Assembly (NCBI RefSeq): GCF_001040705.1
Contig: NZ_CVQP01000007.1
Location: forward strand, 27,815-91,814
Direction of reading: 5' to 3'
Length of the DNA stretch: 64,000 nt
Origin: Rhodococcus sp. RD6.2
Lineage (GTDB): Bacteria > Actinomycetota > Actinomycetes > Mycobacteriales > Mycobacteriaceae
Both the position numbers and the translations under genes were made by a program. The number at the start of each line of letters is the position of its first letter. Position 1 is the stretch's first letter. The notes beneath the pieces are model-generated. The model was not told where the DNA came from. It ran no database searches and worked only from the letters and a program-made list of their open reading frames with translations. This document shows, piece after piece, positions 1-64,000 of the stretch.

Positions 1-1
1 C

Positions 2-379
2 TGCCTCGAGCCCGGCGAAGAAGTGGCTCTCGACAACCGCGTGTACCGGCAGGTCAAGTCCGGTGCTGTTCAGTTCACCGCGGAGGGAACGACCGGTACG
101 CCACCGTCCGGATCGATGGAATATGCGGACTATGCGACCGCCGACAGAAGCGGTCGGCTCGCGTTCGAGCGGTGGTCGAAGACCGCGTCATGGGAGGTGT
201 CGACCGTACGCGCCGTCACTCGCAGTGAGCTTGCGGTCGTCCACGCGGGTTGCCACGGGCACTCAGCTCGAGACGCGCAACCCGGCCGCCGAGCACGGCC
301 GGGCAACCGACACGACGGTCGTCAGAGCGGAGAGCACCAGGTGATTCGGCAGGCTTCGACGCGGCCGACCGATCCCTGA
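2..379 (+). CDS. C-terminal part of a DUF4178-type protein, cut by the window edge
   Basis: The reading frame is open from the first bases and lacks its start. Residues around LDNRVYRQVKSGAVQFTAEG, then TTGTPPSG, MEYADY, LAFERW and SWEVST, follow the pattern I know from the C-terminal part of DUF4178-domain proteins, whose function is uncharacterised. After the WEVST and SELAVV elements the family normally ends. Here the frame runs on for about 45 Arg/Gly-rich residues to a stop at 379, so the natural 3' end may be lost and the tail may be read-through of degraded DNA. The family assignment is from memory of the pattern. Catalytic residues are not known for this family. Confidence 0.55.
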   Translation, partial: CLEPGEEVALDNRVYRQVKSGAVQFTAEGTTGTPPSGSMEYADYATADRSGRLAFERWSKTASWEVSTVRAVTRSELAVVHAGCHGHSARDAQPGRRARPGNRHDGRQSGEHQVIRQASTRPTDP

Positions 380-410
380 TGAAGGTATACGCGCGGTGAC
401 GGTGGCGAGG

Positions 411-512
411 CGCCAATGAAAGAGCATGTTGGGCTGCAAGCAGATTGGATAGTCCACCCGTCGTTAGTCGCGCTTGAGATCGGCGCCAGATCACATCAAT
501 CTGGATGAGTTC
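411..512 (+). repeat. Dispersed repeat, copy A
   Basis: Divergent copy of the window's dispersed repeat (other copies at 2461, 17588, 18566, 22494, 24663 and 25557). It has the GGGCTGCAAGCAGATTGGAT core and ends with the hairpin CCAGAT-N7-ATCTGG (489-507) followed by GATGAGTTCC. The purine-rich head seen in other copies is missing. It faces copy B at 2461-2510, which is inverted, so the pair brackets the ECF41 operon. The rest of 380-777 holds no gene I can support; the open frames there are Arg-rich or shadows. Confidence 0.75.
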
Positions 513-777
513 CAGCTCAGTTCCCGTGTCGATGCGTTGTGGGGACGTTGAAGTTTGCGGCGTCGCCGGGACATCGCCTCCTCGGTCGACTGTTCTCCGC
601 GGCGGGGTGCCGTCGCGGCCGGCGCTTCTTGTGACGACCCCGGCAGGTGGAGTGCGTCGCGTCGAGGTCGATGCCGCCGCGATCGTATCCATCGAGTTCG
701 AGGAATCATCGCTGTATGTCGTTGTGGAACAAGAACCTTGGGCACGCGTGCCGGTTCCGAACTTCAGCCGAGGTGCG

Positions 778-1653
778 CTACCGTGCCAGCTCCGCCTCCT
801 CGTCGAGCCGGCTGAGCTTGTACGGGTTCGCGATCGAGAAGATGCGGGTGATCCGTCCGTCCTCGATCTCGAAGCTGATCGCGCCGGCGAGCGCGCCGTC
901 GATCTCGCCCCGGATCGCCGGATGGCCATTCACCCACGTGGGCCGCGCCTGGAACGGCAGGCCGAGCTTCGCGAGGCCACCGAGCAGGTAGCGGCTGATC
1001 TTGTCGGCGCCCACGATCGGGTGGCGAGCCGCGCCGCGCACGAAGCCGCCGCCGTCGGCGACCGACACCACATCGGGTGCGAGCACATCCATCAGGCCCT
1101 GCAGGTCGCCCGAGTTCACCGCAGCGACGAAACGGGCGATGACCGCCTCCTGTTCGGCTCGATCGGCCGTCACCCGCGGTCGCCGCGCGGCGACGTGTTC
1201 CTGTGCGCGGTGGGTGATCTGGCGAACGGCGGCCGTGGTCTTGCCGACCGCGGCGGCGATTTCGTCGTAGGGCACGTCGAACACCTCGCGCAGAACGAAC
1301 ACTGCGCGTTCGGTCGGCCCGAGTGTCTCGAGCACGGTGAGCATCGCGATCGACACATTCTCGGCGAGTTCGATGTCGTCTGCGACATCCGGGCTCGTGA
1401 GCAGTGGCTCGGGCAGCCACTGCCCGACGTACGACTCGCGTCGACGCGACATCGTGCGCAGTTGGTTCAGTGCCTGGCGGGTGACGACCCGCACGAGGTA
1501 GGCGCGTTCGTCGCGTATACCTGCGTGGTCGACGGCATTCCACCGTAACCATGACTCCTGCAGCACGTCCTCCGCGTCGGCCGCGGATCCGAGCAGTTCG
1601 TAGGCGACGGTGAAGAGCAGGGGGCGGTGGGTGACGAACGCGTCGTCGGTCAT
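778..1653 (-). CDS. ECF41-type RNA polymerase sigma factor with SnoaL-like C-terminal extension
   Basis: This 291-residue protein has sigma-70 region 2 (about residues 8-75) and region 4 (about 100-155), then a roughly 130-residue SnoaL-like domain. Two hallmarks of the ECF41 group are in the extension: DGGG at 200-203 and NPYKL at 276-280 (the family form is NPDKL). In ECF41 proteins the extension acts in place of a separate anti-sigma factor and binds core polymerase. The start is the ATG at 1653, which overlaps the stop of the upstream partner gene as ATGA, implying translational coupling. The partner gene and the promoter at 2368-2394 both fit the ECF41 assignment. It is a paralogue type of mycobacterial SigJ. 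The signal sensed is not visible. Confidence 0.93.
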   Translation of the reverse strand: MTDDAFVTHRPLLFTVAYELLGSAADAEDVLQESWLRWNAVDHAGIRDERAYLVRVVTRQALNQLRTMSRRRESYVGQWLPEPLLTSPDVADDIELAENVSIAMLTVLETLGPTERAVFVLREVFDVPYDEIAAAVGKTTAAVRQITHRAQEHVAARRPRVTADRAEQEAVIARFVAAVNSGDLQGLMDVLAPDVVSVADGGGFVRGAARHPIVGADKISRYLLGGLAKLGLPFQARPTWVNGHPAIRGEIDGALAGAISFEIEDGRITRIFSIANPYKLSRLDEEAELAR

Positions 1654-2303
1654 GACGTCGAGCCTACGGCCTTGAACGTGGTATCCGGCGGCTGCGGCCC
1701 GGGGGCAGATGTCGACGCAGGCCCGGCCGCGGTCGCCCGAGTCTCCAGAGGCGGGAGCTGACACGTGTCGGCGTAGCCTTCCGAGTGGATGCCGAGGGCG
1801 ACGTTCATGCGTGAACTCATGTTCATGAAGGCGACTTTGGCGGTGAGCTCGATCAGCGCGGCGGGGCCGAGTTCGGTGAGGAGTGCGGCCGACAACTCGT
1901 CGGTGACGGCGGGCGGTGTCTGGCTCATCGCCTCGGCGTATTCCATGACATGTCGTTCGACCGGCGTGAACACCGACGCTTCGCGCCAGTTCGGCACCTG
2001 CCTGGCTTTCGCCTCGTCGAGCCCGTCGTTGTGAGCTTTGTAGTAGTTGAAGTCGAGGCACCAGCTGCAGCCGATGTAGGCGGCCGTCGACATCACGGCA
2101 TAGCTTGCGAGATTGCGGTCGAGCTGGTCCAGCGCCTCGATCTTGCGGCCGATGCCCATAGACGCTCGCATGAGCGCCGGATGGTGGGCGAGCACGCCCA
2201 ACGAGTCCGGGACCTGGCCAAGCATCCGTCGGGATGCGATCTTCACGATCGTGCCGAAGAGGCCGGTGAGCTCGGTCGGCGGGATGCGGGTTGGTGTGGT
2301 CAT
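1650..2303 (-). CDS. Carboxymuconolactone-decarboxylase-like (AhpD fold) partner of ECF41
   Basis: A 217-residue protein with the AhpD/CMD fold pattern and a CxxC pair (C79, C82, in YIGCSWCLDF) followed by a conserved His (H91), as in peroxidase-linked members. ECF41 sigma factors are characteristically encoded next to a carboxymuconolactone decarboxylase, oxidoreductase or epimerase (the COE partner), and this is such a pair. The start at 2303 is preceded by GGAGGACACG. Its stop overlaps the sigma-factor start. The last 30 or so residues are Pro/Ala/Thr-rich and look like a degenerate extension. The in vivo substrate is unknown; a thiol-based redox role is inferred from CxxC. Confidence 0.88.
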   Translation of the reverse strand: MTTPTRIPPTELTGLFGTIVKIASRRMLGQVPDSLGVLAHHPALMRASMGIGRKIEALDQLDRNLASYAVMSTAAYIGCSWCLDFNYYKAHNDGLDEAKARQVPNWREASVFTPVERHVMEYAEAMSQTPPAVTDELSAALLTELGPAALIELTAKVAFMNMSSRMNVALGIHSEGYADTCQLPPLETRATAAGPASTSAPGPQPPDTTFKAVGSTS

Positions 2304-2367
2304 CGTGTCCTCCGGGAGATCGTCGACGGCCGGGGTTCTGTTTTCCCGGGTTGTCCGTCGGCATGAA

Positions 2368-2394
2368 GACACCGATCGACGCGTGGTTGTGACA
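2368..2394 (-). promoter_or_regulatory. ECF41-dependent promoter
   Basis: Reading the minus strand, TGTCACA (2394-2388) is followed after 16 bases by TGTC (2371-2368). Published ECF41 target promoters have TGTCACA, a 16-base spacer and CGTC, so this differs at one base. It lies about 65 bases upstream of the partner-gene start at 2303, which fits autoregulation of the operon by its own sigma factor. Confidence 0.8.
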
Positions 2395-2460
2395 TCCTCC
2401 TCGAGAACGCCCCGACAGAAATCGACCATGGATTGATCGTGGTTGGCCGACACTGCTCGA

Positions 2461-2510
2461 CCTAAGTGTGATCACCAACTGTTCAACCTATCCAATCCGC
2501 GTGCAGCCCA
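2461..2510 (-). repeat. Dispersed repeat, copy B (inverted)
   Basis: Minus-strand copy of the dispersed repeat. It has GGGCTGCACGCGGATTGGAT, then AGGTTGAACAGTTGGTGATC and ACACTTAGG, the same order as copies E and G. The head and the terminal hairpin are not recognisable. It lies just upstream of the ECF41 promoter and is inverted relative to copy A. Confidence 0.75.
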
Positions 2511-2560
2511 GACCGAACCGCCGGAGGTACAGCGGAGGTACGGGTAACCCCGGAAAACCG

Positions 2561-2597
2561 AAAGCCCCGACCAGAAAACGATCTGGTCGGGGCTTTT
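2561..2597 (-). terminator. Hairpin terminator, probably bidirectional
   Basis: AAAGCCCCGACCAGA and TCTGGTCGGGGCTTT form a perfect 15-bp stem around a 7-base loop, with a short T run on the plus side. It lies 41 bases past the stop of the minus-strand gene ending at 2639. Confidence 0.85.
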
Positions 2598-2638
2598 GCT
2601 TGACTTGAGGCCTCTTGTTGATGGCCTCAGGTTCGGGA

Positions 2639-3595
2639 TCAGTTCATGGTGCCCTGCATGGGGATGTAGATTTCGGCGGCTTCTACGAAGGCTGAGCCGG
2701 TGAGTTCGGCTAGGGCTAGTGATTCGTCTAGTTTGCGGAGGGCATTCTGGACGTAGGGGCGGTCGTCCCATTGGTCACCGATCGCGGTGAGGGGGGCGGT
2801 GTTGCGGGTAAGCCAGTCTCGGAAGGGGCGGATGTCCGAGGGGGACGCGTAGCCGCCGATGGCGTAGTTTTCGGGGATGGTCCAGTTCGAATCCCATTCC
2901 AGGGAAGGGAATTCGTCGGGGAGCACGCCGAGTAGCGGGGTGTTGTGGTCGGTCGGGGCGTAGCAGTCGGTGGAGGCGTTTTCGGCTAGTTCGGTGGGCC
3001 ACACGCGGCCGCGCTCGATCCAGCCGGGGAGAAGGGCTGCGAGGAATTCGACCAGGACGAACTGGGCATTTCCAGCGAGGGCGCTCGCGGCTTCGATCTC
3101 GTCGCCGTCGCCGTTGCGGATGGTGTCGCGGCCCGCACGCACGGCCGCGGCGGCTTCACGGAGCAGGTCGAGCTTCCAGCGGAAGCCGATCGCGAGACGT
3201 TCGTCGGCGGGGAGGTTTCCGCTCACCTTGGGTTCGACGTGTGCGAGCAAGGCGGGGTCTAGTAGGGTGATCTGGCTGCGGGCCAAGTCATCTACCTGGT
3301 CGACGGTCGCATTGCAGTACCGCACAACGGCTTCCGCGACGTCCTCCGAACGCTCGGCAGTCACGAAGAACGGCCGCCCCCATACGTGCAGGCTGGTATC
3401 GAACGCACCACCGGGGTTCGCCTGCATCACCCCGAGTCCCCACGCGTTAGCCCGGAACCGCACCTTAGCCTGTCGTACCGCGTCGGCAATCAGATCATCC
3501 AGATCGTCGTCATTCCCGCGCCCCGCCAGGAACGGCGTGACCCGCTCCTGCACCAACCGCATATCGACCGGATGAAAACTGATGTCGTAACCCAT
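2639..3595 (-). CDS. Uncharacterised cytoplasmic protein, 318 aa
   Basis: I do not recognise the family. The protein starts MGYDISFHPVDMRLV and has no signal peptide or membrane segment. It is acidic with many Trp/Asp/Glu, and has a Trp/Asp-rich stretch (EWDSNWTIPENYAIGGYA) about residues 240-260 and a final IPMQGTMN. The start at 3595 is chosen because GGGGGG lies about 8 bases upstream; the frame stays open to 3715 but the extra residues look like noncoding. It is a single transcription unit closed by the terminator at 2561. Related short proteins occur singly in actinobacteria, to my recollection, without assigned function. Codon use is like the intact genes, so it is probably expressed. 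Confidence 0.75.
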   Translation of the reverse strand: MGYDISFHPVDMRLVQERVTPFLAGRGNDDDLDDLIADAVRQAKVRFRANAWGLGVMQANPGGAFDTSLHVWGRPFFVTAERSEDVAEAVVRYCNATVDQVDDLARSQITLLDPALLAHVEPKVSGNLPADERLAIGFRWKLDLLREAAAAVRAGRDTIRNGDGDEIEAASALAGNAQFVLVEFLAALLPGWIERGRVWPTELAENASTDCYAPTDHNTPLLGVLPDEFPSLEWDSNWTIPENYAIGGYASPSDIRPFRDWLTRNTAPLTAIGDQWDDRPYVQNALRKLDESLALAELTGSAFVEAAEIYIPMQGTMN

Positions 3596-3675
3596 ATTCG
3601 GCCCCCCACTTGTCTCGGATCTTCCGCCGCCACAGTAACTACCGCCGCCGACACATACCCCCGCACCTCCGATGA

Positions 3676-4223
3676 TCATGAAATACACAGGGGCCTTCTC
3701 GACCTTTGCCTGCACGGTTTCATGATCGTCGAGCTCGCTGGCGAGGGTCGGGCTGAGCGGGCCCCGGTGTCGATGCGGATGCCCTTCGCGCTGGCCCAGG
3801 TCAGTCCGCCCCGTATCGCGATCGCCGGCACCCCGTCGAGCATCAGCTCCACCACCCGGCTCAGCGCGGCGTGGTCGAACTCGGGCCCGGCCCGCCGAGG
3901 ACCACCACCTCCGGGCTGTCGGTGTCGAACTCGATGCCGGTCATGTCCCCGGCGATGTCGCCGTGGTTGATCAGCAGGCAGCGCTGCCCCGGATGGACCT
4001 CGCGGAGGTACTCGGCGTTGAGCGCGGCGGCCGTGACGATCTCCTCGGCATCCACCGCCATGCCGCAGTCGCGCAGGGCCGCTGGAGGTGGTGTTGGTGA
4101 GGAAGGCGCGTGCGAGCCCGCGGTCGCGGACGGCGTCGAGGGCCGCGGCGGCCCCGCGAGGGGTTGCCACGAGGCGACCAGCACCCCGTCGATGTCGAAC
4201 AGCACGCCCTCGACCGGAGTCAC
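3676..4223 (-). pseudogene. Broken HAD-superfamily (IIA, NagD-like) phosphatase
   Basis: Pieces of one HAD hydrolase lie in two minus-strand frames. Frame one starts at 4223 with VEGVLFDIDGVLVASWQPL (motif I, DIDGV). The next piece shifts frame: AAALDAVRDRGLARAFLTNT (motif II, TNT). It then returns with ALRDCGMAVDAEEIVTAAAL and GIEFDTDSPEVVVLGGPGP, and shifts again to EFDHAALSRVVELMLDGVPA and GIRIDTGA. At least three frameshifts are needed, and the C-terminal region with the last catalytic Asp is missing or unrecognisable before 3676. Members of the family normally have about 260 residues. The gene is therefore decayed, unless the sequence has several local errors. Confidence 0.85.
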
Positions 4224-4464
4224 TGCTCACGCCCCCGGCTTCTCCGCGATAGGTGAACACCCCCGGCCATCTCCCGCCGGCCACGACATCTCTCTCTTCT
4301 CTCTTCTCTCGACTGACTCTCTTCCTCAATCAATCAATCTCGCTGTCTCGCCACACGGACCCCCGTCCTCCCTACTCCTGGTCCAACTCGATCTCGGTGC
4401 CGATGGCTACCTGCTGGGTTTCGTTCCCACAGACTCGGCCAAGGACATCAGCAAAGCCGGATCA

Positions 4465-4728
4465 TTAACTGTCGTTCGCCGAGGCTGGCATCGGGGTAAT
4501 GTCGGTCACCCAGTTCGGTTGCCGTGTCGGGATTGGCACACCGGTGATGGAGTCAATTCGGTGCGCCAACGCTCGCAGTGCGATGCGCGCGGTAGCGGGG
4601 TCGGTGACACTCGGGGCGGAGATCGCCTGCATCGCTGTCGCTGTGGCGCGAAGTTCCGGCTGATCGACGGCCACGGAGACAGGCTGTTCTCGGCCCGCGC
4701 TCAATGCTCGGATGCTATCGGTTCTCAA
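4465..4728 (-). CDS. Possible remnant ORF, 87 aa, unassigned
   Basis: A minus-strand frame with a protein-like middle (PELRATATAMQAISAPSV, then TARIALRALAHRIDSITGVP) and no recognised domain. No good ribosome-binding site is visible. It may be the end of a decayed gene. In the flanking 4224-4464 there is a partial repeat head on the minus strand (GGTGTTCACCTATC at about 4248-4261, with GAGAGAAGAGAGA at about 4290-4310) and otherwise nothing supportable. Confidence 0.2.
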   Translation of the reverse strand: MRTDSIRALSAGREQPVSVAVDQPELRATATAMQAISAPSVTDPATARIALRALAHRIDSITGVPIPTRQPNWVTDITPMPASANDS

Positions 4729-4801
4729 TGATGACGAGTTTCATCGGATGCACGAACTCGTCACTACACTCGGACCCCGACATGGAGCGAGAGGAAGTGA
4801 C

Positions 4802-5401
4802 ATGGCCGCATCGCCGCCGATCCAGCAGGTTAATCTCTACCTCCCGCCTTACATTCAGGCGGGCATCGCCGCGGGGCTGATGAAGCAGACGGGCGGGACT
4901 GTTCGCAACCTACAGGGGCAGATCGTCAAGCTCCTCGAGGAGGCTTCACTCGCAGAGAAGGCCCCTGCGAACGCGCAACGTGCCGCAGCGGCGATCCTGA
5001 GGGACAAGCGTGTCGTCACCGTCCTCGTGGTGACGACGACCATCGTAGGCGGCGCGACGGTCCTCGCTGTCCGGGATCGGCGTCAGGCCAAGAGATGCGT
5101 GGCCGAGCTCAACGCCTCACTGATCGCCTACCTTGAGGCGGCGCGTGATGCTCGGCTGGACGAGGTCACCATCGGCCGCCTGCTCGCTGACCTTGACGCC
5201 GCAGAGGCCCACTCGAAGCACGGGAACGTTGCAGTCGCTGCCACGTTGGTCGAACTGGTGATGGAGTACACGAGCAAGCTCGCTGAGGCCAACTCAGTCG
5301 AGTTGGAGGACCTCGACACGCCCTCAGCTGGAGAGGCCACAGTGGTGGACTTCCGCCGCCACCTCGAAGCCCAGCGCAGGATCTTCCGCCGCGCCGCCTA
5401 A
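4802..5401 (+). CDS. Uncharacterised protein with one membrane segment, 199 aa
   Basis: The protein begins MAASPPIQQVNLYLPPYIQA, followed by an Ala-rich helical region. A hydrophobic segment, VVTVLVVTTTIVGGATVLAV, lies at about residues 75-95, followed by basic residues (RDRRQAKR). The C-terminal 100 residues are helical and charged (LDEVTIGRLLADLDAAEAHS). This suggests a single-pass membrane protein with a cytoplasmic helical domain. The ATG at 4802 is preferred over the upstream in-frame start at 4712 because GAGAGGAAG lies just before it and the extra residues do not look protein-like. I do not recognise the family. It stands alone between decayed stretches. Confidence 0.6.
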   Translation: MAASPPIQQVNLYLPPYIQAGIAAGLMKQTGGTVRNLQGQIVKLLEEASLAEKAPANAQRAAAAILRDKRVVTVLVVTTTIVGGATVLAVRDRRQAKRCVAELNASLIAYLEAARDARLDEVTIGRLLADLDAAEAHSKHGNVAVAATLVELVMEYTSKLAEANSVELEDLDTPSAGEATVVDFRRHLEAQRRIFRRAA

Positions 5402-5698
5402 TACTCGACGGCCGACCAGGCCTGGTCCGCCACGGGCGAGAAGACCGGATGCCAGAATCCGATTCCGCGACGAGACTCGCCCGCCTCCGATCGCTCAGCT
5501 CCAGAAGTTGCGACCGACCGCAGCAGGGTTCCAACGGCCGCGCTGTCCGCAGCCGTTCAAGGGCACCTGTTTTCGCTCAGCCAGATGCTCTCCGGCTCAG
5601 CGAAACGCGGCGGTGCCGTCGACCACAGCCCCCGACCGGGCCGAGCACGAGCGCAGACTGCCGCGCTTCCACACCGGGACGAGCGCGACCTCCGCTAC

Positions 5699-5830
5699 GT
5701 GCTCATGACCCTCGCCGCGCTCAATGGCCACTCGGAACTCTCGGCAGTGATCGACGACCTCGACGACGAAGAGACATGCCCGCGCTACGCGGCACATCTC
5801 TGGGGAGCGAGCGGGGACGCCGACAGCTGA
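5699..5830 (+). pseudogene. Fragment of an unassigned gene
   Basis: In one frame LMTLAALNGHSELSAVIDDL, then DDEETCPRYAAHLWGASGD, reads like the end of a real protein, but the sequence before it does not. I treat it as a C-terminal fragment. The remainder of 5402-6249 holds no gene I can support. It includes a purine-rich stretch (5920-6005) and short GGATGGAAT tandem units at 6062-6081. Confidence 0.25.
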
Positions 5831-6249
5831 TTCGTCCGCGTAGGCCGCACTCGTGTTCGTCATGCGAGCCGCCGATGGCAGCGTCACGTTGCGCGGTGAG
5901 CTCGGGCCTATCCAAGCGTACTAGAGAGACGAGAGAGAAAAGCGAGCCGGCCGAGCGATGGTGGCCATGGAGACCGGTAGAGACGGACAGAGAGACGCGC
6001 CACGCCCATGAGCGTCTGACTAACTGAATAAATGTAGAGAGCGCGCGTCAGGCGGCGAGGCTGGATGGAATGGATGGAATGGCACGCACGCCCTGGTGTT
6101 CATCAGATGCCGATTCCGTGAGGGCAAACCTGCGAGCATGCACGCCAAATTTCCCGGCCGTCCGAACAGAGGGACCGTTCTCATCGACACCCAACTGCCT
6201 TGTTGAGTGCAGGTTTGCGCTACACCGCAGCGGGCCCGGAGAATGGCGG

Positions 6250-7146
6250 CTAAGGGATCGGCTGGGGAGCGTGATCGGTTACGTGTTGGACCACGTCGGC
6301 ATAGCTTCGAAAAAGGCGTGGACGAGCCGGAGCCGGATTGAGGTTTAGGAGGACGGACCAGCACTCGGCCGTCAGGTTGCGGGCGCGGGTTCCCGGCCAT
6401 GGGTGTGGAAGCAACTCTCGCGGGAGAAGTGGGTCTGGGTTCATCGCGCGAGTGAATTCAGATGCCAGCTCTATTGCGATGGTGAGGGTATCTGTCTCAG
6501 TCAATCCTATGGTGTCTCGAAGACGCAGAAGACGTTGTTGCGCAACATTGATGAGCTTCGCATGTCCATCGGCGATGTTGTCGAGCGGCCAAAGCCGTGC
6601 CGCGATCGTACGGGGATCTTTTGTTCCACCAACTGTGAGATCTGAGGTGGTGCATGAGGTCACATGGTCGGTGACCTCCAGTTTGGACGCAAGAGCTTGG
6701 ATGTGTGATCCCCAAGGATTCGGTGAAATATAAAGGCCGCCTTGAATTGACGCACCACCGAGGTGCACGATCCCGTCTCGCATGGCGTCTCGGGCTTGCC
6801 TGGCCGTCTCGGGAATCGCGAAGGCGACGAGGTGCCAGTTCCCGTCCCAGGGTGCTTCGCCGCGGTCTTGCGCGAACATGTATCGCACGAACTCAACATT
6901 GGGCTCGATCGAGCTTTCGGCCCCCTCTGAAGCGCGCAGAACGGCCCGGCGGCCCCGTCCTTCTTGGGTGAACTGACCGTCCGTAACAAGCCGACGAATG
7001 CACAGCCGCACCTGCTGGTCCGTCATTCCCAGCGCATTCGCCACCGAATAGAGCTCGTTCGCGTGAAGCGTGGCATCTTCGCGAACCATGCTCTCCACGA
7101 GGACACGCGTCGGCACCTCGACGTTGTAGTCGTCGCTTTTACTCAT
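6250..7146 (-). CDS. PaaX-family transcriptional regulator
   Basis: A 298-residue protein with an N-terminal winged-helix region (ANALGMTDQQVRLCIRRLV, residues about 36-55, then TDGQFTQEGRGRRAVL) and the PaaX central pattern WDGNWHLVAFAIPE about residues 98-112, followed by RDGIVHLGGASIQGGLYISP. PaaX proteins repress catabolic operons and respond to CoA thioesters; no effector can be deduced here. The ATG at 7146 is preceded by AGGAGTGACAAA. It follows the EthA-like monooxygenase on the same strand with a 162-base gap containing a palindrome at 7188-7197. Control of that monooxygenase or of itself is inferred. The length matches PaaX proteins (about 300 residues). Confidence 0.88.
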   Translation of the reverse strand: MSKSDDYNVEVPTRVLVESMVREDATLHANELYSVANALGMTDQQVRLCIRRLVTDGQFTQEGRGRRAVLRASEGAESSIEPNVEFVRYMFAQDRGEAPWDGNWHLVAFAIPETARQARDAMRDGIVHLGGASIQGGLYISPNPWGSHIQALASKLEVTDHVTSCTTSDLTVGGTKDPRTIAARLWPLDNIADGHAKLINVAQQRLLRLRDTIGLTETDTLTIAIELASEFTRAMNPDPLLPRELLPHPWPGTRARNLTAECWSVLLNLNPAPARPRLFRSYADVVQHVTDHAPQPIP

Positions 7147-7187
7147 TTTGTCACTCCTGTGGCTGCAGCTGGAACGCTCAACAATAG

Positions 7188-7197
7188 TACGATCGTA
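7188..7197. promoter_or_regulatory. Palindrome TACGATCGTA upstream of the PaaX-like gene
   Basis: A perfect 10-bp palindrome 42 bases upstream of the regulator start, in the position of a promoter or operator. Related CTATCGTATCG and CGATCGCATAG half-sites occur upstream of the BVMO gene (about 11,130-11,172), suggesting a shared regulator. This is inference from sequence only. Confidence 0.4.
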
Positions 7198-7308
7198 TTT
7201 GAAGTGACAGTTCTGGCGCTTTTGCAGGGTTGCGACGAAGCCGCCAGCGCGTCGTCAGCATGGTACGCGCACGGCCAGGCATCGAGGGCCCGAGACTTGT
7301 ACGGCCGC

Positions 7309-8806
7309 TTAGGCATTGAGGCTGGGTTTCTGCGGGATAGAGCTCGATACCGAAGCGCGATCACGGGTTCCGAACGCCATCGAGTCATCGACTGACCCGA
7401 ATCTCATGGCGTGAACATCGGCAAAGTAGTTCTGGTGGCGCGACCAAGGAGCCTCGGGTCCCTGCTTTGGAAGTCGGTCGACAGCGCGCAGAACGTAGCC
7501 CGCCTGGAGTGCGAGGACGGACTGCTCCGCGACCATGCTGTCCTCCACTGTGGGGACGGCGTAGTCCACGTCGTGCGCGTCCAGGTGGTTGAGAAGTTTG
7601 CATACGTAACGTGAAGACAGGTCGGCTCTCATCGTCCACGACACATTGGTGTAACCGAGACACCATGCGAGGTTTGGCACTCCACTCAACATCAAACCCT
7701 TGTAGATGAATGATTGTGCGGCATCGATGCGTACACCATCCACTTCTAGTTCAATCTCACCGACCGCGACCAGGTTCAAAGCTGTCGCGGTCACGACGAC
7801 GTCCGCATCCAGATGACTGCCGGACGCGAGGGAGATGCCAGTCCGAGTGAACCGGGAGATCTCGTCGGTCGCGATGGACGCGCGACCGCTCGTGAGGGCG
7901 CTGAAGAAGTCCCCATCAGGGGTCAGGCAGATCCGCTGATCCCACGGCTCGTAACGAGGAATGAAATGTGGGTCGAGGTTGACTTTCCGGCCGTCATGCC
8001 GGGCGACCGCAGACTTCATTGCACGCGCAGCAGTGTTCGGAAACTGTTTGCAGAACGCGAACGAGAGCCGGGCCGACGCGATGTTCTTCCACCGAACCAT
8101 CGCATACGCGCTGCGCTCGGGCAGCACCCTGCGGAGGCGGATTGCCATTTGATCGTGGGAGGGCCGCGACACGATGAAGGACGGTGAGCGCTGCAATATC
8201 GTTACGTGCTTCGCGGTGGCGGCCATCGCCGGGATGAGTGTGACCGCAGTAGCTCCGCTGGCGATGACAACTACGCGCTTGTCGGTATAGTCAAGGTCTT
8301 TCGGCCATTGCTGCGGGTGCACTACCATCCTCGAGAATTGCTCGAGTCCTGGGAATTCGGGAGCGAAGCCGCCCTTGTAGCTGTAGTACCCGCTGCACAG
8401 GTAGAGGAAGCTGCACGTGTATACGCGGAGGCTGCCGGCGACTCGACACGTGACGGTCCATGTTGCATCAATGGACGACCATGTTGCGCGGGTCACCATG
8501 TGGTCGAGCCGGATGTGTTGGTCGACGCCGCGGGCATCGGCGGTTTCTTTGATGTAGTTCAAAATTGACGAACCGTCCGCAATTGAGCGGGACTTGCCAA
8601 GGCCGGAACGGGTAGCTGAGTGTGAACATGTCCGAGTCTGATCGGATACCGGGGTAGCGGAACAGGTCCCACGTGCCGCCGATTTCGGCGCGTCCCTCCA
8701 GTACGGCATATGAACGGTTCGGGCACTCGGTTTGCAGCCGACAGGCGGCGCCGATCCCTGAGAGCCCCGCACCGACGATCAATACGTCGAAGTGTTCATC
8801 GGACAT
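7309..8806 (-). pseudogene. EthA-like Baeyer-Villiger monooxygenase with a frameshift
   Basis: The protein follows Mycobacterium EthA along its length: FAD motif GAGLSGIG, then [18 protein letters not shown], the BVMO fingerprint region (HPQQWPKDLDY), the NADPH motif GSGATAV in the form ASGATAV, and the WKN and FVCRLLNYMD-like elements. The N-terminal 70 residues lie in one frame (start 8806, with GGAGCTACC before it) and the rest in another. The join falls close to 8596-8599, after FRPW and before SRSIADGS, and needs a one-base insertion or two-base deletion to explain. The first Gly of the NADPH motif is replaced by Ala. EthA oxidises ketones and thioamides. Either a recent pseudogene or a sequence error is possible. 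Confidence 0.88.
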
Positions 8807-8843
8807 ATCAGGTAGCTCCTTGGTTCGAAACTGATGGCTTGCG

Positions 8844-8885
8844 CGGCGCGGTCTGGTCCCGCTGCAGCGGGATCAGACCGCGCCG
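8844..8885 (-). terminator. Long hairpin after the membrane-protein gene
   Basis: CGGCGCGGTCTG (8844-8855) pairs with CAGACCGCGCCG (8874-8885). Inside them TCCCGCTGCAGCGGGA is itself a palindrome, so the whole 42-base element is nearly self-complementary. It lies 14 bases past the stop at 8900 and just upstream of the EthA-like gene. Confidence 0.75.
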
Positions 8886-8899
8886 CTGTGGGTGGCTTG

Positions 8900-9388
8900 C
8901 TAGAGAGCTTCTCCGGCCCCTCGGGTCCTCCGCATCGAGTTACATGCGAACGCGATAAGTGACAACCCGGCCAGACATGCGGTGGCCAGGGTGAACGAGA
9001 ACCAGAACATCACCCAGGTCGCCGGCACTGGAAGCAGCACGATCGTCAGAGCGAGGTAGAGCACGGCTACCCAACGTAGGCGCCTCTCGTCGTGTAGTTG
9101 ATCCGGCAGGCGCCCGGCCGAGTGCACCGGTGGCCCGCTCCCGTGCAGGGCCAGGCCACTGGTGACAACCAGCCGCCAGGTGTGAAGATTCAAGGCAATC
9201 ACGAACAGTAGAAGGGCGAGCCCCGACAGTGACACCCAGTCGGGAACCTGCGGGGCGTCGAGCGGGATGAACGGCAAGGTGACAGCCGCATAGAACACCG
9301 CTCCCGAGGCCTCGATCGCCACCAGTCGCCGTGCGGGGCGGAGATTCAGCAGGCCGTGCATGGCTGACTCGCGTGCTTCATGTCGCAC
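8900..9388 (-). CDS. Four-segment membrane protein, unassigned
   Basis: The protein (up to 162 residues) has four hydrophobic segments: VFYAAVTLPFIPLDA, LALLLFVIALNLHTWRLVV, VAVLYLALTIVLLPVPATW and MFWFSFTLATACLAGLSLIA. It ends in a short basic tail. No family is recognised. A GTG at 9388 and an ATG at 9361 are both possible starts and neither has a strong ribosome-binding site. It lies between the two monooxygenase genes on the same strand, so it may belong to their transcription unit, with the hairpin at 8844-8885 ending it. Confidence 0.6.
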   Translation of the reverse strand: MRHEARESAMHGLLNLRPARRLVAIEASGAVFYAAVTLPFIPLDAPQVPDWVSLSGLALLLFVIALNLHTWRLVVTSGLALHGSGPPVHSAGRLPDQLHDERRLRWVAVLYLALTIVLLPVPATWVMFWFSFTLATACLAGLSLIAFACNSMRRTRGAGEAL

Positions 9389-9429
9389 TCCGGACGATGT
9401 CGTGCCGAGCGCGGTTCGACGTCATCGTC

Positions 9430-9487
9430 GGCGGCATTGCCTCTCATCCCGCGACCTTGGCGGCATTGCCTCTCATCCCGCGACCTC
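9430..9487. repeat. 29-bp tandem duplication over the BVMO stop codon
   Basis: Two copies (9430-9458 and 9459-9487) of a 29-base unit starting GGCGGCATTGCCTCTCATCC, differing only at the last base. The BVMO stop codon (9473-9475) lies in the second copy, and the first copy carries a duplicate of the gene's end. It looks like a slippage or recombination scar. Confidence 0.9.
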
Positions 9488-11074
9488 GGCGGCGTTGATG
9501 CTCTCGGCGGTGGTCAAAATGTAGTGCTCCGCATCGAACTCGGATGTCTCCGCGCGGAAGCGCCAGGTCTGGTCGGGCCAGATCGTGGTGATCTGGTTCT
9601 TCTTGTCCTTGTACCAGCTATTGCATCCACCGCTCGCCCAGACGCTGGGAGCCAACCGTTCCTGAAGGTTGGCGTTGTATTCGTCTTGCTTGGATGCCTT
9701 GACATCCACCGACCGCAATTGGAGCGCTTGCATGAACCCCAAGGTGCTGAGCAGGTAGGCGATCTGGGCCTCGATCATGTAGATCAAGCTGTTGTGCCCG
9801 AGCCCGGTGTTGGGTCCTGCCATCAAGAACAGGTTGGGAAACCCGGCGACGGTCGACCCGCGATAGGCCTGGGGACTGCCTTGCCACACATCCTCGAGGG
9901 AACGTCCGCCGGCCCCGAAGATCACGCGCGGATGAGACGCATCGGTCACCCGAAATCCGGTACTGAAGATGAGTACGTCGACGGTGTGCTCGTCGGTTGA
10001 GACGCCGTCGCGCGTGCATGTCCGCACATGGTCGGTATCGATGCCTCGAATTGGATCAGTGACGACCGAGACGTTGGGCCGCGTCAGTGCGGGGAAATAG
10101 TTGTCAGAGAGGAGGACTCGTTTGCATCCGAGCTCATAATCGGGTGTCAGCTTCCGACGAAGCTCGGGATCCTGCACCTGGCGCTTCAAGTGGTCCTCGG
10201 CTGATCTGCGGCCCAGGTTGCGAAGCATCTTGTTCCCCATCAGGGCAGGCACTGATGCCTCGCGTGTGAGGTACTCGAACCCGCGGGTGAGGCGCTGCAG
10301 CACGGGCATCGTGCGGTAGAGCCTCTGCAGCCAGCTCGGAATCTCCCAGTCGTGGCGCGGAACTATCCACGACGGAGTCCTCTGAAAGACGGTCAGGTGC
10401 GCCGCTCTTTGCTGAATCTCGGGAATGAACTGAATGGCACTCGCCCCTGTGCCGATCACTCCGACCCGAAGCCCGGACAGATCCAATGAGTGGTCCCACC
10501 TGGCTGAGTGAAATGACTCGCCTGCAAACATCTCAAGCCCGGGAAGCTGTGGAATCGACGGCTCGGAGAGCGGTCCCTGTGCCATAACTACGAAGTTGGC
10601 GGTGAGTGGGCCTCTGCTCGTCTCGACGCGCCAGATTTGGGCCTCTTGATCCCACTCGGCGCGCTGGAGTTCGCACCTGAACCTGATGTGCGGCCGTACT
10701 CCGAACTCATCAGCACATCGTCGGAGGTATGCGCCGATCTCGGGCTGGGGCGCGAACCGCTTGCTCCAATCGGGATTGGGGGCGAACGAGAAGGAGTAGA
10801 GGTGCGAAGGGACATCACATGCACAGCCCGGGTAGGTGTTGTCGCGCCATGTCCCGCCGACTTCACTGTCTCGTTCAATCACTAGCAGCTGCTCACCAAA
10901 GCCACTCTGCAGCAGTTGAATTGCTGTTCCTAGGCCTGCGAAGCCGGCTCCGACAACGAGGATCTTTGCGTGCTTCTCCGCGAGTGGCTCGCCGCTAGCA
11001 GCCGTGCCGCGAGAGGTGGGGGAGGGGGTTGTGCTCGGCCGCGGCTTTGGCGCCGGCTTCTTCGGGTTGGTCAC
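9473..11074 (-). CDS. Type I Baeyer-Villiger monooxygenase, 533 aa
   Basis: The FAD motif GAGFAGLG is at about residues 42-49. GGTWRDNTYPGCACDVPSHL follows, then the BVMO fingerprint FAGESFHSARWD (FxGxxxHxxxW[D]) and the NADPH motif GTGASA. The C-terminal GPNTGLGHNSL element is also typical. These are all features of NADPH-dependent flavoenzymes that insert oxygen next to a carbonyl, giving esters or lactones. A Pro/Thr/Ser-rich leader of about 33 residues precedes the Rossmann fold. The GTG start at 11074 has AGGAGTGCA before it. Neighbouring dehydrogenase-like and hydrolase genes suggest a ketone degradation set. It is only distantly related to the EthA-like gene next door. Substrate unknown. 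Confidence 0.92.
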   Translation of the reverse strand: MTNPKKPAPKPRPSTTPSPTSRGTAASGEPLAEKHAKILVVGAGFAGLGTAIQLLQSGFGEQLLVIERDSEVGGTWRDNTYPGCACDVPSHLYSFSFAPNPDWSKRFAPQPEIGAYLRRCADEFGVRPHIRFRCELQRAEWDQEAQIWRVETSRGPLTANFVVMAQGPLSEPSIPQLPGLEMFAGESFHSARWDHSLDLSGLRVGVIGTGASAIQFIPEIQQRAAHLTVFQRTPSWIVPRHDWEIPSWLQRLYRTMPVLQRLTRGFEYLTREASVPALMGNKMLRNLGRRSAEDHLKRQVQDPELRRKLTPDYELGCKRVLLSDNYFPALTRPNVSVVTDPIRGIDTDHVRTCTRDGVSTDEHTVDVLIFSTGFRVTDASHPRVIFGAGGRSLEDVWQGSPQAYRGSTVAGFPNLFLMAGPNTGLGHNSLIYMIEAQIAYLLSTLGFMQALQLRSVDVKASKQDEYNANLQERLAPSVWASGGCNSWYKDKKNQITTIWPDQTWRFRAETSEFDAEHYILTTAESINAAEVAG

Positions 11075-11597
11075 TGCACTCCTCGATTCTGCTGTGGACG
11101 ATGCATGTTGAGCTAACTATCTCGGACAAACCTATCGTATCGAAAACGACCGATTATGCAACGATCGCATAGAGTTCGATTGCAGTAGGCCTTCCGCATG
11201 CGACAACTGTGGCGCTGGTCGGACGGCGCCGAAGGCGGGCGGGGCAACTCGTTGCCGTGGCGCGACGGCGTCACGCCACGACGGCAGATCTCCGCGACCT
11301 GGTCTGTGTCGAGCGCGTTGGGTTCGTGTCGCGCCGAGTTCATCTGTACCCCGCCTCGTCACGCGGTGCCGTCTGGGGCGGTGGTTCGATCGATGCCTGA
11401 TTGCCACTCTCGAGGCCGCGCTTGTTCTGCCGCGTGTAGGTGTTTGGACGTTTCGGAAGCTGGCCGGGATGGCTGGGGGCCGCCCCTTCGGGATTCTGGC
11501 GTGAGCGTTCTGTCCACAACAGTTCGAGCATATACAAAACGTTCGTGTTAAGATCGATCGTGTTGTAATCGACCGAAACTCGATCTAAGGAGGACGC
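11075..11597. promoter_or_regulatory. Divergent promoter region between BVMO and the saccharopine-dehydrogenase-like gene
   Basis: This 523-base gap separates two divergent genes and has no credible ORF. Near the BVMO, CTATCGTATCG and CGATCGCATAG (about 11,131-11,172) form an imperfect inverted pair. Near the plus-strand gene lies an AT-richer stretch with GTTAAGATCGATCGTG and the ribosome-binding site TAAGGAGGACGC before 11,598. The shared ATCG-rich half-sites suggest one regulator for both directions; this is inference. Confidence 0.4.
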
Positions 11598-12824
11598 ATG
11601 AGAGTTCTGGCGCTAGGCGGGGCGGGTGCGATGGGCGCGGAAGCTGTTCGGACTGCGGTGAGCTTGCCGGGGGTGGCGGAGATTGTGGTTGCAGACCGCG
11701 ACTACTCCGCGGCTGATGCACTCGCTCGTGAGATGGCGAGTGTCGGTGTGCCGGTGCGGCCCCGCAAGGTTGACGTGACTGACCGACAGGGGCTGTATGC
11801 GGCGTTCGACGACGCGGACGTGGTCCTGAATACCGTAGGCCCGTACTACCGATTCGGGCTGACGGTGTTGCGGGCGGCGATCGAGTCCGGCACGCACTAT
11901 CTCGACATCTGTGACGACTGGGAGCCGACGCTGCAGATGCTTGAGCTGGATGCGGAGGCCCGCAAGGCGGGTATCTGCGCGATAGTGGGAATGGGTGCTA
12001 GCCCGGGTGTGAGCAATTTGCTCGCGGCCCGGGCGGCTCGCGAGCTCGACAGTGTCGTGGATGTGTACACGGCCTGGCCCGTCGACGGTCCGGGCACGGA
12101 GGATCAGGATGAGGTGGATGCCCAGCTGTTGAGCCCTGATGGGCAGCCTTCGGCAGCAGCGGTGCACTGGATGCAGCAGATCAGTGGGACCGTTGCGGTG
12201 GTGCGGGACGGGCAGATCGCGCAGGAGCCGCCGTTGCAGGCTGTTTCGTTGTCGTTGCCCGGTGGGCGAAACGGCACGGCTTACACCGTCGGACATCCCG
12301 AGCCAGTGACCCTCCATCGTACGCTTCGGCCCTCTGGTAGCTCGGCGAACCTGATGGTCATCTCCCCGGGGACGGCCGCTTACCTCGATGTACTGCGCAC
12401 CGATATTGACAAGGGGCGGTTGACGAACGAGACCGCGGCGGTAGATCTCGCGAGCCCGTCGTTTCGGAGAGGAGTCCGTTCGATGGCGCGTGCCGCGAAG
12501 TTCAAGTCACCGGGCAGCTTGCCGTCCTTCTTCGCGGCCGCGATGGGCAGCAAGAACGGGCAGCCGTGCACGGCTCTTGCGCATCTCGCCGATGACACCG
12601 GGCTGGCTTCACTGACCTCGGACATGGCTAGAGCGACAGGAATTCCGTTGGCGCTCGGACTGTCTCAGGTAGCTGACGGAACCGCCGTTCGGGCCGGAGT
12701 GCATCCGCCGGACGCGGTTGTCGACCCTGACCGCTTCTTCCATGACCTGGCCGTCACCGTCAACGGAGATGGTTCGAGCAGCGGCGTTGTCGTGGAGCTC
12801 GATCGGGCCGACGGAGCTTCGTAG
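11598..12824 (+). CDS. Saccharopine-dehydrogenase-like oxidoreductase
   Basis: A 408-residue protein with an N-terminal Rossmann motif GGAGAMGAEAV (residues 7-17), the acidic VADRD end of the second strand, DVTDRQGL, and NTVGPYYRFGLTVLRAAIES followed by GTHYLDICDDWEPT. This pattern is typical of saccharopine dehydrogenase family members such as trans-acting enoyl reductases and related NAD(P)-dependent enzymes. A strong AAGGAGGA precedes the ATG. The next gene, an alpha/beta hydrolase, begins 61 bases downstream on the same strand. Divergent BVMO placement suggests a shared catabolic route. True saccharopine dehydrogenase activity is unlikely from context; the substrate cannot be named. Confidence 0.85.
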   Translation: MRVLALGGAGAMGAEAVRTAVSLPGVAEIVVADRDYSAADALAREMASVGVPVRPRKVDVTDRQGLYAAFDDADVVLNTVGPYYRFGLTVLRAAIESGTHYLDICDDWEPTLQMLELDAEARKAGICAIVGMGASPGVSNLLAARAARELDSVVDVYTAWPVDGPGTEDQDEVDAQLLSPDGQPSAAAVHWMQQISGTVAVVRDGQIAQEPPLQAVSLSLPGGRNGTAYTVGHPEPVTLHRTLRPSGSSANLMVISPGTAAYLDVLRTDIDKGRLTNETAAVDLASPSFRRGVRSMARAAKFKSPGSLPSFFAAAMGSKNGQPCTALAHLADDTGLASLTSDMARATGIPLALGLSQVADGTAVRAGVHPPDAVVDPDRFFHDLAVTVNGDGSSSGVVVELDRADGAS

Positions 12825-12885
12825 GTTCGTAGGTTCGCGGATGACACGCGACCCGATCCGGGGACAACAGAAAGGACTCGAGGAC

Positions 12886-13701
12886 ATGCGCGTGATGAAC
12901 GGGCAGCTGACTGCCACTCCCTACTTCGTGAGTGGCGCCGGTGACCCACTGGTTCTATTGCACGGAGCGACGATGTCCTGGCATGTGTGGGAGCCGCTTT
13001 TCCCACTGCTCACGCCACACCATCGCATCCTCGCTCCGACCCTTCCCGGGCACACGGGCCGCCCCGCAACTGCGCCAGTCATGGCGCTGGATGACATCGT
13101 CGACTCGGTGGAGTCTGCGATGGACGACGAGTCCATCACGACCGCAAACATTGTCGGAAACTCCCTGGGGGGCCTGGTCGCGATGGAACTCGCTCGCCGG
13201 GGAAGGGCCCGGAGCGTCGTCGCGATCTCGCCAGCGGGCGGATGGACGTCGGAAGGCGGCGCTGCTGCCGCACGGGCTGTCTCCGATGGGCAGCGTCTGG
13301 TGCGGATGATCCGCCCGATTCTCCCCATCGCAATGAGGGTTCCGTGGATGCGTCAAATCGCATTCCGCGACATCGCCCGCAATGGCGCACGCCTGGCGTC
13401 GGGGCGAGCTGTCCAATCACTGTGTGCAACAGCTGACTCCACCCTGTTCGAGCATTTCGACGAAGTGGCCGTTGCCAAGCCCTATGTCGATGTCGACACA
13501 CCCGTCCTCATCGTCTGGCCCACGCGGGATCGCATCCTTCCCCTTCGTTCACACGGGATCGGTTGGCGCACGCTCGCTCCCGGGGCTACCTGGAAGGTGA
13601 TAGGTGGAGTCGGCCACGTTCCGATGCTGGACGATCCCGAGGGGGTCGCTCGCACCATTCTCGATTGGACACGGACGGGCTCTCCGGAGTTGTTCACGTA
13701 G
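12886..13701 (+). CDS. Alpha/beta hydrolase, 271 aa
   Basis: The oxyanion-hole element is LLHGATMSWHVWEP and the nucleophile elbow is GNSLGG (Ser about residue 93). The acid lies in VWPTRDRILP and the His in GGVGHVPMLD. The catalytic triad is therefore complete. It resembles esterases and C-C bond hydrolases of aromatic and cyclic ketone degradation. The ATG at 12886 (with GAGGAC and AAAGGA upstream) is chosen over the longer frame from 12718, which would overlap the preceding gene extensively. It probably forms an operon with the oxidoreductase before it. Together with the BVMO it could hydrolyse an ester or lactone product, which is inference. Confidence 0.87.
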   Translation: MRVMNGQLTATPYFVSGAGDPLVLLHGATMSWHVWEPLFPLLTPHHRILAPTLPGHTGRPATAPVMALDDIVDSVESAMDDESITTANIVGNSLGGLVAMELARRGRARSVVAISPAGGWTSEGGAAAARAVSDGQRLVRMIRPILPIAMRVPWMRQIAFRDIARNGARLASGRAVQSLCATADSTLFEHFDEVAVAKPYVDVDTPVLIVWPTRDRILPLRSHGIGWRTLAPGATWKVIGGVGHVPMLDDPEGVARTILDWTRTGSPELFT

Positions 13702-13724
13702 CCGGCAACCGGCCAAACGGTGGT

Positions 13725-13751
13725 CGCGGGCCTCATCCGAGCAGGCCCGCG
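13725..13751. terminator. Bidirectional hairpin between convergent hydrolase genes
   Basis: CGCGGGCCT and AGGCCCGCG form a perfect 9-bp stem around a 9-base loop, midway between the convergent stops at 13,701 and 13,782. Confidence 0.65.
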
Positions 13752-13781
13752 TCTCCGTCTGGCCGGTCCGCCGGGCGGATA

Positions 13782-14840
13782 TCAGGCGGCCACGAGCCGG
13801 CTGCGCAGCCAGTCGACCATCATCGGCATCAGCTCCGGCAGCTTGGTCACAGCGCAATGGCCGGCGTCGGGAATCACATGGACCTCTGTGTCCGCGCGTC
13901 CTTCGAAGATCAGGGTGTCGTCGAGGGGAACGTGTACGTCGTCGGCCCCATTGATGACGAGCATTGGTGCGTTGTTCTCGCGGAGAAGAAGATCGCGGCG
14001 GTCGAATACGCGAGTGGCTGCCATTAGTTTCTCCTGCGTGGCGGGGGCGTCGAAACCGACCGCATTGCCCACGATGTCGGCCATTCCGTAGAGCAGGCGT
14101 TCGAGGTTCGCGACCTCAAATGCCGTCGCCACGGGGGCGCCGATGTTGATCGCCGCGTCGACCGCTCCCGTCAGGCCGGACCTCACCGCGAAGTTGCCGC
14201 CGAAGGACACTCCGAGGTGACCTACCTTGCCGTTGCCGAGCGCGCGCGCCGCGGCGATCAGACCGTCGATCACTTCATCGCCGAATTCATCAAGCGGGAC
14301 CGGTGATTCGCCGGTTCCGGGCTGGTCGAAGGCGAGCACCGTGACGCCAGCGTTCTGTGCGAACCCAACCGCGAGGGGGTGCATGTCCATCTTCCAGCCA
14401 TCGACGCCACCGCTGAGGAGTAGGACCGGCGCGCCGCTGTACTTTTCGTCGGCGGAGAACAGGTGCACCGGTAGTTCGACGGCGGCGTTCCGGTACGGCA
14501 GCGTGAGCATGCGGCGCTCGAACCGCACGCCGAACCCGGCCGCGGCCTTCACGTACTCGTCCACCTGGCGGCGCAGGGCCAGGCGCCGTGATTCGTTGGC
14601 GAGGACCGGGAACTTGGCGATGCCGTAAACCATGGAGGCGAGCGCATGATCGCCCTGTGCGGCGTATTTCGCTGCAAGGCGAGACCATTCGTGGACCCAT
14701 CCCCCGGGAGCGTCCGCCCACATGGAGTCGATGGCTGCACGCGTGCCGTCGAGATCTTGCGGCGCGAGTCCGAAGCTCAGGAACTGCCCGGATCGCTCGT
14801 CGATGAGCGCGCTGTGGTCAACAGGAAATTCGTACGGCAT
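13782..14840 (-). CDS. Alpha/beta hydrolase of the FrsA/DUF1100-like type
   Basis: A 352-residue protein with an N-terminal helical cap region of about 130 residues, then VLLLSGGVDGWKMDMHPLAV (oxyanion region), the FDQPGTGESPVPLD loop, the nucleophile elbow GVSFGG, the acid in INGADDVHVPLDD and the His in DAGHCAVTKLP. This layout matches 2,6-dihydroxypseudooxynicotine hydrolase-like and FrsA-like proteins, which cut C-C or ester bonds. The ATG at 14840 has AGGGGCG upstream. The gene is divergent from a TetR gene, with two matching palindromes between them, so TetR control is likely. Substrate not deducible. Confidence 0.87.
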   Translation of the reverse strand: MPYEFPVDHSALIDERSGQFLSFGLAPQDLDGTRAAIDSMWADAPGGWVHEWSRLAAKYAAQGDHALASMVYGIAKFPVLANESRRLALRRQVDEYVKAAAGFGVRFERRMLTLPYRNAAVELPVHLFSADEKYSGAPVLLLSGGVDGWKMDMHPLAVGFAQNAGVTVLAFDQPGTGESPVPLDEFGDEVIDGLIAAARALGNGKVGHLGVSFGGNFAVRSGLTGAVDAAINIGAPVATAFEVANLERLLYGMADIVGNAVGFDAPATQEKLMAATRVFDRRDLLLRENNAPMLVINGADDVHVPLDDTLIFEGRADTEVHVIPDAGHCAVTKLPELMPMMVDWLRSRLVAA

Positions 14841-14860
14841 GGTTCGCCCCTTCGGAGTCA

Positions 14861-14931
14861 TTAATGCAACAGTCTGTTGCGTTACTAACGTGTCACGCTG
14901 GCCCCGTTAACGCAACGGGTTGTTGCGGTAA
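14861..14931. promoter_or_regulatory. Two TetR-type operators
   Basis: Two palindromes of one type lie in the divergent promoter region. Operator 1 (14861-14884) has GCAACA-GTC-TGTTGC with TTAAT and GTTAC flanks. Operator 2 (14907-14931) has GCAAC-GGGTT-GTTGC flanked by TTAAC and GGTAA. The centres are about 47 bases apart. They probably bind the TetR protein encoded at 14,941 and repress both directions. Confidence 0.75.
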
Positions 14932-14940
14932 GTTGGGGCA

Positions 14941-15534
14941 GTGTCAGTATCCGAGAGGCCAGGCGGGCGCAGTGCGCGTGTCCGGGAAGCCGTGTTCGCC
15001 GCCACCCTGTCCGGTCTGTCGGAACGCGGCTACGCGTCGTTGACCGTCGAGGACGTCGCCGAACGTGCGGGCGTGCACAAGACGACGATCTACCGGCGTT
15101 GGGGCACGCTGGCCCAGCTGGTGGCCGAGGCGGTCGTCGACCTGTCCGAGACCACTGTTCCGGTGCCGGACACGGGCGCGCTCGAGTCCGATCTGCACGA
15201 GATGGCGCGCTCGATCGTCGCCCTGGTCACGAGCGAGTCGGGGCGCGCGATCGTCGCGGCTCTGTTCTCCGATGCCGTTCGCACGCCCGAGGTGGCGGCG
15301 ATCAAACGCGAGTTCTACGCCGGCAGATACGCCCTGGCCGACGTGGTCGTGCAGCGCGCTGTCGGGCGCGGCGAAATTCAACAGAACGTGTCGGCTGCTG
15401 ATCTGCTCGCCGCGATCGCCGCTCCCATCTACTACCGCCTCCTGGTGGCGGATCTGCCGGTGGACCGGGCCGTCGCCGATCGCGCCGCGGCCGCAGCGTT
15501 AGTGGCTGCTCGGGCAGGCGTCCTGAATGCATGA
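14941..15534 (+). CDS. TetR-family regulator
   Basis: A 197-residue protein with the N-terminal TetR helix-turn-helix at about residues 14-60 (YASLTVEDVAERAGVHKTTI followed by YRRW), then a ligand domain with an RAIVAALFSDAVRTPEVAAI stretch and a TetR C-terminal-like end (IAAPIYYRLLVADLPVD). The GTG at 14941 is the chosen start; the region in front has no strong ribosome-binding site, so the transcript may be nearly leaderless. The divergent hydrolase and the paired palindromes at 14861-14931 point to autoregulation and control of the hydrolase. The inducer is unknown. Confidence 0.9.
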   Translation: MSVSERPGGRSARVREAVFAATLSGLSERGYASLTVEDVAERAGVHKTTIYRRWGTLAQLVAEAVVDLSETTVPVPDTGALESDLHEMARSIVALVTSESGRAIVAALFSDAVRTPEVAAIKREFYAGRYALADVVVQRAVGRGEIQQNVSAADLLAAIAAPIYYRLLVADLPVDRAVADRAAAAALVAARAGVLNA

Positions 15535-15578
15535 GCGGATCGCGCAGCTCTGTCGACGACACGGGATCCGGCGACACA

Positions 15579-15695
15579 GATCAGGCGTTGGTCCATGGGC
15601 CGCGCTTCTCGGGGTTCATGATGATTGCAATCTCGGCGACTCGACCGCCGATGACGGCCAGGTCCATGGCCGTAATCACCCGCCAAGTGTGAGCT
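15579..15695 (-). pseudogene. C-terminal remnant of an ECF sigma factor
   Basis: The minus strand reads WRVITAMDLAVIGGRVAEIA, then IIMNPEKRGPWTNA and a stop. This resembles the end of SnoaL-like extensions of SigJ/SigG-type sigma factors (DGRI.EI......NPEKL). Nothing upstream continues the match, because the TetR gene occupies the other side. I read it as a fragment left by recombination. Short, so the assignment is tentative. Confidence 0.4.
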
Positions 15696-15784
15696 CCTAC
15701 CTGTCTGACGACTCGCCGGCGACAAATGTCAGAGTGCAACCCGTCACACGGAGGTGCCGCCCGGCGCGGTATGCTTTTCGTTGA

Positions 15785-16051
15785 TCATCGCTCTGAGCTG
15801 CCCTCAGGTAACGGGCACCCGGGCCGCACAAGCACGGTTCGATCCGGCGCGCGGAACCCGAATTGTTCGTAGAGTCCGTGCGCGTTGCTGGTGAACAGCG
15901 TCCATCGGAATCTTGCACCGGGGCCGTCGTCGATCATCTTGTGCACCAGACTCTTTCCGACCCCCCGGCCACGATGTTCGGGGACGACGAAGACATCGGC
16001 CAGCACTGCGTCGTTGACGCCGTCGGAGATCGCGCGCGCGAATCCCACCAT
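15785..16051 (-). pseudogene. 5'-truncated GNAT acetyltransferase
   Basis: The last 88 residues of a GNAT N-acetyltransferase: MVGFARAISDGVNDAVLADV, FVVPEHRGRGVGKSLVHKMI (acetyl-CoA pyrophosphate loop R-G-x-G) and LYEQFGFRAPD. The family members I know have some 50 more residues before MVGFARA. Here the frame before it is unrelated and soon closed, and the adjoining DNA belongs to a different broken gene. The ATG inside is probably not a functional start, so the gene is likely dead. Confidence 0.75.
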
Positions 16052-16064
16052 TGATGCGCTCGCA

Positions 16065-16206
16065 CTCTCGCACCAGGACCACCGACGTCAGCGCGACACT
16101 CGCGGGCTTGGGCCAGTTGCCGAGCATCGGCGACAGCGTGACCGAGAGGACGAGGCTGCCGGGAAAGACACAGCAGTAGGTGACGATCGCCTGACGCCAC
16201 CGGACG
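16065..16206 (-). pseudogene. Fragment of a small membrane protein
   Basis: VRWRQAIVTYCCVFPGSLVL and LSPMLGNWPKPASVALTSVV form two membrane-like segments. The pattern (RWRQA.VTW...FP) recalls the membrane tail of antibiotic-biosynthesis-monooxygenase-type proteins. The fragment starts within the end of the epimerase gene and stops at the junction with the GNAT fragment, so both appear to have been joined by a deletion. Confidence 0.4.
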
Positions 16207-16222
16207 GGCACCGGCGGTCGGC

Positions 16223-17068
16223 TCACAGGGCCGCGAATCCGTTGCGCCAACTCGACCAACGAGGCCTCCACCCCAGTGCGTGCGCGTGCGCGTTCGACAC
16301 CGGGCGCCCGCTGTGACTTCCGGCCAGTGCTTCCTGCTCGACCTGGCCGCCGACCGACTGAGCGAACCGAGGTGCCCACTCGATGGTCTCGGCCGGGTCG
16401 TCGTCGACGACGTTCACCGGACCCATGGGCCAGTCGAGGGCGGCGACGGTGGCGGCGACCGCGTCGTCCACGTGCAGGAACGAGGTGACTGCCAGTGCGG
16501 GGCTCCAGGTTCCAGCGCGAGCCGCCTCGGCGTGCAGCCCCGTCCGCGAGTACCAGGTGCCTGGCCCGTAGAGGGTTCCGTAGCGAAGGATCGTGGCCGG
16601 TGCAGATTCGGACATTGCCTGCTCCAGCGCCGTCACCCCGTCGACGGTGATGCTCCGCGGGGGTGCCGCGTCGACGTCCAGTGGTGTGTCCTCGGTGGCG
16701 GGCCCGGCGCCGTCCGCGTAGGCCCACGCAATGCTCTGGGCGAGGACCCTGCGCACGCGTGCCGCCCGGATCGCGGTCGCCAGGTTCCGGCTGCCCTCCG
16801 TGCGCAGACGCGCATTGGCTCCGCTGCTTCCCCCGGACAGATCCGTCAGCTGATGAATCACCACATCGGGCCCGGCGGCACCGACCGCGGCGGTCAACGC
16901 CGCCGGATCGAGGGCATCCACGACGACGCCGTCGGCCCCCAGCCGCAGCAGGCCGTCGATGCGGTCTTCCCTGCGGGTGGTTGCCACCACGGTGTGACCG
17001 GCGTCCCGGAGCGCGGGCACCAACGCCCGGCCGATGACGCCCGTTCCGCCTGCCAAAAAGATTCTCAC
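16223..17068 (-). CDS. NAD-dependent epimerase/dehydratase-type protein
   Basis: A 281-residue extended-SDR protein with the Rossmann motif GGTGVIGRAL (residues 7-16), VVDALDPAALTAAV, DVVIHQLTDLSGG, LAQSIAWAYADG (Ser) and RYGTLYGPGTWYS, where the usual YxxxK is not obvious. It belongs to the NAD(P)-binding sugar epimerase or atypical SDR group. The GTG start at 17068 lies just after CAGTGAGA-type sequence with no strong ribosome-binding site. It stands alone with remnants downstream. The missing YxxxK suggests a non-classical or structural role, so the activity is unclear. Confidence 0.82.
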   Translation of the reverse strand: MRIFLAGGTGVIGRALVPALRDAGHTVVATTRREDRIDGLLRLGADGVVVDALDPAALTAAVGAAGPDVVIHQLTDLSGGSSGANARLRTEGSRNLATAIRAARVRRVLAQSIAWAYADGAGPATEDTPLDVDAAPPRSITVDGVTALEQAMSESAPATILRYGTLYGPGTWYSRTGLHAEAARAGTWSPALAVTSFLHVDDAVAATVAALDWPMGPVNVVDDDPAETIEWAPRFAQSVGGQVEQEALAGSHSGRPVSNAHAHALGWRPRWSSWRNGFAAL

Positions 17069-17242
17069 TGCTCCAGACCATCCTTTCGCTGTTGACGGAC
17101 TTCAACCTAGTTCCGAAGCGGCCCAGCGAGAAGGTCCACTTCACGCCACCAAGATTGGGCCAATTAGCGCTCTGCTCAATACACGTCGCTGTGCGAGGTG
17201 CACCGGACAGCGAACCTCTACAGCTGCAGCGAAAGAGGGCAG

Positions 17243-17411
17243 GGTGCTGCGCGACGACCCCGCAGTCCTCGCGTTCGTGCTGCCTGGGTTGCAGGGCGTG
17301 GCCGACACCATCGTCAACAACTGGGCGTCCCATCTGGATCCGGCCGAGTTCACGCAGTTCTCTGCGGCGGCACTCACGCGCGCGATCACCTTGGCCGAAC
17401 CGGCCGGCTGA
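17243..17411 (+). pseudogene. Fragment, perhaps the C-terminus of a TetR regulator
   Basis: LRDDPAVLAFVLPGLQGVAD and LDPAEFTQFSAAALTRAITL read like the end of a helical ligand-binding domain, but no DNA-binding part precedes it. A GTG at 17243 could start a short protein of about 55 residues. I treat it as debris. The rest of 17069-17587 shows nothing else. Confidence 0.3.
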
Positions 17412-17587
17412 CCCCGGTTCAAGCGGGCTCAGCCCAGCTTGCGGAGGCTCACCAAACGGGAGTCGCAACTTCGCGGGTCAGACCAACGGGCTGTGCGGAG
17501 CGGCCGAGTCGGGTGATGCTCTACCTCATCGCTGGCGCACACACGGCACGCGCGGTCGGACGAGAGAGCCAGCGCGAGGAGCAGAGC

Positions 17588-17712
17588 GAGAGGAGAGGGA
17601 TGTTCACCTATTGCGGGTCGTTCTGGGCCTCTTGCGGAGTGGGTTGGCAGACCAGTCGGCAACTACACATGTGAAGGGCGCCAGATCACACCATTCTCGA
17701 TGAGATTCTCCT
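17588..17712 (+). repeat. Dispersed repeat, copy C
   Basis: It has the purine-rich head GCGAGAGGAGAGGG, then ATGTTCACC and a short frame reading MFTYCGSFWASCGVGWQTSR that ends at a TGA. The terminal stem is decayed (CCAGAT retained, partner ATTCTCG). It aligns with copies E and G without gaps over about 105 bases. It lies upstream of the lipoprotein gene. Confidence 0.75.
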
Positions 17713-17924
17713 GACGTCGGCAAGCCCCCACGGGCCAAAACCTGGCAGGTGAGACTCGTCGAGCCTTCGGCAATGGCAGGCTCTCGTGCTATTCGGGCGT
17801 GTACCGCCCATCATCGTTGACGTGCAGCTCAGCGATCGCATCTAAAGGTCGCCGAAACAAGACGCCGGTCGGCAGGTGGCCGTCGGTTGAGGCGGGGCAC
17901 CAGGCCTTGTGGGAGATTCAACGG

Positions 17925-18365
17925 ATGGTCGGGTGTATCCGGGTCCTTCTTGGTGGTGCAGGGCACAGGTGGTGTGTGCTCTTCGCCGTCGTCGCTGTAC
18001 CGCTGCTGTTAGGTGGCTGCGGCGGCTATTCGGGGCAAGTCATCACTCCTGGCTTTGAGTCATTGCCACGATGCGCAGTGCGCGAGGAGATCCCGGTCGG
18101 CGAACTCGATCAGGACCGGCTTCACGACTGTAATCCCGAGGGTCTGCGAATCCGGATGCCGGATGGTCGGGTTGCCCAGGTCGACGCAGTGGGTACTACC
18201 TACTCAACGAGCAGCTCGGATCCCGGACTGCCCGGCGAGATCACCGTCATCAATTGGGGCGTGGAAGGGGTGGGTGTCGCGTTTCGTAGCGGTGACGAGC
18301 GGCGGGTCTGGGGAAGTACCGACCAGGCCCGGAGAAAGCAGGAAGCGATTCCCGAACTCAGATAG
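17925..18365 (+). CDS. Predicted lipoprotein, 146 aa
   Basis: The N-terminus (MVGCIRVLLGGAGHRWCVLF, then AVVAVPLLLGGC) is a signal peptide ending in a lipobox, LLLGGC, so the mature protein should start at the Cys near residue 32 and be membrane-attached. The exported part is 115 residues with two further Cys (C48-like and C65-like positions) and no recognised domain. The ATG at 17925 is chosen because it gives a proper signal peptide, with GGAG about 10 bases upstream; the open frame from 17799 is longer. Repeats C and D flank the gene on both sides. Confidence 0.65.
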   Translation: MVGCIRVLLGGAGHRWCVLFAVVAVPLLLGGCGGYSGQVITPGFESLPRCAVREEIPVGELDQDRLHDCNPEGLRIRMPDGRVAQVDAVGTTYSTSSSDPGLPGEITVINWGVEGVGVAFRSGDERRVWGSTDQARRKQEAIPELR

Positions 18366-18565
18366 GGGTTGCCTGCATGTCGGGGCTCGATGCCTGTGCC
18401 GAGCACTGACGCGTATTGGCCCGGTGCCCGCCGTAGACCTGCGCACGGATGATCTACCGATCCCGCGCGCTGTTACGCGTCTGTCCCGCCACAACGCCGG
18501 CGGGAGCGCGGCTGGGCGAACCTGTGCCGACCGCGCCACCCGGCCCGCGGGCGGGCCGTCGCCGC

Positions 18566-18611
18566 GGGGTATTCACCAATGGCAGAGCATGCTGGGCTGC
18601 AGGCTGATTGG
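18566..18611 (+). repeat. Dispersed repeat, copy D (truncated)
   Basis: CGGGGTATTCACCAATGGC, then GCATGCTGGGCTGCAGGCTG ATTGG, after which similarity stops. The short frame reads VFTNGRACWAAG and then a stop. The copy overlaps the 3' end of the minus-strand membrane gene at 18573 and supplies its last residues. Confidence 0.75.
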
Positions 18612-19265
18612 CTTTCTGACCGCCAAGAACCGAGCGGTCCAGACGGTCAGCCCGATCCCTATGACCACAACGCAAACGACTGCGGCTGCGCCGATGAGGT
18701 ATGTCGAGATAGACGTGTAGAAGTTCGTCGTCTCCGTCAAGGCAACCGCGGCGCCAGCACTGAGTGCGGCACCTATCGGTAGCAGCACAGCGAGCCACCG
18801 CACGGTCGAAATAGCGCGAGGATCGCCAAACGTGTGAAGGACTCGCCACACGAACAGCAGCGTGCCCAGGTATCCCAGAATCCCGGACGACACGTACAGA
18901 AGGCCTTCGTACTGCCCCATCCGGATAGCTGACAGCGGCGACAGTACGGAGAGGACCACGAGCAGCGGAGTTGCCAGACCAGCCACGAGCCCGAGAACTG
19001 CCGCCGGCACAGCAAGTTCCAACCGCAAGGCGCGGCCACACAGGCCCCGCTCGCATGCTCGATCCCGGAGGATCTGTTCACTGACGTCATCGAGGACTGC
19101 CGGCGTGCCGTGACCGTTTCGGTTCGCGACTCGGAGTTCAGTCTCGAGTTCCGAAAGCAGTGCTCTGCGATCGGCCCCCTGGACACCGGCACGGCGCCAG
19201 AGGCCATCTGCCCGACGGGTGATCTCGGACCGTTCGGCACTGTCAGCGCGCGCGATGATGTTCAT
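18573..19265 (-). CDS. Membrane protein with helical N-terminal domain, 230 aa
   Basis: The first 75 residues are helical and charged (RRADGLWRRAGVQGADRRAL, then LSELETELRVANRNGHG), resembling the short regulatory prefix domains found on some actinobacterial membrane proteins. Four hydrophobic segments follow: AVLGLVAGLATPLLVVLSVL, LLYVSSGILGYLGTLLFVW, LAVLLPIGAALSAGAAVAL and YLIGAAAVVCVVVIGIGLTV. The ATG at 19265 (MNIIARAD) is preferred over 19322. The last 11 residues (ISLQPSMLCHW) come from the inverted dispersed repeat copy D, so the original C-terminus has been replaced. Function unknown. Confidence 0.65.
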   Translation of the reverse strand: MNIIARADSAERSEITRRADGLWRRAGVQGADRRALLSELETELRVANRNGHGTPAVLDDVSEQILRDRACERGLCGRALRLELAVPAAVLGLVAGLATPLLVVLSVLSPLSAIRMGQYEGLLYVSSGILGYLGTLLFVWRVLHTFGDPRAISTVRWLAVLLPIGAALSAGAAVALTETTNFYTSISTYLIGAAAVVCVVVIGIGLTVWTARFLAVRKPISLQPSMLCHW

Positions 19266-19483
19266 ACGATGTCCGTTCCACTGTCGATTCGTCCCGACTG
19301 GCAGGCCGCGCCCTCGAAGCACTCGGTGGGAATCGAGTGCGCCGAGCGAATCCCACCCCTATGAACACGTTTGAGTCGCCAGCAGCGACCCAAGCTACGG
19401 ACAAGCATGACCCACGGGACGGTAATCGAACAGAACGTACCAAATGACCGGTTTTGATCTTGGGGATGAAGCTGTGATCTCGA

Positions 19484-20530
19484 TCAGATGCGGTCGCCAA
19501 CGGAGGGGACGTACCCCTCGGCGATCCAGGAGATGTAGCTGACCGTGGACGGTAGCGGGACCGGGAACTCGGTGGCGCCCACGCCGGTCGCGATCTCCTC
19601 GTAGCCGAGAAGTGCTCCCGTTGCCTCGTCGAAGATCAGGACCGTCTTCCGATCGCCGGCCTGGGTGGCGACAGCGATGCCGGCACGCCCTGCCCGATCG
19701 GTGACGGCTCCGAGCACGTCGATCCCGGGTTGGTCGGCGAGGACACCGAGGTAGGCCGCCTGGAGTTCGGCTGAGACGATCTGGGACGTCCAGGTGTCCT
19801 TGTACTCGTCGAACCATTGCTGCGCGGTCCGGCCGGACCCCGCGGCCAGCAGGCGGCTGCGCAGCTCTGACACTGACCGTGTGTCCGCGTCCAGTCGGGG
19901 TCGAGGAAACACGTCGGGGTGAAGAATCAACGACTGCTGCACACCGTCCTCGAGACTGTCCAACCGGCCCGCCCCGGTCTCGTCGCGCCATTGCTCGCGT
20001 TCGATCTCCGCGGTCCATCCCTGGTCGAGGATGGTTCCGTCGGTGGTCCGGGCGCTGGACAGAAACCAGTTGCGGGATTTGACGTACTCGTATGCCCCGG
20101 AACCCGGTGCGGGAGGCTGCCGTTCGGCCTGTGCGGCGATGTGACGCAACAGGTCGGCGGACGAGACGGGGCGGCTGTAGGCGACGAAATGCAGCATCGG
20201 CACAGACCCGGCCGATGGGGGGAACACCGCTTGCCCCGGGTCCAGCGGGGGCAGGGTGAAGGTCGCCGAGGGAGGCTCGGACTGTGTCGTCTCGCGGGGA
20301 CTGTCGACGATCAGTGCGCCTGCGGCCGCGACGCCGGCCACGAGGACAACCGCGGCCGCCGCGGCGACCGCGATCCGGTGTCTCGGCGTGCCTCGCCGGG
20401 AGCCGTCCGCCCGATCGTGATCGTGGGCGAGAATCTGCTGGAGTCCACCTTCCCGTGGCACGAACTCCACGTTCGGGGGCACCGGGTTGTGGCGTTCCAT
20501 GCTCTCGAGCGGTGGGCGTCGGTTGGTCAT
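19484..20530 (-). CDS. Membrane-anchored CU044_5270-type protein
   Basis: A 348-residue protein with a cytoplasmic N-terminus of about 50 residues, one membrane segment (IAVAAAAAVVLVAGVAAAGA at about 52-71) and an extracytoplasmic domain with the LPPLDPGQAVFPPSAG and YEYVKSRNWFLSS elements. I know this arrangement from CU044_5270-type proteins that follow ECF sigma genes in actinobacteria. Its ATG overlaps the stop of the sigma gene (ATGA, 20530-20527), so the two are translationally coupled. An anti-sigma or sensing role is plausible from position but not shown. Confidence 0.78.
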   Translation of the reverse strand: MTNRRPPLESMERHNPVPPNVEFVPREGGLQQILAHDHDRADGSRRGTPRHRIAVAAAAAVVLVAGVAAAGALIVDSPRETTQSEPPSATFTLPPLDPGQAVFPPSAGSVPMLHFVAYSRPVSSADLLRHIAAQAERQPPAPGSGAYEYVKSRNWFLSSARTTDGTILDQGWTAEIEREQWRDETGAGRLDSLEDGVQQSLILHPDVFPRPRLDADTRSVSELRSRLLAAGSGRTAQQWFDEYKDTWTSQIVSAELQAAYLGVLADQPGIDVLGAVTDRAGRAGIAVATQAGDRKTVLIFDEATGALLGYEEIATGVGATEFPVPLPSTVSYISWIAEGYVPSVGDRI

Positions 20531-21069
20531 GTCTCGTCCTTCCCAGCGCGGATCGGTGATGCAGGGGCTGCGTCGTCGCGTGCGTCCAGGGCCGCCTCGA
20601 GTCGTCGACGAGCCCGGTGGTGACGGACCGCGAACGCTGCGGTGCTGCAACCGGACACCTCGGCAGGTTGTCGGTAGGGCAGCCCGTCCCAGACGGTCAG
20701 CATCAGCGTTTCTCGGTCCTGGTCTGACAACGAGTCGAGAGCGGTGAGCACTGTTATCCGCTCGACAACGTCGTGGTCGGCGCCGGGTGAGGTGGCAGCG
20801 CCAACGTCGAGAGTTGCGGCGACCTCCGAGGCGAGGGTGATCTGTCGGACATCGCGGCGGCGCTGCTCCGACAGGGCATTGCGGGTGGCGACCAGCAACC
20901 AAGGCAACGGGTCAGCCGGCAACTGATGGAGCTTCTTCCAGGCGACAAGGAAGGCGTCGTTCGTCGCTTCCTCGGCAGCGGTGTCCACCGCTCGCCTCGC
21001 CGCGTAGGCCCGCACCCGCGGATACAGCCGCCGATACATCTCGGTGAACCGCGCTTCATCCGTCCCCAT
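20527..21069 (-). CDS. ECF RNA polymerase sigma factor, 180 aa
   Basis: Region 2 is at about residues 8-70 (FTEMYRRLYPRVRAYAARRA, then AEEATNDAFLVAWKKLHQLP and LPWLLVATRNALSEQRRR). Region 4 is at about 105-155 (LTALDSLSDQDRETLMLTVW and YRQPAEVSGCSTAAFAVRHH). No C-terminal extension is present, unlike the ECF41 protein at 778. The ATG at 21069 (MGTDEARF) is chosen as the family-like N-terminus; the longer frame to 21108 adds Gly-rich residues. It is coupled to the downstream membrane protein, its likely regulator. Confidence 0.88.
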   Translation of the reverse strand: MGTDEARFTEMYRRLYPRVRAYAARRAVDTAAEEATNDAFLVAWKKLHQLPADPLPWLLVATRNALSEQRRRDVRQITLASEVAATLDVGAATSPGADHDVVERITVLTALDSLSDQDRETLMLTVWDGLPYRQPAEVSGCSTAAFAVRHHRARRRLEAALDARDDAAPASPIRAGKDET

Positions 21070-21683
21070 CCAACCCCCTCCGCCACACGCTTCACCTTGT
21101 AACGGCACGGCCGGGGGCAGAACTTACATGCAGCGTGAACACCAACCGTTCTGTGCTGTGCGATGGCAGGCACGGGCCCTCAACGCCATTCGATCGCGCC
21201 AACACACCTTTGCTGCCCGCCGACGAGTCTCGTCCGCACACTGCCCGCCCCCACTGTCTCCATCATCGTCCCGGCAGGCGCTCGCCGTGTCCGATCTCGT
21301 CGGCCCGAAAGCCACGCACCCCTGCCCGAACTCGTTTTCTGACATGCAGTGATGACACGTCCCCTCGCTCATCTGGGCCATTGGGGAAGCAGCAGGCGGG
21401 GGCCGGTCAGTTCGGGGGTCCGATCCAGTGGTGAGGTGTGCGGACCAGTGGCGGCGGTCACCGTCGCGGCGGTCCCGACGGCGGCGGGATTCCATCGTCC
21501 GGGCCCGACGTCGAATCGGCGGGCGCTGATCGTGATGGTGAGGTTGACGTTCTCGGTCGTGAGAGCATCCGCGACAACGGTGCTCGTGAACTCGTCACCA
21601 GCTGGTCACGAGCGCGGGAAATCAGTGGGCTGCGCGGATCCGGACAGCCAGGCGTCAGGGTGCGGTCTTGGCTGACATAGGAA
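21070..21683. other. Gap without a supportable gene
   Basis: This 614-base stretch between the sigma gene and a membrane-protein gene contains only Arg/Ser/Pro-rich open frames typical of noncoding GC-rich DNA. It should include the sigma operon promoter near 21,070-21,130. I see no repeat or hairpin of note. Confidence 0.4.
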
Positions 21684-22106
21684 TCACCGATCGGCGAGCT
21701 CTGATTCAGGGAAGTAGAGGTAGGCACTGATGAATGCGATGGCCGCGATCACGGCGATCGAGAGGAAACCGAGCCCGCTCACTTCAGCGACGGTCGCTCC
21801 GGTTGCGGCAGCCACCGCGATCGTGAGGGCGGTGACGCTGCTGAAGAGGATCCGCCACTGCTGGACGTTCGTTGGGCCAGGACGCTTGTGTGCGGTATTG
21901 AGTACTCCCCGGCCGGCGGCAGCGGCCAGCCACCCGAAGAACAGCCCGAAGGGGATCGAGATGATCAATCCGAGCAGTGCGCCGAGGATCATTGACGGAA
22001 GGTCGGAATCGAAGAACTGGACAGCGACATAGATGCCGAACACTCCGCCGCACACGAGCGGCACTGCATATGCGGAGCGGCGCCAGTTCTGACCGCGGGG
22101 TGTCAT
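21684..22106 (-). CDS. Small membrane protein, 140 aa, unassigned
   Basis: Four hydrophobic segments: AVPLVCGGVFGIYVAVQFF, MILGALLGLIISIPFGLFFG, FSSVTALTIAVAAATGATVA and FLSIAVIAAIAFISAYLYF. A hydrophilic loop carries HKRPGPTNVQQW. The last residues are PESELADR. No family is recognised. The ATG at 22106 gives a plausible N-terminus (MTPRGQNWRRSAY), but the ribosome-binding site is weak. It stands alone. Confidence 0.6.
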   Translation of the reverse strand: MTPRGQNWRRSAYAVPLVCGGVFGIYVAVQFFDSDLPSMILGALLGLIISIPFGLFFGWLAAAAGRGVLNTAHKRPGPTNVQQWRILFSSVTALTIAVAAATGATVAEVSGLGFLSIAVIAAIAFISAYLYFPESELADR

Positions 22107-22169
22107 AGCCGGAGAGTATCACTTTCTGATGGTGGCGCATGTGATGTAACTGACTCGAAATCCGTTGTC

Positions 22170-22199
22170 GCCGTTAGTCTATTTGTCACGACTAACGGC
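22170..22199. promoter_or_regulatory. Inverted repeat GCCGTTAGTC-N10-GACTAACGGC
   Basis: Perfect 10-bp arms around a 10-base loop. There is no T run, so it could be an operator upstream of the minus-strand membrane gene (start 22106) or a hairpin past the fragment ending at 22256. Confidence 0.5.
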
Positions 22200-22255
22200 G
22201 CCAACGGCATTCTCATTCGGCTTGCGTTGCGTGCGTTCGTGCACTCACTACGGTG

Positions 22256-22360
22256 CTAGTTCGTGGTGCAGATTCCCTGGTATGCGCAGATGTTCGCGCC
22301 GAGTTGGTTCATGAAGGGGCTGCCCCCGGCTTTGTTGACATTGTGAACCGTCCGGGGCTT
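22256..22360 (-). pseudogene. C-terminal fragment, secreted-protein-like
   Basis: The minus strand reads TGNKPRTVHNVNKAGGSPFM, then NQLGANICAYQGICTTN and a stop. The even composition and the C-x5-C spacing look like a real exported-protein end, but no in-frame start or signal peptide precedes it. I treat it as the tail of a lost gene. Confidence 0.35.
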
Positions 22361-22493
22361 ATTGCCGGTCCTATGCTGGCGACGGCTGAAAGCGAGCTGA
22401 GCCCGGAGGAGTCCGGGTTCTTCGTCATCCTGCTCGCGGTCGCGGGAAGCGAAGCCACCGGGAACGCGCTCCCCATCGCTAGCTAGCTAATGC

Positions 22494-22621
22494 TAAGAGA
22501 GGAGAGAGAATGGTGTTCACCTATGGCGATTCATTCTGGGCTGCATGCGGATTGGATAGGTTGACCAGTCGGTAATCGCACTTAACGAGGGCTCCAGATA
22601 ACACAAATCTGGATGAGTTCC
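22494..22621 (+). repeat. Dispersed repeat, copy E (full length)
   Basis: Head AAGAGAGGAGAGAGAATG, start-like GTGTTCACC, then a 20-codon frame reading VFTYGDSFWAACGLDRLTSR and TAA. After ACTTAACGAGGGCTC comes a hairpin CCAGAT-N7-ATCTGG and GATGAGTTC. With copy G this is the reference copy. The following 22622-22921 holds no gene I can support. Confidence 0.8.
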
Positions 22622-22921
22622 ATACTGCTGATGGCCGGGGAGTCCGATTGGAAGAATCTCCGCATCGAGCCAGGTCGGCCGATCGAGTCTGGCAGATATG
22701 GACACGACACGGTCAGCAGCGACGACGTCCACAACCCAAGCGCGCAGACACCCGGGTGACCATTTGGAAACTGCTGCTGTGCGCGATCCTGATGACCAGC
22801 GGTCGGGTCATCCGCCGCGTCCTCGACACCCTGCGCCTCGACGACGTCGAAGCATCCATTCCGACTACTTCGCCGTCGCCCCCAGATTCATCGTTTCCGG
22901 TGGAACCGCAAGACGGCGCCA

Positions 22922-23857
22922 TCATTTTGGGGGCAGGATCTCCGTCACGGGATGTCCATCTCTCGGACCGGCCTCTTGCTTTCGCGGTTCAAGGCCGTCG
23001 AGCAGAGCGCAGTTCAACTCTGCGGCGGGGCTCATGGGCATGGTGTGGTGCGTTGCTCCGTCAACGATGATCGTGCGTAGCAGTGGGATCGATTCGGTGA
23101 CGGTCGCCAATCGCCGGCTGTCGTGTACCTTGCTGCCCTCCGCAAGAATCACCGTCGTTTCGACCGCCAATGCGTCGAGCGCATTTCGCTTGGGCCGCTT
23201 GGGAACAACGGTTCTCGACTTCGGGAAATGCTCTGCGCCACGGGCGTCCAGATCGAGCCAGTCCTCATCGATGTGCTGCCCGTTGGTCTCCCAGCGGATG
23301 AAGTCGCCTCTGCGCTTCTCGGTGGGCCGCAGAAGCAACGGAATGGCGCGGGCCAGGTACTGCGCTCGCATGCCGGCGAAGCACGAACTTGGGTCGAGTA
23401 GCACCAGGTTCTGGACACGATCGGGCTCGCGCAGCGCGTAGGCGAGCGCGATCATTGCGCCATAGGAGTGGCCGACGAGGCTGAAAGCTGCCAGACCGGC
23501 GGCGGTGGTGACATCGTCGAGCCATGACAAGAGGTCATCGACTGTCCGCGGGTCTTTGTCGCCCGCGACGCTCCGGCCGGCATCGCCGATCAGATCCACC
23601 GCGAAGACCCGGTATCGATCGGCGAGAGCGGCGACATTCTGGAACCACACCGTCGAGGTCGCCCCACCTCCGGGTAGGAGCACCAGAGGCGGGGCATCTG
23701 CCGGCCCGCAAATGTTGACTCGGGTCGTTCCGTGCTGCGTTTCGAGGTCGACGCTGGTGACGTCGACCGGCCACTTTTCGAGAACTAGGTCGTATGCACC
23801 ATAGAAGGCGACTCCTTCCGGGGTGGTGGCGAAGTCGACTGTCGACAAATGGGACAT
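22922..23857 (-). CDS. Alpha/beta hydrolase, 311 aa
   Basis: VLLPGGGATSTVWFQNVAAL is the oxyanion region, GHSYGA the nucleophile elbow (Ser about residue 138), and a likely acid and His lie in VILAEGSKVHDS and DGATHHTMPMSP. The His is doubled and in the usual position. The C-terminal PRDGHPVTEILPPK is extra. The ATG at 23857 has CGAGGAGAACCGG before it. The gene is divergent from a MarR gene with a palindrome in between, so MarR repression is likely. Epoxide hydrolase, esterase or haloalkane-type activities all share this fold; the substrate cannot be given. Confidence 0.85.
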   Translation of the reverse strand: MSHLSTVDFATTPEGVAFYGAYDLVLEKWPVDVTSVDLETQHGTTRVNICGPADAPPLVLLPGGGATSTVWFQNVAALADRYRVFAVDLIGDAGRSVAGDKDPRTVDDLLSWLDDVTTAAGLAAFSLVGHSYGAMIALAYALREPDRVQNLVLLDPSSCFAGMRAQYLARAIPLLLRPTEKRRGDFIRWETNGQHIDEDWLDLDARGAEHFPKSRTVVPKRPKRNALDALAVETTVILAEGSKVHDSRRLATVTESIPLLRTIIVDGATHHTMPMSPAAELNCALLDGLEPRKQEAGPRDGHPVTEILPPK

Positions 23858-23876
23858 CCGGTTCTCCTCGGGCAGA

Positions 23877-23896
23877 TAGCTCGATTGATCGAGATA
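23877..23896. promoter_or_regulatory. MarR-type operator
   Basis: CTCGAT-TG-ATCGAG (23880-23893) is a perfect 14-bp palindrome, extended to 20 bases with one mismatched pair. A second TCGAGATA lies about 20 bases away. It sits between the divergent hydrolase and MarR genes and is the likely operator. Confidence 0.65.
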
Positions 23897-23954
23897 ATGG
23901 ACCTGTCGAGATAGTAGATTGTTGAGGCAATGCTGTCGACCACAGGAGATCGTG

Positions 23955-24437
23955 ATGGATACCGGAAGTACGCCGGCCGAGGATTCGCTCAGTACGGTGC
24001 ACCGGCTTCGGGCGCTGACGGTCGAGTTGCACCTTCTGGGCGCGGAGTTTGGGCGAGTACATGGCTTGCATTCCACCGACGTCCGAGCACTGATCTGTCT
24101 TCTTGACGCCGAACGCAGCAGCCGCCCGGCGACCCCGAGTTGGCTGGGGGAGCAGCTCCATCTCAACTCCGCATCAGTGACCGCACTGATCGACCGAATG
24201 GAAAAGGCGGGACATGCGCGGCGTCAACGGGACTCGCAGGACCGCAGAAGGGTCTTCGTTGAGGTGACTCCTGAAGCCGTGGAGCTCGGTTGGGCGTTCT
24301 TTGGGCCAGTGATCGCGAATGCGTTGGCTGCCATTGGCACGTATAGCCCTCGGGAGGTGGAGACTGTGGTCAGATTTTTGACTGACATGCAGGCTGCTGT
24401 CGAAGGCACTCGCCGGGATTCCGACATCAACGAGTAG
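23955..24437 (+). CDS. MarR-family regulator
   Basis: A 160-residue protein with the MarR winged helix-turn-helix: HGLHSTDVRALICLLDAE, then SWLGEQLHLNSASVTALIDR, MEKAGHARRQRDSQDRRRVF (the wing with D-x-R-R) and VEVTPEAVELGWAFF. Flanking helices would form the dimer. The ATG at 23955 has CAGGAGATCGTG upstream. It is divergent from the alpha/beta hydrolase and probably represses it through the palindrome at 23877-23896. Ligand unknown. Downstream 24438-24631 is without a gene. Confidence 0.9.
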   Translation: MDTGSTPAEDSLSTVHRLRALTVELHLLGAEFGRVHGLHSTDVRALICLLDAERSSRPATPSWLGEQLHLNSASVTALIDRMEKAGHARRQRDSQDRRRVFVEVTPEAVELGWAFFGPVIANALAAIGTYSPREVETVVRFLTDMQAAVEGTRRDSDINE

Positions 24438-24631
24438 CGGCAGCGGCGTCGGTCGCGAACGCAATTAACGGCTTTCACCCCTCCCGACTTGCGAACGCTC
24501 ATCGAGGACGTGCCTGAGTTCAGGAGATTGACCGGGCTGATCACATCGCCTCGCGAAGCAAATACTGAGCAGGACTGGTTGGGCTGGAAGGCCGCCGCGA
24601 TTGGATGTCCTTCATGGATCTTCTGGAGCGA

Positions 24632-24708
24632 TGGATGGATGGATGGTGCGGGCGGATGGATGGAGGGGTCTTCACCAATGGAGGAGCGTGCTGGGCCGCA
24701 TGCGGATT
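24632..24708 (+). repeat. Dispersed repeat, copy F, with GGAT tandem units in front
   Basis: A run of GATG/GGAT units (24632-24667) takes the place of the purine-rich head. It is followed by GTCTTCACCAATGGAGGAGC and CTGGGCCGCATGCGGATT. The short frame reads VFTNGGACWAACGF. Similarity ends at about 24708 and no terminal hairpin remains. Confidence 0.7.
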
Positions 24709-24773
24709 CACTAGGCAGCCCGCCTCGATGAACCCCGATGGTTCCGACCAGAAGCGGTTGACGCCTCGTTCGA

Positions 24774-24995
24774 TCACAGCGCAGGGACCGAGTATCGGCG
24801 GGGGACAGTGATATCGCTGATCAGAATCGCCCGGCCTCGGAAGGCGAGGGAGCGCAGACCGCGGACCACGGCTGTAACGCCGACGACCAGCGGCTGCCAG
24901 TACACCTTCCGGTCGGGCACGGCTACCCCGAGCGCGGCAACGGCGGCCGACGTCGCGATCAACCCGGTGGCCGCGGAACCGCCCCGGACCACCAC
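24774..24995 (-). CDS. Possible small membrane protein, 73 aa
   Basis: Two hydrophobic stretches, AATGLIATSAAVAALGVAV and WQPLVVGVTAVVRGL, and a C-terminal ISDITVPRRYSVPAL. The only start is a GTG at 24995, directly beside the inverted repeat at 24997-25032. Protein-like but short. It may be a fragment. Divergent from the broken gene at 25072. Confidence 0.35.
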   Translation of the reverse strand: MVVRGGSAATGLIATSAAVAALGVAVPDRKVYWQPLVVGVTAVVRGLRSLAFRGRAILISDITVPRRYSVPAL

Positions 24996-24996
24996 A

Positions 24997-25032
24997 TCGC
25001 TGACCGGTCAACGATCCTTGACCGGTCAGCGA
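24997..25032. promoter_or_regulatory. Perfect 15-bp inverted repeat with nested palindromes
   Basis: TCGCTGACCGGTCAA and TTGACCGGTCAGCGA are perfect arms around CGATCC. Each arm contains the palindrome TGACCGGTCA. It lies between two divergent reading frames (24995 minus, 25072 plus), the position of a dimeric-repressor operator pair. Confidence 0.65.
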
Positions 25033-25071
25033 TTGGTAGTCGGATAGTGAGAAGCAACGATATGGTTCGGT

Positions 25072-25430
25072 GTGCCCGAAATTGCTAGCCGGCGTCGCAC
25101 CCAACCATCGCCGCCTCGCATTGTCTACGAAGCCCTTACTAACCCGGACCGTGACCCCGTTCGTCCGTGGCTGATTCTGCACAACGACGAACAACGTCCC
25201 CGATCGCAGAAGCTGTCGAACCGAACCTTGTCGTCTGGACCTCAATCTGGCCATGGCGACCGGATGCACGGATCCGCTTCGACATCACTGGCCCACCACG
25301 CTGCAGCACAACTCTGTGCTGGACATCGATCGTCGACGAACCGGTCCCGGACGGGGAAACTACCGTCCGCATGCGCAAGCGAGTGAACGAACTCATCAAC
25401 GCGAACCTGCGCTTCACGTTCGGTCAATAG
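25072..25430 (+). pseudogene. Frameshifted small protein of unknown family
   Basis: Frame one reads PEIASRRRTQPSPPRIVYEA, then LTNPDRDPVRPWLILHNDEQ. Near 25,195-25,215 the protein continues in another frame: IAEAVEPNLVVWTSIWPWRP, DARIRFDI and TVRMRKRVNELINANLRFTF, ending GQ. The two parts join into one coherent protein of about 118 residues. I recall similar small actinobacterial proteins with PSPP, RPDARIRF and LINA.LRYTFGQ elements but no assigned function. One frameshift breaks the frame, so it is a pseudogene or contains a sequencing error. Confidence 0.65.
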
Positions 25431-25556
25431 TCATTCGAACGAGGATCCGCTTACGGCGTTCGCCAATCGTTCCAACTGCCGACATGAATGGATCGCGAAC
25501 TGGGACAAGGTCGCTTTAGGGGCGCGGCATGGCCAGCCACCCACGGCTGATTGATT

Positions 25557-25676
25557 TGAGAGAGGGGTGTTCACCTATGGCGGGGTGTGTTGGGCTGCAT
25601 GCGGATTGGATACATCAACCAGTTGGTATTCACACTTAGTGAGGGCTCCAGATCACACAAATCTGGAGGAGTTCTG
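25557..25676 (+). repeat. Dispersed repeat, copy G (full length)
   Basis: Head TGAGAGAGGG, GTGTTCACC, then a frame reading VFTYGGVCWAACGLDTSTSW that stays open about 17 more codons. The terminal hairpin is CCAGAT-CACACAA-ATCTGG, then GAGGAGTTC. It points at the 3' end of the acyl-CoA ligase gene. The stretch 25677-25880 shows nothing else. Confidence 0.8.
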
Positions 25677-25880
25677 GATTGCAGACAACCAACCAGGGGG
25701 CGTATCGGTCGTGCCCAGGTTGCCGTCGCGGACCCTCTTGTCGACGCAGAGGCGCCGATGCTACGGACAACGACAAGGCCGCGGCTCCTGGTTTGACCGT
25801 GCTAGCGTCGCCCGTATCGCGACTGGCGTTTGAGTGGGACACTGCAAGGAAGCGAATTTCGGAGCGTCGTACGCCTGGGC

Positions 25881-25905
25881 GCTCCTCAGTTGACCACTGA
25901 GGAGC
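25881..25905 (-). terminator. Terminator of the TetR/SDR/ligase operon
   Basis: GCTCCTCAGT and ACTGAGGAGC form a perfect 10-bp stem around TGACC, 20 bases past the ligase stop at 25926. Confidence 0.8.
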
Positions 25906-25925
25906 ACCGCCATGGATCAACGCCC

Positions 25926-27578
25926 TCAGGCGATGTCGTGGGATTGCAGCTCGGTGCGCAGGACCTTGCCGCTGGCATTGCGCAGGATCTCGTCGAGCAC
26001 CACGAATCGCTTGGGTACCTTGTAGCGCTCGAATCCCGCGCGCAGGTGCGCCTTGAGTTCCTCGTCGGGCAGCACGACCGCGCCTGGTGCGAACACGATG
26101 AACGCGTGCAGGACCTGCCCGAATTCGGCGTCGGGAATCCCGATCACGACCGCGTCGGCGATGCCGGGGTGTGCGACGAGGCGGTCCTCGACCTCGCCGG
26201 GAAAGACGTTCTCCCCGCCGGAGACGATCATGTCGTCGGAACGGCCGTCGATGAACAGTCGCTGCTGGGTATCGAAATGGCCCATGTCGCCTGTGTTGAC
26301 GTGTCCGTCGACCACCTCTTTGGCCGAGGCGGTCGCGGTCGCGTCCGGGGTGTAGCCGGTGTATTCCAGGCCGCTACGGACGAAGATCATGCCGGTCTCC
26401 CCAGCTTTCGCTTCGCTGCGGTCGGTGCGCAGGATTCGTACCGAGACCCCGAGGGCGGTTCGGCCCGCGGTGTTCGGGGCCGCTACCAGATCGGCGGGAG
26501 TGGCGACGGTGACCAAGCCGGCTTCGGTGGAGCCGTACCCGCTGACCAGGATCGGACCGAAAGCATCGATGATTCCCGACACCGTCGCGGCGGTGATCGG
26601 TGCGGCGCCGGTGACGATGACCCGCAACGCCGATCGTGTCGATGCCGTCTGCTCGAGGTCGGGAAGTGAGAGCAGTCGCTGCAGCATCACCGGGACCGCC
26701 ATGACCACCGTGATCCGATGTCGAGTGATGTCGTCCAACGTTGCCTGCGAGTCGAAACGACTGCGGCACACAATGGTCCCGCCCAGTGCCAGTGGGCCGA
26801 GTAGCGCGAGCAGGCCGAACCCGTGGAAGAACGGGGGCGCCACGAGCACCCGGTCCGTCGAACGCAACCGCACAATCGCCATCGCGGTCACGGTCAGCAG
26901 CGCGAGCGCCCGCGGTTTCACCGCTCGCGGAACCCCTTTGGCCAACCCGGTCGTCCCTGATGTCAACAAGGTGATCTTCACCGCGCGCCGTACCCGAGGT
27001 GGCGCCGGATGCCGCTGTCCGGCGAGATCGTCCAAGGTGAGCATCGGCGAGGCGTCCGCCCCGGGCTCGCGCTCCGCCAGCACACGCAGTCCCGCGAACT
27101 GGGCGTCGCCGACTGCGTCCGCGTACTCCTCGTCGTAGATCAGGACATCGGGGGTGTGACGGTGCAGGATCGCCTGCAACTGCTGTGAGGGCAGCTCGGT
27201 GTTGATGAAGACCAGCTCCGCACCCAACTGCGCGCCTGCGCTCATGGCCTCGACGAATCCGCGATGGTTGCGGCACACGATCCCCACCGACCGTGGTTTC
27301 GCCGGGGCCAGTGCGAACAGCGCAGCGGCGATCGAGCCGGCTCGCTGCTGCAGCTGCCGATACGTCATCTGCCCGGTCTCGTCGATCACCGCGACCCGCT
27401 CTGGGTACCGGATCGCGCTGGCCGCAATGAGCATCGCCGGTGTCGGACCGAACCGAACAAGGCTGCGCGCTAACGACACCAGCTTCCGAGGTCCGAGCGG
27501 CGTGAACATCCCCGACGTCGCGATTGCCGACAGAGCCGCCGTTCCACGTCGAATGCTGTGACCGAGTTCAGACGACAT
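25926..27578 (-). CDS. AMP-dependent acyl-CoA ligase
   Basis: A 550-residue ANL-superfamily enzyme. Motifs in order are LLTSGTTGLAKG (phosphate loop, about residue 190), GYGSTEAG (A5-type), NTGDMG, DGRSDDMIVSGGENVFPGEV (hinge and A8) and NASGKVLR (catalytic Lys near the C-terminus). It forms an acyl-adenylate and then a CoA thioester, probably of a medium or long fatty acid or a related carboxylic acid. The ATG at 27578 lies inside the upstream SDR gene (11-base overlap). The SDR and TetR genes complete the operon. Substrate specificity is not deducible. Confidence 0.92.
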   Translation of the reverse strand: MSSELGHSIRRGTAALSAIATSGMFTPLGPRKLVSLARSLVRFGPTPAMLIAASAIRYPERVAVIDETGQMTYRQLQQRAGSIAAALFALAPAKPRSVGIVCRNHRGFVEAMSAGAQLGAELVFINTELPSQQLQAILHRHTPDVLIYDEEYADAVGDAQFAGLRVLAEREPGADASPMLTLDDLAGQRHPAPPRVRRAVKITLLTSGTTGLAKGVPRAVKPRALALLTVTAMAIVRLRSTDRVLVAPPFFHGFGLLALLGPLALGGTIVCRSRFDSQATLDDITRHRITVVMAVPVMLQRLLSLPDLEQTASTRSALRVIVTGAAPITAATVSGIIDAFGPILVSGYGSTEAGLVTVATPADLVAAPNTAGRTALGVSVRILRTDRSEAKAGETGMIFVRSGLEYTGYTPDATATASAKEVVDGHVNTGDMGHFDTQQRLFIDGRSDDMIVSGGENVFPGEVEDRLVAHPGIADAVVIGIPDAEFGQVLHAFIVFAPGAVVLPDEELKAHLRAGFERYKVPKRFVVLDEILRNASGKVLRTELQSHDIA

Positions 27579-28554
27579 GTGAACCCGCCGCGGTCGTGAC
27601 CCCACCGCTACCGCTGACCTCGAGTGGTGTGCGCGCTGCTTCCACACGCGACAGGGACACCTGGGTGTCGCCGAGGAATCGGTAGATGAATCCGACGAGG
27701 ATCTCGAGCGGCCAGCGCAGCAGTGGAACCATGATCGCCGAGGGATGCCCGTAGATCGGGGTCATCGTGCGCGGCTTGGACACCACCGCCCGCGCGATCA
27801 CGCGTGCCGCGTCCTCCGGCGTCTGCCCCGGCATCAGCCGCATCCACCGGCTCGGCGCGCTCATCCGGGTGTGCATCAGCCCGGCATAGAAGGTGGTCAA
27901 GGTGACCCCGTCCGCTCGGGCCTCCATCCCCACAGCACGCATCCACCAGTCGAACGCGGCCTTCGACGACAGGTAGAACCCCCACTTCGGTATGACGGGG
28001 AACATGACGCCCACCGTCGACACGTTCACAATGTGACCACGACCCCGCGCCCGCATCCCCGGCAGCAGCGCCAACGTCAACCGCATCGGACCGACATAGT
28101 TCGCACCGGAAGTCGCGGTGATGTCCTTGGGCCGGTCGTAGGACAGGTGAATCGAACGCCGCAGTGATTTGCCCGCATTGTGGATCAGGTAGTCCACCTC
28201 GCCGAAATCGTGCAGCACCGCCTCGGCGAACTCCGTCACCGACTGCTCACTGGTCAGGTCCAGCGCATAGGCGTACGCCTGGCCGCCGTCGGCGACGATC
28301 CGGTGGGCGACGTCGCCAAGCCGGTCCAACGACCGCGCCGCGAGCACCACCCTTGCGCCCGATGCGGCGAACAACTCCGCGGTCGCCTCGCCGACACCGA
28401 ACGAGGCTCCGGTTATCACGACGACCTTGCCCTCGACCTCACGGCGCAACCGCTCCGTGCGGCGCAGGCCTCGCGGCCCGATCAGGCTGGCCAGAGCGCG
28501 GGCTACCGGGTGCTCGACGATGCGAGACGGGCCTACAGGAAGGGGTGACGACAT
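27568..28554 (-). CDS. Short-chain dehydrogenase/reductase, 328 aa
   Basis: The NAD(P) motif TGASFGVGEA is at about residue 45, NAGKS follows, catalytic Ser in IVNVSTVG, and the YxxxK pair in FYLSSKAAFDWWMRA. An N-terminal extension of about 40 residues and a C-terminal tail with ILVGFIYRFLG are as in the mycobacterial SDR type linked to lipid metabolism. The ATG at 28554 (MSSPLPVG) gives the SDR start just 4 bases after the TetR stop. It overlaps the ligase gene downstream. It probably oxidises or reduces an acyl-chain intermediate handled by the ligase; this is inference. Confidence 0.9.
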   Translation of the reverse strand: MSSPLPVGPSRIVEHPVARALASLIGPRGLRRTERLRREVEGKVVVITGASFGVGEATAELFAASGARVVLAARSLDRLGDVAHRIVADGGQAYAYALDLTSEQSVTEFAEAVLHDFGEVDYLIHNAGKSLRRSIHLSYDRPKDITATSGANYVGPMRLTLALLPGMRARGRGHIVNVSTVGVMFPVIPKWGFYLSSKAAFDWWMRAVGMEARADGVTLTTFYAGLMHTRMSAPSRWMRLMPGQTPEDAARVIARAVVSKPRTMTPIYGHPSAIMVPLLRWPLEILVGFIYRFLGDTQVSLSRVEAARTPLEVSGSGGVTTAAGSHVV

Positions 28555-28558
28555 CGCT

Positions 28559-29239
28559 CTACTCCATGCTTTCGACAGGATTGGGCACCGCTTGCGGGCC
28601 CAGGAACAAAGACAGCAACGGCGAATCAGACTTCGCCGCATCCATGACCCGTTGGGTCAGCTCGATCTGCGGATCTGCTCGCAAGGCCCCCAGTACCGAG
28701 CCGAAGACATTGGCAAGTACCAGATCTCGAACCTGCTCACGCGTGATCTCCTCGGTGTGCATCCAATGCAGCACGATGCCTTCGATGAACGACAGACACC
28801 CGCTGATTGCCGCACGGAACACTGGCGTCGACTCCGTACCGGTGATCTCCATGGCCAATGCTGCGGCAATCCGCTGGCGATGTCGGTCACGGATCTGTCG
28901 GACCTCGGCATCGGCGACGTCAGCGATCAAGGCTTCGAATGATCCCGGTTGCTGCGCAGCCCGATCCAGCAGTTTGTCCACACCCTGGGCCAACCGATCC
29001 ACCGCCGGCCCGCGCATGGCCAACAGGTCGCCCCAGAACTCCTCGGCGGCGAGTTCGAGCACCGCCAGATAGAAGCCCCGCTTTCCACCGAAGTGGTAGC
29101 TGATCGATCCTGCCGCCACCCCGAGCGAGCGGGCCAGGTCGACGATCGACACCTCCCCGTAGCGCTGCTGGCTGAACGCGTCCTTGCCCGCTTCCAGCAG
29201 CACCGCTCGCGAGGCCTCACCGCGCCGATTGCCGACCAC
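28559..29239 (-). CDS. TetR-family regulator of the SDR/ligase operon
   Basis: A TetR protein with the helix-turn-helix at about residues 20-55 (YGEVSIVDLARSLGVAAGSI followed by SYHFGGKRGFY) and a helical ligand domain. The GTG at 29239 is chosen because GGGAGG lies directly before it and because the upstream TTG at 29269 lies inside the palindrome at 29255-29269, which is better read as operator. It is the first gene of the operon with SDR and acyl-CoA ligase. An acyl-CoA or fatty acid ligand is plausible by context. Confidence 0.88.
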   Translation of the reverse strand: MVGNRRGEASRAVLLEAGKDAFSQQRYGEVSIVDLARSLGVAAGSISYHFGGKRGFYLAVLELAAEEFWGDLLAMRGPAVDRLAQGVDKLLDRAAQQPGSFEALIADVADAEVRQIRDRHRQRIAAALAMEITGTESTPVFRAAISGCLSFIEGIVLHWMHTEEITREQVRDLVLANVFGSVLGALRADPQIELTQRVMDAAKSDSPLLSLFLGPQAVPNPVESME

Positions 29240-29254
29240 CGTGCCTCCCAGTTC

Positions 29255-29327
29255 TTGAATCAGATTCAATTCTGACGGTAGGTGGTACCTGGGGTATCGG
29301 TCAATAGGTTTCTGAATTCAATTCAGA
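29255..29327. promoter_or_regulatory. Two palindromic operators of the TetR operon
   Basis: Site 1, TTGAAT-CAG-ATTCAA (29255-29269), and site 2, TCTGAATTCAATTCAGA (29311-29327), are both perfect palindromes and share the AATTCA/TGAATT core. They lie directly upstream of the regulator gene, consistent with autorepression. Centre-to-centre spacing is about 57 bases. Confidence 0.75.
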
Positions 29328-29329
29328 TT

Positions 29330-29968
29330 GTTGAGGTGGTCCCGGATCGCGCTGCCGCCACCCCGAGCAAGCAGGCCCTGGGTTGCGAGCGTTGACTACG
29401 AGTGCCTGACTGAGGGGCGACTGATGGTGAATCTCATGCAGTGAGTTGCCATCCACGCCGCCGCGTCGGGTAGGTCGGTCAGGTCGCGATGGCCGCGCCG
29501 GGTCTCCGGTCCGAGGGCGTTTCGGTCCTTCTCTGAAACTGGCAGCCCGCGGGCACAGTTGGTGAACGGCGAGGGTCAGACATCGAGATGAATGCCGGCA
29601 CGCTCACGATTGCGAACAGAAGGGCCGGCGGCGTCAGTTTGCTCCGGTGCAGCACGAGGAGTCCTCGGCGACCGCCGGATTCGGCAGATAGCCTGTCCCC
29701 GTGGCGAGATCCATGGATTCCGCGGCTCGACCTCGACCTCGACCGCATCGCGGAAGCGGTCGTCTGTAGCCCGCCGCGGGCCTGCACTCGGCTCAGTCTG
29801 GGCCCGAATCGCGCCGCAATCGGGTCGATGATGCGCGGAATCGGGCCGGCGAGGTCTAGTCGAGGGGGAATCTGCCTTCGAAACCGTCCGCGGTTCCAAT
29901 AGGTGAACGCAACGGGCGATGATGGGTGAACACCCTCGGCACGGACGGGCGGACGGTGGAAGAGAGAG
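29330..29968. other. Gap between the TetR operon and the tRNA gene
   Basis: About 640 bases with no credible gene. It ends with partial repeat heads in minus orientation (GGGTGTTCACCCATC and GCGTTCACCTATT around 29,898-29,936) and a GAGAGAGAG run just before the tRNA 3' end. This is the last trace of the dispersed repeat in the window. Confidence 0.4.
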
Positions 29969-30039
29969 AGCCGATGACGGGAATCGAACCCGCGTATTCA
30001 GCTTGGGAAGCTGATGTTCTACCATTGAACTACATCGGC
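29969..30039 (-). tRNA. tRNA-Gly (anticodon CCC)
   Basis: A 71-base cloverleaf on the minus strand: acceptor GCCGATG/CATCGGC, D-arm GTTCAATGGTAGAAC, anticodon stem TCAGC/GCTGA with loop TTCCCAA (anticodon CCC), and T-arm GCGGGTTCGATTCCCGT. CCA is not encoded. Its 3' end faces the repeat-rich left half, the side on which integrative elements insert. Confidence 0.96.
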
Positions 30040-30132
30040 ACGCTGGGCTTTTCCGCCGAATCGGCGGTGTAACACCCTGCGAGCGGCAACTCTAGCAGAC
30101 CGCTTCGACCTTGTGCGGTTACCCTCTTGTTC

Positions 30133-30711
30133 GTGCTTCTCTCCGACCGCGACATCCGTTCATCCGTCTCCTCCGGCCGCCTCGGGATCGATCCGTTTGA
30201 CGATTCGATGGTGCAGCCGTCGAGTGTGGACGTGCGGCTGGACCGCCTGTTCCGTGTCTTCAACAACACGCGGTACACGCACATCGATCCGGCGAAGCAG
30301 CAGGACGAGCTGACGAGTCTGGTGGAGCCTGCCGAGGGGGAGCCGTTCGTTCTGCACCCGGGGGAGTTCGTTCTCGGATCGACGTTGGAGTTCTGCTCGT
30401 TGCCCGACGATCTCGCCGGCCGACTCGAAGGGAAGTCGAGCCTCGGTCGTCTCGGGCTGCTGACGCATTCGACGGCCGGGTTCATCGACCCCGGCTTCAA
30501 CGGCCACATCACCCTCGAACTGTCGAACGTGGCAAACCTTCCGATCACGCTGTGGCCGGGCATGAAGATCGGGCAGCTGTGCCTGTTCCGGTTGACGAGC
30601 CCCGCCGAACATCCCTACGGCAGTTCGACTGTCGGCTCGAAGTATCAGGGGCAGCGGGGGCCGACGCCGTCGAAGGCGTACCTGAACTTCATGAAGAGTC
30701 CCACCGACTGA
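30133..30711 (+). CDS. dcd: dCTP deaminase, probably bifunctional with dUTPase activity
   Basis: This 192-residue protein follows Mycobacterium tuberculosis Dcd almost residue for residue: [20 protein letters not shown] at the N-terminus, [19 protein letters not shown] (residues 99-117), [13 protein letters not shown] and the C-terminal [10 protein letters not shown]. The mycobacterial enzyme converts dCTP to dUTP and dUMP in one active site, and the same residues are present here. It supplies dUMP for thymidylate synthesis. The GTG at 30133 is chosen as it gives the family N-terminus. UDP-glucose dehydrogenase lies downstream as in mycobacteria. It faces away from the tRNA. Confidence 0.96.
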
Positions 30712-30741
30712 GGCCGCGTCTCTCCGCGTCGTATTCGGTTG

Positions 30742-30774
30742 CGCCGGACCAGCTCACGTAGGTCTGGTCCGGCG
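30742..30774. terminator. Bidirectional terminator after dcd
   Basis: CGCCGGACCAG and CTGGTCCGGCG are perfect 11-bp arms around an 11-base loop, between the dcd stop (30711) and the convergent small gene stop (30801). Confidence 0.8.
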
Positions 30775-30800
30775 TCGCCTCGGCCGTTGGTGGGGGCGGG

Positions 30801-30962
30801 TCAGGACTGACTGGAGCGTCCGTCCGGCACGTAGTGGGAGAACAGCATCCGGTGCGTGGTGTCGGTGAAGGTCTCGCGCTTCTCCTCGGTCGGGCGCTCG
30901 GTGCGCCGCTGCGGGCGGTCGCTGCGCCGGTCGATGTTCGATGACGATCGGGGTGCGGTCAT
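30801..30962 (-). CDS. Small highly charged protein, 53 aa
   Basis: The minus frame from the ATG at 30962 reads MTAPRSSSNIDRRSDRPQRR, then TERPTEEKRETFTDTTHRML and FSHYVPDGRSSQS. The first 30 residues are basic and disordered; the last 23 have an amphipathic pattern with a sensible end. AGGAAA lies about 10 bases upstream, and the dcd terminator serves its 3' end. I do not recognise it. Its composition and clean boundaries suggest a real small gene. Confidence 0.55.
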   Translation of the reverse strand: MTAPRSSSNIDRRSDRPQRRTERPTEEKRETFTDTTHRMLFSHYVPDGRSSQS

Positions 30963-31258
30963 GGGCACTGCTTTCCTCGGACGGTTGCGGCGATGCCGGT
31001 GCCCGGATACAGCTGCGCCCCGGCCACAGGTCGGCTGGGCGCACTGTCACCTGGGCAGAGGGCGCCGCGGGTTGGGAAGTGCTCGATGGTCGTCGGGTCA
31101 CCTGACCGTGCGGTCAGGTGTGACGTCGAGAGCGTAACCGACCAGTAGTTCGGCTGGGACGCCGCCCACACCGACCGGTCCGAGACGGACGTGACACGTA
31201 CACCCCCCGTTCGCGCCGGATACCACTCGCGCTCACGCCCGCGACGTATCAACAAGTC

Positions 31259-32638
31259 ATGCGCTGCACCGTATTCGGAACCGGCTACCTCGGCGCCACC
31301 CACGCCGCCTGCATGGCCGAACTCGGCCACGACGTCCTCGGCGTCGACATCGACGCGGGCAAGATAGCGAAGCTCGCGGCGGGGGAGGTGCCGTTCTACG
31401 AACCGGGCCTCGTCGACACGCTGCGCCGCAACCTCGACGCCGGGCGCCTCCGGTTCACCACCTCGTATCCGGAGGCCGCGGCCTTCGCGGATCTGCACTT
31501 CCTCGGGGTCGGGACGCCGCAGAAGAAGGGGGAGTACGGAGCGGACCTGCGGCACGTGCACTCCGTCGTCGACACCCTCGCCCCACTGCTCGACGGGCCC
31601 GCCGTGATCGTCGGCAAGTCCACCGTCCCGGTGGGCACCGCGGCCGAACTCGCCGTCCGGGCAAGCAGACTCGCGCCGGCAGGCGACGCCGTCGAGGTCG
31701 CGTGGAACCCCGAGTTCCTGCGCGAGGGGCACGCCGTCGTCGACACACTGCGTCCGGACCGCGTCGTCGTGGGAGTCGACCCGTCCCGGCCGGGACGCGC
31801 CGAAGCGCTGCTGCGCGACCTCTACGCGGACCTCATCGCCGCCGACGTCCCGTTCCTGCTCACCGACCTTCCCACCGCGGAACTCGTCAAGGTGTCCGCC
31901 AACGCGTTCCTCGCGACGAAGATCTCCTTCATCAACGCCATCTCCGAGGTGTGCGAAGCGGCGGGTGCCGACGTCGGCGCCCTCGCCGATGCGCTCGGTC
32001 ACGACGCCCGGATCGGCCGCCGATTCCTCGGCGCCGGACTCGGGTTCGGCGGCGGCTGCCTGCCCAAGGACATTCGCGCGTTCATGGCCCGCGCAGGCGA
32101 GCTCGGCGCCAACCAGGCCCTCATGTTCCTGCGCGAGGTCGACAGCATCAACATGCGGCGTCGCACCAGGATGGTCGAGCTCGCGACCCGCGCCGTCGGG
32201 GGATCGCTGCTCGGCGCGACCATCGCCGTCCTCGGCGCCGCGTTCAAACCCGACTCCGACGACGTCCGTGATTCGCCCGCGCTCAACGTCGCGGGCATGC
32301 TGCAGCTACACGGAGCGACCGTCACCGTGTACGACCCCAAGGCGATGGACAACTCCCGGCGACTCTTCCCGACGCTCGCGTACGCCACCTCGGCCGTCGA
32401 GGCATGCGAGGGTGCGGACGCCGTTCTGCTCGCCACCGAATGGGACGAGTTCCAGGCGCTCGACCCTGCGGATCTGAACGAGGTGGTGCGCTCCCGGGTC
32501 GTCGTGGACGGCAGGCGCTGCCTCGATGCCGATCGCTGGCGTGCCGCCGGGTGGGCGTATGTCGCCCTCGGGGGCGGAACAATCGGCAACAGCGCGGCAA
32601 AACAGACCGGACATGCGGCCACCGTGGCGGGCGCTTAG
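31259..32638 (+). CDS. udgA: UDP-glucose 6-dehydrogenase
   Basis: A 459-residue enzyme with the N-terminal NAD motif FGTGYLG (residues 6-12), VGTP, STVPVGT (121-127), the NPEFLREG element (150-157), and the catalytic Cys267 in GFGGGCLPKD. The C-terminal UDP-binding domain has GAAFKPDSDDVRDSP. It oxidises UDP-glucose to UDP-glucuronate with 2 NAD+. The product feeds polysaccharide synthesis; the exopolysaccharide operon at 37-44 kb is a possible user, although no direct link is visible. The start follows the family N-terminus. The dcd neighbour is conserved in mycobacteria. Confidence 0.95.
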   Translation: MRCTVFGTGYLGATHAACMAELGHDVLGVDIDAGKIAKLAAGEVPFYEPGLVDTLRRNLDAGRLRFTTSYPEAAAFADLHFLGVGTPQKKGEYGADLRHVHSVVDTLAPLLDGPAVIVGKSTVPVGTAAELAVRASRLAPAGDAVEVAWNPEFLREGHAVVDTLRPDRVVVGVDPSRPGRAEALLRDLYADLIAADVPFLLTDLPTAELVKVSANAFLATKISFINAISEVCEAAGADVGALADALGHDARIGRRFLGAGLGFGGGCLPKDIRAFMARAGELGANQALMFLREVDSINMRRRTRMVELATRAVGGSLLGATIAVLGAAFKPDSDDVRDSPALNVAGMLQLHGATVTVYDPKAMDNSRRLFPTLAYATSAVEACEGADAVLLATEWDEFQALDPADLNEVVRSRVVVDGRRCLDADRWRAAGWAYVALGGGTIGNSAAKQTGHAATVAGA

Positions 32639-32742
32639 CCGAACGAATGGGCCTCTGGCGCAAAGATCGCGATTCGATAAACTCTGCGACGTTCGCGTGC
32701 GCGCCGTCGGGGGCACGCACACCTCGACATAGGGGCGACTCG

Positions 32743-34053
32743 ATGAGCGCGGTACTGGGAGTGTCAGTGGGGACCAGTGCTGTCCGCATGGCCACCCTGT
32801 CCGGAAACGATCACGACACCGAAGTTCTGCCGGGCTTCGGCGGACGCGCAGTCGAAGTCGTCACCGGGCCCGCCGAGGACGTCGCGGCGCAGTCCATCGG
32901 CGTCCTCCTCGAACACCAGGACCATGCCGACATCGGGGCCACCGGCGTCGCCTACGGCAACGGTGTGCACCCCGACTCGATGCACGACGCGATGGCCAGG
33001 CAGCGGCTGCACAACTACCAGCTGGTCCCCGAAGCCACGGCGGTCGTCACCCTCCTCGAAAGCGTTGGGCAACTGGCCCCCACCGACCACACGGTCGTCA
33101 TGTACGACCTGGGCAGTTCCGGTGTCACCGTCACCGTCGTCGACCGGCACTCGCATGCCGTCCTCGCGCAGCAGCGCAGCGACGTCGCGGGTGGAGACCA
33201 GTTCGATGCACTCGTCGCGGAGCAGCAACTGCGGGAACGGGGCCTCCCACGCCCCGTCGACACCTGGGCGGCAGCCGAGTTCACCACCCGATGCAGGGAA
33301 GCCAAGGAGCAGCTTTCCACGGGTGCCGCCGCGTGCGTCCCCGGTGAGAGCGGACTCATCCTCCTCAACCGCGAACGGTTCGAGGCCCTCGTCCGGGTAC
33401 CCGTCGAAGCCTCCGCGCGCCTGGCCCGTGACGTCATCGCCGCGTCCGGTCGTCAACCCGACGTACTCGTCCTCCTCGGCGGCAGCGTCCGCATCCCCCT
33501 GGTCCCGAACCTGCTGCAGAGCTGGCTCGGGCTCCGCGTCATCCTGCCGCCCGAACCGGAAATGGTCGCCGCGCAGGGAGCTGCACTGCTCGCGACGACG
33601 ATGGCCCCGGTCGTGCAGCCCGAGCCCACCGACGTTCCGCCGGAACCGGACTGGGCCGACATCGCGTCCACGACACCGCCCCGGCGTGGACCGTCACGAC
33701 GGCAAATGGTCCTCGCGGGATCGGTCGCCGCCGGCCTGGTCGCCGTCGCGGGCATCGGACTGGCGCTCGGAAACGGTGGTGACAAGCGCGGCGCTGTCGA
33801 GAGCGGGGAGACCGCCGTCGCCGAGGTGACCGTCCCGCCCCGCACGCCGTCGAGGACCACCCCCGCGCCGACTCCGACGACGACACCGGCTCCCACTTCG
33901 GCGGAAGCCACGACGGGTCAGACGCCGAATTCGACCGCGGAGTCGCCGCAGGTTCCCCCCGCTCCGCCGGGCCCGCGCTTCCTCAACCTGCCCGACCCGA
34001 TCCGCATCGAGGTCCCGCCGAACATCCAGCTGCCGCCGGGCATGGTCCGCTGA
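32743..34053 (+). CDS. Membrane-anchored Hsp70-like protein
   Basis: A 436-residue protein. Residues 1-290 form an Hsp70/actin-like ATPase domain: VSVGTSAVRMA (phosphate 1 type), MYDLGSSGVTVTVVD (phosphate 2) and VLVLLGGSVRIPLV (adenosine motif). It lacks the substrate-binding domain of DnaK. A membrane segment follows (MVLAGSVAAGLVAVAGIGLA, 322-341), then a Pro/Thr-rich tail that should lie outside the membrane, ending NIQLPPGMVR. The ATG at 32743 fits the domain edge. A second protein of the same plan lies at 57074. Function unknown; a sensing or cell-envelope scaffold role is conjecture. Confidence 0.82.
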   Translation: MSAVLGVSVGTSAVRMATLSGNDHDTEVLPGFGGRAVEVVTGPAEDVAAQSIGVLLEHQDHADIGATGVAYGNGVHPDSMHDAMARQRLHNYQLVPEATAVVTLLESVGQLAPTDHTVVMYDLGSSGVTVTVVDRHSHAVLAQQRSDVAGGDQFDALVAEQQLRERGLPRPVDTWAAAEFTTRCREAKEQLSTGAAACVPGESGLILLNRERFEALVRVPVEASARLARDVIAASGRQPDVLVLLGGSVRIPLVPNLLQSWLGLRVILPPEPEMVAAQGAALLATTMAPVVQPEPTDVPPEPDWADIASTTPPRRGPSRRQMVLAGSVAAGLVAVAGIGLALGNGGDKRGAVESGETAVAEVTVPPRTPSRTTPAPTPTTTPAPTSAEATTGQTPNSTAESPQVPPAPPGPRFLNLPDPIRIEVPPNIQLPPGMVR

Positions 34054-34148
34054 TCGCCGTCTGATCGACAGCCCAAGCCACCCTTGGATCGCCCGAAAAG
34101 CGCGCACCAAGATGGTCCTCAGCGTCGGGTGACTGCTTCCCTGTTGGC

Positions 34149-34199
34149 TCCCTGATGTCACATCGAGGGTCGCCAAGTGACCCGATGTGACATTAGGGA
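34149..34199. terminator. Long hairpin between convergent genes
   Basis: ATGTCACATCG (34155-34165) pairs with CGATGTGACAT (34183-34193). Outside this TCCCT and AGGGA also pair, and GGTC/GACC lie inside. It lies between the Hsp70-like stop (34053) and the YibE/F stop (34213) and probably ends both transcripts. Confidence 0.8.
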
Positions 34200-34212
34200 A
34201 CCGGGTGGTGGG

Positions 34213-35478
34213 TCAGCGGGCGTGGCGGCCTGCGGGTGCTCGGCGGTTGCTCGATTCGGCGCGCGGGGGCCGGGCGAGCGCCACGGCGATCGCCGTCGTC
34301 AGGGGCACCGACAGCGCCAGCGCGATTCCGCCGACCGCCGACCGCAGGATCTCGATCGCGACGGCGTCACCGGTGAGGACGTCGGTGATCGAACGGCCCG
34401 CCACCGAGAACAACAGCAGCAGTGGAAGCGCGCCGCCCGCGTACGCGAGGACGAGGGTGTAGACGGTGCTCGCGATGTGGTCGCGGCCGACGCGCATCGC
34501 AGAGCCGAACACGGCCCTGCGGTTGGCGTCGGGGTCGAGGTGTGCGAGTTCGAACGCCGACGACGCCTGGGTGATGGTGACGTCGTTGAGGACGCCGAGG
34601 GAACCGATGATGAACCCGGCCAACAGCAATCCGGTGATCGAGACGTGCCCGAGGTACGTCTGGACATTGGTGTTCTGTTCCTCGGACAGTCCCGTGAGGT
34701 GTGTCATCTCGATCGCCGCCCACGACAGGACAGCGGCGAGGACCATCGACGCGATGGTGCCGAGCAACGCCGAGCTGGTGCGCAGGCTGACGCCGTGCGC
34801 CAGGTAGAGGACCGCGTACAGGATCACCGCGCCGCCGACGAGCGCGACGGGTACGGCCGGTTTGCCGTCCAACAGTGCCGGCAACATGAATCCGACGAGC
34901 ACTGCGAACGCGACCAGCAGGCCGAGCAGTGCGCGGACTCCACGCCATCGAGCGACGACGACGATGACGAGCACGAACAGTCCGACCACGGCGAGCAGCG
35001 ACCAGCCTCGGGAGTAGTCCTCGAACGAGTACGCCGTCGCGCCGGTCGCGTCGGTCTGCCGTACGAGGCGGATTCTCTCGCCCGCCGCGAGGTCGGGTTG
35101 GCCAGGACCGGGGCCGATCTCGAGGAGTGTCCGTGTCCCCTCGTTGGGTCCCGACTCGATGGCTATGACGCTGCGCTGGCACTCGTACGAGTTGTTCGGT
35201 GGGGGAGCGGGATTCCCGGTGAACGACCGCCCGATCGACGGGCTTCCGCACGGGCCGAAACTCGATTCGACCACCGTGCCCGCCTCGGTGACGACGGCGC
35301 CGCCACCGGACGTCTGGAATGGGAGGGGGATCTCGACGCTGTGTTTGCTGGGCCACAGTGCCACCAGGCCGACGAGCACGACGACGCCGATCGCGGTGAG
35401 GAGGCCGACCACCACGCGGGCGGCGGCGGGACCGACGGGAACCGGGCCGGTGTGACCGTGACCGTGGCCGTGACTCAT
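34213..35478 (-). CDS. YibE/F-family membrane protein
   Basis: A 421-residue protein with a His-rich start (MSHGHGHGHTG), one segment at about 20-43, an extracytoplasmic domain of about 120 residues, and then seven or more membrane segments, including VFVLVIVVVARWRG-like, LLGLLVAFAVLVGFMLPALL and the conserved block GSLGVLNDVTITQASSAFEL. This block and the ASSAFEL continuation are hallmarks of YibE/F proteins, whose substrate is unknown. The ATG at 35478 is a natural start. The His-rich N-terminus may bind metal. It has a GC-rich leader with inverted repeats upstream. Confidence 0.88.
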   Translation of the reverse strand: MSHGHGHGHTGPVPVGPAAARVVVGLLTAIGVVVLVGLVALWPSKHSVEIPLPFQTSGGGAVVTEAGTVVESSFGPCGSPSIGRSFTGNPAPPPNNSYECQRSVIAIESGPNEGTRTLLEIGPGPGQPDLAAGERIRLVRQTDATGATAYSFEDYSRGWSLLAVVGLFVLVIVVVARWRGVRALLGLLVAFAVLVGFMLPALLDGKPAVPVALVGGAVILYAVLYLAHGVSLRTSSALLGTIASMVLAAVLSWAAIEMTHLTGLSEEQNTNVQTYLGHVSITGLLLAGFIIGSLGVLNDVTITQASSAFELAHLDPDANRRAVFGSAMRVGRDHIASTVYTLVLAYAGGALPLLLLFSVAGRSITDVLTGDAVAIEILRSAVGGIALALSVPLTTAIAVALARPPRAESSNRRAPAGRHAR

Positions 35479-35615
35479 CGCGTCAACACCAGACGAAGCA
35501 TGGCGTCACAGTACCGAGCGAAGAATTGTGAACCGAAACCCGAGATTCGGGGAGGGATCGAGGGGTACCCCCCAGCGGGGTGGCGGGGTACAGGGGGGTG
35601 TCTCCCCGCCACCGG

Positions 35616-35671
35616 CTCGATTGCACACAGGGGGGAGGTGCAATCGAGCGTGCTGGACACCAATGGTGTCC
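35616..35671. promoter_or_regulatory. Two inverted repeats in the YibE/F leader region
   Basis: CTCGATTGCAC (35616-35626) and GTGCAATCGAG (35638-35648) are perfect 11-bp arms around a G-rich loop, followed by GGACACCA-A-TGGTGTCC (35655-35671). Upstream, CCCCAGCGGGG and GGGGTGTCTCCCC add structure. The stretch 35479-35780 has no gene. It could be the YibE/F leader or the terminator of bluB, which ends at 35781. Confidence 0.5.
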
Positions 35672-35780
35672 TCACCGAATTTACATGGTGTTGTTCAATC
35701 TGTCTCACTCCAGGTCGAGATTCATGCTGAGAACTGGATCACGGCAGGTGACGGTGCCGAACCCGCGTGTCGCGTCGAGA

Positions 35781-36395
35781 TCAGAAGGTCTCGCGATGGA
35801 TCGCCTCCTCGAGCGGCCGACCGTCACGCCAGCCGAAACGTACGAGGTCCGGCGTCTCCTGGAACTGCGACACCGGACCGACGCACAGCCACGCGATCGG
35901 TCGCACCGGAGCCGGTACGCGCACCAGTTCGGTCAGGAAGGCCTCGTCGTAGAACGAGACCCACCCGACGCCGATGCCCTCCGCCACCGCCGACAACCAG
36001 ATGTTCTGAATCGCCAATACCGCGGAGAACACTCCCGTGTCGTCGACGGTGTGCCTGCCGAGGATGTTCGCCCCGCCCCGCGACGGGTCGTAGGTGACGA
36101 CGATGCCCGTGCCCGACTCCTGGATGCCCTCGACCTTGATCGGATCGAACGTCGCACGACGCTCCGGCGGCAGTGAGTCCGCGAACGCGCGGCGGCATCC
36201 GGCGACGTGCTCCGCGAACGTGTCGAGGGTCCCGCGATCCTGCACGACGACGAAGTCCCACGGCTGGGTGTTGCCGACGCTCGGCGCGTTGTGGCCTGCC
36301 CGCAGGATCCGGTTCAGCTGCTCCTCGTCGATTCGGTCGCCGGTGAACTCGGCGCGCACGTCCCTGCGCATCCGGATGGCGTCGTACACGGACAT
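35781..36395 (-). CDS. bluB: BluB-type 5,6-dimethylbenzimidazole synthase
   Basis: A 204-residue nitroreductase-fold protein with the BluB signature: YDAIRMRRDVRAEF, HNAPSVGNTQPWDFVVV, FDPIKVEGIQESG, LGRHTVDDTGVFSAVLAIQN, WLSAVAEGIGVGWVSFYDEA and PIAWLCVGPV. BluB converts reduced FMN plus oxygen to 5,6-dimethylbenzimidazole, the lower ligand of vitamin B12. The ATG at 36395 (MSVYDAIR) gives the family start; a GTG 14 codons earlier is possible. No cobalamin genes are close by, so it acts remotely from its pathway genes. Reliable to family level; substrate identity rests on the BluB-specific motifs. Confidence 0.88.
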   Translation of the reverse strand: MSVYDAIRMRRDVRAEFTGDRIDEEQLNRILRAGHNAPSVGNTQPWDFVVVQDRGTLDTFAEHVAGCRRAFADSLPPERRATFDPIKVEGIQESGTGIVVTYDPSRGGANILGRHTVDDTGVFSAVLAIQNIWLSAVAEGIGVGWVSFYDEAFLTELVRVPAPVRPIAWLCVGPVSQFQETPDLVRFGWRDGRPLEEAIHRETF

Positions 36396-36516
36396 GACGT
36401 CGCGCTGACCTGGGGCACTGCTGCTCTCGTTGGACACGCAGTCGACGGTATCGGATCGCGTTGCCGGTGGGTGAGGGCCGTGACCGAATGCCGCGCCGGC
36501 GGGTAGCGTCGAACGC

Positions 36517-37099
36517 ATGGTGGCCGCCGCGTTCGTTCGACGCTGGGCTCGAGCAGCCGTCGTGGCGGTCGTGGTTCTCGGGCTCGCGGCGCTCACCCCG
36601 GCCGTCGGCAGTCCACAACGCGCTGCGCGCGTGGGGACCGCCGGTACGGGGCTCACCCTCGACGGTCGCCCCTGGTGGCCGGTGGGCATGAACGCGTACC
36701 AGCTGGCCACCGACTGGTCGGTCAACGTCGGTTGCGGCGCCCAGGTCGACTCCGACGTACGTGGGGGCGTCACCTTGGGTCGACATCCTGCAGTACCACG
36801 ACTACCACTCCGACGGAGTGCCGCTGCCCGGCGACGAGTGGAACGGTCTGGCGCGACGTCTGGAGCAGGCCCGAGCGCTCGGCAAGCCGCTGCTCGTCGC
36901 CGAGATCGGGCAGGCGGCGGGATCGTGTCTGCCACTGGCGCGGCGCGTCACCGACGTCAAGGCCAAGATCGACGGGCAGCGGGCCGCGGGAACGGCAGGG
37001 GCGCTGCTGTGGTCGTTCGTGCCCGATCCCCGCCCGGGCGAGTGCACCTACGACATCGGCCCGGACGACCCGTTGTTCGACCTCCTGGCGGCGTACTGA
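36517..37099 (+). pseudogene. Cellulase-like (GH5) gene with a large internal deletion
   Basis: The 5' end encodes a signal peptide (VVAVVVLGLAALTPAVG region) and the start of a mature glycoside hydrolase (GLTLDGRPWWPVGMNAYQLA, then TDWSVNVGCGAQVD). At about 36,745-36,765 the frame jumps to TYVGASPWVDILQYHDYHSD, and a C-terminal part follows (KPLLVAEIGQAAGS, ALLWSFVPDPRPGE, DIGPDDPLFDLLAAY). In intact relatives a long stretch with the catalytic proton donor lies between these points, so roughly 150-200 residues are missing, plus a frameshift. It faces the polysaccharide operon, with which a cellulase would normally be paired. Confidence 0.8.
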
Positions 37100-37102
37100 C
37101 TG

Positions 37103-38776
37103 CTACTCCGGCTCGGTGGCGTCGTTGGGGTTGGTCAGCACCCGGTAGATCCGCCAATCCGGTTGATCTGCACCGTCGTTCGGGAACTCCAGCTCGAGCA
37201 TCGAGATCTGGGCGCCGTTGGAGTAGATGGAGGGATAGCGTCGGTTGACGGCGTCCGCGGTACCGCGTCCCGAGTTCGGCACCGTCAGAATGTATTTCAC
37301 GTCGCTGGCTGCCGGATCGCTGAGAATCGACACGAAATCGCGATCCGACGGCAAGACGAACCGCTCCGGATACTTCGATGCCGCCACCACCGCGAATCCG
37401 TACAGGCTGTCCACCAGAATCGATCCGTCCGGCAGGTCCATCGCGTCGAGGTGATCCGCCATCTCGCGCTCGGTCCCGAACGACGCGAGGATCCGCAGCT
37501 GCTGATCCATGTCGGTGCCCTCCTGCGGATCGAACGGAAGCAAGGCACCGACCGCGTACTGCTGCACCGACAGGCTGCGGCTCTCCATGCCGACGGCGGT
37601 GATCGGAACACACAGCGCCACCAGCACCGTGGCCGCGACCGCGACACCCCGCAACCGCGGTGGGGGCATCGCGTGCGGCACCGCGAACACGCCGGGCCGC
37701 CGCGGACGGAGATCGCCCCGGGCCGGGAACACCTGGAATGCGTAGACGTACATCAGCGGAATGACGCAGATGTAGAAACGCAGGAACGGGAAGGTCGAGC
37801 CCGCCGCGTACGAGTACACCTGGAACGCCAGCACCGATCCGAAGATCAACGTCGTCACCAGTACTTCGACATCGCGACGTCGCACGGCGAGGACCACGAT
37901 CACGGGAACCAGCACTGGCAGCGCGGGTGCGAGAACGAGGAGTTCCGCCGCCGAGTACGCGAACGTCCGAGTACCCGACTCCGCAGGACCACCCACCTGA
38001 TCCAGGATCGCCGAGTTGCCGTACTGCGAAGTGAACTGCGCGAAGGCCTGGCCCGTCAGCAGCCAACTGGTCCCCGCCCACGCGAAAAATGCCAACGCCG
38101 CCGGTGCCACCAGGATCACCGCATCTAGAAACGCGGTCTGCCACCGGTTCCGTTCGGCACGACGCCACGTCACCACAGCGACGAAGGCGGCACCGGCCAG
38201 GGTGGGGAAGCCCGCGTCGTAGCGCGTCAGGTAGGCCAGCCCCAAAGCGATACCCGCGCCGATCAGGTCGTGCACGTCGTCGGTGCTCGTCCATCGGATC
38301 AGACGCCGGACGCACCAGCACATCAGGAACACGAACGGTGCTTCGCTCATCCCCGTCGCGCCGTAGAACACGATCATCGGATTCACGGCGAACAGGACGG
38401 TGATCGCCACCCGCTGCCAGCGCGGCACCCCACGATCGAGGCCGATACCCCAGATCTGCACCGCCGCACCGGCCATGAACGCCGACGACATGATGACTCC
38501 GGCCATCGCGTACCTGGTCAGGTCGGGAAACCACGGGTTGAACGCCGTCAACGGGATCTCCACCAGTGCCGTCATCGGCGTGAAGATGAACCCGATGCTC
38601 GCCAGGTGCGGGTCGCGGCCGAACAGCACACCCTGAGCCGACTGCACCCGGCTCAGCGCGTCGCCGAGCATGAACTCCGCGTGCACCGCCAGCAGGTACC
38701 CGACGACCAGGTACAGCAGGGCGCTCGCCGCGTACACGACGACGGCAGGTCGCGCGAACACCCGCAGCATCCTCAT
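37103..38776 (-). CDS. Polytopic membrane protein, ArnT/PMT-like glycosyltransferase type
   Basis: A 557-residue protein with about ten membrane segments, a first extracytoplasmic loop containing the acidic pair in HAEFMLGDALSRVQS, and a C-terminal soluble domain with IYRVLTNPNDATEPE at the end. The loop placement matches dolichol-phosphate-mannose and ArnT-like GT-C transferases, which use a lipid-linked sugar donor. The ATG at 38776 overlaps the stop of the preceding GT2 gene (ATGA), so the two are coupled. It is the last gene of the polysaccharide operon. A role in modifying or capping the polymer is inference. Confidence 0.75.
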   Translation of the reverse strand: MRMLRVFARPAVVVYAASALLYLVVGYLLAVHAEFMLGDALSRVQSAQGVLFGRDPHLASIGFIFTPMTALVEIPLTAFNPWFPDLTRYAMAGVIMSSAFMAGAAVQIWGIGLDRGVPRWQRVAITVLFAVNPMIVFYGATGMSEAPFVFLMCWCVRRLIRWTSTDDVHDLIGAGIALGLAYLTRYDAGFPTLAGAAFVAVVTWRRAERNRWQTAFLDAVILVAPAALAFFAWAGTSWLLTGQAFAQFTSQYGNSAILDQVGGPAESGTRTFAYSAAELLVLAPALPVLVPVIVVLAVRRRDVEVLVTTLIFGSVLAFQVYSYAAGSTFPFLRFYICVIPLMYVYAFQVFPARGDLRPRRPGVFAVPHAMPPPRLRGVAVAATVLVALCVPITAVGMESRSLSVQQYAVGALLPFDPQEGTDMDQQLRILASFGTEREMADHLDAMDLPDGSILVDSLYGFAVVAASKYPERFVLPSDRDFVSILSDPAASDVKYILTVPNSGRGTADAVNRRYPSIYSNGAQISMLELEFPNDGADQPDWRIYRVLTNPNDATEPE

Positions 38777-40290
38777 CGCTGAGTGCTCTCCGCCTGCACG
38801 GCGGCTGCGGCGTCCACGTCGGTGTCGGACTCGCTCGCCAAGCCGTGAAACGTCTTCTCCCAGTAGGAGGGGCGGAACAGCAACTGCCACACGCCCTTGA
38901 TGGCGGCGATGCTCATCAGCAGCCAGTACAGCGGCACCAGCAGGCACGACCACAGTAGTCGCGGATTCCCCGTCTCCCGCGCCCCGATCAGATTCATGTA
39001 GATCGTCGCGGCATTGCCGAACAACAGGCACACCAACGCCGGGAAGTAGACCCAGGGCGGAAAGATGTCGCCGATCAGGACCGGCTGACCCAACACCCAC
39101 GCGATCGTGATGAACCAGAACACCATGTTCAGGCACGCGATCAGGGGAGTGCCCGCCAACAGCAGGGTGAACCGGACGAACGCCCACGGCCCGATCTGCT
39201 TCCACAACCGCACCGGGTGACGGGTGTGCACCAACCACGTTTGCAGGTAGCCCTTGTACCAACGCGATCTCTGTCGCATCCAGTTGATCGGGTCGCTGTT
39301 CGCCTCCTCCAGTGTCGTCGACTCCAGCACCGCCGTCGTGTAGCCGCGGGCCGCGATCCGTACACCCAGATCCGAATCCTCGGTGACGTTGAACGGATCC
39401 CACGCGCCGATGTCGTCGAGGACGGAGCGCCGCAGATGATTCGACGTGCCGCCCAACGGGATCGGCGCCTTCAATCGCATCAGGCCGGGAAGCAGATAGC
39501 TGAACCAGACGCCGTACTCGACGGTGAACCAACCGGTGAGCAGATTCTGCCCACCGTTGAGGTACGCCAACTTCGCCTGCACGCACGCGACCCGATCGTC
39601 GCGCATGGCGAACGTCGCGGCGACGCGTCGAAGCTGCAGTGGTTCCGGGAGGTCCTCCGCGTCATAGATGGTGATGATGTCGCCGGTCGCGAAATGTAGG
39701 CCGTAGTTGCACGCCTTCGGCTTCGTCCGCGGATCCGCCGCAGGCACCAGCAGCACCGTCACCAGCTCGCCGACCCCGACCCCGGCCTCGTTCGCGGCCG
39801 TGATCGTGATGTCGTCGTCCTCCTCGAGGAGCAGCAGGATCTGCAGCTTGTCGCGCGGATAGTCGAGCCCCGACAGCGACCTGAGGAGCTGGCCGATCAC
39901 CTCCGGCTCGTGATACGCGGGCACGAGCACCGTGTACGGCGGCAGGTCCGCGTCGGGGATCGCGCGCGCCTGTTCGTCGCTCACCCGGATGATGGCGTTC
40001 GCCGCGAGTCCTGTCCGGAACACCGCGAGGCGATCCCCGAGCGTCAATACGTAGGCGACGGTGCACACGCCTGTCACGACGGTCAAGGTCACCTGCGGCC
40101 ACAGGAACAGACACACCAGGAACACCGCCGCCTGCGCGATCAGCAGCGCCCGCTGCCACGGGACGAACGCCACCGACGCCGACGCGTCAGGATCCCGCTC
40201 GCGGAGTCCGTGCACGGCGTCGTGCAGCGCTTGCTCACGGAACTCGGCCGACGCCGAATCCGGATGCGGTGGGGGAGCGGCCAGCGTCAC
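38773..40290 (-). CDS. Family 2 glycosyltransferase, cellulose-synthase-like
   Basis: A 505-residue protein with two N-terminal membrane segments, a GT2 catalytic domain (VLVPAYHEPEVIGQLLRSLS, DAEDLPEPLQLRR, NVTEDSDLGVRIAARGY) and the processive-synthase motif QRSRWYKG. Four C-terminal membrane segments include FITIAWVLGQPVLIGDIFPP. Substrate motifs D, DxD, ED and QxxRW are all present, so it should be an active processive beta-glycan synthase. PilZ is absent. The GTG at 40290 overlaps the previous stop as GTGA with GGGAGG before it. The BcsB-like protein upstream is the expected partner. The sugar is unknown; glucose would fit. Confidence 0.88.
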   Translation of the reverse strand: MTLAAPPPHPDSASAEFREQALHDAVHGLRERDPDASASVAFVPWQRALLIAQAAVFLVCLFLWPQVTLTVVTGVCTVAYVLTLGDRLAVFRTGLAANAIIRVSDEQARAIPDADLPPYTVLVPAYHEPEVIGQLLRSLSGLDYPRDKLQILLLLEEDDDITITAANEAGVGVGELVTVLLVPAADPRTKPKACNYGLHFATGDIITIYDAEDLPEPLQLRRVAATFAMRDDRVACVQAKLAYLNGGQNLLTGWFTVEYGVWFSYLLPGLMRLKAPIPLGGTSNHLRRSVLDDIGAWDPFNVTEDSDLGVRIAARGYTTAVLESTTLEEANSDPINWMRQRSRWYKGYLQTWLVHTRHPVRLWKQIGPWAFVRFTLLLAGTPLIACLNMVFWFITIAWVLGQPVLIGDIFPPWVYFPALVCLLFGNAATIYMNLIGARETGNPRLLWSCLLVPLYWLLMSIAAIKGVWQLLFRPSYWEKTFHGLASESDTDVDAAAAVQAESTQR

Positions 40291-41783
40291 GACACCACCT
40301 CCCATTGTGTCGCGACCACGTCACGCCCCAGTTCGGTCAGCATGTCGGAATCCTTGTAGTCGGGTTCCTCGTCCTCCAGCACCGCGTTACCGCGGAAGAG
40401 CACGTTGATCGTCTGCGTCGCCACCGACAGCGCCGCCGGATCCGATTGCGGGAACTGGGCGCCCGGATCGTGGTTGTCGACCGAGATCAGGTTCACCACC
40501 TGCACCGTCCCGTCGCCACGAGTCCACTGGAAGTTGAGTTTCGTCCAGGTCAGGAACAGGTTCTGGTCGACGATCGTGTACATCAGGCCCCGCACGTCGT
40601 GTCCCAGATCGACCGACACGATCGGCGACCGCCTGCCCTGAATGGTCGAGTACAGCGTCTCGCCCGGGTACACGTTCAGCGTGTCGGGGTCGCGGGTGAG
40701 CAGCGAATCCGCCACCACCGTTCGGCGCCTGCCCTTGTCGTCCCACCCCGGGTTCACCTCATCCGCAGTCCACGTCTGACGCACGATCGTCGCTCCGGCA
40801 CCGAAGAATCGGGGGGCCCAGTCCGCCGGTTCGAGGCCGGTCTGCGTCCACCCCTCCGGGACGACGAGGCCGGGAGTCTCCGGCAGCGGCGGCCCCGTCG
40901 CGATCGGAATGATCAACTCCGCAGGAAGGGGGATCGAGAACAGCGCAGCCGCCGTCGCCAGCACCAGCAGTGCAGCCTTCCACGGCCGCGTCACCGGCGA
41001 GGTCCGTTGCGGGCGGAACGACAAGCGCGGTTCGCGAATGCGGACGGAGTACGCCCAGAACGCCAGCACGATCGAGGTGCCCGCCGTCAGGGGTGCGAGC
41101 CGCGCCGACAAGGCGCCGGCCAACGCCGGATAGCCCACCGCCAGTTGTACTCCCAGGAGCAGGAATCCGAGCGCGAGCGTCCCGAGCGCTCCGATCAGCC
41201 CCCGCGTCAGGGTCCGCGCCACGGTGATGCCGGCGGCGATCGCGATCAACACCGTCGACACGACCGCCGCCGCCAACCACGTGCCCCCCAGCGTGACCAC
41301 CGCCGCGCGGTACGCCAGAGGCGACACCGCCGTCAGCACCAGCCAGATCGGCCAGTACCGCCCGGCGGGCCGCAACCCGAACACAAGCACACACGCGCCG
41401 AACAGAAAGAGAAGCATCGCGAGCAGGTCGGTTCGCAACAGATAGAAGGTGTCCCGGTATCGGGGGACGAGCAGGGCTGCCGTCGCCACCGACAACGCCA
41501 ACGCCATGCCGCCGACGATCACGTCCACCTCGCGGTCGTGGATCGGGAGTTCGTCGTGTCGATGTCGCGTGATGCCGATGCCGGCGACGAACACCATCAG
41601 GGGCACTGTGAGGATGTACTCGTACATGCCACCCGGCAGGGTGTCGATGGTGGTCCGCGTCAACGAACTCCAGAACGCCACCACCGTGCACGCGATGATC
41701 ACGGTGAACCGCACGAACAGCGGTGTCAGGACCGACCGGACGCTCGGACCGTCGGTCGCCGTCGACACCGCTTCCGTCGTCAT
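40287..41783 (-). CDS. Polytopic membrane protein of the polysaccharide operon, 498 aa
   Basis: About nine hydrophobic segments in residues 20-300 (for example FVRFTVIIACTVVAFWSSLT, LTVPLMVFVAGIGI, LLAMLLFLFGACVLVFGLRP), then a soluble C-terminal domain of about 200 residues with the elements WAPRFFGAGATIVRQTW and FPQSDPAALSVATQTINVLF. The layout recalls exosortase-plus-EpsI-type proteins, but I see no convincing Cys/Arg/His exosortase site, so I do not assign that function. It stands between the BcsB-like and GT2 genes in one operon and is overlapped by the GT2 start. Polymer export or modification is likely from context. Confidence 0.7.
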   Translation of the reverse strand: MTTEAVSTATDGPSVRSVLTPLFVRFTVIIACTVVAFWSSLTRTTIDTLPGGMYEYILTVPLMVFVAGIGITRHRHDELPIHDREVDVIVGGMALALSVATAALLVPRYRDTFYLLRTDLLAMLLFLFGACVLVFGLRPAGRYWPIWLVLTAVSPLAYRAAVVTLGGTWLAAAVVSTVLIAIAAGITVARTLTRGLIGALGTLALGFLLLGVQLAVGYPALAGALSARLAPLTAGTSIVLAFWAYSVRIREPRLSFRPQRTSPVTRPWKAALLVLATAAALFSIPLPAELIIPIATGPPLPETPGLVVPEGWTQTGLEPADWAPRFFGAGATIVRQTWTADEVNPGWDDKGRRRTVVADSLLTRDPDTLNVYPGETLYSTIQGRRSPIVSVDLGHDVRGLMYTIVDQNLFLTWTKLNFQWTRGDGTVQVVNLISVDNHDPGAQFPQSDPAALSVATQTINVLFRGNAVLEDEEPDYKDSDMLTELGRDVVATQWEVVS

Positions 41784-41795
41784 CGATCGCTCGAC

Positions 41796-43739
41796 TCACC
41801 GCTGCGAACGGCGCCGCAGACCGATCGCCAACGCCGCCGCCGCCAGCAGACCCGCCAACACGAGCACTCCGCCGGCGATCAGCACCCCCCGCACCACATC
41901 CGACGTCTCGTCGGTCTCCGGTGCCGGCTGGTTCGCCGTCACCTGCACCGGATCTCGGTCACCGGTCTGGAACAGTGCGTCACCGGACAGCGACGACCAG
42001 CGTGAGCGGTCCGCGTCCAACCAGGCCAGGATCCGATCGACACTCTCCGGGGTCCCGGTCGACGTCGCGACCAGCAGCATCCGGTCCCGCTCCGCATCCC
42101 AGGCGGCCTGCAACGACCCGAACTGCAGCCCCGGAATGTCGACTCGCTCCGGGTCTCCGCCGCCTGTCAGATCGACCAGCTCCACCGTGTCGTCGCCGAT
42201 CACCTTCAACGGCAACGGAACCGAGTCGGGGAGGCCGCCGTTCGCTGCGACCAGAATCGCGGGAACATCGGAGTTCACGGCGTCATCGAAGTCGACCAGG
42301 ACCGGACGGAAGGGGGTCGCCGTCAAGCCCTGCATCCCCGTGACGATCGACATTGCGCGACGCGCATCGTCGAAGGTGTCCTCCTGCAGTCCCACTCGCG
42401 CGATCGGCATCAAACCCTGTGGCAATGCCTGGAACCCACTCGGATGCGGCGGCACCTGCGCGTCACTCCGCACCGCACCATCGGGGTCCAGGGTCAACGT
42501 CACCGGCTGCGTCGAACCACATGCCATCGCGCCGGCCACCTGCAACGTCACCACCAGTTCGGTGTACCGCGACATCAGGTTCGACGGGATCTCCACCCAC
42601 CGATCGATCCGACCGTCCTCGTCCACCGGCCACTGATCCAACGTCGTGTCACCGACCGTCACCGTGATCTGCCCGTTCTGGGTGTCCGGCAACGGGGTGT
42701 AGTTGCCGATCAGGTGCACCCGCACCGGACCGGACGGTCGTCCGAGGCGCGTCTGGTCGATCCCGATCCGCACCTGAACACGACCAGTCGACGTCGCGGT
42801 GAGAGCACTTGCACCCAAGTCGCCCAACGTGGTCAGCGACGGTGCCGCCGCGGGTGCGGCGTCCAACGAACCCGCCGTCGCCGTCGTCGCGACGGTGACC
42901 GCAGCGAGATCGCTCGTGAGCAGTCGCGACTGGTTCAGCAGGCCGTCACCGTTGCCGCTCAGCGTGAGCACCGGAACCCCGGCGGGCGAGGTCGACAGCG
43001 TCGTGGCGTTGACGTCCGACTCGGACACCACGACCTGACGCTCCAGCAGCCCCACCGGATCCGTCGGTAGATCCTGGCCCGCAGGCAGTGCCCGCAGGTC
43101 CACTGCCGCATCCTGATTGGCGTACCGGGCGGTGATCGCGGCGCCGATCTCGAGCGCCGCCGCGACCTCCTCGCGGTTCGGCTCCGGCGGCACGTACACC
43201 GACAGTCGGGTCAGCGCGGGCGGCAGGAAGTCGGCGAGCACGGTCGGCTGCGCTTCCGTGCCCGCGAAGTCGACGACACCGTTGACGATCGCGAGTGAAC
43301 CTTCGGACCAGTCGTACGAGCACCACTGGTCGTCCAGGGGAACCAGATACGACCGCAAGGTGATCCGAGCCGTGTTCTCGACGATCGATGCGCCTGTCAA
43401 CGGCAACGACACCGGCACGGTCGGTGCACCCGAGGGAACGTCCACGCGGCCCAGCGTTCGCCCGTCCGACAGGACGTCGATCCATCCCTGCCCGGAACCC
43501 GCCGGCACCTGCAGCGTTCCGCGCAGCGCGACCGGACTCAGGCCCTGCGGCACCGGAATCTGGAGCGACACGTCGTCGGTGCGCCCCGAGAACGTCAGCG
43601 TGGGGGCGACACCCACCGACGGGAACGGCAGGGACTCGTCCTGCCTGACCTGAGCAGGCAACGCCTGCACAGGGGGCGCAGCGGCCACGGCCAACGCGGC
43701 AGCACACAGAACCGACAACGCCAACGACCGGACCGTCAT
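41796..43739 (-). CDS. BcsB-like exported polysaccharide-synthase partner
   Basis: A 647-residue protein with a signal peptide (SVLCAAALAVAAAPPVQALP), a long periplasmic-side region with repeated jelly-roll-like modules (GVAPTLTFSGRTDDVSLQIP; ITLRSYLVPLDDQWCSYDW), and a C-terminal membrane anchor (GVLIAGGVLVLAGLLAAAAL) with a basic tail. This is the architecture of cellulose synthase subunit B, which guides the nascent glucan. It is the first gene of a four-gene operon whose third gene is a GT2 synthase. The start at 43739 is an ATG with the signal peptide directly after it. Sequence identity to BcsB is modest, so the call is by architecture and context. Confidence 0.72.
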   Translation of the reverse strand: MTVRSLALSVLCAAALAVAAAPPVQALPAQVRQDESLPFPSVGVAPTLTFSGRTDDVSLQIPVPQGLSPVALRGTLQVPAGSGQGWIDVLSDGRTLGRVDVPSGAPTVPVSLPLTGASIVENTARITLRSYLVPLDDQWCSYDWSEGSLAIVNGVVDFAGTEAQPTVLADFLPPALTRLSVYVPPEPNREEVAAALEIGAAITARYANQDAAVDLRALPAGQDLPTDPVGLLERQVVVSESDVNATTLSTSPAGVPVLTLSGNGDGLLNQSRLLTSDLAAVTVATTATAGSLDAAPAAAPSLTTLGDLGASALTATSTGRVQVRIGIDQTRLGRPSGPVRVHLIGNYTPLPDTQNGQITVTVGDTTLDQWPVDEDGRIDRWVEIPSNLMSRYTELVVTLQVAGAMACGSTQPVTLTLDPDGAVRSDAQVPPHPSGFQALPQGLMPIARVGLQEDTFDDARRAMSIVTGMQGLTATPFRPVLVDFDDAVNSDVPAILVAANGGLPDSVPLPLKVIGDDTVELVDLTGGGDPERVDIPGLQFGSLQAAWDAERDRMLLVATSTGTPESVDRILAWLDADRSRWSSLSGDALFQTGDRDPVQVTANQPAPETDETSDVVRGVLIAGGVLVLAGLLAAAALAIGLRRRSQR

Positions 43740-43843
43740 GCATGGCCTCCGAGCGGGTGGGTGACAGGGCCGATCTCACCCTACGAAGGAACACCCTCCG
43801 ATGCAGCGGACGATCGCCGCGCCGCGCCGTCGAGACTTGTCTG

Positions 43844-45100
43844 CTACTGGCTGTAGCTGGACAGGAAGTTGCCGAACCGTTCGATGGCGACGGCGAGGTC
43901 ACGCGCCCACGGCAGCGTCACGATGCGAAGATGATCATGATTAGGCCAGTTGAAGCCGGTGCCCTGCACCACCAGGATCTTCTCCTGCAGCAGCAGATCC
44001 TGCACCAGCTTCTCGTCGTCGTGGATCTCGTGCACGTTCGGATCCAACTTCGGGAACGCATACAGCGCACCGCGCGGCTTCACACACGACACACCCGGGA
44101 TCATGTTCAACCGCTCCCACGCGACGTCGCGCTGCTCGAGCAGCCGTCCACCGGGGAGGATCAGATCCTCGATGCTCTGGTATCCGCCGAGCGCCACCTG
44201 AATGGCGTGCTGTGCAGGCACATTCGGGCACAGGCGCATCGACGCCAGCAGGTTGAGGCCCTCCAGGAAGCTCGACGCGTGATCCTTCGGCCCGGTGATC
44301 GCCACCCAGCCCGCCCGGTAGCCGGCAACCCGGTATGACTTCGACAGGCCGTTGAACGTCAGGCACAGCAGATCCGGCGCCAGCGTCGCCAGCGAGATGT
44401 GCTTCGCGTCGTCGTACAGGATCTTGTCGTAGATCTCGTCCGCCAACAGCAACAGCGAGTGCTTCCGGGCCAACGACACCAGCTGGCTCAGCACCTCCTC
44501 GGAGTACACCGCACCCGTCGGGTTGTTCGGATTGATCACGACGATCGCCTTCGTCCGCGGCGTGATCTTCGATTCGATGTCGGCGATGTCCGGGTTCCAG
44601 CCGTCGGCCTCGTCGCACAGGTAGTGCACCGGCGTCCCACCCGCCAGCGCCGTCGTCGCCGTCCACAGTGGATAGTCCGGTGCCGGGATCAGCACCTCGT
44701 CGCCGTTGTCCAGCAGCGCCTGCATCGTCATCGTGATCAGCTCGGACACCCCGTTGCCGAGGTAGACGTCGTCGACGTCGAGCTCCGGGAAGCCGGGGAC
44801 CAGCTCGTACCGCGTCACGATCGCCCGACGCGCCGACAGGATTCCCTTCGACTCCGAGTACCCCTGCGCCGTCGGCAGCGCCGCGATCATGTCCCGCATG
44901 ATCACGTCCGGCGCCTCGAACCCGAACGGCGCCGGATTGCCGATGTTCAGCTTGAGGATGCGGTGACCCTCGGACTCCAGCCGCGCCGCATGCGCGTGTA
45001 CCGGGCCACGGATCTCGTACAGCACGTTCTGCAGCTTCGCGGACTGCGTCAGCACGCGCGGCGGTACATGGGTGTGGTGGGAGGGCTCCGAGACGGTCAC
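43844..45100 (-). CDS. alaA: Alanine aminotransferase-type PLP enzyme
   Basis: A 418-residue fold-type I aminotransferase: LNIGNPAPFGF at the N-terminus (residues 51-61), YSESKGILSARRAIV, NPNNPTGAVYS (190-200), ADEIYDKILYDD, the PLP lysine K254 in GLSKSYRVAGYRAGWV, and R413-type substrate residues in LRIVTLPWARDL. The sequence follows AlaA/YfbQ-type and the mycobacterial Rv0337c-type enzymes, which transfer the amino group between glutamate and pyruvate. In mycobacteria this gene also lies next to the Fe-S oxidoreductase family found here at 49.4 kb. It is transcribed alone after the polysaccharide operon, with the divergent oxygenase gene upstream. Confidence 0.92.
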   Translation of the reverse strand: MTVSEPSHHTHVPPRVLTQSAKLQNVLYEIRGPVHAHAARLESEGHRILKLNIGNPAPFGFEAPDVIMRDMIAALPTAQGYSESKGILSARRAIVTRYELVPGFPELDVDDVYLGNGVSELITMTMQALLDNGDEVLIPAPDYPLWTATTALAGGTPVHYLCDEADGWNPDIADIESKITPRTKAIVVINPNNPTGAVYSEEVLSQLVSLARKHSLLLLADEIYDKILYDDAKHISLATLAPDLLCLTFNGLSKSYRVAGYRAGWVAITGPKDHASSFLEGLNLLASMRLCPNVPAQHAIQVALGGYQSIEDLILPGGRLLEQRDVAWERLNMIPGVSCVKPRGALYAFPKLDPNVHEIHDDEKLVQDLLLQEKILVVQGTGFNWPNHDHLRIVTLPWARDLAVAIERFGNFLSSYSQ

Positions 45101-45164
45101 CCGTCCATGGTGCCACTGCAGGTAAAGCGAATTACTGCCGGGCGGCGGGGAGTGTGGACGTGTT

Positions 45165-45201
45165 CACACAGGTGTTCGGGCGTCCACAGGGGTTTTCTGC
45201 G
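45165..45201. repeat. Second dispersed repeat family, copy 1
   Basis: CACACAGGTGTTCGGGCGTC followed by CACAGGGGTTTTCTGCG. It matches the copy at 47,965 in 30 of 37 positions by eye. The minus strand of both reads ENPCG-P-TC in one frame. It lies between the divergent aminotransferase and oxygenase genes. Confidence 0.6.
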
Positions 45202-45312
45202 TGCAGAACCCCCGCGGAAACCCGAAAAACCGTGTGGACGAGACGGGTGAGCGTCGGGGGAGGATTCTGGACTGTGGTCGAACCCACCCGCCCACACGGA
45301 AGCGGCATTCCC

Positions 45313-46710
45313 ATGAGCGCACCAGGCATTCCCCGACCCGCACCGGTCGACATGGCGCACCACAGCCACCTCACCGGACTGTTCGCGCCGCAACGCGACG
45401 AGGTCGACGTGCACGACCTCGACGTGATCGGCGAAATCCCCCCGGACCTGCACGGTGCCTACCTGCGTAATGGGCCGAATCCGCGCTTCGACCCGATCGG
45501 GCGGTACGTCTACCCCCTCGACGGCGACGGGATGGTCCACCGCGTCGAGATCGCCGACGGCCGCGCCCGCTACACGAACCGCTTCGTGCGGACGCCGATG
45601 GTCGAAGCCGAGGAACGCGCAGGTCACGCCATCTGGGGCGGTGTCACCGACCTCTACACACCCGGCGTCGACGAGGTGGGACCCGACCTCGCGGGCACCA
45701 GTCGCGACCTGCCCGACATCAACATCGTCCGGCACGGCGGACGGCTCCTCGCGATGGCCGAGAGCGCGCCGCCGTACCGCCTCGACCCGGCGGACCTGTC
45801 TACCCTCGGGCGGGAGACCTGCGGTGACGCGATGGCTGTCGGCAGCACCGCCCACCCGAAACGCGACCCCGCGACCGGCGAACTCGTCCTGTTCAACTAC
45901 ATGCTCGAGGCGCCCTACCTGACGTGGGCGGTGCTCGCCGCGGACGGGACGACGTCGCGGCCACCCACCCCGGTCGACGGTGTCAACACCCCGCTGATGA
46001 TCCACGACATGGCCCTCACCGAGCGGTACGTCGTCCTCGTCCTGTGCCCGCTGGTGTTCGACATCGCCGCCATGCTCACCGGCGGCGCGCTCCTCGACTG
46101 GCGACCCGACGACGGCACCCGCATCGCCCTGATCCCCCGCGACGGCGGACCCGTCCGCTGGGCGAGCTGCGACGCGTTCTGGGTGTGGCACTTCGCAGGC
46201 GCCCGCGACCTCCCCGACGGCCGCGTCCAGGTCGACTACGCGCAGTGGGCGTACCCGCACGGGTTCGCCCGCCCCGACGCCCCCTGCCCGGGCGGACTCG
46301 TCCGCGCCGTCGTCGACCCCGAGCGCGGCACCGTCGACCGGCAGACCGTGTTCGACCGCGACGTCGAGTTCCCCCGCGTCGACGACCGCACCCTCACCCA
46401 CGCAGGCGGACCCGTCGCCACCGTCGGCAAACTCGGCCGAGACTCCGCAGGCTGGGACTCGCTGCGGTTCTTCGACCCGGACGCGGGCACCGAGGCGCAC
46501 TGGGACGCCGGCTCACTGGCCGTCGGTGAGCCGCAGTACATCCCCGGTGCCACCGCCGACTACTGGGGAATGATCGGCACCGACCGCATCGACCTGACAT
46601 CGTGGTTCGTGATCCTGCCCGCCGCGGACCCCGCGTCGGGCCCCCTTGCGCGGGTGGAGCTTCCGATCCGCGTTCCCTCCGGACTGCACGGAGCGTGGCT
46701 ACCCGTGTGA
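45313..46710 (+). CDS. Carotenoid-cleavage-type oxygenase
   Basis: A 465-residue protein of the carotenoid/lignostilbene oxygenase family. All four iron-binding His are visible: H181 (STAHPKRD), H231 (MIHDMALT), H293 (WVWHFAG) and H459 (GLHGAWLP). GAYLRNGPNPRF and GDGMVHRV are the family's N-terminal signature. It cleaves C=C bonds of stilbenes, carotenoids or related compounds; the substrate cannot be deduced. The start is uncertain: ATG 45313 (no strong ribosome-binding site) is preferred, but GTG 45274 with GGGGGAGGA before it would add 13 residues. It runs toward alkB on the same strand. Confidence 0.9.
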   Translation: MSAPGIPRPAPVDMAHHSHLTGLFAPQRDEVDVHDLDVIGEIPPDLHGAYLRNGPNPRFDPIGRYVYPLDGDGMVHRVEIADGRARYTNRFVRTPMVEAEERAGHAIWGGVTDLYTPGVDEVGPDLAGTSRDLPDINIVRHGGRLLAMAESAPPYRLDPADLSTLGRETCGDAMAVGSTAHPKRDPATGELVLFNYMLEAPYLTWAVLAADGTTSRPPTPVDGVNTPLMIHDMALTERYVVLVLCPLVFDIAAMLTGGALLDWRPDDGTRIALIPRDGGPVRWASCDAFWVWHFAGARDLPDGRVQVDYAQWAYPHGFARPDAPCPGGLVRAVVDPERGTVDRQTVFDRDVEFPRVDDRTLTHAGGPVATVGKLGRDSAGWDSLRFFDPDAGTEAHWDAGSLAVGEPQYIPGATADYWGMIGTDRIDLTSWFVILPAADPASGPLARVELPIRVPSGLHGAWLPV

Positions 46711-46810
46711 TCCGGGCAACATCCTCTGGAACGCTACGAGGCCCTCCGGCGATACTTACCGGTGCGTCAGATTCGGTAGGCGCGTATCTACAGGGGGATG
46801 GAGAAGGGTC

Positions 46811-47962
46811 GTGTCGATCGTGTCGCGCGCCGAGAACGGGGGGACGGCAACACCCGCGGTCCGATGGAAGGATCGTCGACGCTTCTACTGGCTGCTCGGG
46901 CTGCTGGTGCCGCTGAGCCCGTTCCTCGGGTGGTTCCTCGTCGACCGGTTCCACCTCGGACTCTTCTGGGCGGCGGGCGCGCTGTTGCTGGTCGTCGTCG
47001 TCCCGTTGATCGACCTCGTCGCAGGCGTCGACAAGTCCAATCCGCCGGAGCAGGTGATGGCCTCCCTCGAAGCCGACCGCTACTACCGCTGGTGCACCTA
47101 TCTGTTCCTGCCGTTGCAGTACGCCGGCCTCGTCTTCGCCTGCTACATGTGGACCACCGCACCCATGGGCTGGGCGGAACGATTCGCGATGGCCGCCACC
47201 GTCGGCGTCGTCGCCGGAGTCGGAATCAACGCGGCACACGAACTGGGCCACAAGCGGCCCAAACACGAACGGTGGCTCGCGAAGATCGCGCTCGCGCAGT
47301 CGTTCTACGGGCATTTCTATGTCGAGCACAATCACGGACACCACCTGCGGGTCGCCACCCCGGAGGATCCTGCGACCGCACGCTACGGCCAGTCGTTCTG
47401 GGCCTTCCTGCCGCGATCGGTGATCGGTGGTGTGCGGTCTGCCTGGGTAATCGAGCGGGCGCGACTGCACCGGCGCGGTGCCCGTACCTGGAGCATCCGT
47501 AACGACGTGCTCAATGCCTGGGCGATGAGCGTCGTGCTGTTCGCCGTCCTCATCGCCGCGTTCGGGTGGTCCGTCGCGCCGTGGCTCGTCGTGCAAGCCG
47601 TCCTCGGCTTCACGTTCCTCGAAGCCGCGAACTACCTCGAGCACTACGGACTGCTCCGCGGGAAGCGTCCCGATGGACGCTACGAACGCGTTGCGCCCGA
47701 GCACAGCTGGAACAGCGACCACGTCGTCAGCAACGTGTTCCTCTACCACCTGCAGCGGCACAGCGACCATCACGCGAACCCGATGCGGCGCTACCAGACC
47801 CTCCGCTCGATGGAGAACGCCCCGCAGCTGCCCGCCGGCTACGCGGTGCTCATCGTGCTTGCGTTCGTCCCGCCGCTGTGGCGTCGAGTGATGGATCCGC
47901 TGCTGCTCGAGCACTACGACAACGACCTGTCACGGATTAACGTGCAGCCGTCTCGGGTGTAG
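46811..47962 (+). CDS. alkB: AlkB-type alkane 1-monooxygenase
   Basis: A 383-residue membrane di-iron hydroxylase with all histidine boxes: HELGHK (143-148), EHNHGHH (172-178) and LQRHSDHH (314-321), plus the NYLEHYG element (274-280). About six hydrophobic segments lie around them. It hydroxylates terminal carbons of medium or long alkanes using electrons from rubredoxin. No rubredoxin or rubredoxin-reductase gene is adjacent, and no rubredoxin is fused, so electrons must come from elsewhere. The GTG at 46811 with AGAAGGG upstream is chosen. It follows the oxygenase by 100 bases. It resembles the stand-alone AlkB paralogues known from rhodococci. Confidence 0.93.
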   Translation: MSIVSRAENGGTATPAVRWKDRRRFYWLLGLLVPLSPFLGWFLVDRFHLGLFWAAGALLLVVVVPLIDLVAGVDKSNPPEQVMASLEADRYYRWCTYLFLPLQYAGLVFACYMWTTAPMGWAERFAMAATVGVVAGVGINAAHELGHKRPKHERWLAKIALAQSFYGHFYVEHNHGHHLRVATPEDPATARYGQSFWAFLPRSVIGGVRSAWVIERARLHRRGARTWSIRNDVLNAWAMSVVLFAVLIAAFGWSVAPWLVVQAVLGFTFLEAANYLEHYGLLRGKRPDGRYERVAPEHSWNSDHVVSNVFLYHLQRHSDHHANPMRRYQTLRSMENAPQLPAGYAVLIVLAFVPPLWRRVMDPLLLEHYDNDLSRINVQPSRV

Positions 47963-47964
47963 GT

Positions 47965-48002
47965 CCGCACAGGTTTTCGGGCATCCACACGGGTTCTCGA
48001 CG
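47965..48002. repeat. Second dispersed repeat family, copy 2
   Basis: CGCACAGGTTTTCGGGCATC followed by CACACGGGTTCTCGACG, very similar to 45165-45201. It begins right after the alkB stop. Confidence 0.6.
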
Positions 48003-48048
48003 CACATTTCCCGTGTGGGCGCGCGAAAAGGGGTGCGCAGGCGTCGGG

Positions 48049-48999
48049 TCAGCCGGGGCGTGGTGTTCGCGTGACCCGACCTGACGGCGGCTCTGCTCGT
48101 CCGGCACGCGCAACGGCCCGACGAATACGGTCCGCCACGACTCCCGGCGTCGCGAGCTCGTCCCAGGTCCAGCGGACCACCTGCCATCCCGCGTCCCGGA
48201 TGGCGTCCTCGCGACCCTTCTCCGCCCACAACACGTCGGAGGGTAGTTCGCCGTCCGGGACCAGCCGGCCGTACTTGACGCGACCGTCGAACTCGCCGAC
48301 CACACCGTCGAGCACGAAATCGACCCGCCCGAGCCGAATGCCACCGTCCGAGTGGAGCGTCGCCTGCAGATCCGGCAGTGGCAACTGATCGCGGACGAAC
48401 AGTGCGCGACTGCGTGATTCGCCGACGCTCTCCGACCGCCCATCCGCGAGATCGAGAAGCCGACGGACCCGACTCACGTGCTTACGGTCGGGCGCGAGCA
48501 CCGCTGCCAGAGTCGCGCGGGTGACGGCACCGGTGTGCAGGGCGTGGTCCGCGACGACGAGGGCCTGCTCGAACCCGAGAGTTGCCGCGAGGTCGACGAC
48601 GGTGCGCGCAGGCGTCGTGACGCGCAGACCGTCGAGGGTTGTCACGTGCTCGGGCGGCAACGGCAACGAGTGCACATGTCGCCGAGGGCTGATGCTGCCC
48701 CCGAACGACCGGTTCCGGGTCAGGTGCACGCGCGACAGCGACGTGTTCCACAGGTCGAAACCGTGCACCACTGCCGCGGACTGATGGCTGAGCACCGCTT
48801 CCGGAGACGCCACGTCGAGCACCGCTTCGGCCGCCAGCCGATGCCGAGCGTCCATGTCGAGGTCGAGAAACGTCGCGGCGTGGGCGAATCGTCCGGGGTG
48901 CAGGCGCTTCCACGCCCCGGTCCGACATTGGCGTTGCAGTTCGCGATCCGTCGCGCCACGCCGCAGTGCCTCGGCGCGTCGAATGATGAATTCCCCCAT
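48049..48999 (-). CDS. DUF559-like protein with AbiEi-type N-terminus
   Basis: A 316-residue protein common in actinobacteria. The N-terminus (GATDRELQRQCRTGAWKRLH, then PGRFA) matches the winged helix-type AbiEi antitoxin domain. The C-terminal 100 residues carry a PD-(D/E)xK-like DUF559 pattern: GRVDFVLDGVVGEFDGRVKY, then EKGREDAIRDAGWQVVRWTW. No toxin gene (AbiEii-like) is adjacent, so a toxin-antitoxin pair is not supported. The ATG at 48999 is the natural start. Function unknown. It converges on alkB. Confidence 0.75.
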   Translation of the reverse strand: MGEFIIRRAEALRRGATDRELQRQCRTGAWKRLHPGRFAHAATFLDLDMDARHRLAAEAVLDVASPEAVLSHQSAAVVHGFDLWNTSLSRVHLTRNRSFGGSISPRRHVHSLPLPPEHVTTLDGLRVTTPARTVVDLAATLGFEQALVVADHALHTGAVTRATLAAVLAPDRKHVSRVRRLLDLADGRSESVGESRSRALFVRDQLPLPDLQATLHSDGGIRLGRVDFVLDGVVGEFDGRVKYGRLVPDGELPSDVLWAEKGREDAIRDAGWQVVRWTWDELATPGVVADRIRRAVARAGRAEPPSGRVTRTPRPG

Positions 49000-49104
49000 G
49001 GCCGTATCGTGCCGGACGCCCCACCCCGCAGCGATTGGGAAAGCGCCGCCTGGGGATGAAAGCCGCAGTTGTGCACAGGGCGCCGGTCGCCGGTTGTGGT
49101 GCGG

Positions 49105-49349
49105 ACGTCCGCAGGGGTTCTGGAGTGTGCGCAGGGGTGTTGGGCGTGCAGTGGGGGTGTGGGTGCGGGAATGGTCGTGCGCATGGGTTTTGGGTGGCTG
49201 GGGGTTGCTGTACCGGGTTGGAGGGGGCGGCGGTCGGGGTGCGCAGGGGTTCTGGAGTGTGCGCAGGGGCCCTGGAGTGTGCGCAGGGGTGTTGGGCGTG
49301 CAGTGGGGGTGTGGGTGCGGGAAGTGGCGTGCGCATGGGTTTGGGTGGG
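49105..49349. repeat. Imperfect direct repeat of about 90 bases with internal units
   Basis: The segment beginning GTCCGCAGGGGTTCTGGAGT (about 49,107-49,197) recurs with small changes at about 49,237-49,349. Inside, TGGAGTGTGCGCAGGGG occurs several times. The CGTCC-CAGGGGTT part resembles the repeats at 45,165 and 47,965. It lies in the gap between the DUF559-like start (48999) and the terminator at 49365. No gene is supported here; Pro/His/Thr-rich frames are repeat translations. Confidence 0.75.
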
Positions 49350-49364
49350 CAGGGGGAGAACGCA

Positions 49365-49400
49365 GAACGCGCCCCCACCGAATCCGGTGGGGGCGCGTTC
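49365..49400 (-). terminator. Terminator of the Fe-S oxidoreductase gene
   Basis: GAACGCGCCCCCACCG and CGGTGGGGGCGCGTTC are perfect 16-bp arms around AATC, 13 bases past the stop at 49413. Confidence 0.9.
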
Positions 49401-49412
49401 CGTACTGTGTGG

Positions 49413-52400
49413 CTACTTGCGGCCGGGAGCCTTGGCGCCGGGCTTGAATCCGAGTCCGCCTGCCTTCGGCTGCGGCGGCGCCGGAGCTTCGGCGACCGGA
49501 GCAGCGGGTGCCTCCGCGACGGCGGGTGCCTCCTCGACCGGGGCTTCCTCCACGGGAGCCGGAGCCGGTGCCGGGGCGGCGGCGGGGGCCGCGGCCTTAC
49601 GGGCGCCGGGCGCCTTTGCGCCACCCTTGAATCCGAGTCCGCCTGCCTTCGGCTGCGGCGGCGCCGGAGCCTCGGCAGCAGCTGCCGCGGGAGCCTCGGC
49701 AGCGGGGGCTTCGGCGACCGGAGCAGCAGGCGCAGCCGGAGCAGCAGGCGCGGCGGCCTTCTTCGCACCCGGAGCCTTCAGTCCGCCCTTCATCTGGAGC
49801 CCGCCGGGCTTGGCGACCGGAGCGGCCGGAGCCTCGGCGGCCGGTGCCGCAGCCTCGGCAGCGGGAGCAGCCGGGGCAGGGGCCTTCGCGCCCGGAGCCT
49901 TGGCGCCAGGGGCCTTGAGCCCACCCTTCATCTGCAGTCCGCCGGGCTTGGCGGCCGGGGCAGCGGGAGTTGCGGCCTCGGCAGCGGGTGCGGCAGGCGC
50001 AGCGGCCTTGGCACCCGGAGCCTTGAGCCCACCCTTCATCTGCAGGCCACCCGCCTTCGCGGCGGGAGCTGCAGCCGGAGCCTCGGCGGCCGGCGCGGCT
50101 GCAGCCGCAGCGCCACCGGGAGCCTTGAGACCACCCTTCATCTGCAGGCCACCGGGCGCCTTGGGGCCGCCCTTCATCTGCAGACCGCCTGCCTTCGGGG
50201 CAACCGCCGCGGCAGCGGCCGCTACGGGAGCCTCGACCTCGGCCGGTGCCTCCTCGACAACGGGCGCGGCCTCGGCGACGACGGCCTCCCGCGGCGTCTG
50301 CACGACGACGAGGTTCTCCGTCAGCTTCGCCGGCTCGAGGCGGGTGATGGACTCGAGCATCATCTGCGCGACGTCGACGACCTCGACGCCTTCGCCCTGG
50401 CCCTGCTCCTGACGTGCGGTGACGCCGTCGGTGAGCATGACGCGGCAGAACGGGCAGCCGGTCGCGATCTTCTTCGGATCGGTGGACAGTGCCTCGTCGA
50501 CGCGGTCGACGTTGATGCGCTTGCCGAGCTGCTCCTCCATCCACATGCGGGCACCGCCGGCGCCACAGCACATGGACCGCTCGCCGTGGCGAGGCATTTC
50601 CTTGAGGTTCGAGCCGGTCGCGGCCATCAGCTCACGTGGCGCGTCGTACACCTTGTTGTGGCGACCCAGGAAGCACGGGTCGTGGTAGGTGACGTCTTCC
50701 TGCACCGACGAGACGGGGATCAGCTTCTTCGCCCGCACGAGACGGTTGAGGAGCTGGGTGTGGTGGACGACCTCGTAGCGGCCACCAACCTCCGGGTACT
50801 CGTTGCCGAGGGCGTTGAAGCAGTGCGCGCAGGTGACGACGATCTTGCGCTTGGACTCCTCGATGCCGTCGAAGACGTTGTTGAGGACCTCGATGTTCTG
50901 CATCGCGAGCTGCTGGAAGAGGAACTCGTTACCGGCGCGACGTGCGGAGTCGCCGGTGCAGGTCTCCTCGGCGCCCAGAACCATGAACTTCACGCCCGCG
51001 GTCGCGAGGAGCTCGGCGACGGCCTTCGTGGTCTTCTTGGCGCGGTCCTCGTAGGCGCCGGCGCAGCCGACCCAGAAGAGGTACTCGTAGTCGTCGAACG
51101 TCTCGGCGTCCTTGCCGAACACCGGGATCTCGAAGTCCATCTCGGAGATCCAGTTGAGGCGGTCCTTGGAGTTCTGGCCCCAGGGGTTGCCCTTGTTCTC
51201 GAGGTTCTTGAACAGGCCCGCGAGCTCGGTCGGGAACTCCGACTCGATGAGCACCTGGTAGCGGCGCATGTCGATGATGTGGTCGACGTGCTCGATGTCG
51301 ACGGGGCACTGCTCGACGCAGGCGCCACAGTTGGTGCACGACCACAGGGTTTCGAGGTCGATGACGGGGGCCTGCTCGCCCGCGGCGACCAGTTCGGCGG
51401 TCTCGCCGACGAGCTTGCGCTCGGCTTCGAGGCGCGCGGCCTCGGGGATCTTCGCGAGCGCGGCTTCGTTCACGTTGCCGTCGGCGTCGACGAGGCCAAC
51501 CTCGTCGCCGCCCATGTCCTTGCGGCCACCGGCCAGCAGGTACGGGGCCTTGGTGTAGCCGTGGTCGCGCAGCGACATGATGAGCAGCTTCGGCGACAGC
51601 GGCTTTCCGGTGTTCCAGGCGGGGCACTGCGACTGGCAGCGGCCACACTCGGTGCACGTGGTGAAGTCGAGCCAGCCCTTCCACGAGAAGTCCTCGATGC
51701 GTCCGGCGCCGAGGGTGTCGGTGTCCGGGTCGACGTTGTCCATGGTGAGGGCCTTGCCCTTGGACATCATCGGCTTCGCGGCGCCGAGGGCGACGCCGCC
51801 GTCGTTCTCACGCTTGAAGTAGATGTTGGGGAACGCGGAGAAGCGGTGCCACGCGACGCCCCAGGTGATGTTGCGGCCGACGACGAACAGCCAGACCATG
51901 CCGGACATCAGCTTGACGAAGGCGAAGATCGAGACGAGCGTGACGTTCGCCGGGATCACATTGGCGATCAGGCCGGTGACCGGGTCGGTCCAGCTGGAGT
52001 GGCCTTGCAGCGACAGCACGCCTGCCTTCACCAGCACCATGCCGATGCCCTCGGTGAGCACGACCCATTCGACGAAGTAGGCGGGACCGAACTTCGATCC
52101 GCTGAAGCGGGAGAGGCGCTCGGGCAGTCGCGGGTGGTTGAGCTGGCGGATCACCATCAGCGTGACGATGCCGACGACCGTGCCGACGCCGAGGATCTCG
52201 TCGCCGAGGTGGAACCACCACGTCTCACCGATGATCGGCCACGACCAGGTGGGATCGAAGGTCTGGCCATACGCCATGAACCAGAACTGGGCGCCGACGA
52301 GGAAGCCGATCATGACGAGCCAGTGCGCCCAGCCGACGGTGCGGAACTTCTGCATCCGGGTGTGCGCGATGAACTCGATGATCATCTGCTTGAAGCGGGG

Positions 52401-52544
52401 GAAGAACGGGCGCCACCGGTCGGGCGCGGGCTGACCGATCGTCACTGTCTTGCCCATGGTCCAGGCCCCGCTGAGGAACGAGGCCCAGCACACGAGGCTG
52501 AGCAGTACGCCGATCGTGCCCAACGTGATCGTCAGGGCATTCAT
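49413..52544 (-). CDS. Membrane Fe-S oxidoreductase (heterodisulfide-reductase-like) with repeat tail
   Basis: A 1043-residue protein. Residues 1-235 carry about five membrane segments of the HdrE/NarI-like type. Two [4Fe-4S] motifs follow, CTECGRCQSQCP (297-308) and CTNCGACVEQCP (403-414), then two CCG-type domains (C572/C575 in TCAHCFNALG, and C624, C659-C660 in HDPCFL and SMCCGAGG). Mycobacterium Rv0338c has the same core in about 880 residues. From residue about 784 to the end there are seven GGL(Q/G)(M/F)K-G-KAPG repeats in Ala/Pro linkers. It probably passes electrons between a cytoplasmic donor and membrane quinone; the physiological pair is not known. DtxR-like boxes precede it. Confidence 0.9.
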   Translation of the reverse strand: MNALTITLGTIGVLLSLVCWASFLSGAWTMGKTVTIGQPAPDRWRPFFPRFKQMIIEFIAHTRMQKFRTVGWAHWLVMIGFLVGAQFWFMAYGQTFDPTWSWPIIGETWWFHLGDEILGVGTVVGIVTLMVIRQLNHPRLPERLSRFSGSKFGPAYFVEWVVLTEGIGMVLVKAGVLSLQGHSSWTDPVTGLIANVIPANVTLVSIFAFVKLMSGMVWLFVVGRNITWGVAWHRFSAFPNIYFKRENDGGVALGAAKPMMSKGKALTMDNVDPDTDTLGAGRIEDFSWKGWLDFTTCTECGRCQSQCPAWNTGKPLSPKLLIMSLRDHGYTKAPYLLAGGRKDMGGDEVGLVDADGNVNEAALAKIPEAARLEAERKLVGETAELVAAGEQAPVIDLETLWSCTNCGACVEQCPVDIEHVDHIIDMRRYQVLIESEFPTELAGLFKNLENKGNPWGQNSKDRLNWISEMDFEIPVFGKDAETFDDYEYLFWVGCAGAYEDRAKKTTKAVAELLATAGVKFMVLGAEETCTGDSARRAGNEFLFQQLAMQNIEVLNNVFDGIEESKRKIVVTCAHCFNALGNEYPEVGGRYEVVHHTQLLNRLVRAKKLIPVSSVQEDVTYHDPCFLGRHNKVYDAPRELMAATGSNLKEMPRHGERSMCCGAGGARMWMEEQLGKRINVDRVDEALSTDPKKIATGCPFCRVMLTDGVTARQEQGQGEGVEVVDVAQMMLESITRLEPAKLTENLVVVQTPREAVVAEAAPVVEEAPAEVEAPVAAAAAAVAPKAGGLQMKGGPKAPGGLQMKGGLKAPGGAAAAAAPAAEAPAAAPAAKAGGLQMKGGLKAPGAKAAAPAAPAAEAATPAAPAAKPGGLQMKGGLKAPGAKAPGAKAPAPAAPAAEAAAPAAEAPAAPVAKPGGLQMKGGLKAPGAKKAAAPAAPAAPAAPVAEAPAAEAPAAAAAEAPAPPQPKAGGLGFKGGAKAPGARKAAAPAAAPAPAPAPVEEAPVEEAPAVAEAPAAPVAEAPAPPQPKAGGLGFKPGAKAPGRK

Positions 52545-52584
52545 GTCACGGCCTTTCCTTCTCCGACGGTTACGCCTGCAAGCG

Positions 52585-52733
52585 TAAGGTACCTAAGTTA
52601 CCCGCCGGTAGCATTTGGTTTCACATCATGTCACGGCTGCGTGCGCCGGGTTTTCGCCCGGGTGCACAGTAGTGCTTGCGTTCACGGTAAAGGCCCGTGC
52701 GCCGATCGATTCGCGCAGGTTAGCCTAAGTTAG
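52585..52733. promoter_or_regulatory. DtxR/IdeR-like iron boxes
   Basis: Two sites resemble the iron box TTAGGTTAGGCTAACCTAA. Site 1, TAAGGTACCTAAGTTA (52585-52600), lies 41 bases before the Fe-S oxidoreductase start. Site 2, AGGTTAGCCTAAGTTAG (52717-52733), matches about 14 of 19 consensus positions and lies about 150 bases before the exported-protein start. TTTCCTAACTTT near 52,770 is a further half-site. Iron repression of both directions is inferred. Confidence 0.5.
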
Positions 52734-52880
52734 GCAACTGACCAGTAACTTAGCGATCTCCTGAGGGTTTCCTAACTTTGACGCGAAGTCGTTGTTCTCA
52801 GGAGGTTCACAGACTAGTGTGCGTGTGTTGCTGTGTCTTTTCTCGCCAAACCGCGAGTCATTCCGGAGGGGATATACCGA

Positions 52881-53543
52881 ATGAAGCTCAGGAAGTCTGC
52901 CGTCACGTCGATGCTGGCGATCGCCGCACTCGGCGTCAGTGTCGGCACCGCCAGCGCCAACCCGGCGCCGGAGACCATCGACTGGAACTCGAAGATCGAG
53001 GGAACGTCCGTGGTCACCACCATCGATGCGGGTGCGTTCAAGGTGTCCGGTGACGGCAAGAACATCGAGCTGCAGGACGGTCGCGGCAATGCCGTCGTCA
53101 GCCTCCCGCTCGCGTTCCAGCTCAACACCCTGCAGTTCCCGATGGACCAGAAGATCAGCGAGGACGGCAAGACCGTCACCCTGACCCCGGTCTTCGACCT
53201 CGGCAAGGCCAAGTCGATCTCCGGCAACGCGACCGCGCAGCCGATCAACGGCGCCGGCCTCGCGATCAAGGACATCGCCTCGCCGGACGAGAACCTCAAG
53301 GCGCAGCAGACCTTCACCTCGCAGCTCGCCGTCGCCACCGCTTCCGGTGGCCTGCTCGGCACCATCATCGGTGCGGTCGTGGGCACCTTCGTGATGCCGG
53401 CCGTCGGCACTGTCACCGGTGCTGGTATCGGTGGCGTCGTCGGCACCATCGCTGTTGGCGGCCCGACGCTGGTTGCCGCGGGCATCGGCCTGGGCCAGAC
53501 CCTGATGGCCGAGCCGGGCACCACGGTCTACGCGGCCAAGTAA
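52881..53543 (+). CDS. Exported protein of unknown function, 220 aa
   Basis: A signal peptide (MKLRKSAVTSMLAIAALGVS, then VGTASA with cleavage before NP) is followed by a beta-type domain (IDWNSKIEGTSVVTTIDAGA, then FKVSGDGKNIELQDGRGNAV). The C-terminal 80 residues are Gly-rich and hydrophobic (LLGTIIGAVVGTFVMPAVGT, then VTGAGIGGVVGTIAVGGPTL), like a membrane-inserting hairpin. I know similar proteins from rhodococci and nocardiae without function. The ATG at 52881 has GGAGGGGATATACCGA upstream. It is divergent from the Fe-S oxidoreductase with iron-box-like sites between, and closed by a very strong terminator. Outer-envelope location is conjecture. Confidence 0.75.
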   Translation: MKLRKSAVTSMLAIAALGVSVGTASANPAPETIDWNSKIEGTSVVTTIDAGAFKVSGDGKNIELQDGRGNAVVSLPLAFQLNTLQFPMDQKISEDGKTVTLTPVFDLGKAKSISGNATAQPINGAGLAIKDIASPDENLKAQQTFTSQLAVATASGGLLGTIIGAVVGTFVMPAVGTVTGAGIGGVVGTIAVGGPTLVAAGIGLGQTLMAEPGTTVYAAK

Positions 53544-53556
53544 CTCACTCGGTACG

Positions 53557-53599
53557 CGACAGCGGCCCGTCACCTCGTGGAGGTGACGGGCCGCTGTCG
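53557..53599 (+). terminator. 20-bp perfect hairpin after the exported-protein gene
   Basis: CGACAGCGGCCCGTCACCTC and its exact complement flank GTG, 13 bases past the stop at 53543. Confidence 0.92.
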
Positions 53600-53629
53600 T
53601 GTATGGGCACGTGTTCATGCCCTTGAACG

Positions 53630-53669
53630 CGTCGAGGCCGGGCCGCAAAGTTGCGGCCCGGCCTCGACG
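53630..53669 (-). terminator. 19-bp perfect hairpin after the 46-aa gene
   Basis: CGTCGAGGCCGGGCCGCAA and its exact complement flank AG. It lies 7 bases past the stop of the 46-aa gene (53677). Confidence 0.92.
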
Positions 53670-53676
53670 GCGTGGA

Positions 53677-53817
53677 TCAGGAGAGTCCGGCTCCGCCGGC
53701 GTTCATGGCGATGGCGGCGATGTAGCCCACCGACTTCATGACGATGCCCAGGACTGCACCGGTGTCCGATCCGGTGCCAGCGTCAGGGGTGGTGGCGTCG
53801 GCAATATCTGCGAGCAT
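53677..53817 (-). CDS. 46-aa peptide, possible small envelope protein
   Basis: The minus frame from ATG 53817 reads MLADIADATTPDAGTGSDTG, then AVLGIVMKSVGYIAAIAMNA and GGAGLS. The first half is acidic and Thr/Gly-rich, the second is an amphipathic or hydrophobic helix. GAGGAAG lies before the start and a perfect terminator after the stop, which marks a real gene. In size and in helix character it recalls the short PorA/PorH-type channel peptides of mycolic-acid bacteria, but I see no clear sequence match. It is too short for a secretion signal. Export by another route is conjecture. Confidence 0.7.
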   Translation of the reverse strand: MLADIADATTPDAGTGSDTGAVLGIVMKSVGYIAAIAMNAGGAGLS

Positions 53818-53997
53818 TGCACTTCCTCGTCGTGTAGGCCGACTCAGCGGCCGGCGGATTGCCCGACTGGATCCCCCCAGTCAGTTCGTTCTCTTTTCGT
53901 TGTTGGTGCGAAACGGTTACGCCAGCAACAACTTCGGGCATTCTACCCCGTGAGCTCATTCTGCAGTGACGCTACTCGTCACCTGCCCGCAACGAAC

Positions 53998-54032
53998 TGT
54001 GCGCGGGCCCCCGACCTGGGGACCCGCGCACA
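53998..54032 (-). terminator. Terminator of the first S1 protease gene
   Basis: TGTGCGCGGG and CCCGCGCACA arms with a CCCC/GGGG inner stem, 19 bases past the stop at 54051. The stretch 53818-53997 upstream of the 46-aa gene has its leader and promoter and no gene. Confidence 0.85.
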
Positions 54033-54050
54033 ATCTGCGTCATGCGGTGT

Positions 54051-55334
54051 CTAGCTGGTGCGGACCTTCAGGCCAGGGTTGGCGCCGATGATCGCGTTGA
54101 TCGGCGTCGCGAACAACTGCGGGCTGTCCCCGACGATCGTGGTGATGACCGTAGCGACCTCGCAGAACTTCAGGTCGGCGACGTTGGAGGCACTGGAGAT
54201 GCCGAGTGCGCGGTCGCCGGTGACGATGGTGCCGCCACTGTCGCCCTGCAGCGCGCAGATGTTGGCGGAGAAGCCGCCGCGCAGGACACGTGCGCCCACG
54301 CCCACGGTCTGGTTGACCGCGTTGATGGTGCCGCAGGTGAAGCCGGTGGTCAGACCGGACTTGCAGACGGGTGCGCCGACGACGGGGTCGGCGGTGCCGG
54401 TGATGTGCAGCGGCGAGCGTCCGGGCACGCGGACCAGGTTGTTCTGGAAGCGATGGGCCTCGGCGTCCTCGATGTCGATGATCGAGAAGTCGAGTCCGTC
54501 GAGGTTGGTGCGCTTGAACGTCCCGATCTGCGGTCCGAACACGCCGTCTGCGGGCATCTGGAACACCTTGGACCCGGGAGCGCCGTGGTTCGGGTCGCAG
54601 TGGCCTGCCGAGATGTTGACGGTGGCACCGGAGCCGTCGACGCCGTTGAACCCGAGCGAGCAGCGGAACGCGCCCTCGGCGTTCTCGGCGGCGTAGGAGT
54701 CGCCGCCGAAGAGTGCGTCGTCAGGTGCGCCGCCGTTGTCGACGACGGGTGCGACCGAACCGAGCGCGGGCTGCAGGGCGAGGACCGCGCCTTCGAGGAA
54801 GTCGGGCACCTGGAATCCGCCGACCTCGACCGTGTTCGAGACGCGGAGCACGAGGTTGTTGTTGACGACGTCGACCGCTGCGCCGCCGACGAGGCCGGCC
54901 AGGGGCTCGGGGAGAGTGGAGATCCACTTCTGCGCCTGTGTCAGCTGGTCCTCGAGGGCCCGTTCGCTGCGCGGCAGGTCCTTGACCGTGTAGCCGGCCT
55001 CTTCGACGGCCTTACGGGCGGCGTCCGTGTCGGTGCCGTCGGCGAGTCCGACCAGGGGCTTGCCGGCCGGGTCGAGCCATGCGCCTGCGAACACGTCAGG
55101 GAATTTCTTGCGCATCTCGTTGGCGAACGCCACCAGCTTCTGGCCTGCGTCGGCCTTCGTCAGGTACTCCTCCGCGCTGAGGCCGAGGTCGCGCTTGACT
55201 GCGGCGACGAGATCCTCGGGCAGCGCCGCGGCGGGAGCGGGGGTGGCGGGGGCCGCGTGTGCGAACGCGGGAGCGAGCAGGAGTAGAGCGGCGGAACCGA
55301 TCATCGCGGCGCGAAGCGCGCGGGTGCTGCGCAT
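54051..55334 (-). CDS. Secreted S1-family serine protease with pro-region
   Basis: A 427-residue protein with a signal peptide (MIGSAALLLLAPAFAHA), an alpha-lytic-protease-type pro-region (LPEDLVAAVKRDLGLSAEEY, about 39-190), and a chymotrypsin-fold domain. The catalytic triad is His245 (ISAGHCD), Asp282 (LDFSIID) and Ser366 (GDSGG). Cys pairs C225/C246, C324/C334 and C360/C391 fit the streptogrisin disulfide pattern. ATG 55334 follows GGAAGG; upstream residues to 55481 are not protein-like. It should be autoprocessed after export. A paralogue follows at 55602. Substrates unknown. Confidence 0.9.
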   Translation of the reverse strand: MRSTRALRAAMIGSAALLLLAPAFAHAAPATPAPAAALPEDLVAAVKRDLGLSAEEYLTKADAGQKLVAFANEMRKKFPDVFAGAWLDPAGKPLVGLADGTDTDAARKAVEEAGYTVKDLPRSERALEDQLTQAQKWISTLPEPLAGLVGGAAVDVVNNNLVLRVSNTVEVGGFQVPDFLEGAVLALQPALGSVAPVVDNGGAPDDALFGGDSYAAENAEGAFRCSLGFNGVDGSGATVNISAGHCDPNHGAPGSKVFQMPADGVFGPQIGTFKRTNLDGLDFSIIDIEDAEAHRFQNNLVRVPGRSPLHITGTADPVVGAPVCKSGLTTGFTCGTINAVNQTVGVGARVLRGGFSANICALQGDSGGTIVTGDRALGISSASNVADLKFCEVATVITTIVGDSPQLFATPINAIIGANPGLKVRTS

Positions 55335-55551
55335 GAGGACCTTCCGTTCGGGGACACGCGACTGACGTGAGGCAGGCATGCGGGCACGGCCGGGCGCCGC
55401 GGGTCCGGGTCGAATGCCCATGACTATATGGCCTGGAGCGCCGAGAAAACACCGTCTCGCGGATTTGCGGAGTGGCGGCATCCGAATTGCCGGGGATGTC
55501 TCATCCGAATCACCTGGGATGCCGTATCCGGCAGGGCGGTGCTGGGAAACG

Positions 55552-55588
55552 ACGACGGCCGCACCGGTGGTTCCGGTGCGGCCGTCGT
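55552..55588 (-). terminator. 16-bp perfect hairpin after the second protease gene
   Basis: ACGACGGCCGCACCGG and CCGGTGCGGCCGTCGT flank TGGTT, 14 bases past the stop at 55602. Confidence 0.9.
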
Positions 55589-55601
55589 GTCGTTCGTTCC
55601 G

Positions 55602-56945
55602 TCAGGCAGGTGCGTCCTGGGTGCGGATCCGAAGATCACGGCCGAGGGTGGCGTTGGCGCGCTCGACGATCTTCTCGATCGGGACACCGATGCTCGCGGT
55701 GCCGCCGTCGAGGGCGAGGACCAGGTTCGCTTCGGTGCAGTTGGGGGCACCGCTAGCGTTGGATCCGGACGAGACGCCGAGCGCTCGGGTGCCGGTGAGG
55801 ATCGCTCCGCCGCTGTCGCCGCTGAGCGTGCAGGTGGACCCGGCGAATCCGCGGACGAGGCGGTTGGTTCCGTTCGCCAGATCCAGCGGCACGTCGACGG
55901 AGTCGGCGAGCACGATCCCGCAGGTGAAGGCGGAGGTCTGACCGGACTTGCAGATCGGTGCCCCGACGATCGGTCGTGCGGTGCCGGTGACGGTGACGGT
56001 GGTTCCGTTGGCGCCGCGGACGGTCGGCTGGTTCAGGCCTGCGTCGACGCCCGCCTTGTTCAGACCGATCACCGAGTAGTCGAGGCCCTCGGCCTTGACG
56101 CCCATCTCGGAGTGCTCGAAGCTGCCGATCTCGGTGCTGCGGGTGACGTCCGTGTGGTTGGGAAGGTACACCGGAGACCCGCCGGCGACGCCGGACTGCC
56201 CCTGGGCCGGGTCGCAGTGCCCGGCGCTGACGTTGTACGCGGCACCGTCCGCGCCGACGGCGTTGAAGCCGAACGAGCACACCCCGATCTCCTCCACGGG
56301 TGTCGCGGCGGACAGCGGCTTCGCGGTGGTGACGTAGGTGTCGCCGCCCTGCGGGCGCGGATCGACGGGGCCACCGCCGCCGGGGGAGACGATCACCTTC
56401 AGTTGGGCGAGCAGGGTCGGCAGGTTCAGTGCGCGTCCGATCGGGCTGTTCACGACGTCGATGACGACCTGGTTGTTCAGCACGTCGATCGACGTCGAGT
56501 TCACCTGCGAGGACACGTCCTGCGGAAGCGCCGTGATCCACTGGTTCAGCTGGCCTCGAGCGGCCTCGAGTTGGCGCTCGGACTTGGTGGCCATGTGGGT
56601 TCCGTAGCCGTCCGCCGACACCCGCTGCGCAGCCTCGGTCGTGGTGACGGCGACGATGGGACGCCCGTCCGTGGCGATCCACGACCCGGCGAAGGTGTCG
56701 GGCGCCGATTCGCGCAGTCCGTCGGAGTACGTCCCGAGGCGCTGAGCGAGTTCGGCCCGTTCGAGGTACTGCTCCGGCGTCAGCTTGAGGTCACGCTTGA
56801 TGGCGTCGACGAGTTCCGCGGGGAGTTGCGTCACCTGCTTCTCGGTCACCAGGGGTTCATGCGGCGCGGCCTGCGCGAGTGAGGCGACAGGGAGGAGCGT
56901 GGCAGAGGCCAGGATTGCGGCGCGGAGCACCAGCGGCAGACGCAT
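55602..56945 (-). CDS. Secreted S1-family serine protease, paralogue
   Basis: A 447-residue protein of the same plan as the gene at 54051: signal peptide (ILASATLLPVASLAQA), pro-region with LPAELVDAIKRDLKLTPEQY, and catalytic His243 (VSAGHCD), Asp289 (GLDYSVIG) and Ser378 (GDSGG). A Pro/Gly-rich linker (SPGGGGPVDPRPQGG) separates pro-region and protease domain. Identity to the first copy is clear but moderate, so the duplication is old. ATG 56945 gives the signal peptide at once. Each copy has its own terminator, so they are separate transcripts. Confidence 0.9.
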   Translation of the reverse strand: MRLPLVLRAAILASATLLPVASLAQAAPHEPLVTEKQVTQLPAELVDAIKRDLKLTPEQYLERAELAQRLGTYSDGLRESAPDTFAGSWIATDGRPIVAVTTTEAAQRVSADGYGTHMATKSERQLEAARGQLNQWITALPQDVSSQVNSTSIDVLNNQVVIDVVNSPIGRALNLPTLLAQLKVIVSPGGGGPVDPRPQGGDTYVTTAKPLSAATPVEEIGVCSFGFNAVGADGAAYNVSAGHCDPAQGQSGVAGGSPVYLPNHTDVTRSTEIGSFEHSEMGVKAEGLDYSVIGLNKAGVDAGLNQPTVRGANGTTVTVTGTARPIVGAPICKSGQTSAFTCGIVLADSVDVPLDLANGTNRLVRGFAGSTCTLSGDSGGAILTGTRALGVSSGSNASGAPNCTEANLVLALDGGTASIGVPIEKIVERANATLGRDLRIRTQDAPA

Positions 56946-57073
56946 GAAGACCCTTCTGGAGGCGTTCGGACGGACGACGACGCCCTACCATAGGGGAAAC
57001 TTCGATGTGATGTCGGCAACTGCTGGTAGCAGGATTTCTTATCAGAAATTCCCGTCCCGTAGCGGCTTCGTCC

Positions 57074-58864
57074 TCAGACCCCGGCGTCCGTTTCCGGGTC
57101 GGGTTCCGGCTCGGGCGTGGGCTCCGTTTCCGTCGCCGTTTCCGTCTCGGTTTCGGTTTCGGTCGGAGGTTCGGTGGTCGTGGTCTCCTCTTCTTCCTCT
57201 TCCTCCGTCTCCGCCGGCGGCTTGGTCGTCGTCTTCGTGGCTGTGGTCGGCGCCGGCGGCTTCGCTGTCGTCACCACCGGAGGCGGCGGCGCCGGAACAG
57301 CGGTGGTGGCGGGCGGCGGAAGAGCGGCCTCAGTGGACCTCGGTGTCGTCGCTTCGGTGGTCCGGGGCGCGGCGGTCGTCGTGGTCGGGGCATGCTTCGT
57401 CGTCGTTGCCGTGGTCGTCGACGTGGCAGGTGCGACGACTCCCTGCGGCGGGGTGTCGGCGCTCTCGCCCCGGGTCATCGCGACGCCCGCAATCGTCGCG
57501 AACAGAAGGGCGAGTGTCACGCCTGCGGCGACGAGCGTCCGACGACCGCGGACAGGTGATTCATCCGCGGGATCGCCCGCCGGTGCCGCGGCAGCGGGCG
57601 TTGCATCGGCGGCGACACCCGCCGCCACGGGAAGGACCGGGTTGCCGAAGCCTGCCTGGGTGAACGCCGCCGGCTGTTCCTGCGGAACCACCACGGGCAG
57701 GAAGTCGGTGACGGCGTCGTCGTCGACTGCGTCACCGACGATCCCGGCCGCTGCGGCGGCACCGGCGGCCGCAGCACCGGGTAATGCTGCCGCAGCGCCT
57801 CCTCCGCCGACCATGCCCGCGGCGAGGATTGCGGCACCGTGCACGGCCGTGTGCGCAGGCTTCGGCGCGACGATCGCGGGCGCGGGCAGCGACCCGGCCA
57901 GTTCGGCGAGCTCGAGTAGCAGGGGGATTGCCGCGCCGCCGCCGGTGAGGACCACCGCGCGCAGCGTCGCCGTCTCGACGTCGTGGGCACGGAGGACCTC
58001 GACGACGAGTGCCAGGGCACCCTCGAGGGGGCCTCGCATCATCTCGTCGAACTGCGACCGCGTCACCGTCACCTCGGTGGCGGAGTCGCCGATGCTCACC
58101 GGGATCGTCGCCGCGTCCGCTGCCGACAGTTCTTCCTTCGCGGCGCGGCAACCGTCACGCAACCGGCCGAGGTCGGCACGGATGTCGGCATCGGCGGGAT
58201 CGAAGCCGTCGAGATCGGCCGCGGCGACACCGAGGACGTACTCGCTCAGGGTGTCGTCGAAGCTGTCGCCACCGAACAGGGGAGAGAAGGTGGGCGGGAC
58301 CAGCAGGTGCGTCTCGTCACCTGCGCCGACCAGCGACACGGTGAGACCCGCGGCACCGACATCGCACACCGCGACGGTGCCGCCGTCCAGCGGTCCCTGC
58401 GTCGCCTCGAACCACCCGACCGCGGTGACAGCGTCGGGCACCAGGCGCACCGATGACAGCCCGGCACGGTCGAGCGCGGACCGCAACGCGTCGACCCGCG
58501 AGCCGTCCCAGCGGGCGGGATGGACCGAGACCAGGGCCGGGTTGCCAGCGAATCCGGGGAACTGCTGTACAGCGGTGGCGAGCAGGCTGGCCGTGGCCGT
58601 CGCGACGAGATCCTCCGCGAGATAGACGGTGCCGTCGGCGGCGGTGATGCCGTCGGGGTCGCCGACGGCGTCGACGAACCGGCCGATCACTCCCGGTTCG
58701 CTGCGCGGCGCGCCGAGCATCGCGGCGGTCGCCGAAATGCGGAGCGTCGCGGGTTCGACGAGGGTGGACGGATCCGTGAGCGGCGCGTCCGACGACTGCA
58801 GGACAGCGATCGCGTTGGTGTTGCCGACACCGAGACCGATCCCGTGCTGGACCGTCATCGTCAT
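57074..58864 (-). CDS. Membrane-anchored Hsp70-like protein with acidic/Thr tail
   Basis: A 596-residue protein. The actin/Hsp70-like ATPase domain (about 1-350) has GIGLGVGNTNAIAVL, VAVCDVGAAGLTVSLVGAGD and AVVLTGGGAAIPLLLELAEL. It is followed by an Ala-rich linker, a membrane segment (TLVAAGVTLALLFATIAGVA) and an outside tail of about 130 residues made of Thr/Pro and then Glu/Thr repeats (AETEEEEEEETTTTEPPTET). It has the same plan as the protein at 32743 but is only distantly similar. The ATG at 58864 has AAGGGGG upstream. No DnaJ or GrpE partner is near. Function unknown. Confidence 0.82.
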   Translation of the reverse strand: MTMTVQHGIGLGVGNTNAIAVLQSSDAPLTDPSTLVEPATLRISATAAMLGAPRSEPGVIGRFVDAVGDPDGITAADGTVYLAEDLVATATASLLATAVQQFPGFAGNPALVSVHPARWDGSRVDALRSALDRAGLSSVRLVPDAVTAVGWFEATQGPLDGGTVAVCDVGAAGLTVSLVGAGDETHLLVPPTFSPLFGGDSFDDTLSEYVLGVAAADLDGFDPADADIRADLGRLRDGCRAAKEELSAADAATIPVSIGDSATEVTVTRSQFDEMMRGPLEGALALVVEVLRAHDVETATLRAVVLTGGGAAIPLLLELAELAGSLPAPAIVAPKPAHTAVHGAAILAAGMVGGGGAAAALPGAAAAGAAAAAGIVGDAVDDDAVTDFLPVVVPQEQPAAFTQAGFGNPVLPVAAGVAADATPAAAAPAGDPADESPVRGRRTLVAAGVTLALLFATIAGVAMTRGESADTPPQGVVAPATSTTTATTTKHAPTTTTAAPRTTEATTPRSTEAALPPPATTAVPAPPPPVVTTAKPPAPTTATKTTTKPPAETEEEEEEETTTTEPPTETETETETATETEPTPEPEPDPETDAGV

Positions 58865-59133
58865 GCCCCCTTGTTCCTGAGTCCCCCGACTCGTCCGTCC
58901 CCCGGCGAAACTCCTGCGCCGCCGCGTCACAGTAATCGGGCTTCGCTTCACGTCCGTTACCGGACCAGGGCATGTCTCCCGATCCCCTTTTCGGCACCCC
59001 AGGCGTCCAGTCGCCGCCTCGCCGCGTGTCGTCGGCGCCGATAACTCCGGTATCGGCTTCTCCTCCGCCTTCCGGGACGACGATTGCCCTGCCAGGTGTA
59101 TCCGAGCGGAATCGAGAGACTAGCGTCGAAGAC

Positions 59134-59649
59134 ATGCGCACCGATGGTGACGCGAACTGGTTCCAGCGCGCAATGCAGCGGTGGTCCACGACCCCGCCCG
59201 CGGAATGGATGAACACCCGCGTCCCCTGGCACCGGGTCGATCGTCTCGTGTACCGGGTGACGAAGGGGCGGGCCACGTTGACCGGCCCGATGAGCGGTCG
59301 GGCGACCGTGATGCTCACGACGACGGGCGCCCGGACCGGGGAGCCGCGCACCTGTCCGATGCTCGGGTTGCCAGACGGTGACCGCGTGGTGGTGATCGCG
59401 TCGAACTACGGCAGGCCCGGCAATCCGGCTTGGTACCACAACCTGCGCGCGCACCCGTCCGCGACGCTCGTGGTTCCGCCGCACGCGCCGCGGCGCGTCC
59501 GGGCCCGGGAGGTCGAGGGGGCGGAGCGGGACCGGCTGTGGGCGCTGGCCGTGTGCACGTATCCGCCGTGGGAGCACTACGTCGACCGGGTGGCCGGGCG
59601 TCGAATCCCCGTGATGGTGCTCGAACCCGATGATCCTGCGCCGAGCTGA
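59134..59649 (+). CDS. Ddn-like nitroreductase/quinone-reductase family protein
   Basis: A 171-residue protein with the split-barrel flavin/F420-binding pattern of the deazaflavin-dependent (Ddn) family: VMLTTTGARTGEPRTCPMLG, then VVVIASNYGRPGNPAWYHNL (residues about 90-109) and RAHPSATLVV. Family members in mycolic-acid bacteria use F420H2 to reduce quinones or other compounds, though some act on other flavins. The ATG at 59134 gives the family-like N-terminus; the open frame from 58972 is longer but not protein-like. It lies upstream of the DyP/encapsulin pair but is probably a separate unit. Confidence 0.85.
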   Translation: MRTDGDANWFQRAMQRWSTTPPAEWMNTRVPWHRVDRLVYRVTKGRATLTGPMSGRATVMLTTTGARTGEPRTCPMLGLPDGDRVVVIASNYGRPGNPAWYHNLRAHPSATLVVPPHAPRRVRAREVEGAERDRLWALAVCTYPPWEHYVDRVAGRRIPVMVLEPDDPAPS

Positions 59650-59735
59650 TCGCGGAGGGCATGTCGTCCGGCAGGCGGCGTCGAGCCCGCCTAGGCTCGA
59701 CGAACAACTGCACCACGGACATGTCTGGAGTGCTC

Positions 59736-60767
59736 ATGAGTCGACCCGTAACCCAGCCGATCCTCGACCCGCTCACCACGTCGGCGTTGTTTCTCGTGGT
59801 CACCGCCGGCCCGGAACCCGCCGACGCGGCGACGGTCGCAGGGGTGGCCGCCGATGTCGGGGCACTCGTGCGGGCGGTCGGGTTCCGTGAACTCGCGGGC
59901 TCGCTGTGCTGCGTCGTCGGCGTCGGTTCGGAGTTCTGGGATCGGCTCGGCAAGTCGACACGACCCGCCGATCTGCACCCCTTCGTCGCGCTCGACGGGC
60001 CGGTGCATCGCGCGCCCGCGACGCCGGGTGACGTGCTGTTCCACATCAAGGCGTCGCGCGCCGACCTGTGTTTCGAGCTGGGGCGGCAGATTCGCGATGC
60101 GCTCGGCGATGCAGCGACGGTGGTCGACGCGGTGACGGGGTTCCGCTACTTCGACGCACGCGACCTACTTGGTTTCGTGGATGGAACGGAGAACCCGACG
60201 GGCACGGGCGCCTTCGATGCCGCGATGATCGGCGACGAGGACGCCGAGTTCGCGGGCGGCAGCTACGTGATCGTCCAGAAGTATCTGCACGACATGGGTT
60301 CCTGGGGCGGGCTCACGACGGAGGACCAGGAGCGGGTCATCGGGCGCACGAAGCTCGAGAACGTCGAACTCGAGTCGCTGCCGTCGAACTCGCACGTCGC
60401 GCTCAACACCCTCGTCGACGACGACGGCACCGAGCGGGAGATCCTGCGCGGCAACATGGCGTTCGGCAGTATCGAGGCAGGGGAGTACGGCACGTACTTC
60501 ATCGGATACGCGCGGACGCCGGACGTGACCGAGGAGATGCTGAGGCACATGTTCCTCGGCGACCCACCCGGCAACCACGACCGCATCCTCGACTTCTCCA
60601 CTGCGGTCACCGGCACGCTCTTCTTCGTGCCGAGTGTGACGGTCCTCGAAGCGCTCGCAGACCCGGACGCGGAGACTGCCGAGCCCGACGCCGACGAATC
60701 CGCGGACCTGGCCGCGAAGTACGGAACGTCCCTGAACATCGGTGACCTCAAAGGAGTAGCCCAATGA
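59736..60767 (+). CDS. dypB: DyP-type heme peroxidase, encapsulin cargo
   Basis: A 343-residue B-type DyP peroxidase. The GFVDGTENP motif gives the distal Asp149. His220 (SNSHVAL) is the heme ligand, and Arg238 and Asn240 (LRGNMAFG) complete the distal pocket, as in Rhodococcus DypB. It oxidises phenolics, dyes and lignin-type compounds or Mn(II) with peroxide. The C-terminus after residue 310 is a flexible tail ending in SLNIGDLKG, matching the encapsulin cargo-loading signal. The ATG at 59736 has GGAG before it. Its stop overlaps the encapsulin start (ATGA), so shell and cargo are translated together. Confidence 0.96.
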   Translation: MSRPVTQPILDPLTTSALFLVVTAGPEPADAATVAGVAADVGALVRAVGFRELAGSLCCVVGVGSEFWDRLGKSTRPADLHPFVALDGPVHRAPATPGDVLFHIKASRADLCFELGRQIRDALGDAATVVDAVTGFRYFDARDLLGFVDGTENPTGTGAFDAAMIGDEDAEFAGGSYVIVQKYLHDMGSWGGLTTEDQERVIGRTKLENVELESLPSNSHVALNTLVDDDGTEREILRGNMAFGSIEAGEYGTYFIGYARTPDVTEEMLRHMFLGDPPGNHDRILDFSTAVTGTLFFVPSVTVLEALADPDAETAEPDADESADLAAKYGTSLNIGDLKGVAQ

Positions 60768-61567
60768 GCCAGTCCAGCAACCTGCACCGCCAACTCGCCC
60801 CCGTCACCGATGCGGCGTGGGAGCAGATCGGCGAGGAGGCCGCCCGCACCTTCAAACGGCACGTCGCAGGCAGACGCGTTGTCGACGTTGCCGGACCGTA
60901 CGGTTACTCGTACTCGGCGCACAACGTCGGACGGGTCAAGCCGATCACTGCCTCCGACAGCAGAATTCGGGCGCAGCTCCGAGAGGTGCATCCCCTGGTC
61001 GAGTTGCGCTACCCGTTCACCCTGAGCCGCGCCGAGATCGACGACGTGGCGCGCGGGTCTCTGGACTCCGACTGGCAACCGGTCAAGGACGCCGCCAAGG
61101 CCATCGCCTTCGCGGAGGACCAAGCCGTGTTCGCAGGCTACGAGGAAGCAGGGATCCTCGGGCTCGGACCGTCGTCGAGCAACCCCGTCCTGCAATTGCC
61201 GGAGGACCCGCTCGCGGTGCCCGACGCGGTGGTCTCCGCGCTGTCGGCGCTGCGGCTCGCCGGTGTGGAGGGCCCGTACGCGTTGGTGCTCGATGCCGAC
61301 GCGTACACCGCGGTCGCCGAGACCCGGGACGAGGGCCATCCCGTGTTCGACCACCTGGTCAATCTCGTGAGCGAGATCGTGTGGGCGCCCGCGGTGCGGG
61401 GCGGCTACGTGCTGTCCACCCGCGGCGGCGACAACCAGCTGACGCTCGGTGTCGACCTGTCGATCGGATACGACAGCCACACCGCCACCGAGGTCACGCT
61501 GTACCTCGAAGAGACGCTGACGTTCTCGGCGCTGACCGCGGAAGCGTCGGTGGTGCTCGCGAGGTGA
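60764..61567 (+). CDS. enc: Encapsulin shell protein
   Basis: A 267-residue linocin-M18/encapsulin protein with the HK97 fold pattern: LHRQLAPVTDAAWEQIGEEA at the N-terminus, TFKRHVAGRRVVDVAGPYGY, SRAEIDDVARGS, the AIAFAEDQAVFAGYEEAGI segment and the C-terminal LTLGVDLSIGYDSH, then YLEETLTFS. It self-assembles into a protein cage that encloses the DyP peroxidase from the coupled upstream gene, via the peroxidase's C-terminal tag. AAGGAG lies just before the ATG. Its stop is 12 bases from the convergent LuxR-type gene stop. Confidence 0.96.
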   Translation: MSQSSNLHRQLAPVTDAAWEQIGEEAARTFKRHVAGRRVVDVAGPYGYSYSAHNVGRVKPITASDSRIRAQLREVHPLVELRYPFTLSRAEIDDVARGSLDSDWQPVKDAAKAIAFAEDQAVFAGYEEAGILGLGPSSSNPVLQLPEDPLAVPDAVVSALSALRLAGVEGPYALVLDADAYTAVAETRDEGHPVFDHLVNLVSEIVWAPAVRGGYVLSTRGGDNQLTLGVDLSIGYDSHTATEVTLYLEETLTFSALTAEASVVLAR

Positions 61568-61579
61568 CCCTCGTCCCCG

Positions 61580-64000
61580 CTACGCGCCGTGGCCCATGGC
61601 GCGCAGCATGGACAGCATCTCCGCTCGGGACTGTGCTCCTAGTCTGCGACGGATCCGGGCGACGTGATGTTCGACCGTCTTCGCCGAGATGAACAGCCGG
61701 GACCCGATGTCGCGGTAGGTCAACCCCGTCACCAGTAGCCGCGCGACGTCGGATTCACGTTCGGTCAGCGTCGCACCGACCGTGGGGGTGGGGGTGCCGC
61801 CGCGGTCGGCGGGGGCGGGCCGCAAGGCCCGCGCCACCTGGAGCAGCGCGGTGGCCGTCGCTGTGTCGTCGACACGCAGAGCCGCCTCGCTCGCCAGCCG
61901 GGCGCCGTCCCACGGCAGCCCGATCGCACCGAGGCCCGTCGCTGCGGTCTCCACCTCGGCGGCGTCGGTCTCGCCCTGCAGCACCCTGAGCCAGGCGCGT
62001 CCCGCACACGCGAGGCCCGCAGCGTACGAACTTGTTTCGGCGGCAACGCCGAGTGCATGTGCATGCGGGATCAGGTCGGTGGGCGACTCGGTGAGGATCG
62101 CTGCCTGCACGCCGTACCAGTGCAGCGGGGTGCCCCACAGGATCGGTTCGTCGAGTCGCGTCAGCAGTTCGCGTGCCTGGTCGACGAGATGTGCGACCCG
62201 CTCGGTGGCGCCGAGACGTGCTGCACCGAGCCATAGTTCGCCGAGAGGAAGCAGGCTGAGCAGATCCACCGAATGCTCGGCGACAACGGGACCCGCGGCT
62301 TCCCAGGCCTGGTGCAGTGCCCCGATGTCACCACCCCGGCGCGCAACACCGACCCGCAGTGCGGCGGCGAACAGGGCGTCGCGGGGTCGTTCCGCCACCG
62401 CGGACAGCGCGTCAACCGTGCGGGTCGCGGCGTCGAGATCGCCCTGCAGCATCGACACCCACGCACCCAGGAGGCGGTGCCGATTGTGGGCGACGTCGGT
62501 GTCGGGGTCGCCTTCGCTCGCCCGCGCGAGAACCGCAGCCGCGCGACCCAGCTCGCCGCAGTGCATGGCGGTCAGCGCCGTCACCGCCGAGCCGGTGTCG
62601 GGGAGCAGTCGGGTCCGAGGGGCGTTGGCGGACAGGGACACCGCGCGTGCCATCGAGTTCAGCGCTACCGCCGTCGGGCCGTCCATCGACTGACGCAACC
62701 CCTGAGCGAGAAGTGCCTCGCCCGCCGAGGTCGAGGTCGGCGGAGCATCGGTTCCGCCTGCCGCTGCCGCGTCGGCCGCGTCGGGCCGGCCCGCGGCGAG
62801 CAGGACGGACTCGGCGATCGGCCGGTCGACGCCGAGACGATCCGGCCCCAGCCACTCGTACAGGTCCGCACTGCGGACCAGCATCCCCTGGTGGGCGGCG
62901 ATGCTCGCCGCGATGCGGACGGCAGCTGCCAGCTCGGGTCCGGGTGTCGTCGAGGCCTTCTCGAGCAGGGTGTCGGCGAGTCGGGCAGCGGTCACCAGGT
63001 CGCCCGACAGGCCCGCTGCCTCGGCCCGGCGCAGCGTGAAGGCCTCGGCATCCGCGCCCGCCCACACCGCCTCCTCGTACAGCGCGGTCGCCAGTCGCGG
63101 AGTCGCGAGAGCGGCCTGGGTGCAGAGGTATTCGGCTAGCTCGGGGTCAGTCAGCCCGGCTGCCGCGAAGGCGCGCGCCGACGGGACGTCGAGGGTGCCG
63201 AGTTCGATCTTGACGCGAAGGAGTTCGAGTTGCAGTGCCGTCACCCGCTGGGGTCCGACCGCGGAACGCAGGGGTTCGCATGCCGACGCCACCAGGGCGC
63301 CGGTGGGGAGCAGGAGCCCGCATCCGCGTGCTCGTTCCACCAGGTCGCGCGCGTCCGGCAGTGCGAGCAGGCGGGCCAGTTCGCCCGCGTCGAGTCCAAT
63401 GCCGGTCATCGCAACGGTCAACGCGGACAACAGGTTCGCATCCATCGGCGCGAGCACCTCGGCGTGGCAGGAGGCGACGGACGTCGCGACGACGCGGTCC
63501 GCCGCCGCCGTCGACGGCATGTCGGCCAACCCCGCCAGAGCGGCATCGACGCATCGCGGAGCTCCCGCCGTGAGCCGGTGGATCAGCGCGACCAGGGTGG
63601 TGGGAAGTGTCGCTCCGAGTACCGCTTCCGCTCGGCGGGAGACCTCCCGTGACGTGAGGTTCGTCAATGTCAGCGATCCGCCCAGCGCGGCGGCGAGGGC
63701 CTGCAGATTCGGGTTGCCGGACCGTGGCTCGGAGGCGACCACGACCGTCGTGTCCGGGCGCCTCGCCAGATCGGCCAGTGCGTCGAGCGTCGACGCCGAC
63801 AGCAGGTGCGCATCGTCGACGACCACCGCGGCGCCGGGGGCCGTGGCCTCCGCCGGATCCGAGGTCACCGGCCCGGGAACGTGATCCCGCACCAGGGCCA
63901 GCAGCGCCGACTTGCCGGTGCCCGACGCGCCGCGAATCAGGACGTGCGGATGACCGGAGCGGACACCGTCGAGGAGGGCACGCGCGGGGGCCGACGACGC
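61580..64000 (-). CDS. LuxR-type regulator with AAA ATPase domain, cut by the window edge
   Basis: At least 806 residues are visible; the N-terminus lies beyond the right edge. The first visible part holds a Walker A motif (RGASGTGKSALLAL, about 20 residues in) and a Walker B-like VVVDDAHLL. A long helical repeat region, TPR-like, follows. The C-terminus is a LuxR helix-turn-helix (TLTERESDVARLLVTGLTYR, then DIGSRLFISAKTVEHHVARI). This is the LAL/MalT-like type that activates transcription in response to an inducer. Mycobacterium Rv0339c, encoded beside the Fe-S oxidoreductase homologue, has this size and plan. Target genes are not visible. Confidence 0.9.
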   Translation of the reverse strand, partial: ASSAPARALLDGVRSGHPHVLIRGASGTGKSALLALVRDHVPGPVTSDPAEATAPGAAVVVDDAHLLSASTLDALADLARRPDTTVVVASEPRSGNPNLQALAAALGGSLTLTNLTSREVSRRAEAVLGATLPTTLVALIHRLTAGAPRCVDAALAGLADMPSTAAADRVVATSVASCHAEVLAPMDANLLSALTVAMTGIGLDAGELARLLALPDARDLVERARGCGLLLPTGALVASACEPLRSAVGPQRVTALQLELLRVKIELGTLDVPSARAFAAAGLTDPELAEYLCTQAALATPRLATALYEEAVWAGADAEAFTLRRAEAAGLSGDLVTAARLADTLLEKASTTPGPELAAAVRIAASIAAHQGMLVRSADLYEWLGPDRLGVDRPIAESVLLAAGRPDAADAAAAGGTDAPPTSTSAGEALLAQGLRQSMDGPTAVALNSMARAVSLSANAPRTRLLPDTGSAVTALTAMHCGELGRAAAVLARASEGDPDTDVAHNRHRLLGAWVSMLQGDLDAATRTVDALSAVAERPRDALFAAALRVGVARRGGDIGALHQAWEAAGPVVAEHSVDLLSLLPLGELWLGAARLGATERVAHLVDQARELLTRLDEPILWGTPLHWYGVQAAILTESPTDLIPHAHALGVAAETSSYAAGLACAGRAWLRVLQGETDAAEVETAATGLGAIGLPWDGARLASEAALRVDDTATATALLQVARALRPAPADRGGTPTPTVGATLTERESDVARLLVTGLTYRDIGSRLFISAKTVEHHVARIRRRLGAQSRAEMLSMLRAMGHGA

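Follow-up and report, generated by a model that had tools for sequence, protein, structure and literature searches.

Repeats beside a tRNA-Gly(CCC) gene of Rhodococcus sp. RD6.2 as probable left ends of tRNA-targeted transposon islands

In the 64,000-nucleotide stretch of Rhodococcus sp. RD6.2 analysed here (the window), a family of short dispersed repeats most probably represents the left ends of transposon islands that carry cargo, are site-specific and sit in a single orientation at the tRNA-Gly(CCC) 3' end, beside dcd. We give this reading a probability of roughly 0.8; catalysis by the transposase TnpC and targeting by tyrosine-recombinase-like (Tyr-like) proteins are predicted from sequence. 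The elements appear to form an actinobacterial transposon family not described so far, inserting at tRNA/tmRNA 3' ends and joining a normal-looking transposase to degenerate tyrosine-recombinase-like partners.

Left-end repeats and the tRNA-Gly(CCC) junction

A profile search of the genome's contigs recovered all seven repeat copies of the preliminary description at their places. All are copies, whole or truncated, of a 111-bp left end, Lend, with the outer tip GGTGTTCACC (window coordinates equal coordinates on contig C7 minus 27814). Full-length copies lie at 22512..22622 (+, nhmmer E 7e-34), opening a 2.1-kb unit that R. maanshanensis also has, and at 25565..25674 (+, E 2e-30), the Lend closest to the tRNA. 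The copy at 17599..17706 (+, E 9e-24) is near full length and preceded by GAGAGGAGAGG, and that at 411..514 (+, C7:28225-28328, E 6e-21) lacks the first 7 positions. Only the outer half is present at 18567..18620 (+, E 6e-8) and 24666..24721 (+, E 2e-8), the latter directly following a TGGA-rich tract (24630..24665, +, read from the sequence) that looks like copied tRNA 3' flank. The truncated copy at 2461..2528 (-, E 3e-14) is the sole inverted one among 11 in the array.

The gap-free alignment of three copies (repeat family D3) held, and the repeat core pattern is above chance, with 8 matches at up to 2 mismatches against 0.96 expected, six of the eight being repeat copies. Searching the genome itself with the repeat gave 12 matches at E<=10, of which the last two are weak, and two Lends lie far off the array (C7:621703 and C9:94304). 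Copies are also present elsewhere in the genus, in 5/101 genomes including the own one; the 31-bp match in one of these five (G061) is probably due to chance. The repeat had no match at E<=1e-5 in plasmid and phage collections. The earlier statement that no transposase is present is correct for the window, whereas the genome holds remnants further left, at C7:15910-16113 and 23670-23940. The suggestion of a mobile element or gene-border recombination site came close, as the repeats look like left ends of transposon islands.

The right end, Rend, with the tip GGTGAACACC, lies at 29806..29935 (+, C7:57620-57749, nhmmer E 1e-33) and ends in GGGTGAACACCC. The target gene, tRNA-Gly(CCC) (29968..30039, -; ARAGORN, Rfam RF00005 and sequence), points its 3' end toward Rend at a distance of 32 bp and does not encode CCA. 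By sequence, the junction spacer between them (29936..29967, +) is an altered TGGA flank ending in GGAAGAGAGAGA. On the tRNA's other side, dcd, encoding dCTP deaminase (30127..30711, +, Pfam DCD E 1e-46), forms a conserved flank. A subtelomere reading was dropped because the arrays end at the tRNA beside dcd, with synteny on its other side. Rend stands directly at the tRNA-Gly(CCC) 3' end in R. tukisamuensis (G003), R. spelaei (G005) and Antrihabitans stalactiti (G031 and G046), and a TGGA/GAGA-rich spacer separates the two in the window's genome (G000) and in G004. Rends away from a tRNA were found in R. zopfii (G262), on G002:C39 and in the first G046 copy. Read by eye, right ends contain motifs repeated about 21 bp apart.

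The purine-rich head of the repeat, previously taken for a ribosome-binding site, instead matches the tRNA 3' flank, which in the window's genome reads GAGAGAGA. GAGAG occurs within 15 nt before Lend in 6/9 array Lends of this genome compared with 3/33 elsewhere (Fisher p 0.001), and TGGA, the tRNA flank in most other genomes seen, precedes 1/9 array Lends here compared with 26/33 elsewhere (Fisher p 0.0004). Overall, TGGA is found within 12 bp upstream of 27/43 Lends against a background of 3.35%. Lend heads in the window's genome follow that genome's own altered tRNA flank, and the head resembles this flank as a target duplication would, over 7 bp in the best cases. A retroelement (SINE-like) reading of the TGGA tail was dropped because the tail matches the tRNA 3' flank.

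The repeat had also been proposed to encode a short conserved peptide or a leader-peptide RNA. The frame does look alike across copies, but this is because the DNA is alike: over the first 18 codons of 36 near-full copies from four genomes (G000, G002, G003, G004), column diversity at codon positions 1/2/3 was 0.150/0.130/0.120, without third-position excess, and a stop within 33 codons occurs in 32/36 copies for the short frame, 32/36 for frame 0 and 34/36 for frame 2. The terminal hairpin is present in four of the seven copies, one with 2 mismatches, and missing from three truncated ones. Its stem showed 0 compensatory changes over 25 copies and a pairing of 88.6%, equal to shuffles, and with covariation absent the reading of the hairpin as an RNA element is unsupported. 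Rfam gave no match at the repeat copies. With no codon-position signal, covariation or Rfam match to support them, we consider the chances of the leader-peptide and cis-RNA readings negligible.

Stacked islands in related genomes

In R. tukisamuensis, islands bound by the same Lend and Rend are stacked head to tail at tRNA-Gly(CCC). Islands span 1.1-31.6 kb and follow the order Lend-cargo-Rend-Lend-cargo-Rend toward the tRNA; this genome has seven stacked Rend-spacer-Lend junctions with spacers of 7-18 bp. Its island from 44758 to 59694 has tips that are inverted-complementary at 13/14 bases and a 7-bp duplication, TGTGGAG. In the best-kept cases such 7-bp duplications match the tRNA 3' end, but because the spacers between islands vary, the duplication is clean in only some. 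The unit common to two species (C7:50326-52422 and G002:C32:36025-38119) is 92.8% identical; its start coincides exactly with Lend, and it stops 58 and 7 bp short of the following Lend. On the five tRNA-anchored contigs (G000 C7, G001, G002 C32, G003 C24 and G004), 32/35 Lends share one orientation. An age gradient, tested as Lend decay against distance from the tRNA, was not significant in four arrays (Spearman p 0.30-1.0). In complete elements the gene set TyrA-TyrB-TnpC adjoins Rend, as in R. tukisamuensis, where TyrA and TyrB are two tyrosine-recombinase-like genes beside Rend together with the TnpC gene.

TnpC and its tyrosine-recombinase-like partners

Among TnpC relatives sampled across the order, the class and the phylum, 18/21 distinct loci carry an RNA gene directly downstream, its 3' end toward the transposase (16 tRNA, 2 tmRNA; 13/15 of the first loci and 5/6 of the later ones), and none of these loci has one in the upstream flank. 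The distance from the TnpC stop to the tRNA is 185-257 bp at 12 places; for one broken gene, L181, a second reading gave 495 bp. In a control of 30 IS1182 (NF033551) loci from 23 genomes, among the 52 matches listed, 0/30 had a tRNA or tmRNA gene within the flanks, which reach at most 1.5 kb and in some cases are shortened by contig ends. In the family sample, a copy sits directly beside a tRNA in 9/19 genomes and at a tRNA-Ala 3' fragment in a tenth (G250), and the remaining nine show fragments, contig ends or other sites. We also scored the left ends of 18 elements for duplication of the matching RNA's 3' sequence, against a null that is lenient because it scanned up to 20 kb per element, less than some of the real searches. 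Scores of 27, 27 and 26 (Ser, Gly, Leu) exceed the null maximum of 25, one of 25 (Gly) equals it, two of 24 (Ser, Arg) lie above the 95th percentile of 23, and 12/18 elements do not exceed this percentile.

The DDE triad of TnpC is kept in an RR..E context (D 26/27, D 30/30 and E 30/30 rows with letters). Its sole NCBIfam match is NF033551 (IS1182) at E 3.7e-5, with 22.8 bits against a family cut-off of 270, and TnpC appears to be a DDE transposase distantly related to IS1182. A Tyr-like ORF lies directly upstream in 18/18 loci searched; the short flanks of L175, L176 and L178 revealed none. Box I Arg is present in 17/33 of the Tyr-like proteins, box II His in 1/33 and box II Arg in 33/33, and the complete RHRY set in 0/32. 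Tyr profiles give weak hits to XerA/XerD/Int chains (best E about 0.003), and 5/5 TyrB members match Phage_integrase at E<=0.1 (best 1.5e-4). TyrA of R. tukisamuensis has no Pfam match at E<=0.5; a tyrosine is present in TyrA near the expected place. Judged by these residues and profiles, the Tyr-like proteins are tyrosine-recombinase relatives with a lost active site. In Pfam scans, TyrA, TyrB and TnpC had either no match or weak ones to Phage_integrase and to the DDE_Tnp_1 type, besides a single TPR hit at chance level, and in these scans the Tn7 families TnsB, TnsC and TniQ were absent.

Proposed mechanism and relation to known systems

In the mechanism we favour, TnpC would cut and join both ends, while the Tyr-like proteins, having lost their catalytic residues, would bind the tRNA/tmRNA 3' end and direct TnpC there, as the inactive TnsF does for Tn6022. 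Later insertions at the same site would displace older islands outward, where decay follows. The window would then be a pile of such islands with little beyond the ends still recognisable, and its TGGA/GAGA tracts might be the residue of repeated insertion and excision. On balance, we favour the broader view that these elements form an undescribed, Tn7-independent family of heteromeric transposons across the phylum. Its DDE transposase would have captured dead tyrosine integrases, which would serve it as exchangeable readers of tRNA/tmRNA 3' ends. Among the matches listed from the open-licence literature, no description of tyrosine-recombinase-like proteins paired with an IS1182-like transposase at tRNA ends was found.

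Tyrosine integrases are usually held responsible for genomic islands at tRNA genes, and tRNA/tmRNA 3' ends are their classic sites. Ordinary integrase islands, with TyrA (or TyrB) integrating, TnpC as a passenger and the repeats as att-site neighbourhoods, would agree with this, with the relationship of the proteins to tyrosine recombinases and with the TyrA tyrosine. However, no protein has the full catalytic set (0/32) and box II His is missing in 32/33, yet the DDE residues of TnpC are kept; the inverted tips of the best-kept elements and the steady 185-257 bp between TnpC and the tRNA, where one is present, also argue against this reading, which we hold to be improbable. It is less far-fetched, though still unlikely, that the Tyr-like proteins act as end-binding or circularisation cofactors and TnpC itself reads the tRNA 3' end. 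The motifs about 21 bp apart could seat a tyrosine-recombinase-like dimer, and TnpC divergence tracks its target; but tRNA/tmRNA 3' ends are the kind of site that tyrosine integrases naturally target, and ordinary IS1182 transposases lack tRNA linkage (0/30, among the 52 matches listed). The TnsF precedent (PMC10293859) likewise speaks for targeting by the Tyr-like proteins. Arrays in which repeats of one orientation recur about every 1 kb, separated by small ORFs, might finally recall MITE-like non-autonomous repeats or an integron-like attC array moved by another enzyme. We consider this very improbable, as Lend marks one end only, Rend differs from it, the two bound units, and TnpC-bearing elements have the same ends; the attC array was dropped because Lend and Rend are two different ends.

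If transposon islands targeted by Tyr-like proteins are indeed present, exchanging the reader would direct the element to a different gene (Gly, Ser, Leu, Arg, Ala, Met, Tyr or tmRNA), and therefore one chemistry would serve many sites and build tandem island arrays. Here a DDE transposon seems to fill the niche of integrase islands, with the integrase kept as a dead DNA reader. How a transposon gains a new harmless target could then be tested within a single family that has many targets, and Lend and Rend supply borders for island arrays now annotated as scattered genes and repeats.

Several known systems share single features with these elements. The IS1182 family (NF033551) has the DDE core with the RR..E signature, and the elements here differ by Tyr-like partner genes, large cargo, tRNA linkage and a score far below the cut-off. 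Islands at tRNA/tmRNA genes as described for Islander (PMC4383910) use the same sites, but there active tyrosine integrases catalyse, and inverted transposon ends are outside that description. RIT and Tn554-like elements, the latter known in Actinobacteria including Rhodococcus, also have adjacent tyrosine-recombinase genes; as described, tyrosine recombinases act alone, with no DDE partner, and RIT elements keep a possible catalytic motif (PMC3414803). RIT carry three adjacent tyrosine recombinases, and here two Tyr-like genes accompany a DDE gene. By its description, the eukaryotic Dada (PMC3706591) is a DDE element with fixed tRNA/snRNA gene sites, 6-7 bp duplications and tandem insertions, but it inserts inside the gene and no tyrosine-recombinase partner is described there. 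Tn7-like CAST I-D (and I-B2) are DDE transposons attached near tRNA genes; I-D uses TnsD and inserts about 30-33 nt past the tRNA, whereas the elements here abut the tRNA end (PMC10293859). The closest parallel to our proposal is found in the Tn7-like Tn6022, which targets comM and whose catalytically dead tyrosine recombinase TnsF selects the target, and in Tsy (Faure et al. 2023, PMC10293859, whose main text never mentions IS1182). Compared by description, the likeness would be a dead tyrosine-recombinase protein serving a DDE transposon as selector of one fixed site; the differences are a single IS1182-like DDE enzyme, three genes without Tn7 families, and tRNA/tmRNA targets. The elements described here would thus provide a second, Tn7-independent example of targeting through an inactive tyrosine recombinase.

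Paired ends of a probable island-type transposon

All seven of the short dispersed repeats in the preliminary description were recovered by sequence and profile search. Their proposed terminal hairpin held in part: four of the seven copies reach the hairpin end and three are truncated. The repeat is 111 bp long, corresponds to the left end (Lend) of an island-type transposon, and is also found elsewhere in the 5.57-Mb genome of Rhodococcus sp. RD6.2 and in related Rhodococcus genomes. A search of the strain's own genome gave 12 matches at E ≤ 10 and 10 at E ≤ 0.008, with 8/10 of the latter within 9–54 kb of contig C7. Among 101 sampled genomes, own included, the repeat was matched in five (E ≤ 0.001), one of them probably by chance. 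Two Lends of this genome (C7:621703 and C9:94304) are distant from the tRNA array, with no right end in the stretch of DNA examined around either.

The conserved tiny frame proposed earlier was not borne out, as codon positions 1, 2 and 3 vary alike (0.150, 0.130 and 0.120; first 18 codons of 36 near-full copies from four genomes). The proposed frame meets a stop within 33 codons in 32/36 copies, and frame 0 performs equally. As for an RNA element, 25 copies revealed no compensatory changes in the hairpin, its bases paired just as often in shuffled sequences, and Rfam gave no match at the repeat copies. The equal codon-position variation, the lack of stem covariation and the Rfam result lend neither reading support; as far as sequence can tell, the Lend repeat is neither gene nor RNA. 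Elsewhere in the window, Rfam reports a ZMP-ZTP riboswitch at 25809–25887 (+), barely above threshold (42 vs 39 bits) and possibly a chance match, with no obvious same-strand gene 3′ of it.

The right end (Rend), a repeat of about 130 bp, was reached through words containing GGTGAACACC; its terminus GGGTGAACACCC is the Lend tip in reverse complement. In R. tukisamuensis, the order Rend, 7–18 bp, Lend occurs at seven junctions, and Lend and Rend delimit five units of 1.1–1.9 kb and a pair of islands measuring 14.9 and 31.6 kb. In the best-kept island (44758–59694), the inverted tips match at 13/14 bases and a 7-bp duplication, TGTGGAG, is present. One small unit (C24:11816–13119) looks like an internally deleted derivative, because the last 65 transposase codons are retained ahead of its Rend. 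On contig C36 of the same genome (17.3–23.4 kb; loci L046/L047), short, mutually related ORFs that look secreted-protein-like lie on the minus strand of small units and may form a cargo family. A 2.1-kb unit beginning exactly at the window Lend at 22512 is shared with R. maanshanensis at 92.8% identity, the match ending just ahead of the next Lend in both species. Across five tRNA-anchored contigs, 32/35 Lends have the same orientation. In four arrays, Lends farther from the tRNA were not significantly more decayed.

The tRNA-Gly(CCC) target beside dcd

In R. tukisamuensis, R. spelaei, genome G031 and Antrihabitans stalactiti, Rend lies directly against the 3′ terminus of the tRNA-Gly(CCC) gene, which adjoins dcd. 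In genome G004 and in the window, where Rend lies at 29806–29935 and the target tRNA at 29968–30039, a short spacer separates Rend from the facing 3′ end. Genomes G192 and G222 likewise have Rend at tRNA-Gly(CCC), and G291 has a worn version of this arrangement. The dcd side of the target is conserved across these genomes; the opposite side holds scattered shared blocks only.

TCCA, at the end of the tRNA, reads TGGA in reverse complement, and this TGGA motif lies at most 12 bp before 27/43 Lends, compared with 3.35% expected. Repeated insertion and excision may account for the TGGA tracts. Strain RD6.2 itself has this flank altered to GAGAGAGA, and GAGAG heads precede 6/9 of its Lends versus 3/33 elsewhere. 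This altered flank would explain the purine-rich head, which had previously been taken for a ribosome-binding site. The target tRNA-Gly of this genome and of R. spelaei lacks the encoded CCA (TGGA to GAGA; 72 vs 74 bases) that several relatives retain. The altered 3′ ends, at window 29936–29968 and around 10050 of locus L069, may have been rewritten by insertion.

Genome G001 had no match in the 101-genome search; a TGGA/GAGA tract lies at its tRNA (loci L105/L076), with a decayed Lend and a Rend piece about 12 kb off, and the locus may be a largely emptied site. In G192, which belongs to another genus, the roughly 20 kb leading up to tRNA-Gly contain several tips that resemble Lend and have TGGA or GAGA heads (L192/L193), so stacked arrays also occur outside Rhodococcus.

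The TnpC family at tRNA and tmRNA genes

In complete elements, three genes adjoin Rend: the paralogous, tyrosine-recombinase-like TyrA and TyrB, and TnpC, a distantly IS1182-like DDE transposase of about 555 aa. TyrA alone has no Pfam match, and its kinship to tyrosine recombinases follows from profile matches to Xer proteins and its similarity to TyrB. In the window's genome, TnpC survives as remnants only, left of the window. Some elements (L067, L068, L065, L041) hold a further conserved reading frame 5′ of TyrA, HTH/antitoxin-like only by eye.

Among the draft genomes used, TnpC relatives occur in 19/401 of the family, 8/396 of the phylum, 5/298 of the order and 8/296 of the class sample, the last at a looser threshold and with two genomes repeated. 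In the phylum, order and class samples, a tRNA (16) or tmRNA (2) gene lies just downstream at 18/21 distinct loci, in every case with its 3′ end towards the transposase; the remaining loci are L183, L239 and L171, the last of these cut off by a contig end 637 bp downstream. The tRNA species comprise Leu, Ser, Gly, Tyr, Met, Arg and Ala, the gap from the TnpC stop to the tRNA is 185–257 bp (12 places measured), and the right ends show, by eye, a motif recurring about 21 bp apart. The control comprised 30 ordinary IS1182 loci from among 52 listed matches; 0/30 have a tRNA or tmRNA gene in their flanks, some of which are cut by contig ends.

When 18 elements were scanned for a left end plus duplication, three scored above the maximum of a mismatched null that is lenient, covering at most 20 kb per element: Ser CGTGGCG, Gly TGTGGAG and Leu CAGAGTG. 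Gly CGGAGAG equals this maximum, two (Ser, Arg) exceed the 95th percentile, and 12/18 do not exceed it; further candidates picked out visually at Ser, Leu, Met and Arg sites fall below the scan's bar. The link is weaker in the family sample, where a copy lies directly at a tRNA in 9/19 genomes and, in a tenth (G250), at a tRNA-Ala 3′ fragment, and several of the remainder are fragments or contig ends. Copies away from any tRNA occur in R. zopfii, once in Antrihabitans and on contig C39 of R. maanshanensis, besides the two Lends of the window's genome. At the tRNA-Ala site of G250 (L163, 7.6–10.1 kb), this transposon has as its neighbor an apparently ordinary integrase island, which includes a partial copy of the tRNA.

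Catalytic residues and a proposed division of labor

The DDE residues of TnpC are kept in 26/27, 30/30 and 30/30 cases, and TnpC has no convincing PDB match. A Tyr-like protein is encoded directly upstream in 18/18 loci searched; L175, L176 and L178, with their short flanks, yielded no such gene. The Tyr-like proteins keep the box II Arg (33/33), lack the box II His in 32/33 and lack the box I Arg in 16/33. The full set of box I Arg, box II His, box II Arg and Tyr is kept by 0/32, the active-tyrosine column, placed by sequence alignment, being the least certain. In the PDB, TyrA matches XerA best and TyrB an Int protein, in each case with an E of about 0.003.

With the DDE residues kept and the tyrosine-recombinase set incomplete, the natural reading would be that TnpC carries out transposition, and that the dead Tyr-like recombinases would read the target. 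TnsF of Tn6022 provides a published precedent for a dead recombinase reading the target (PMC10293859).
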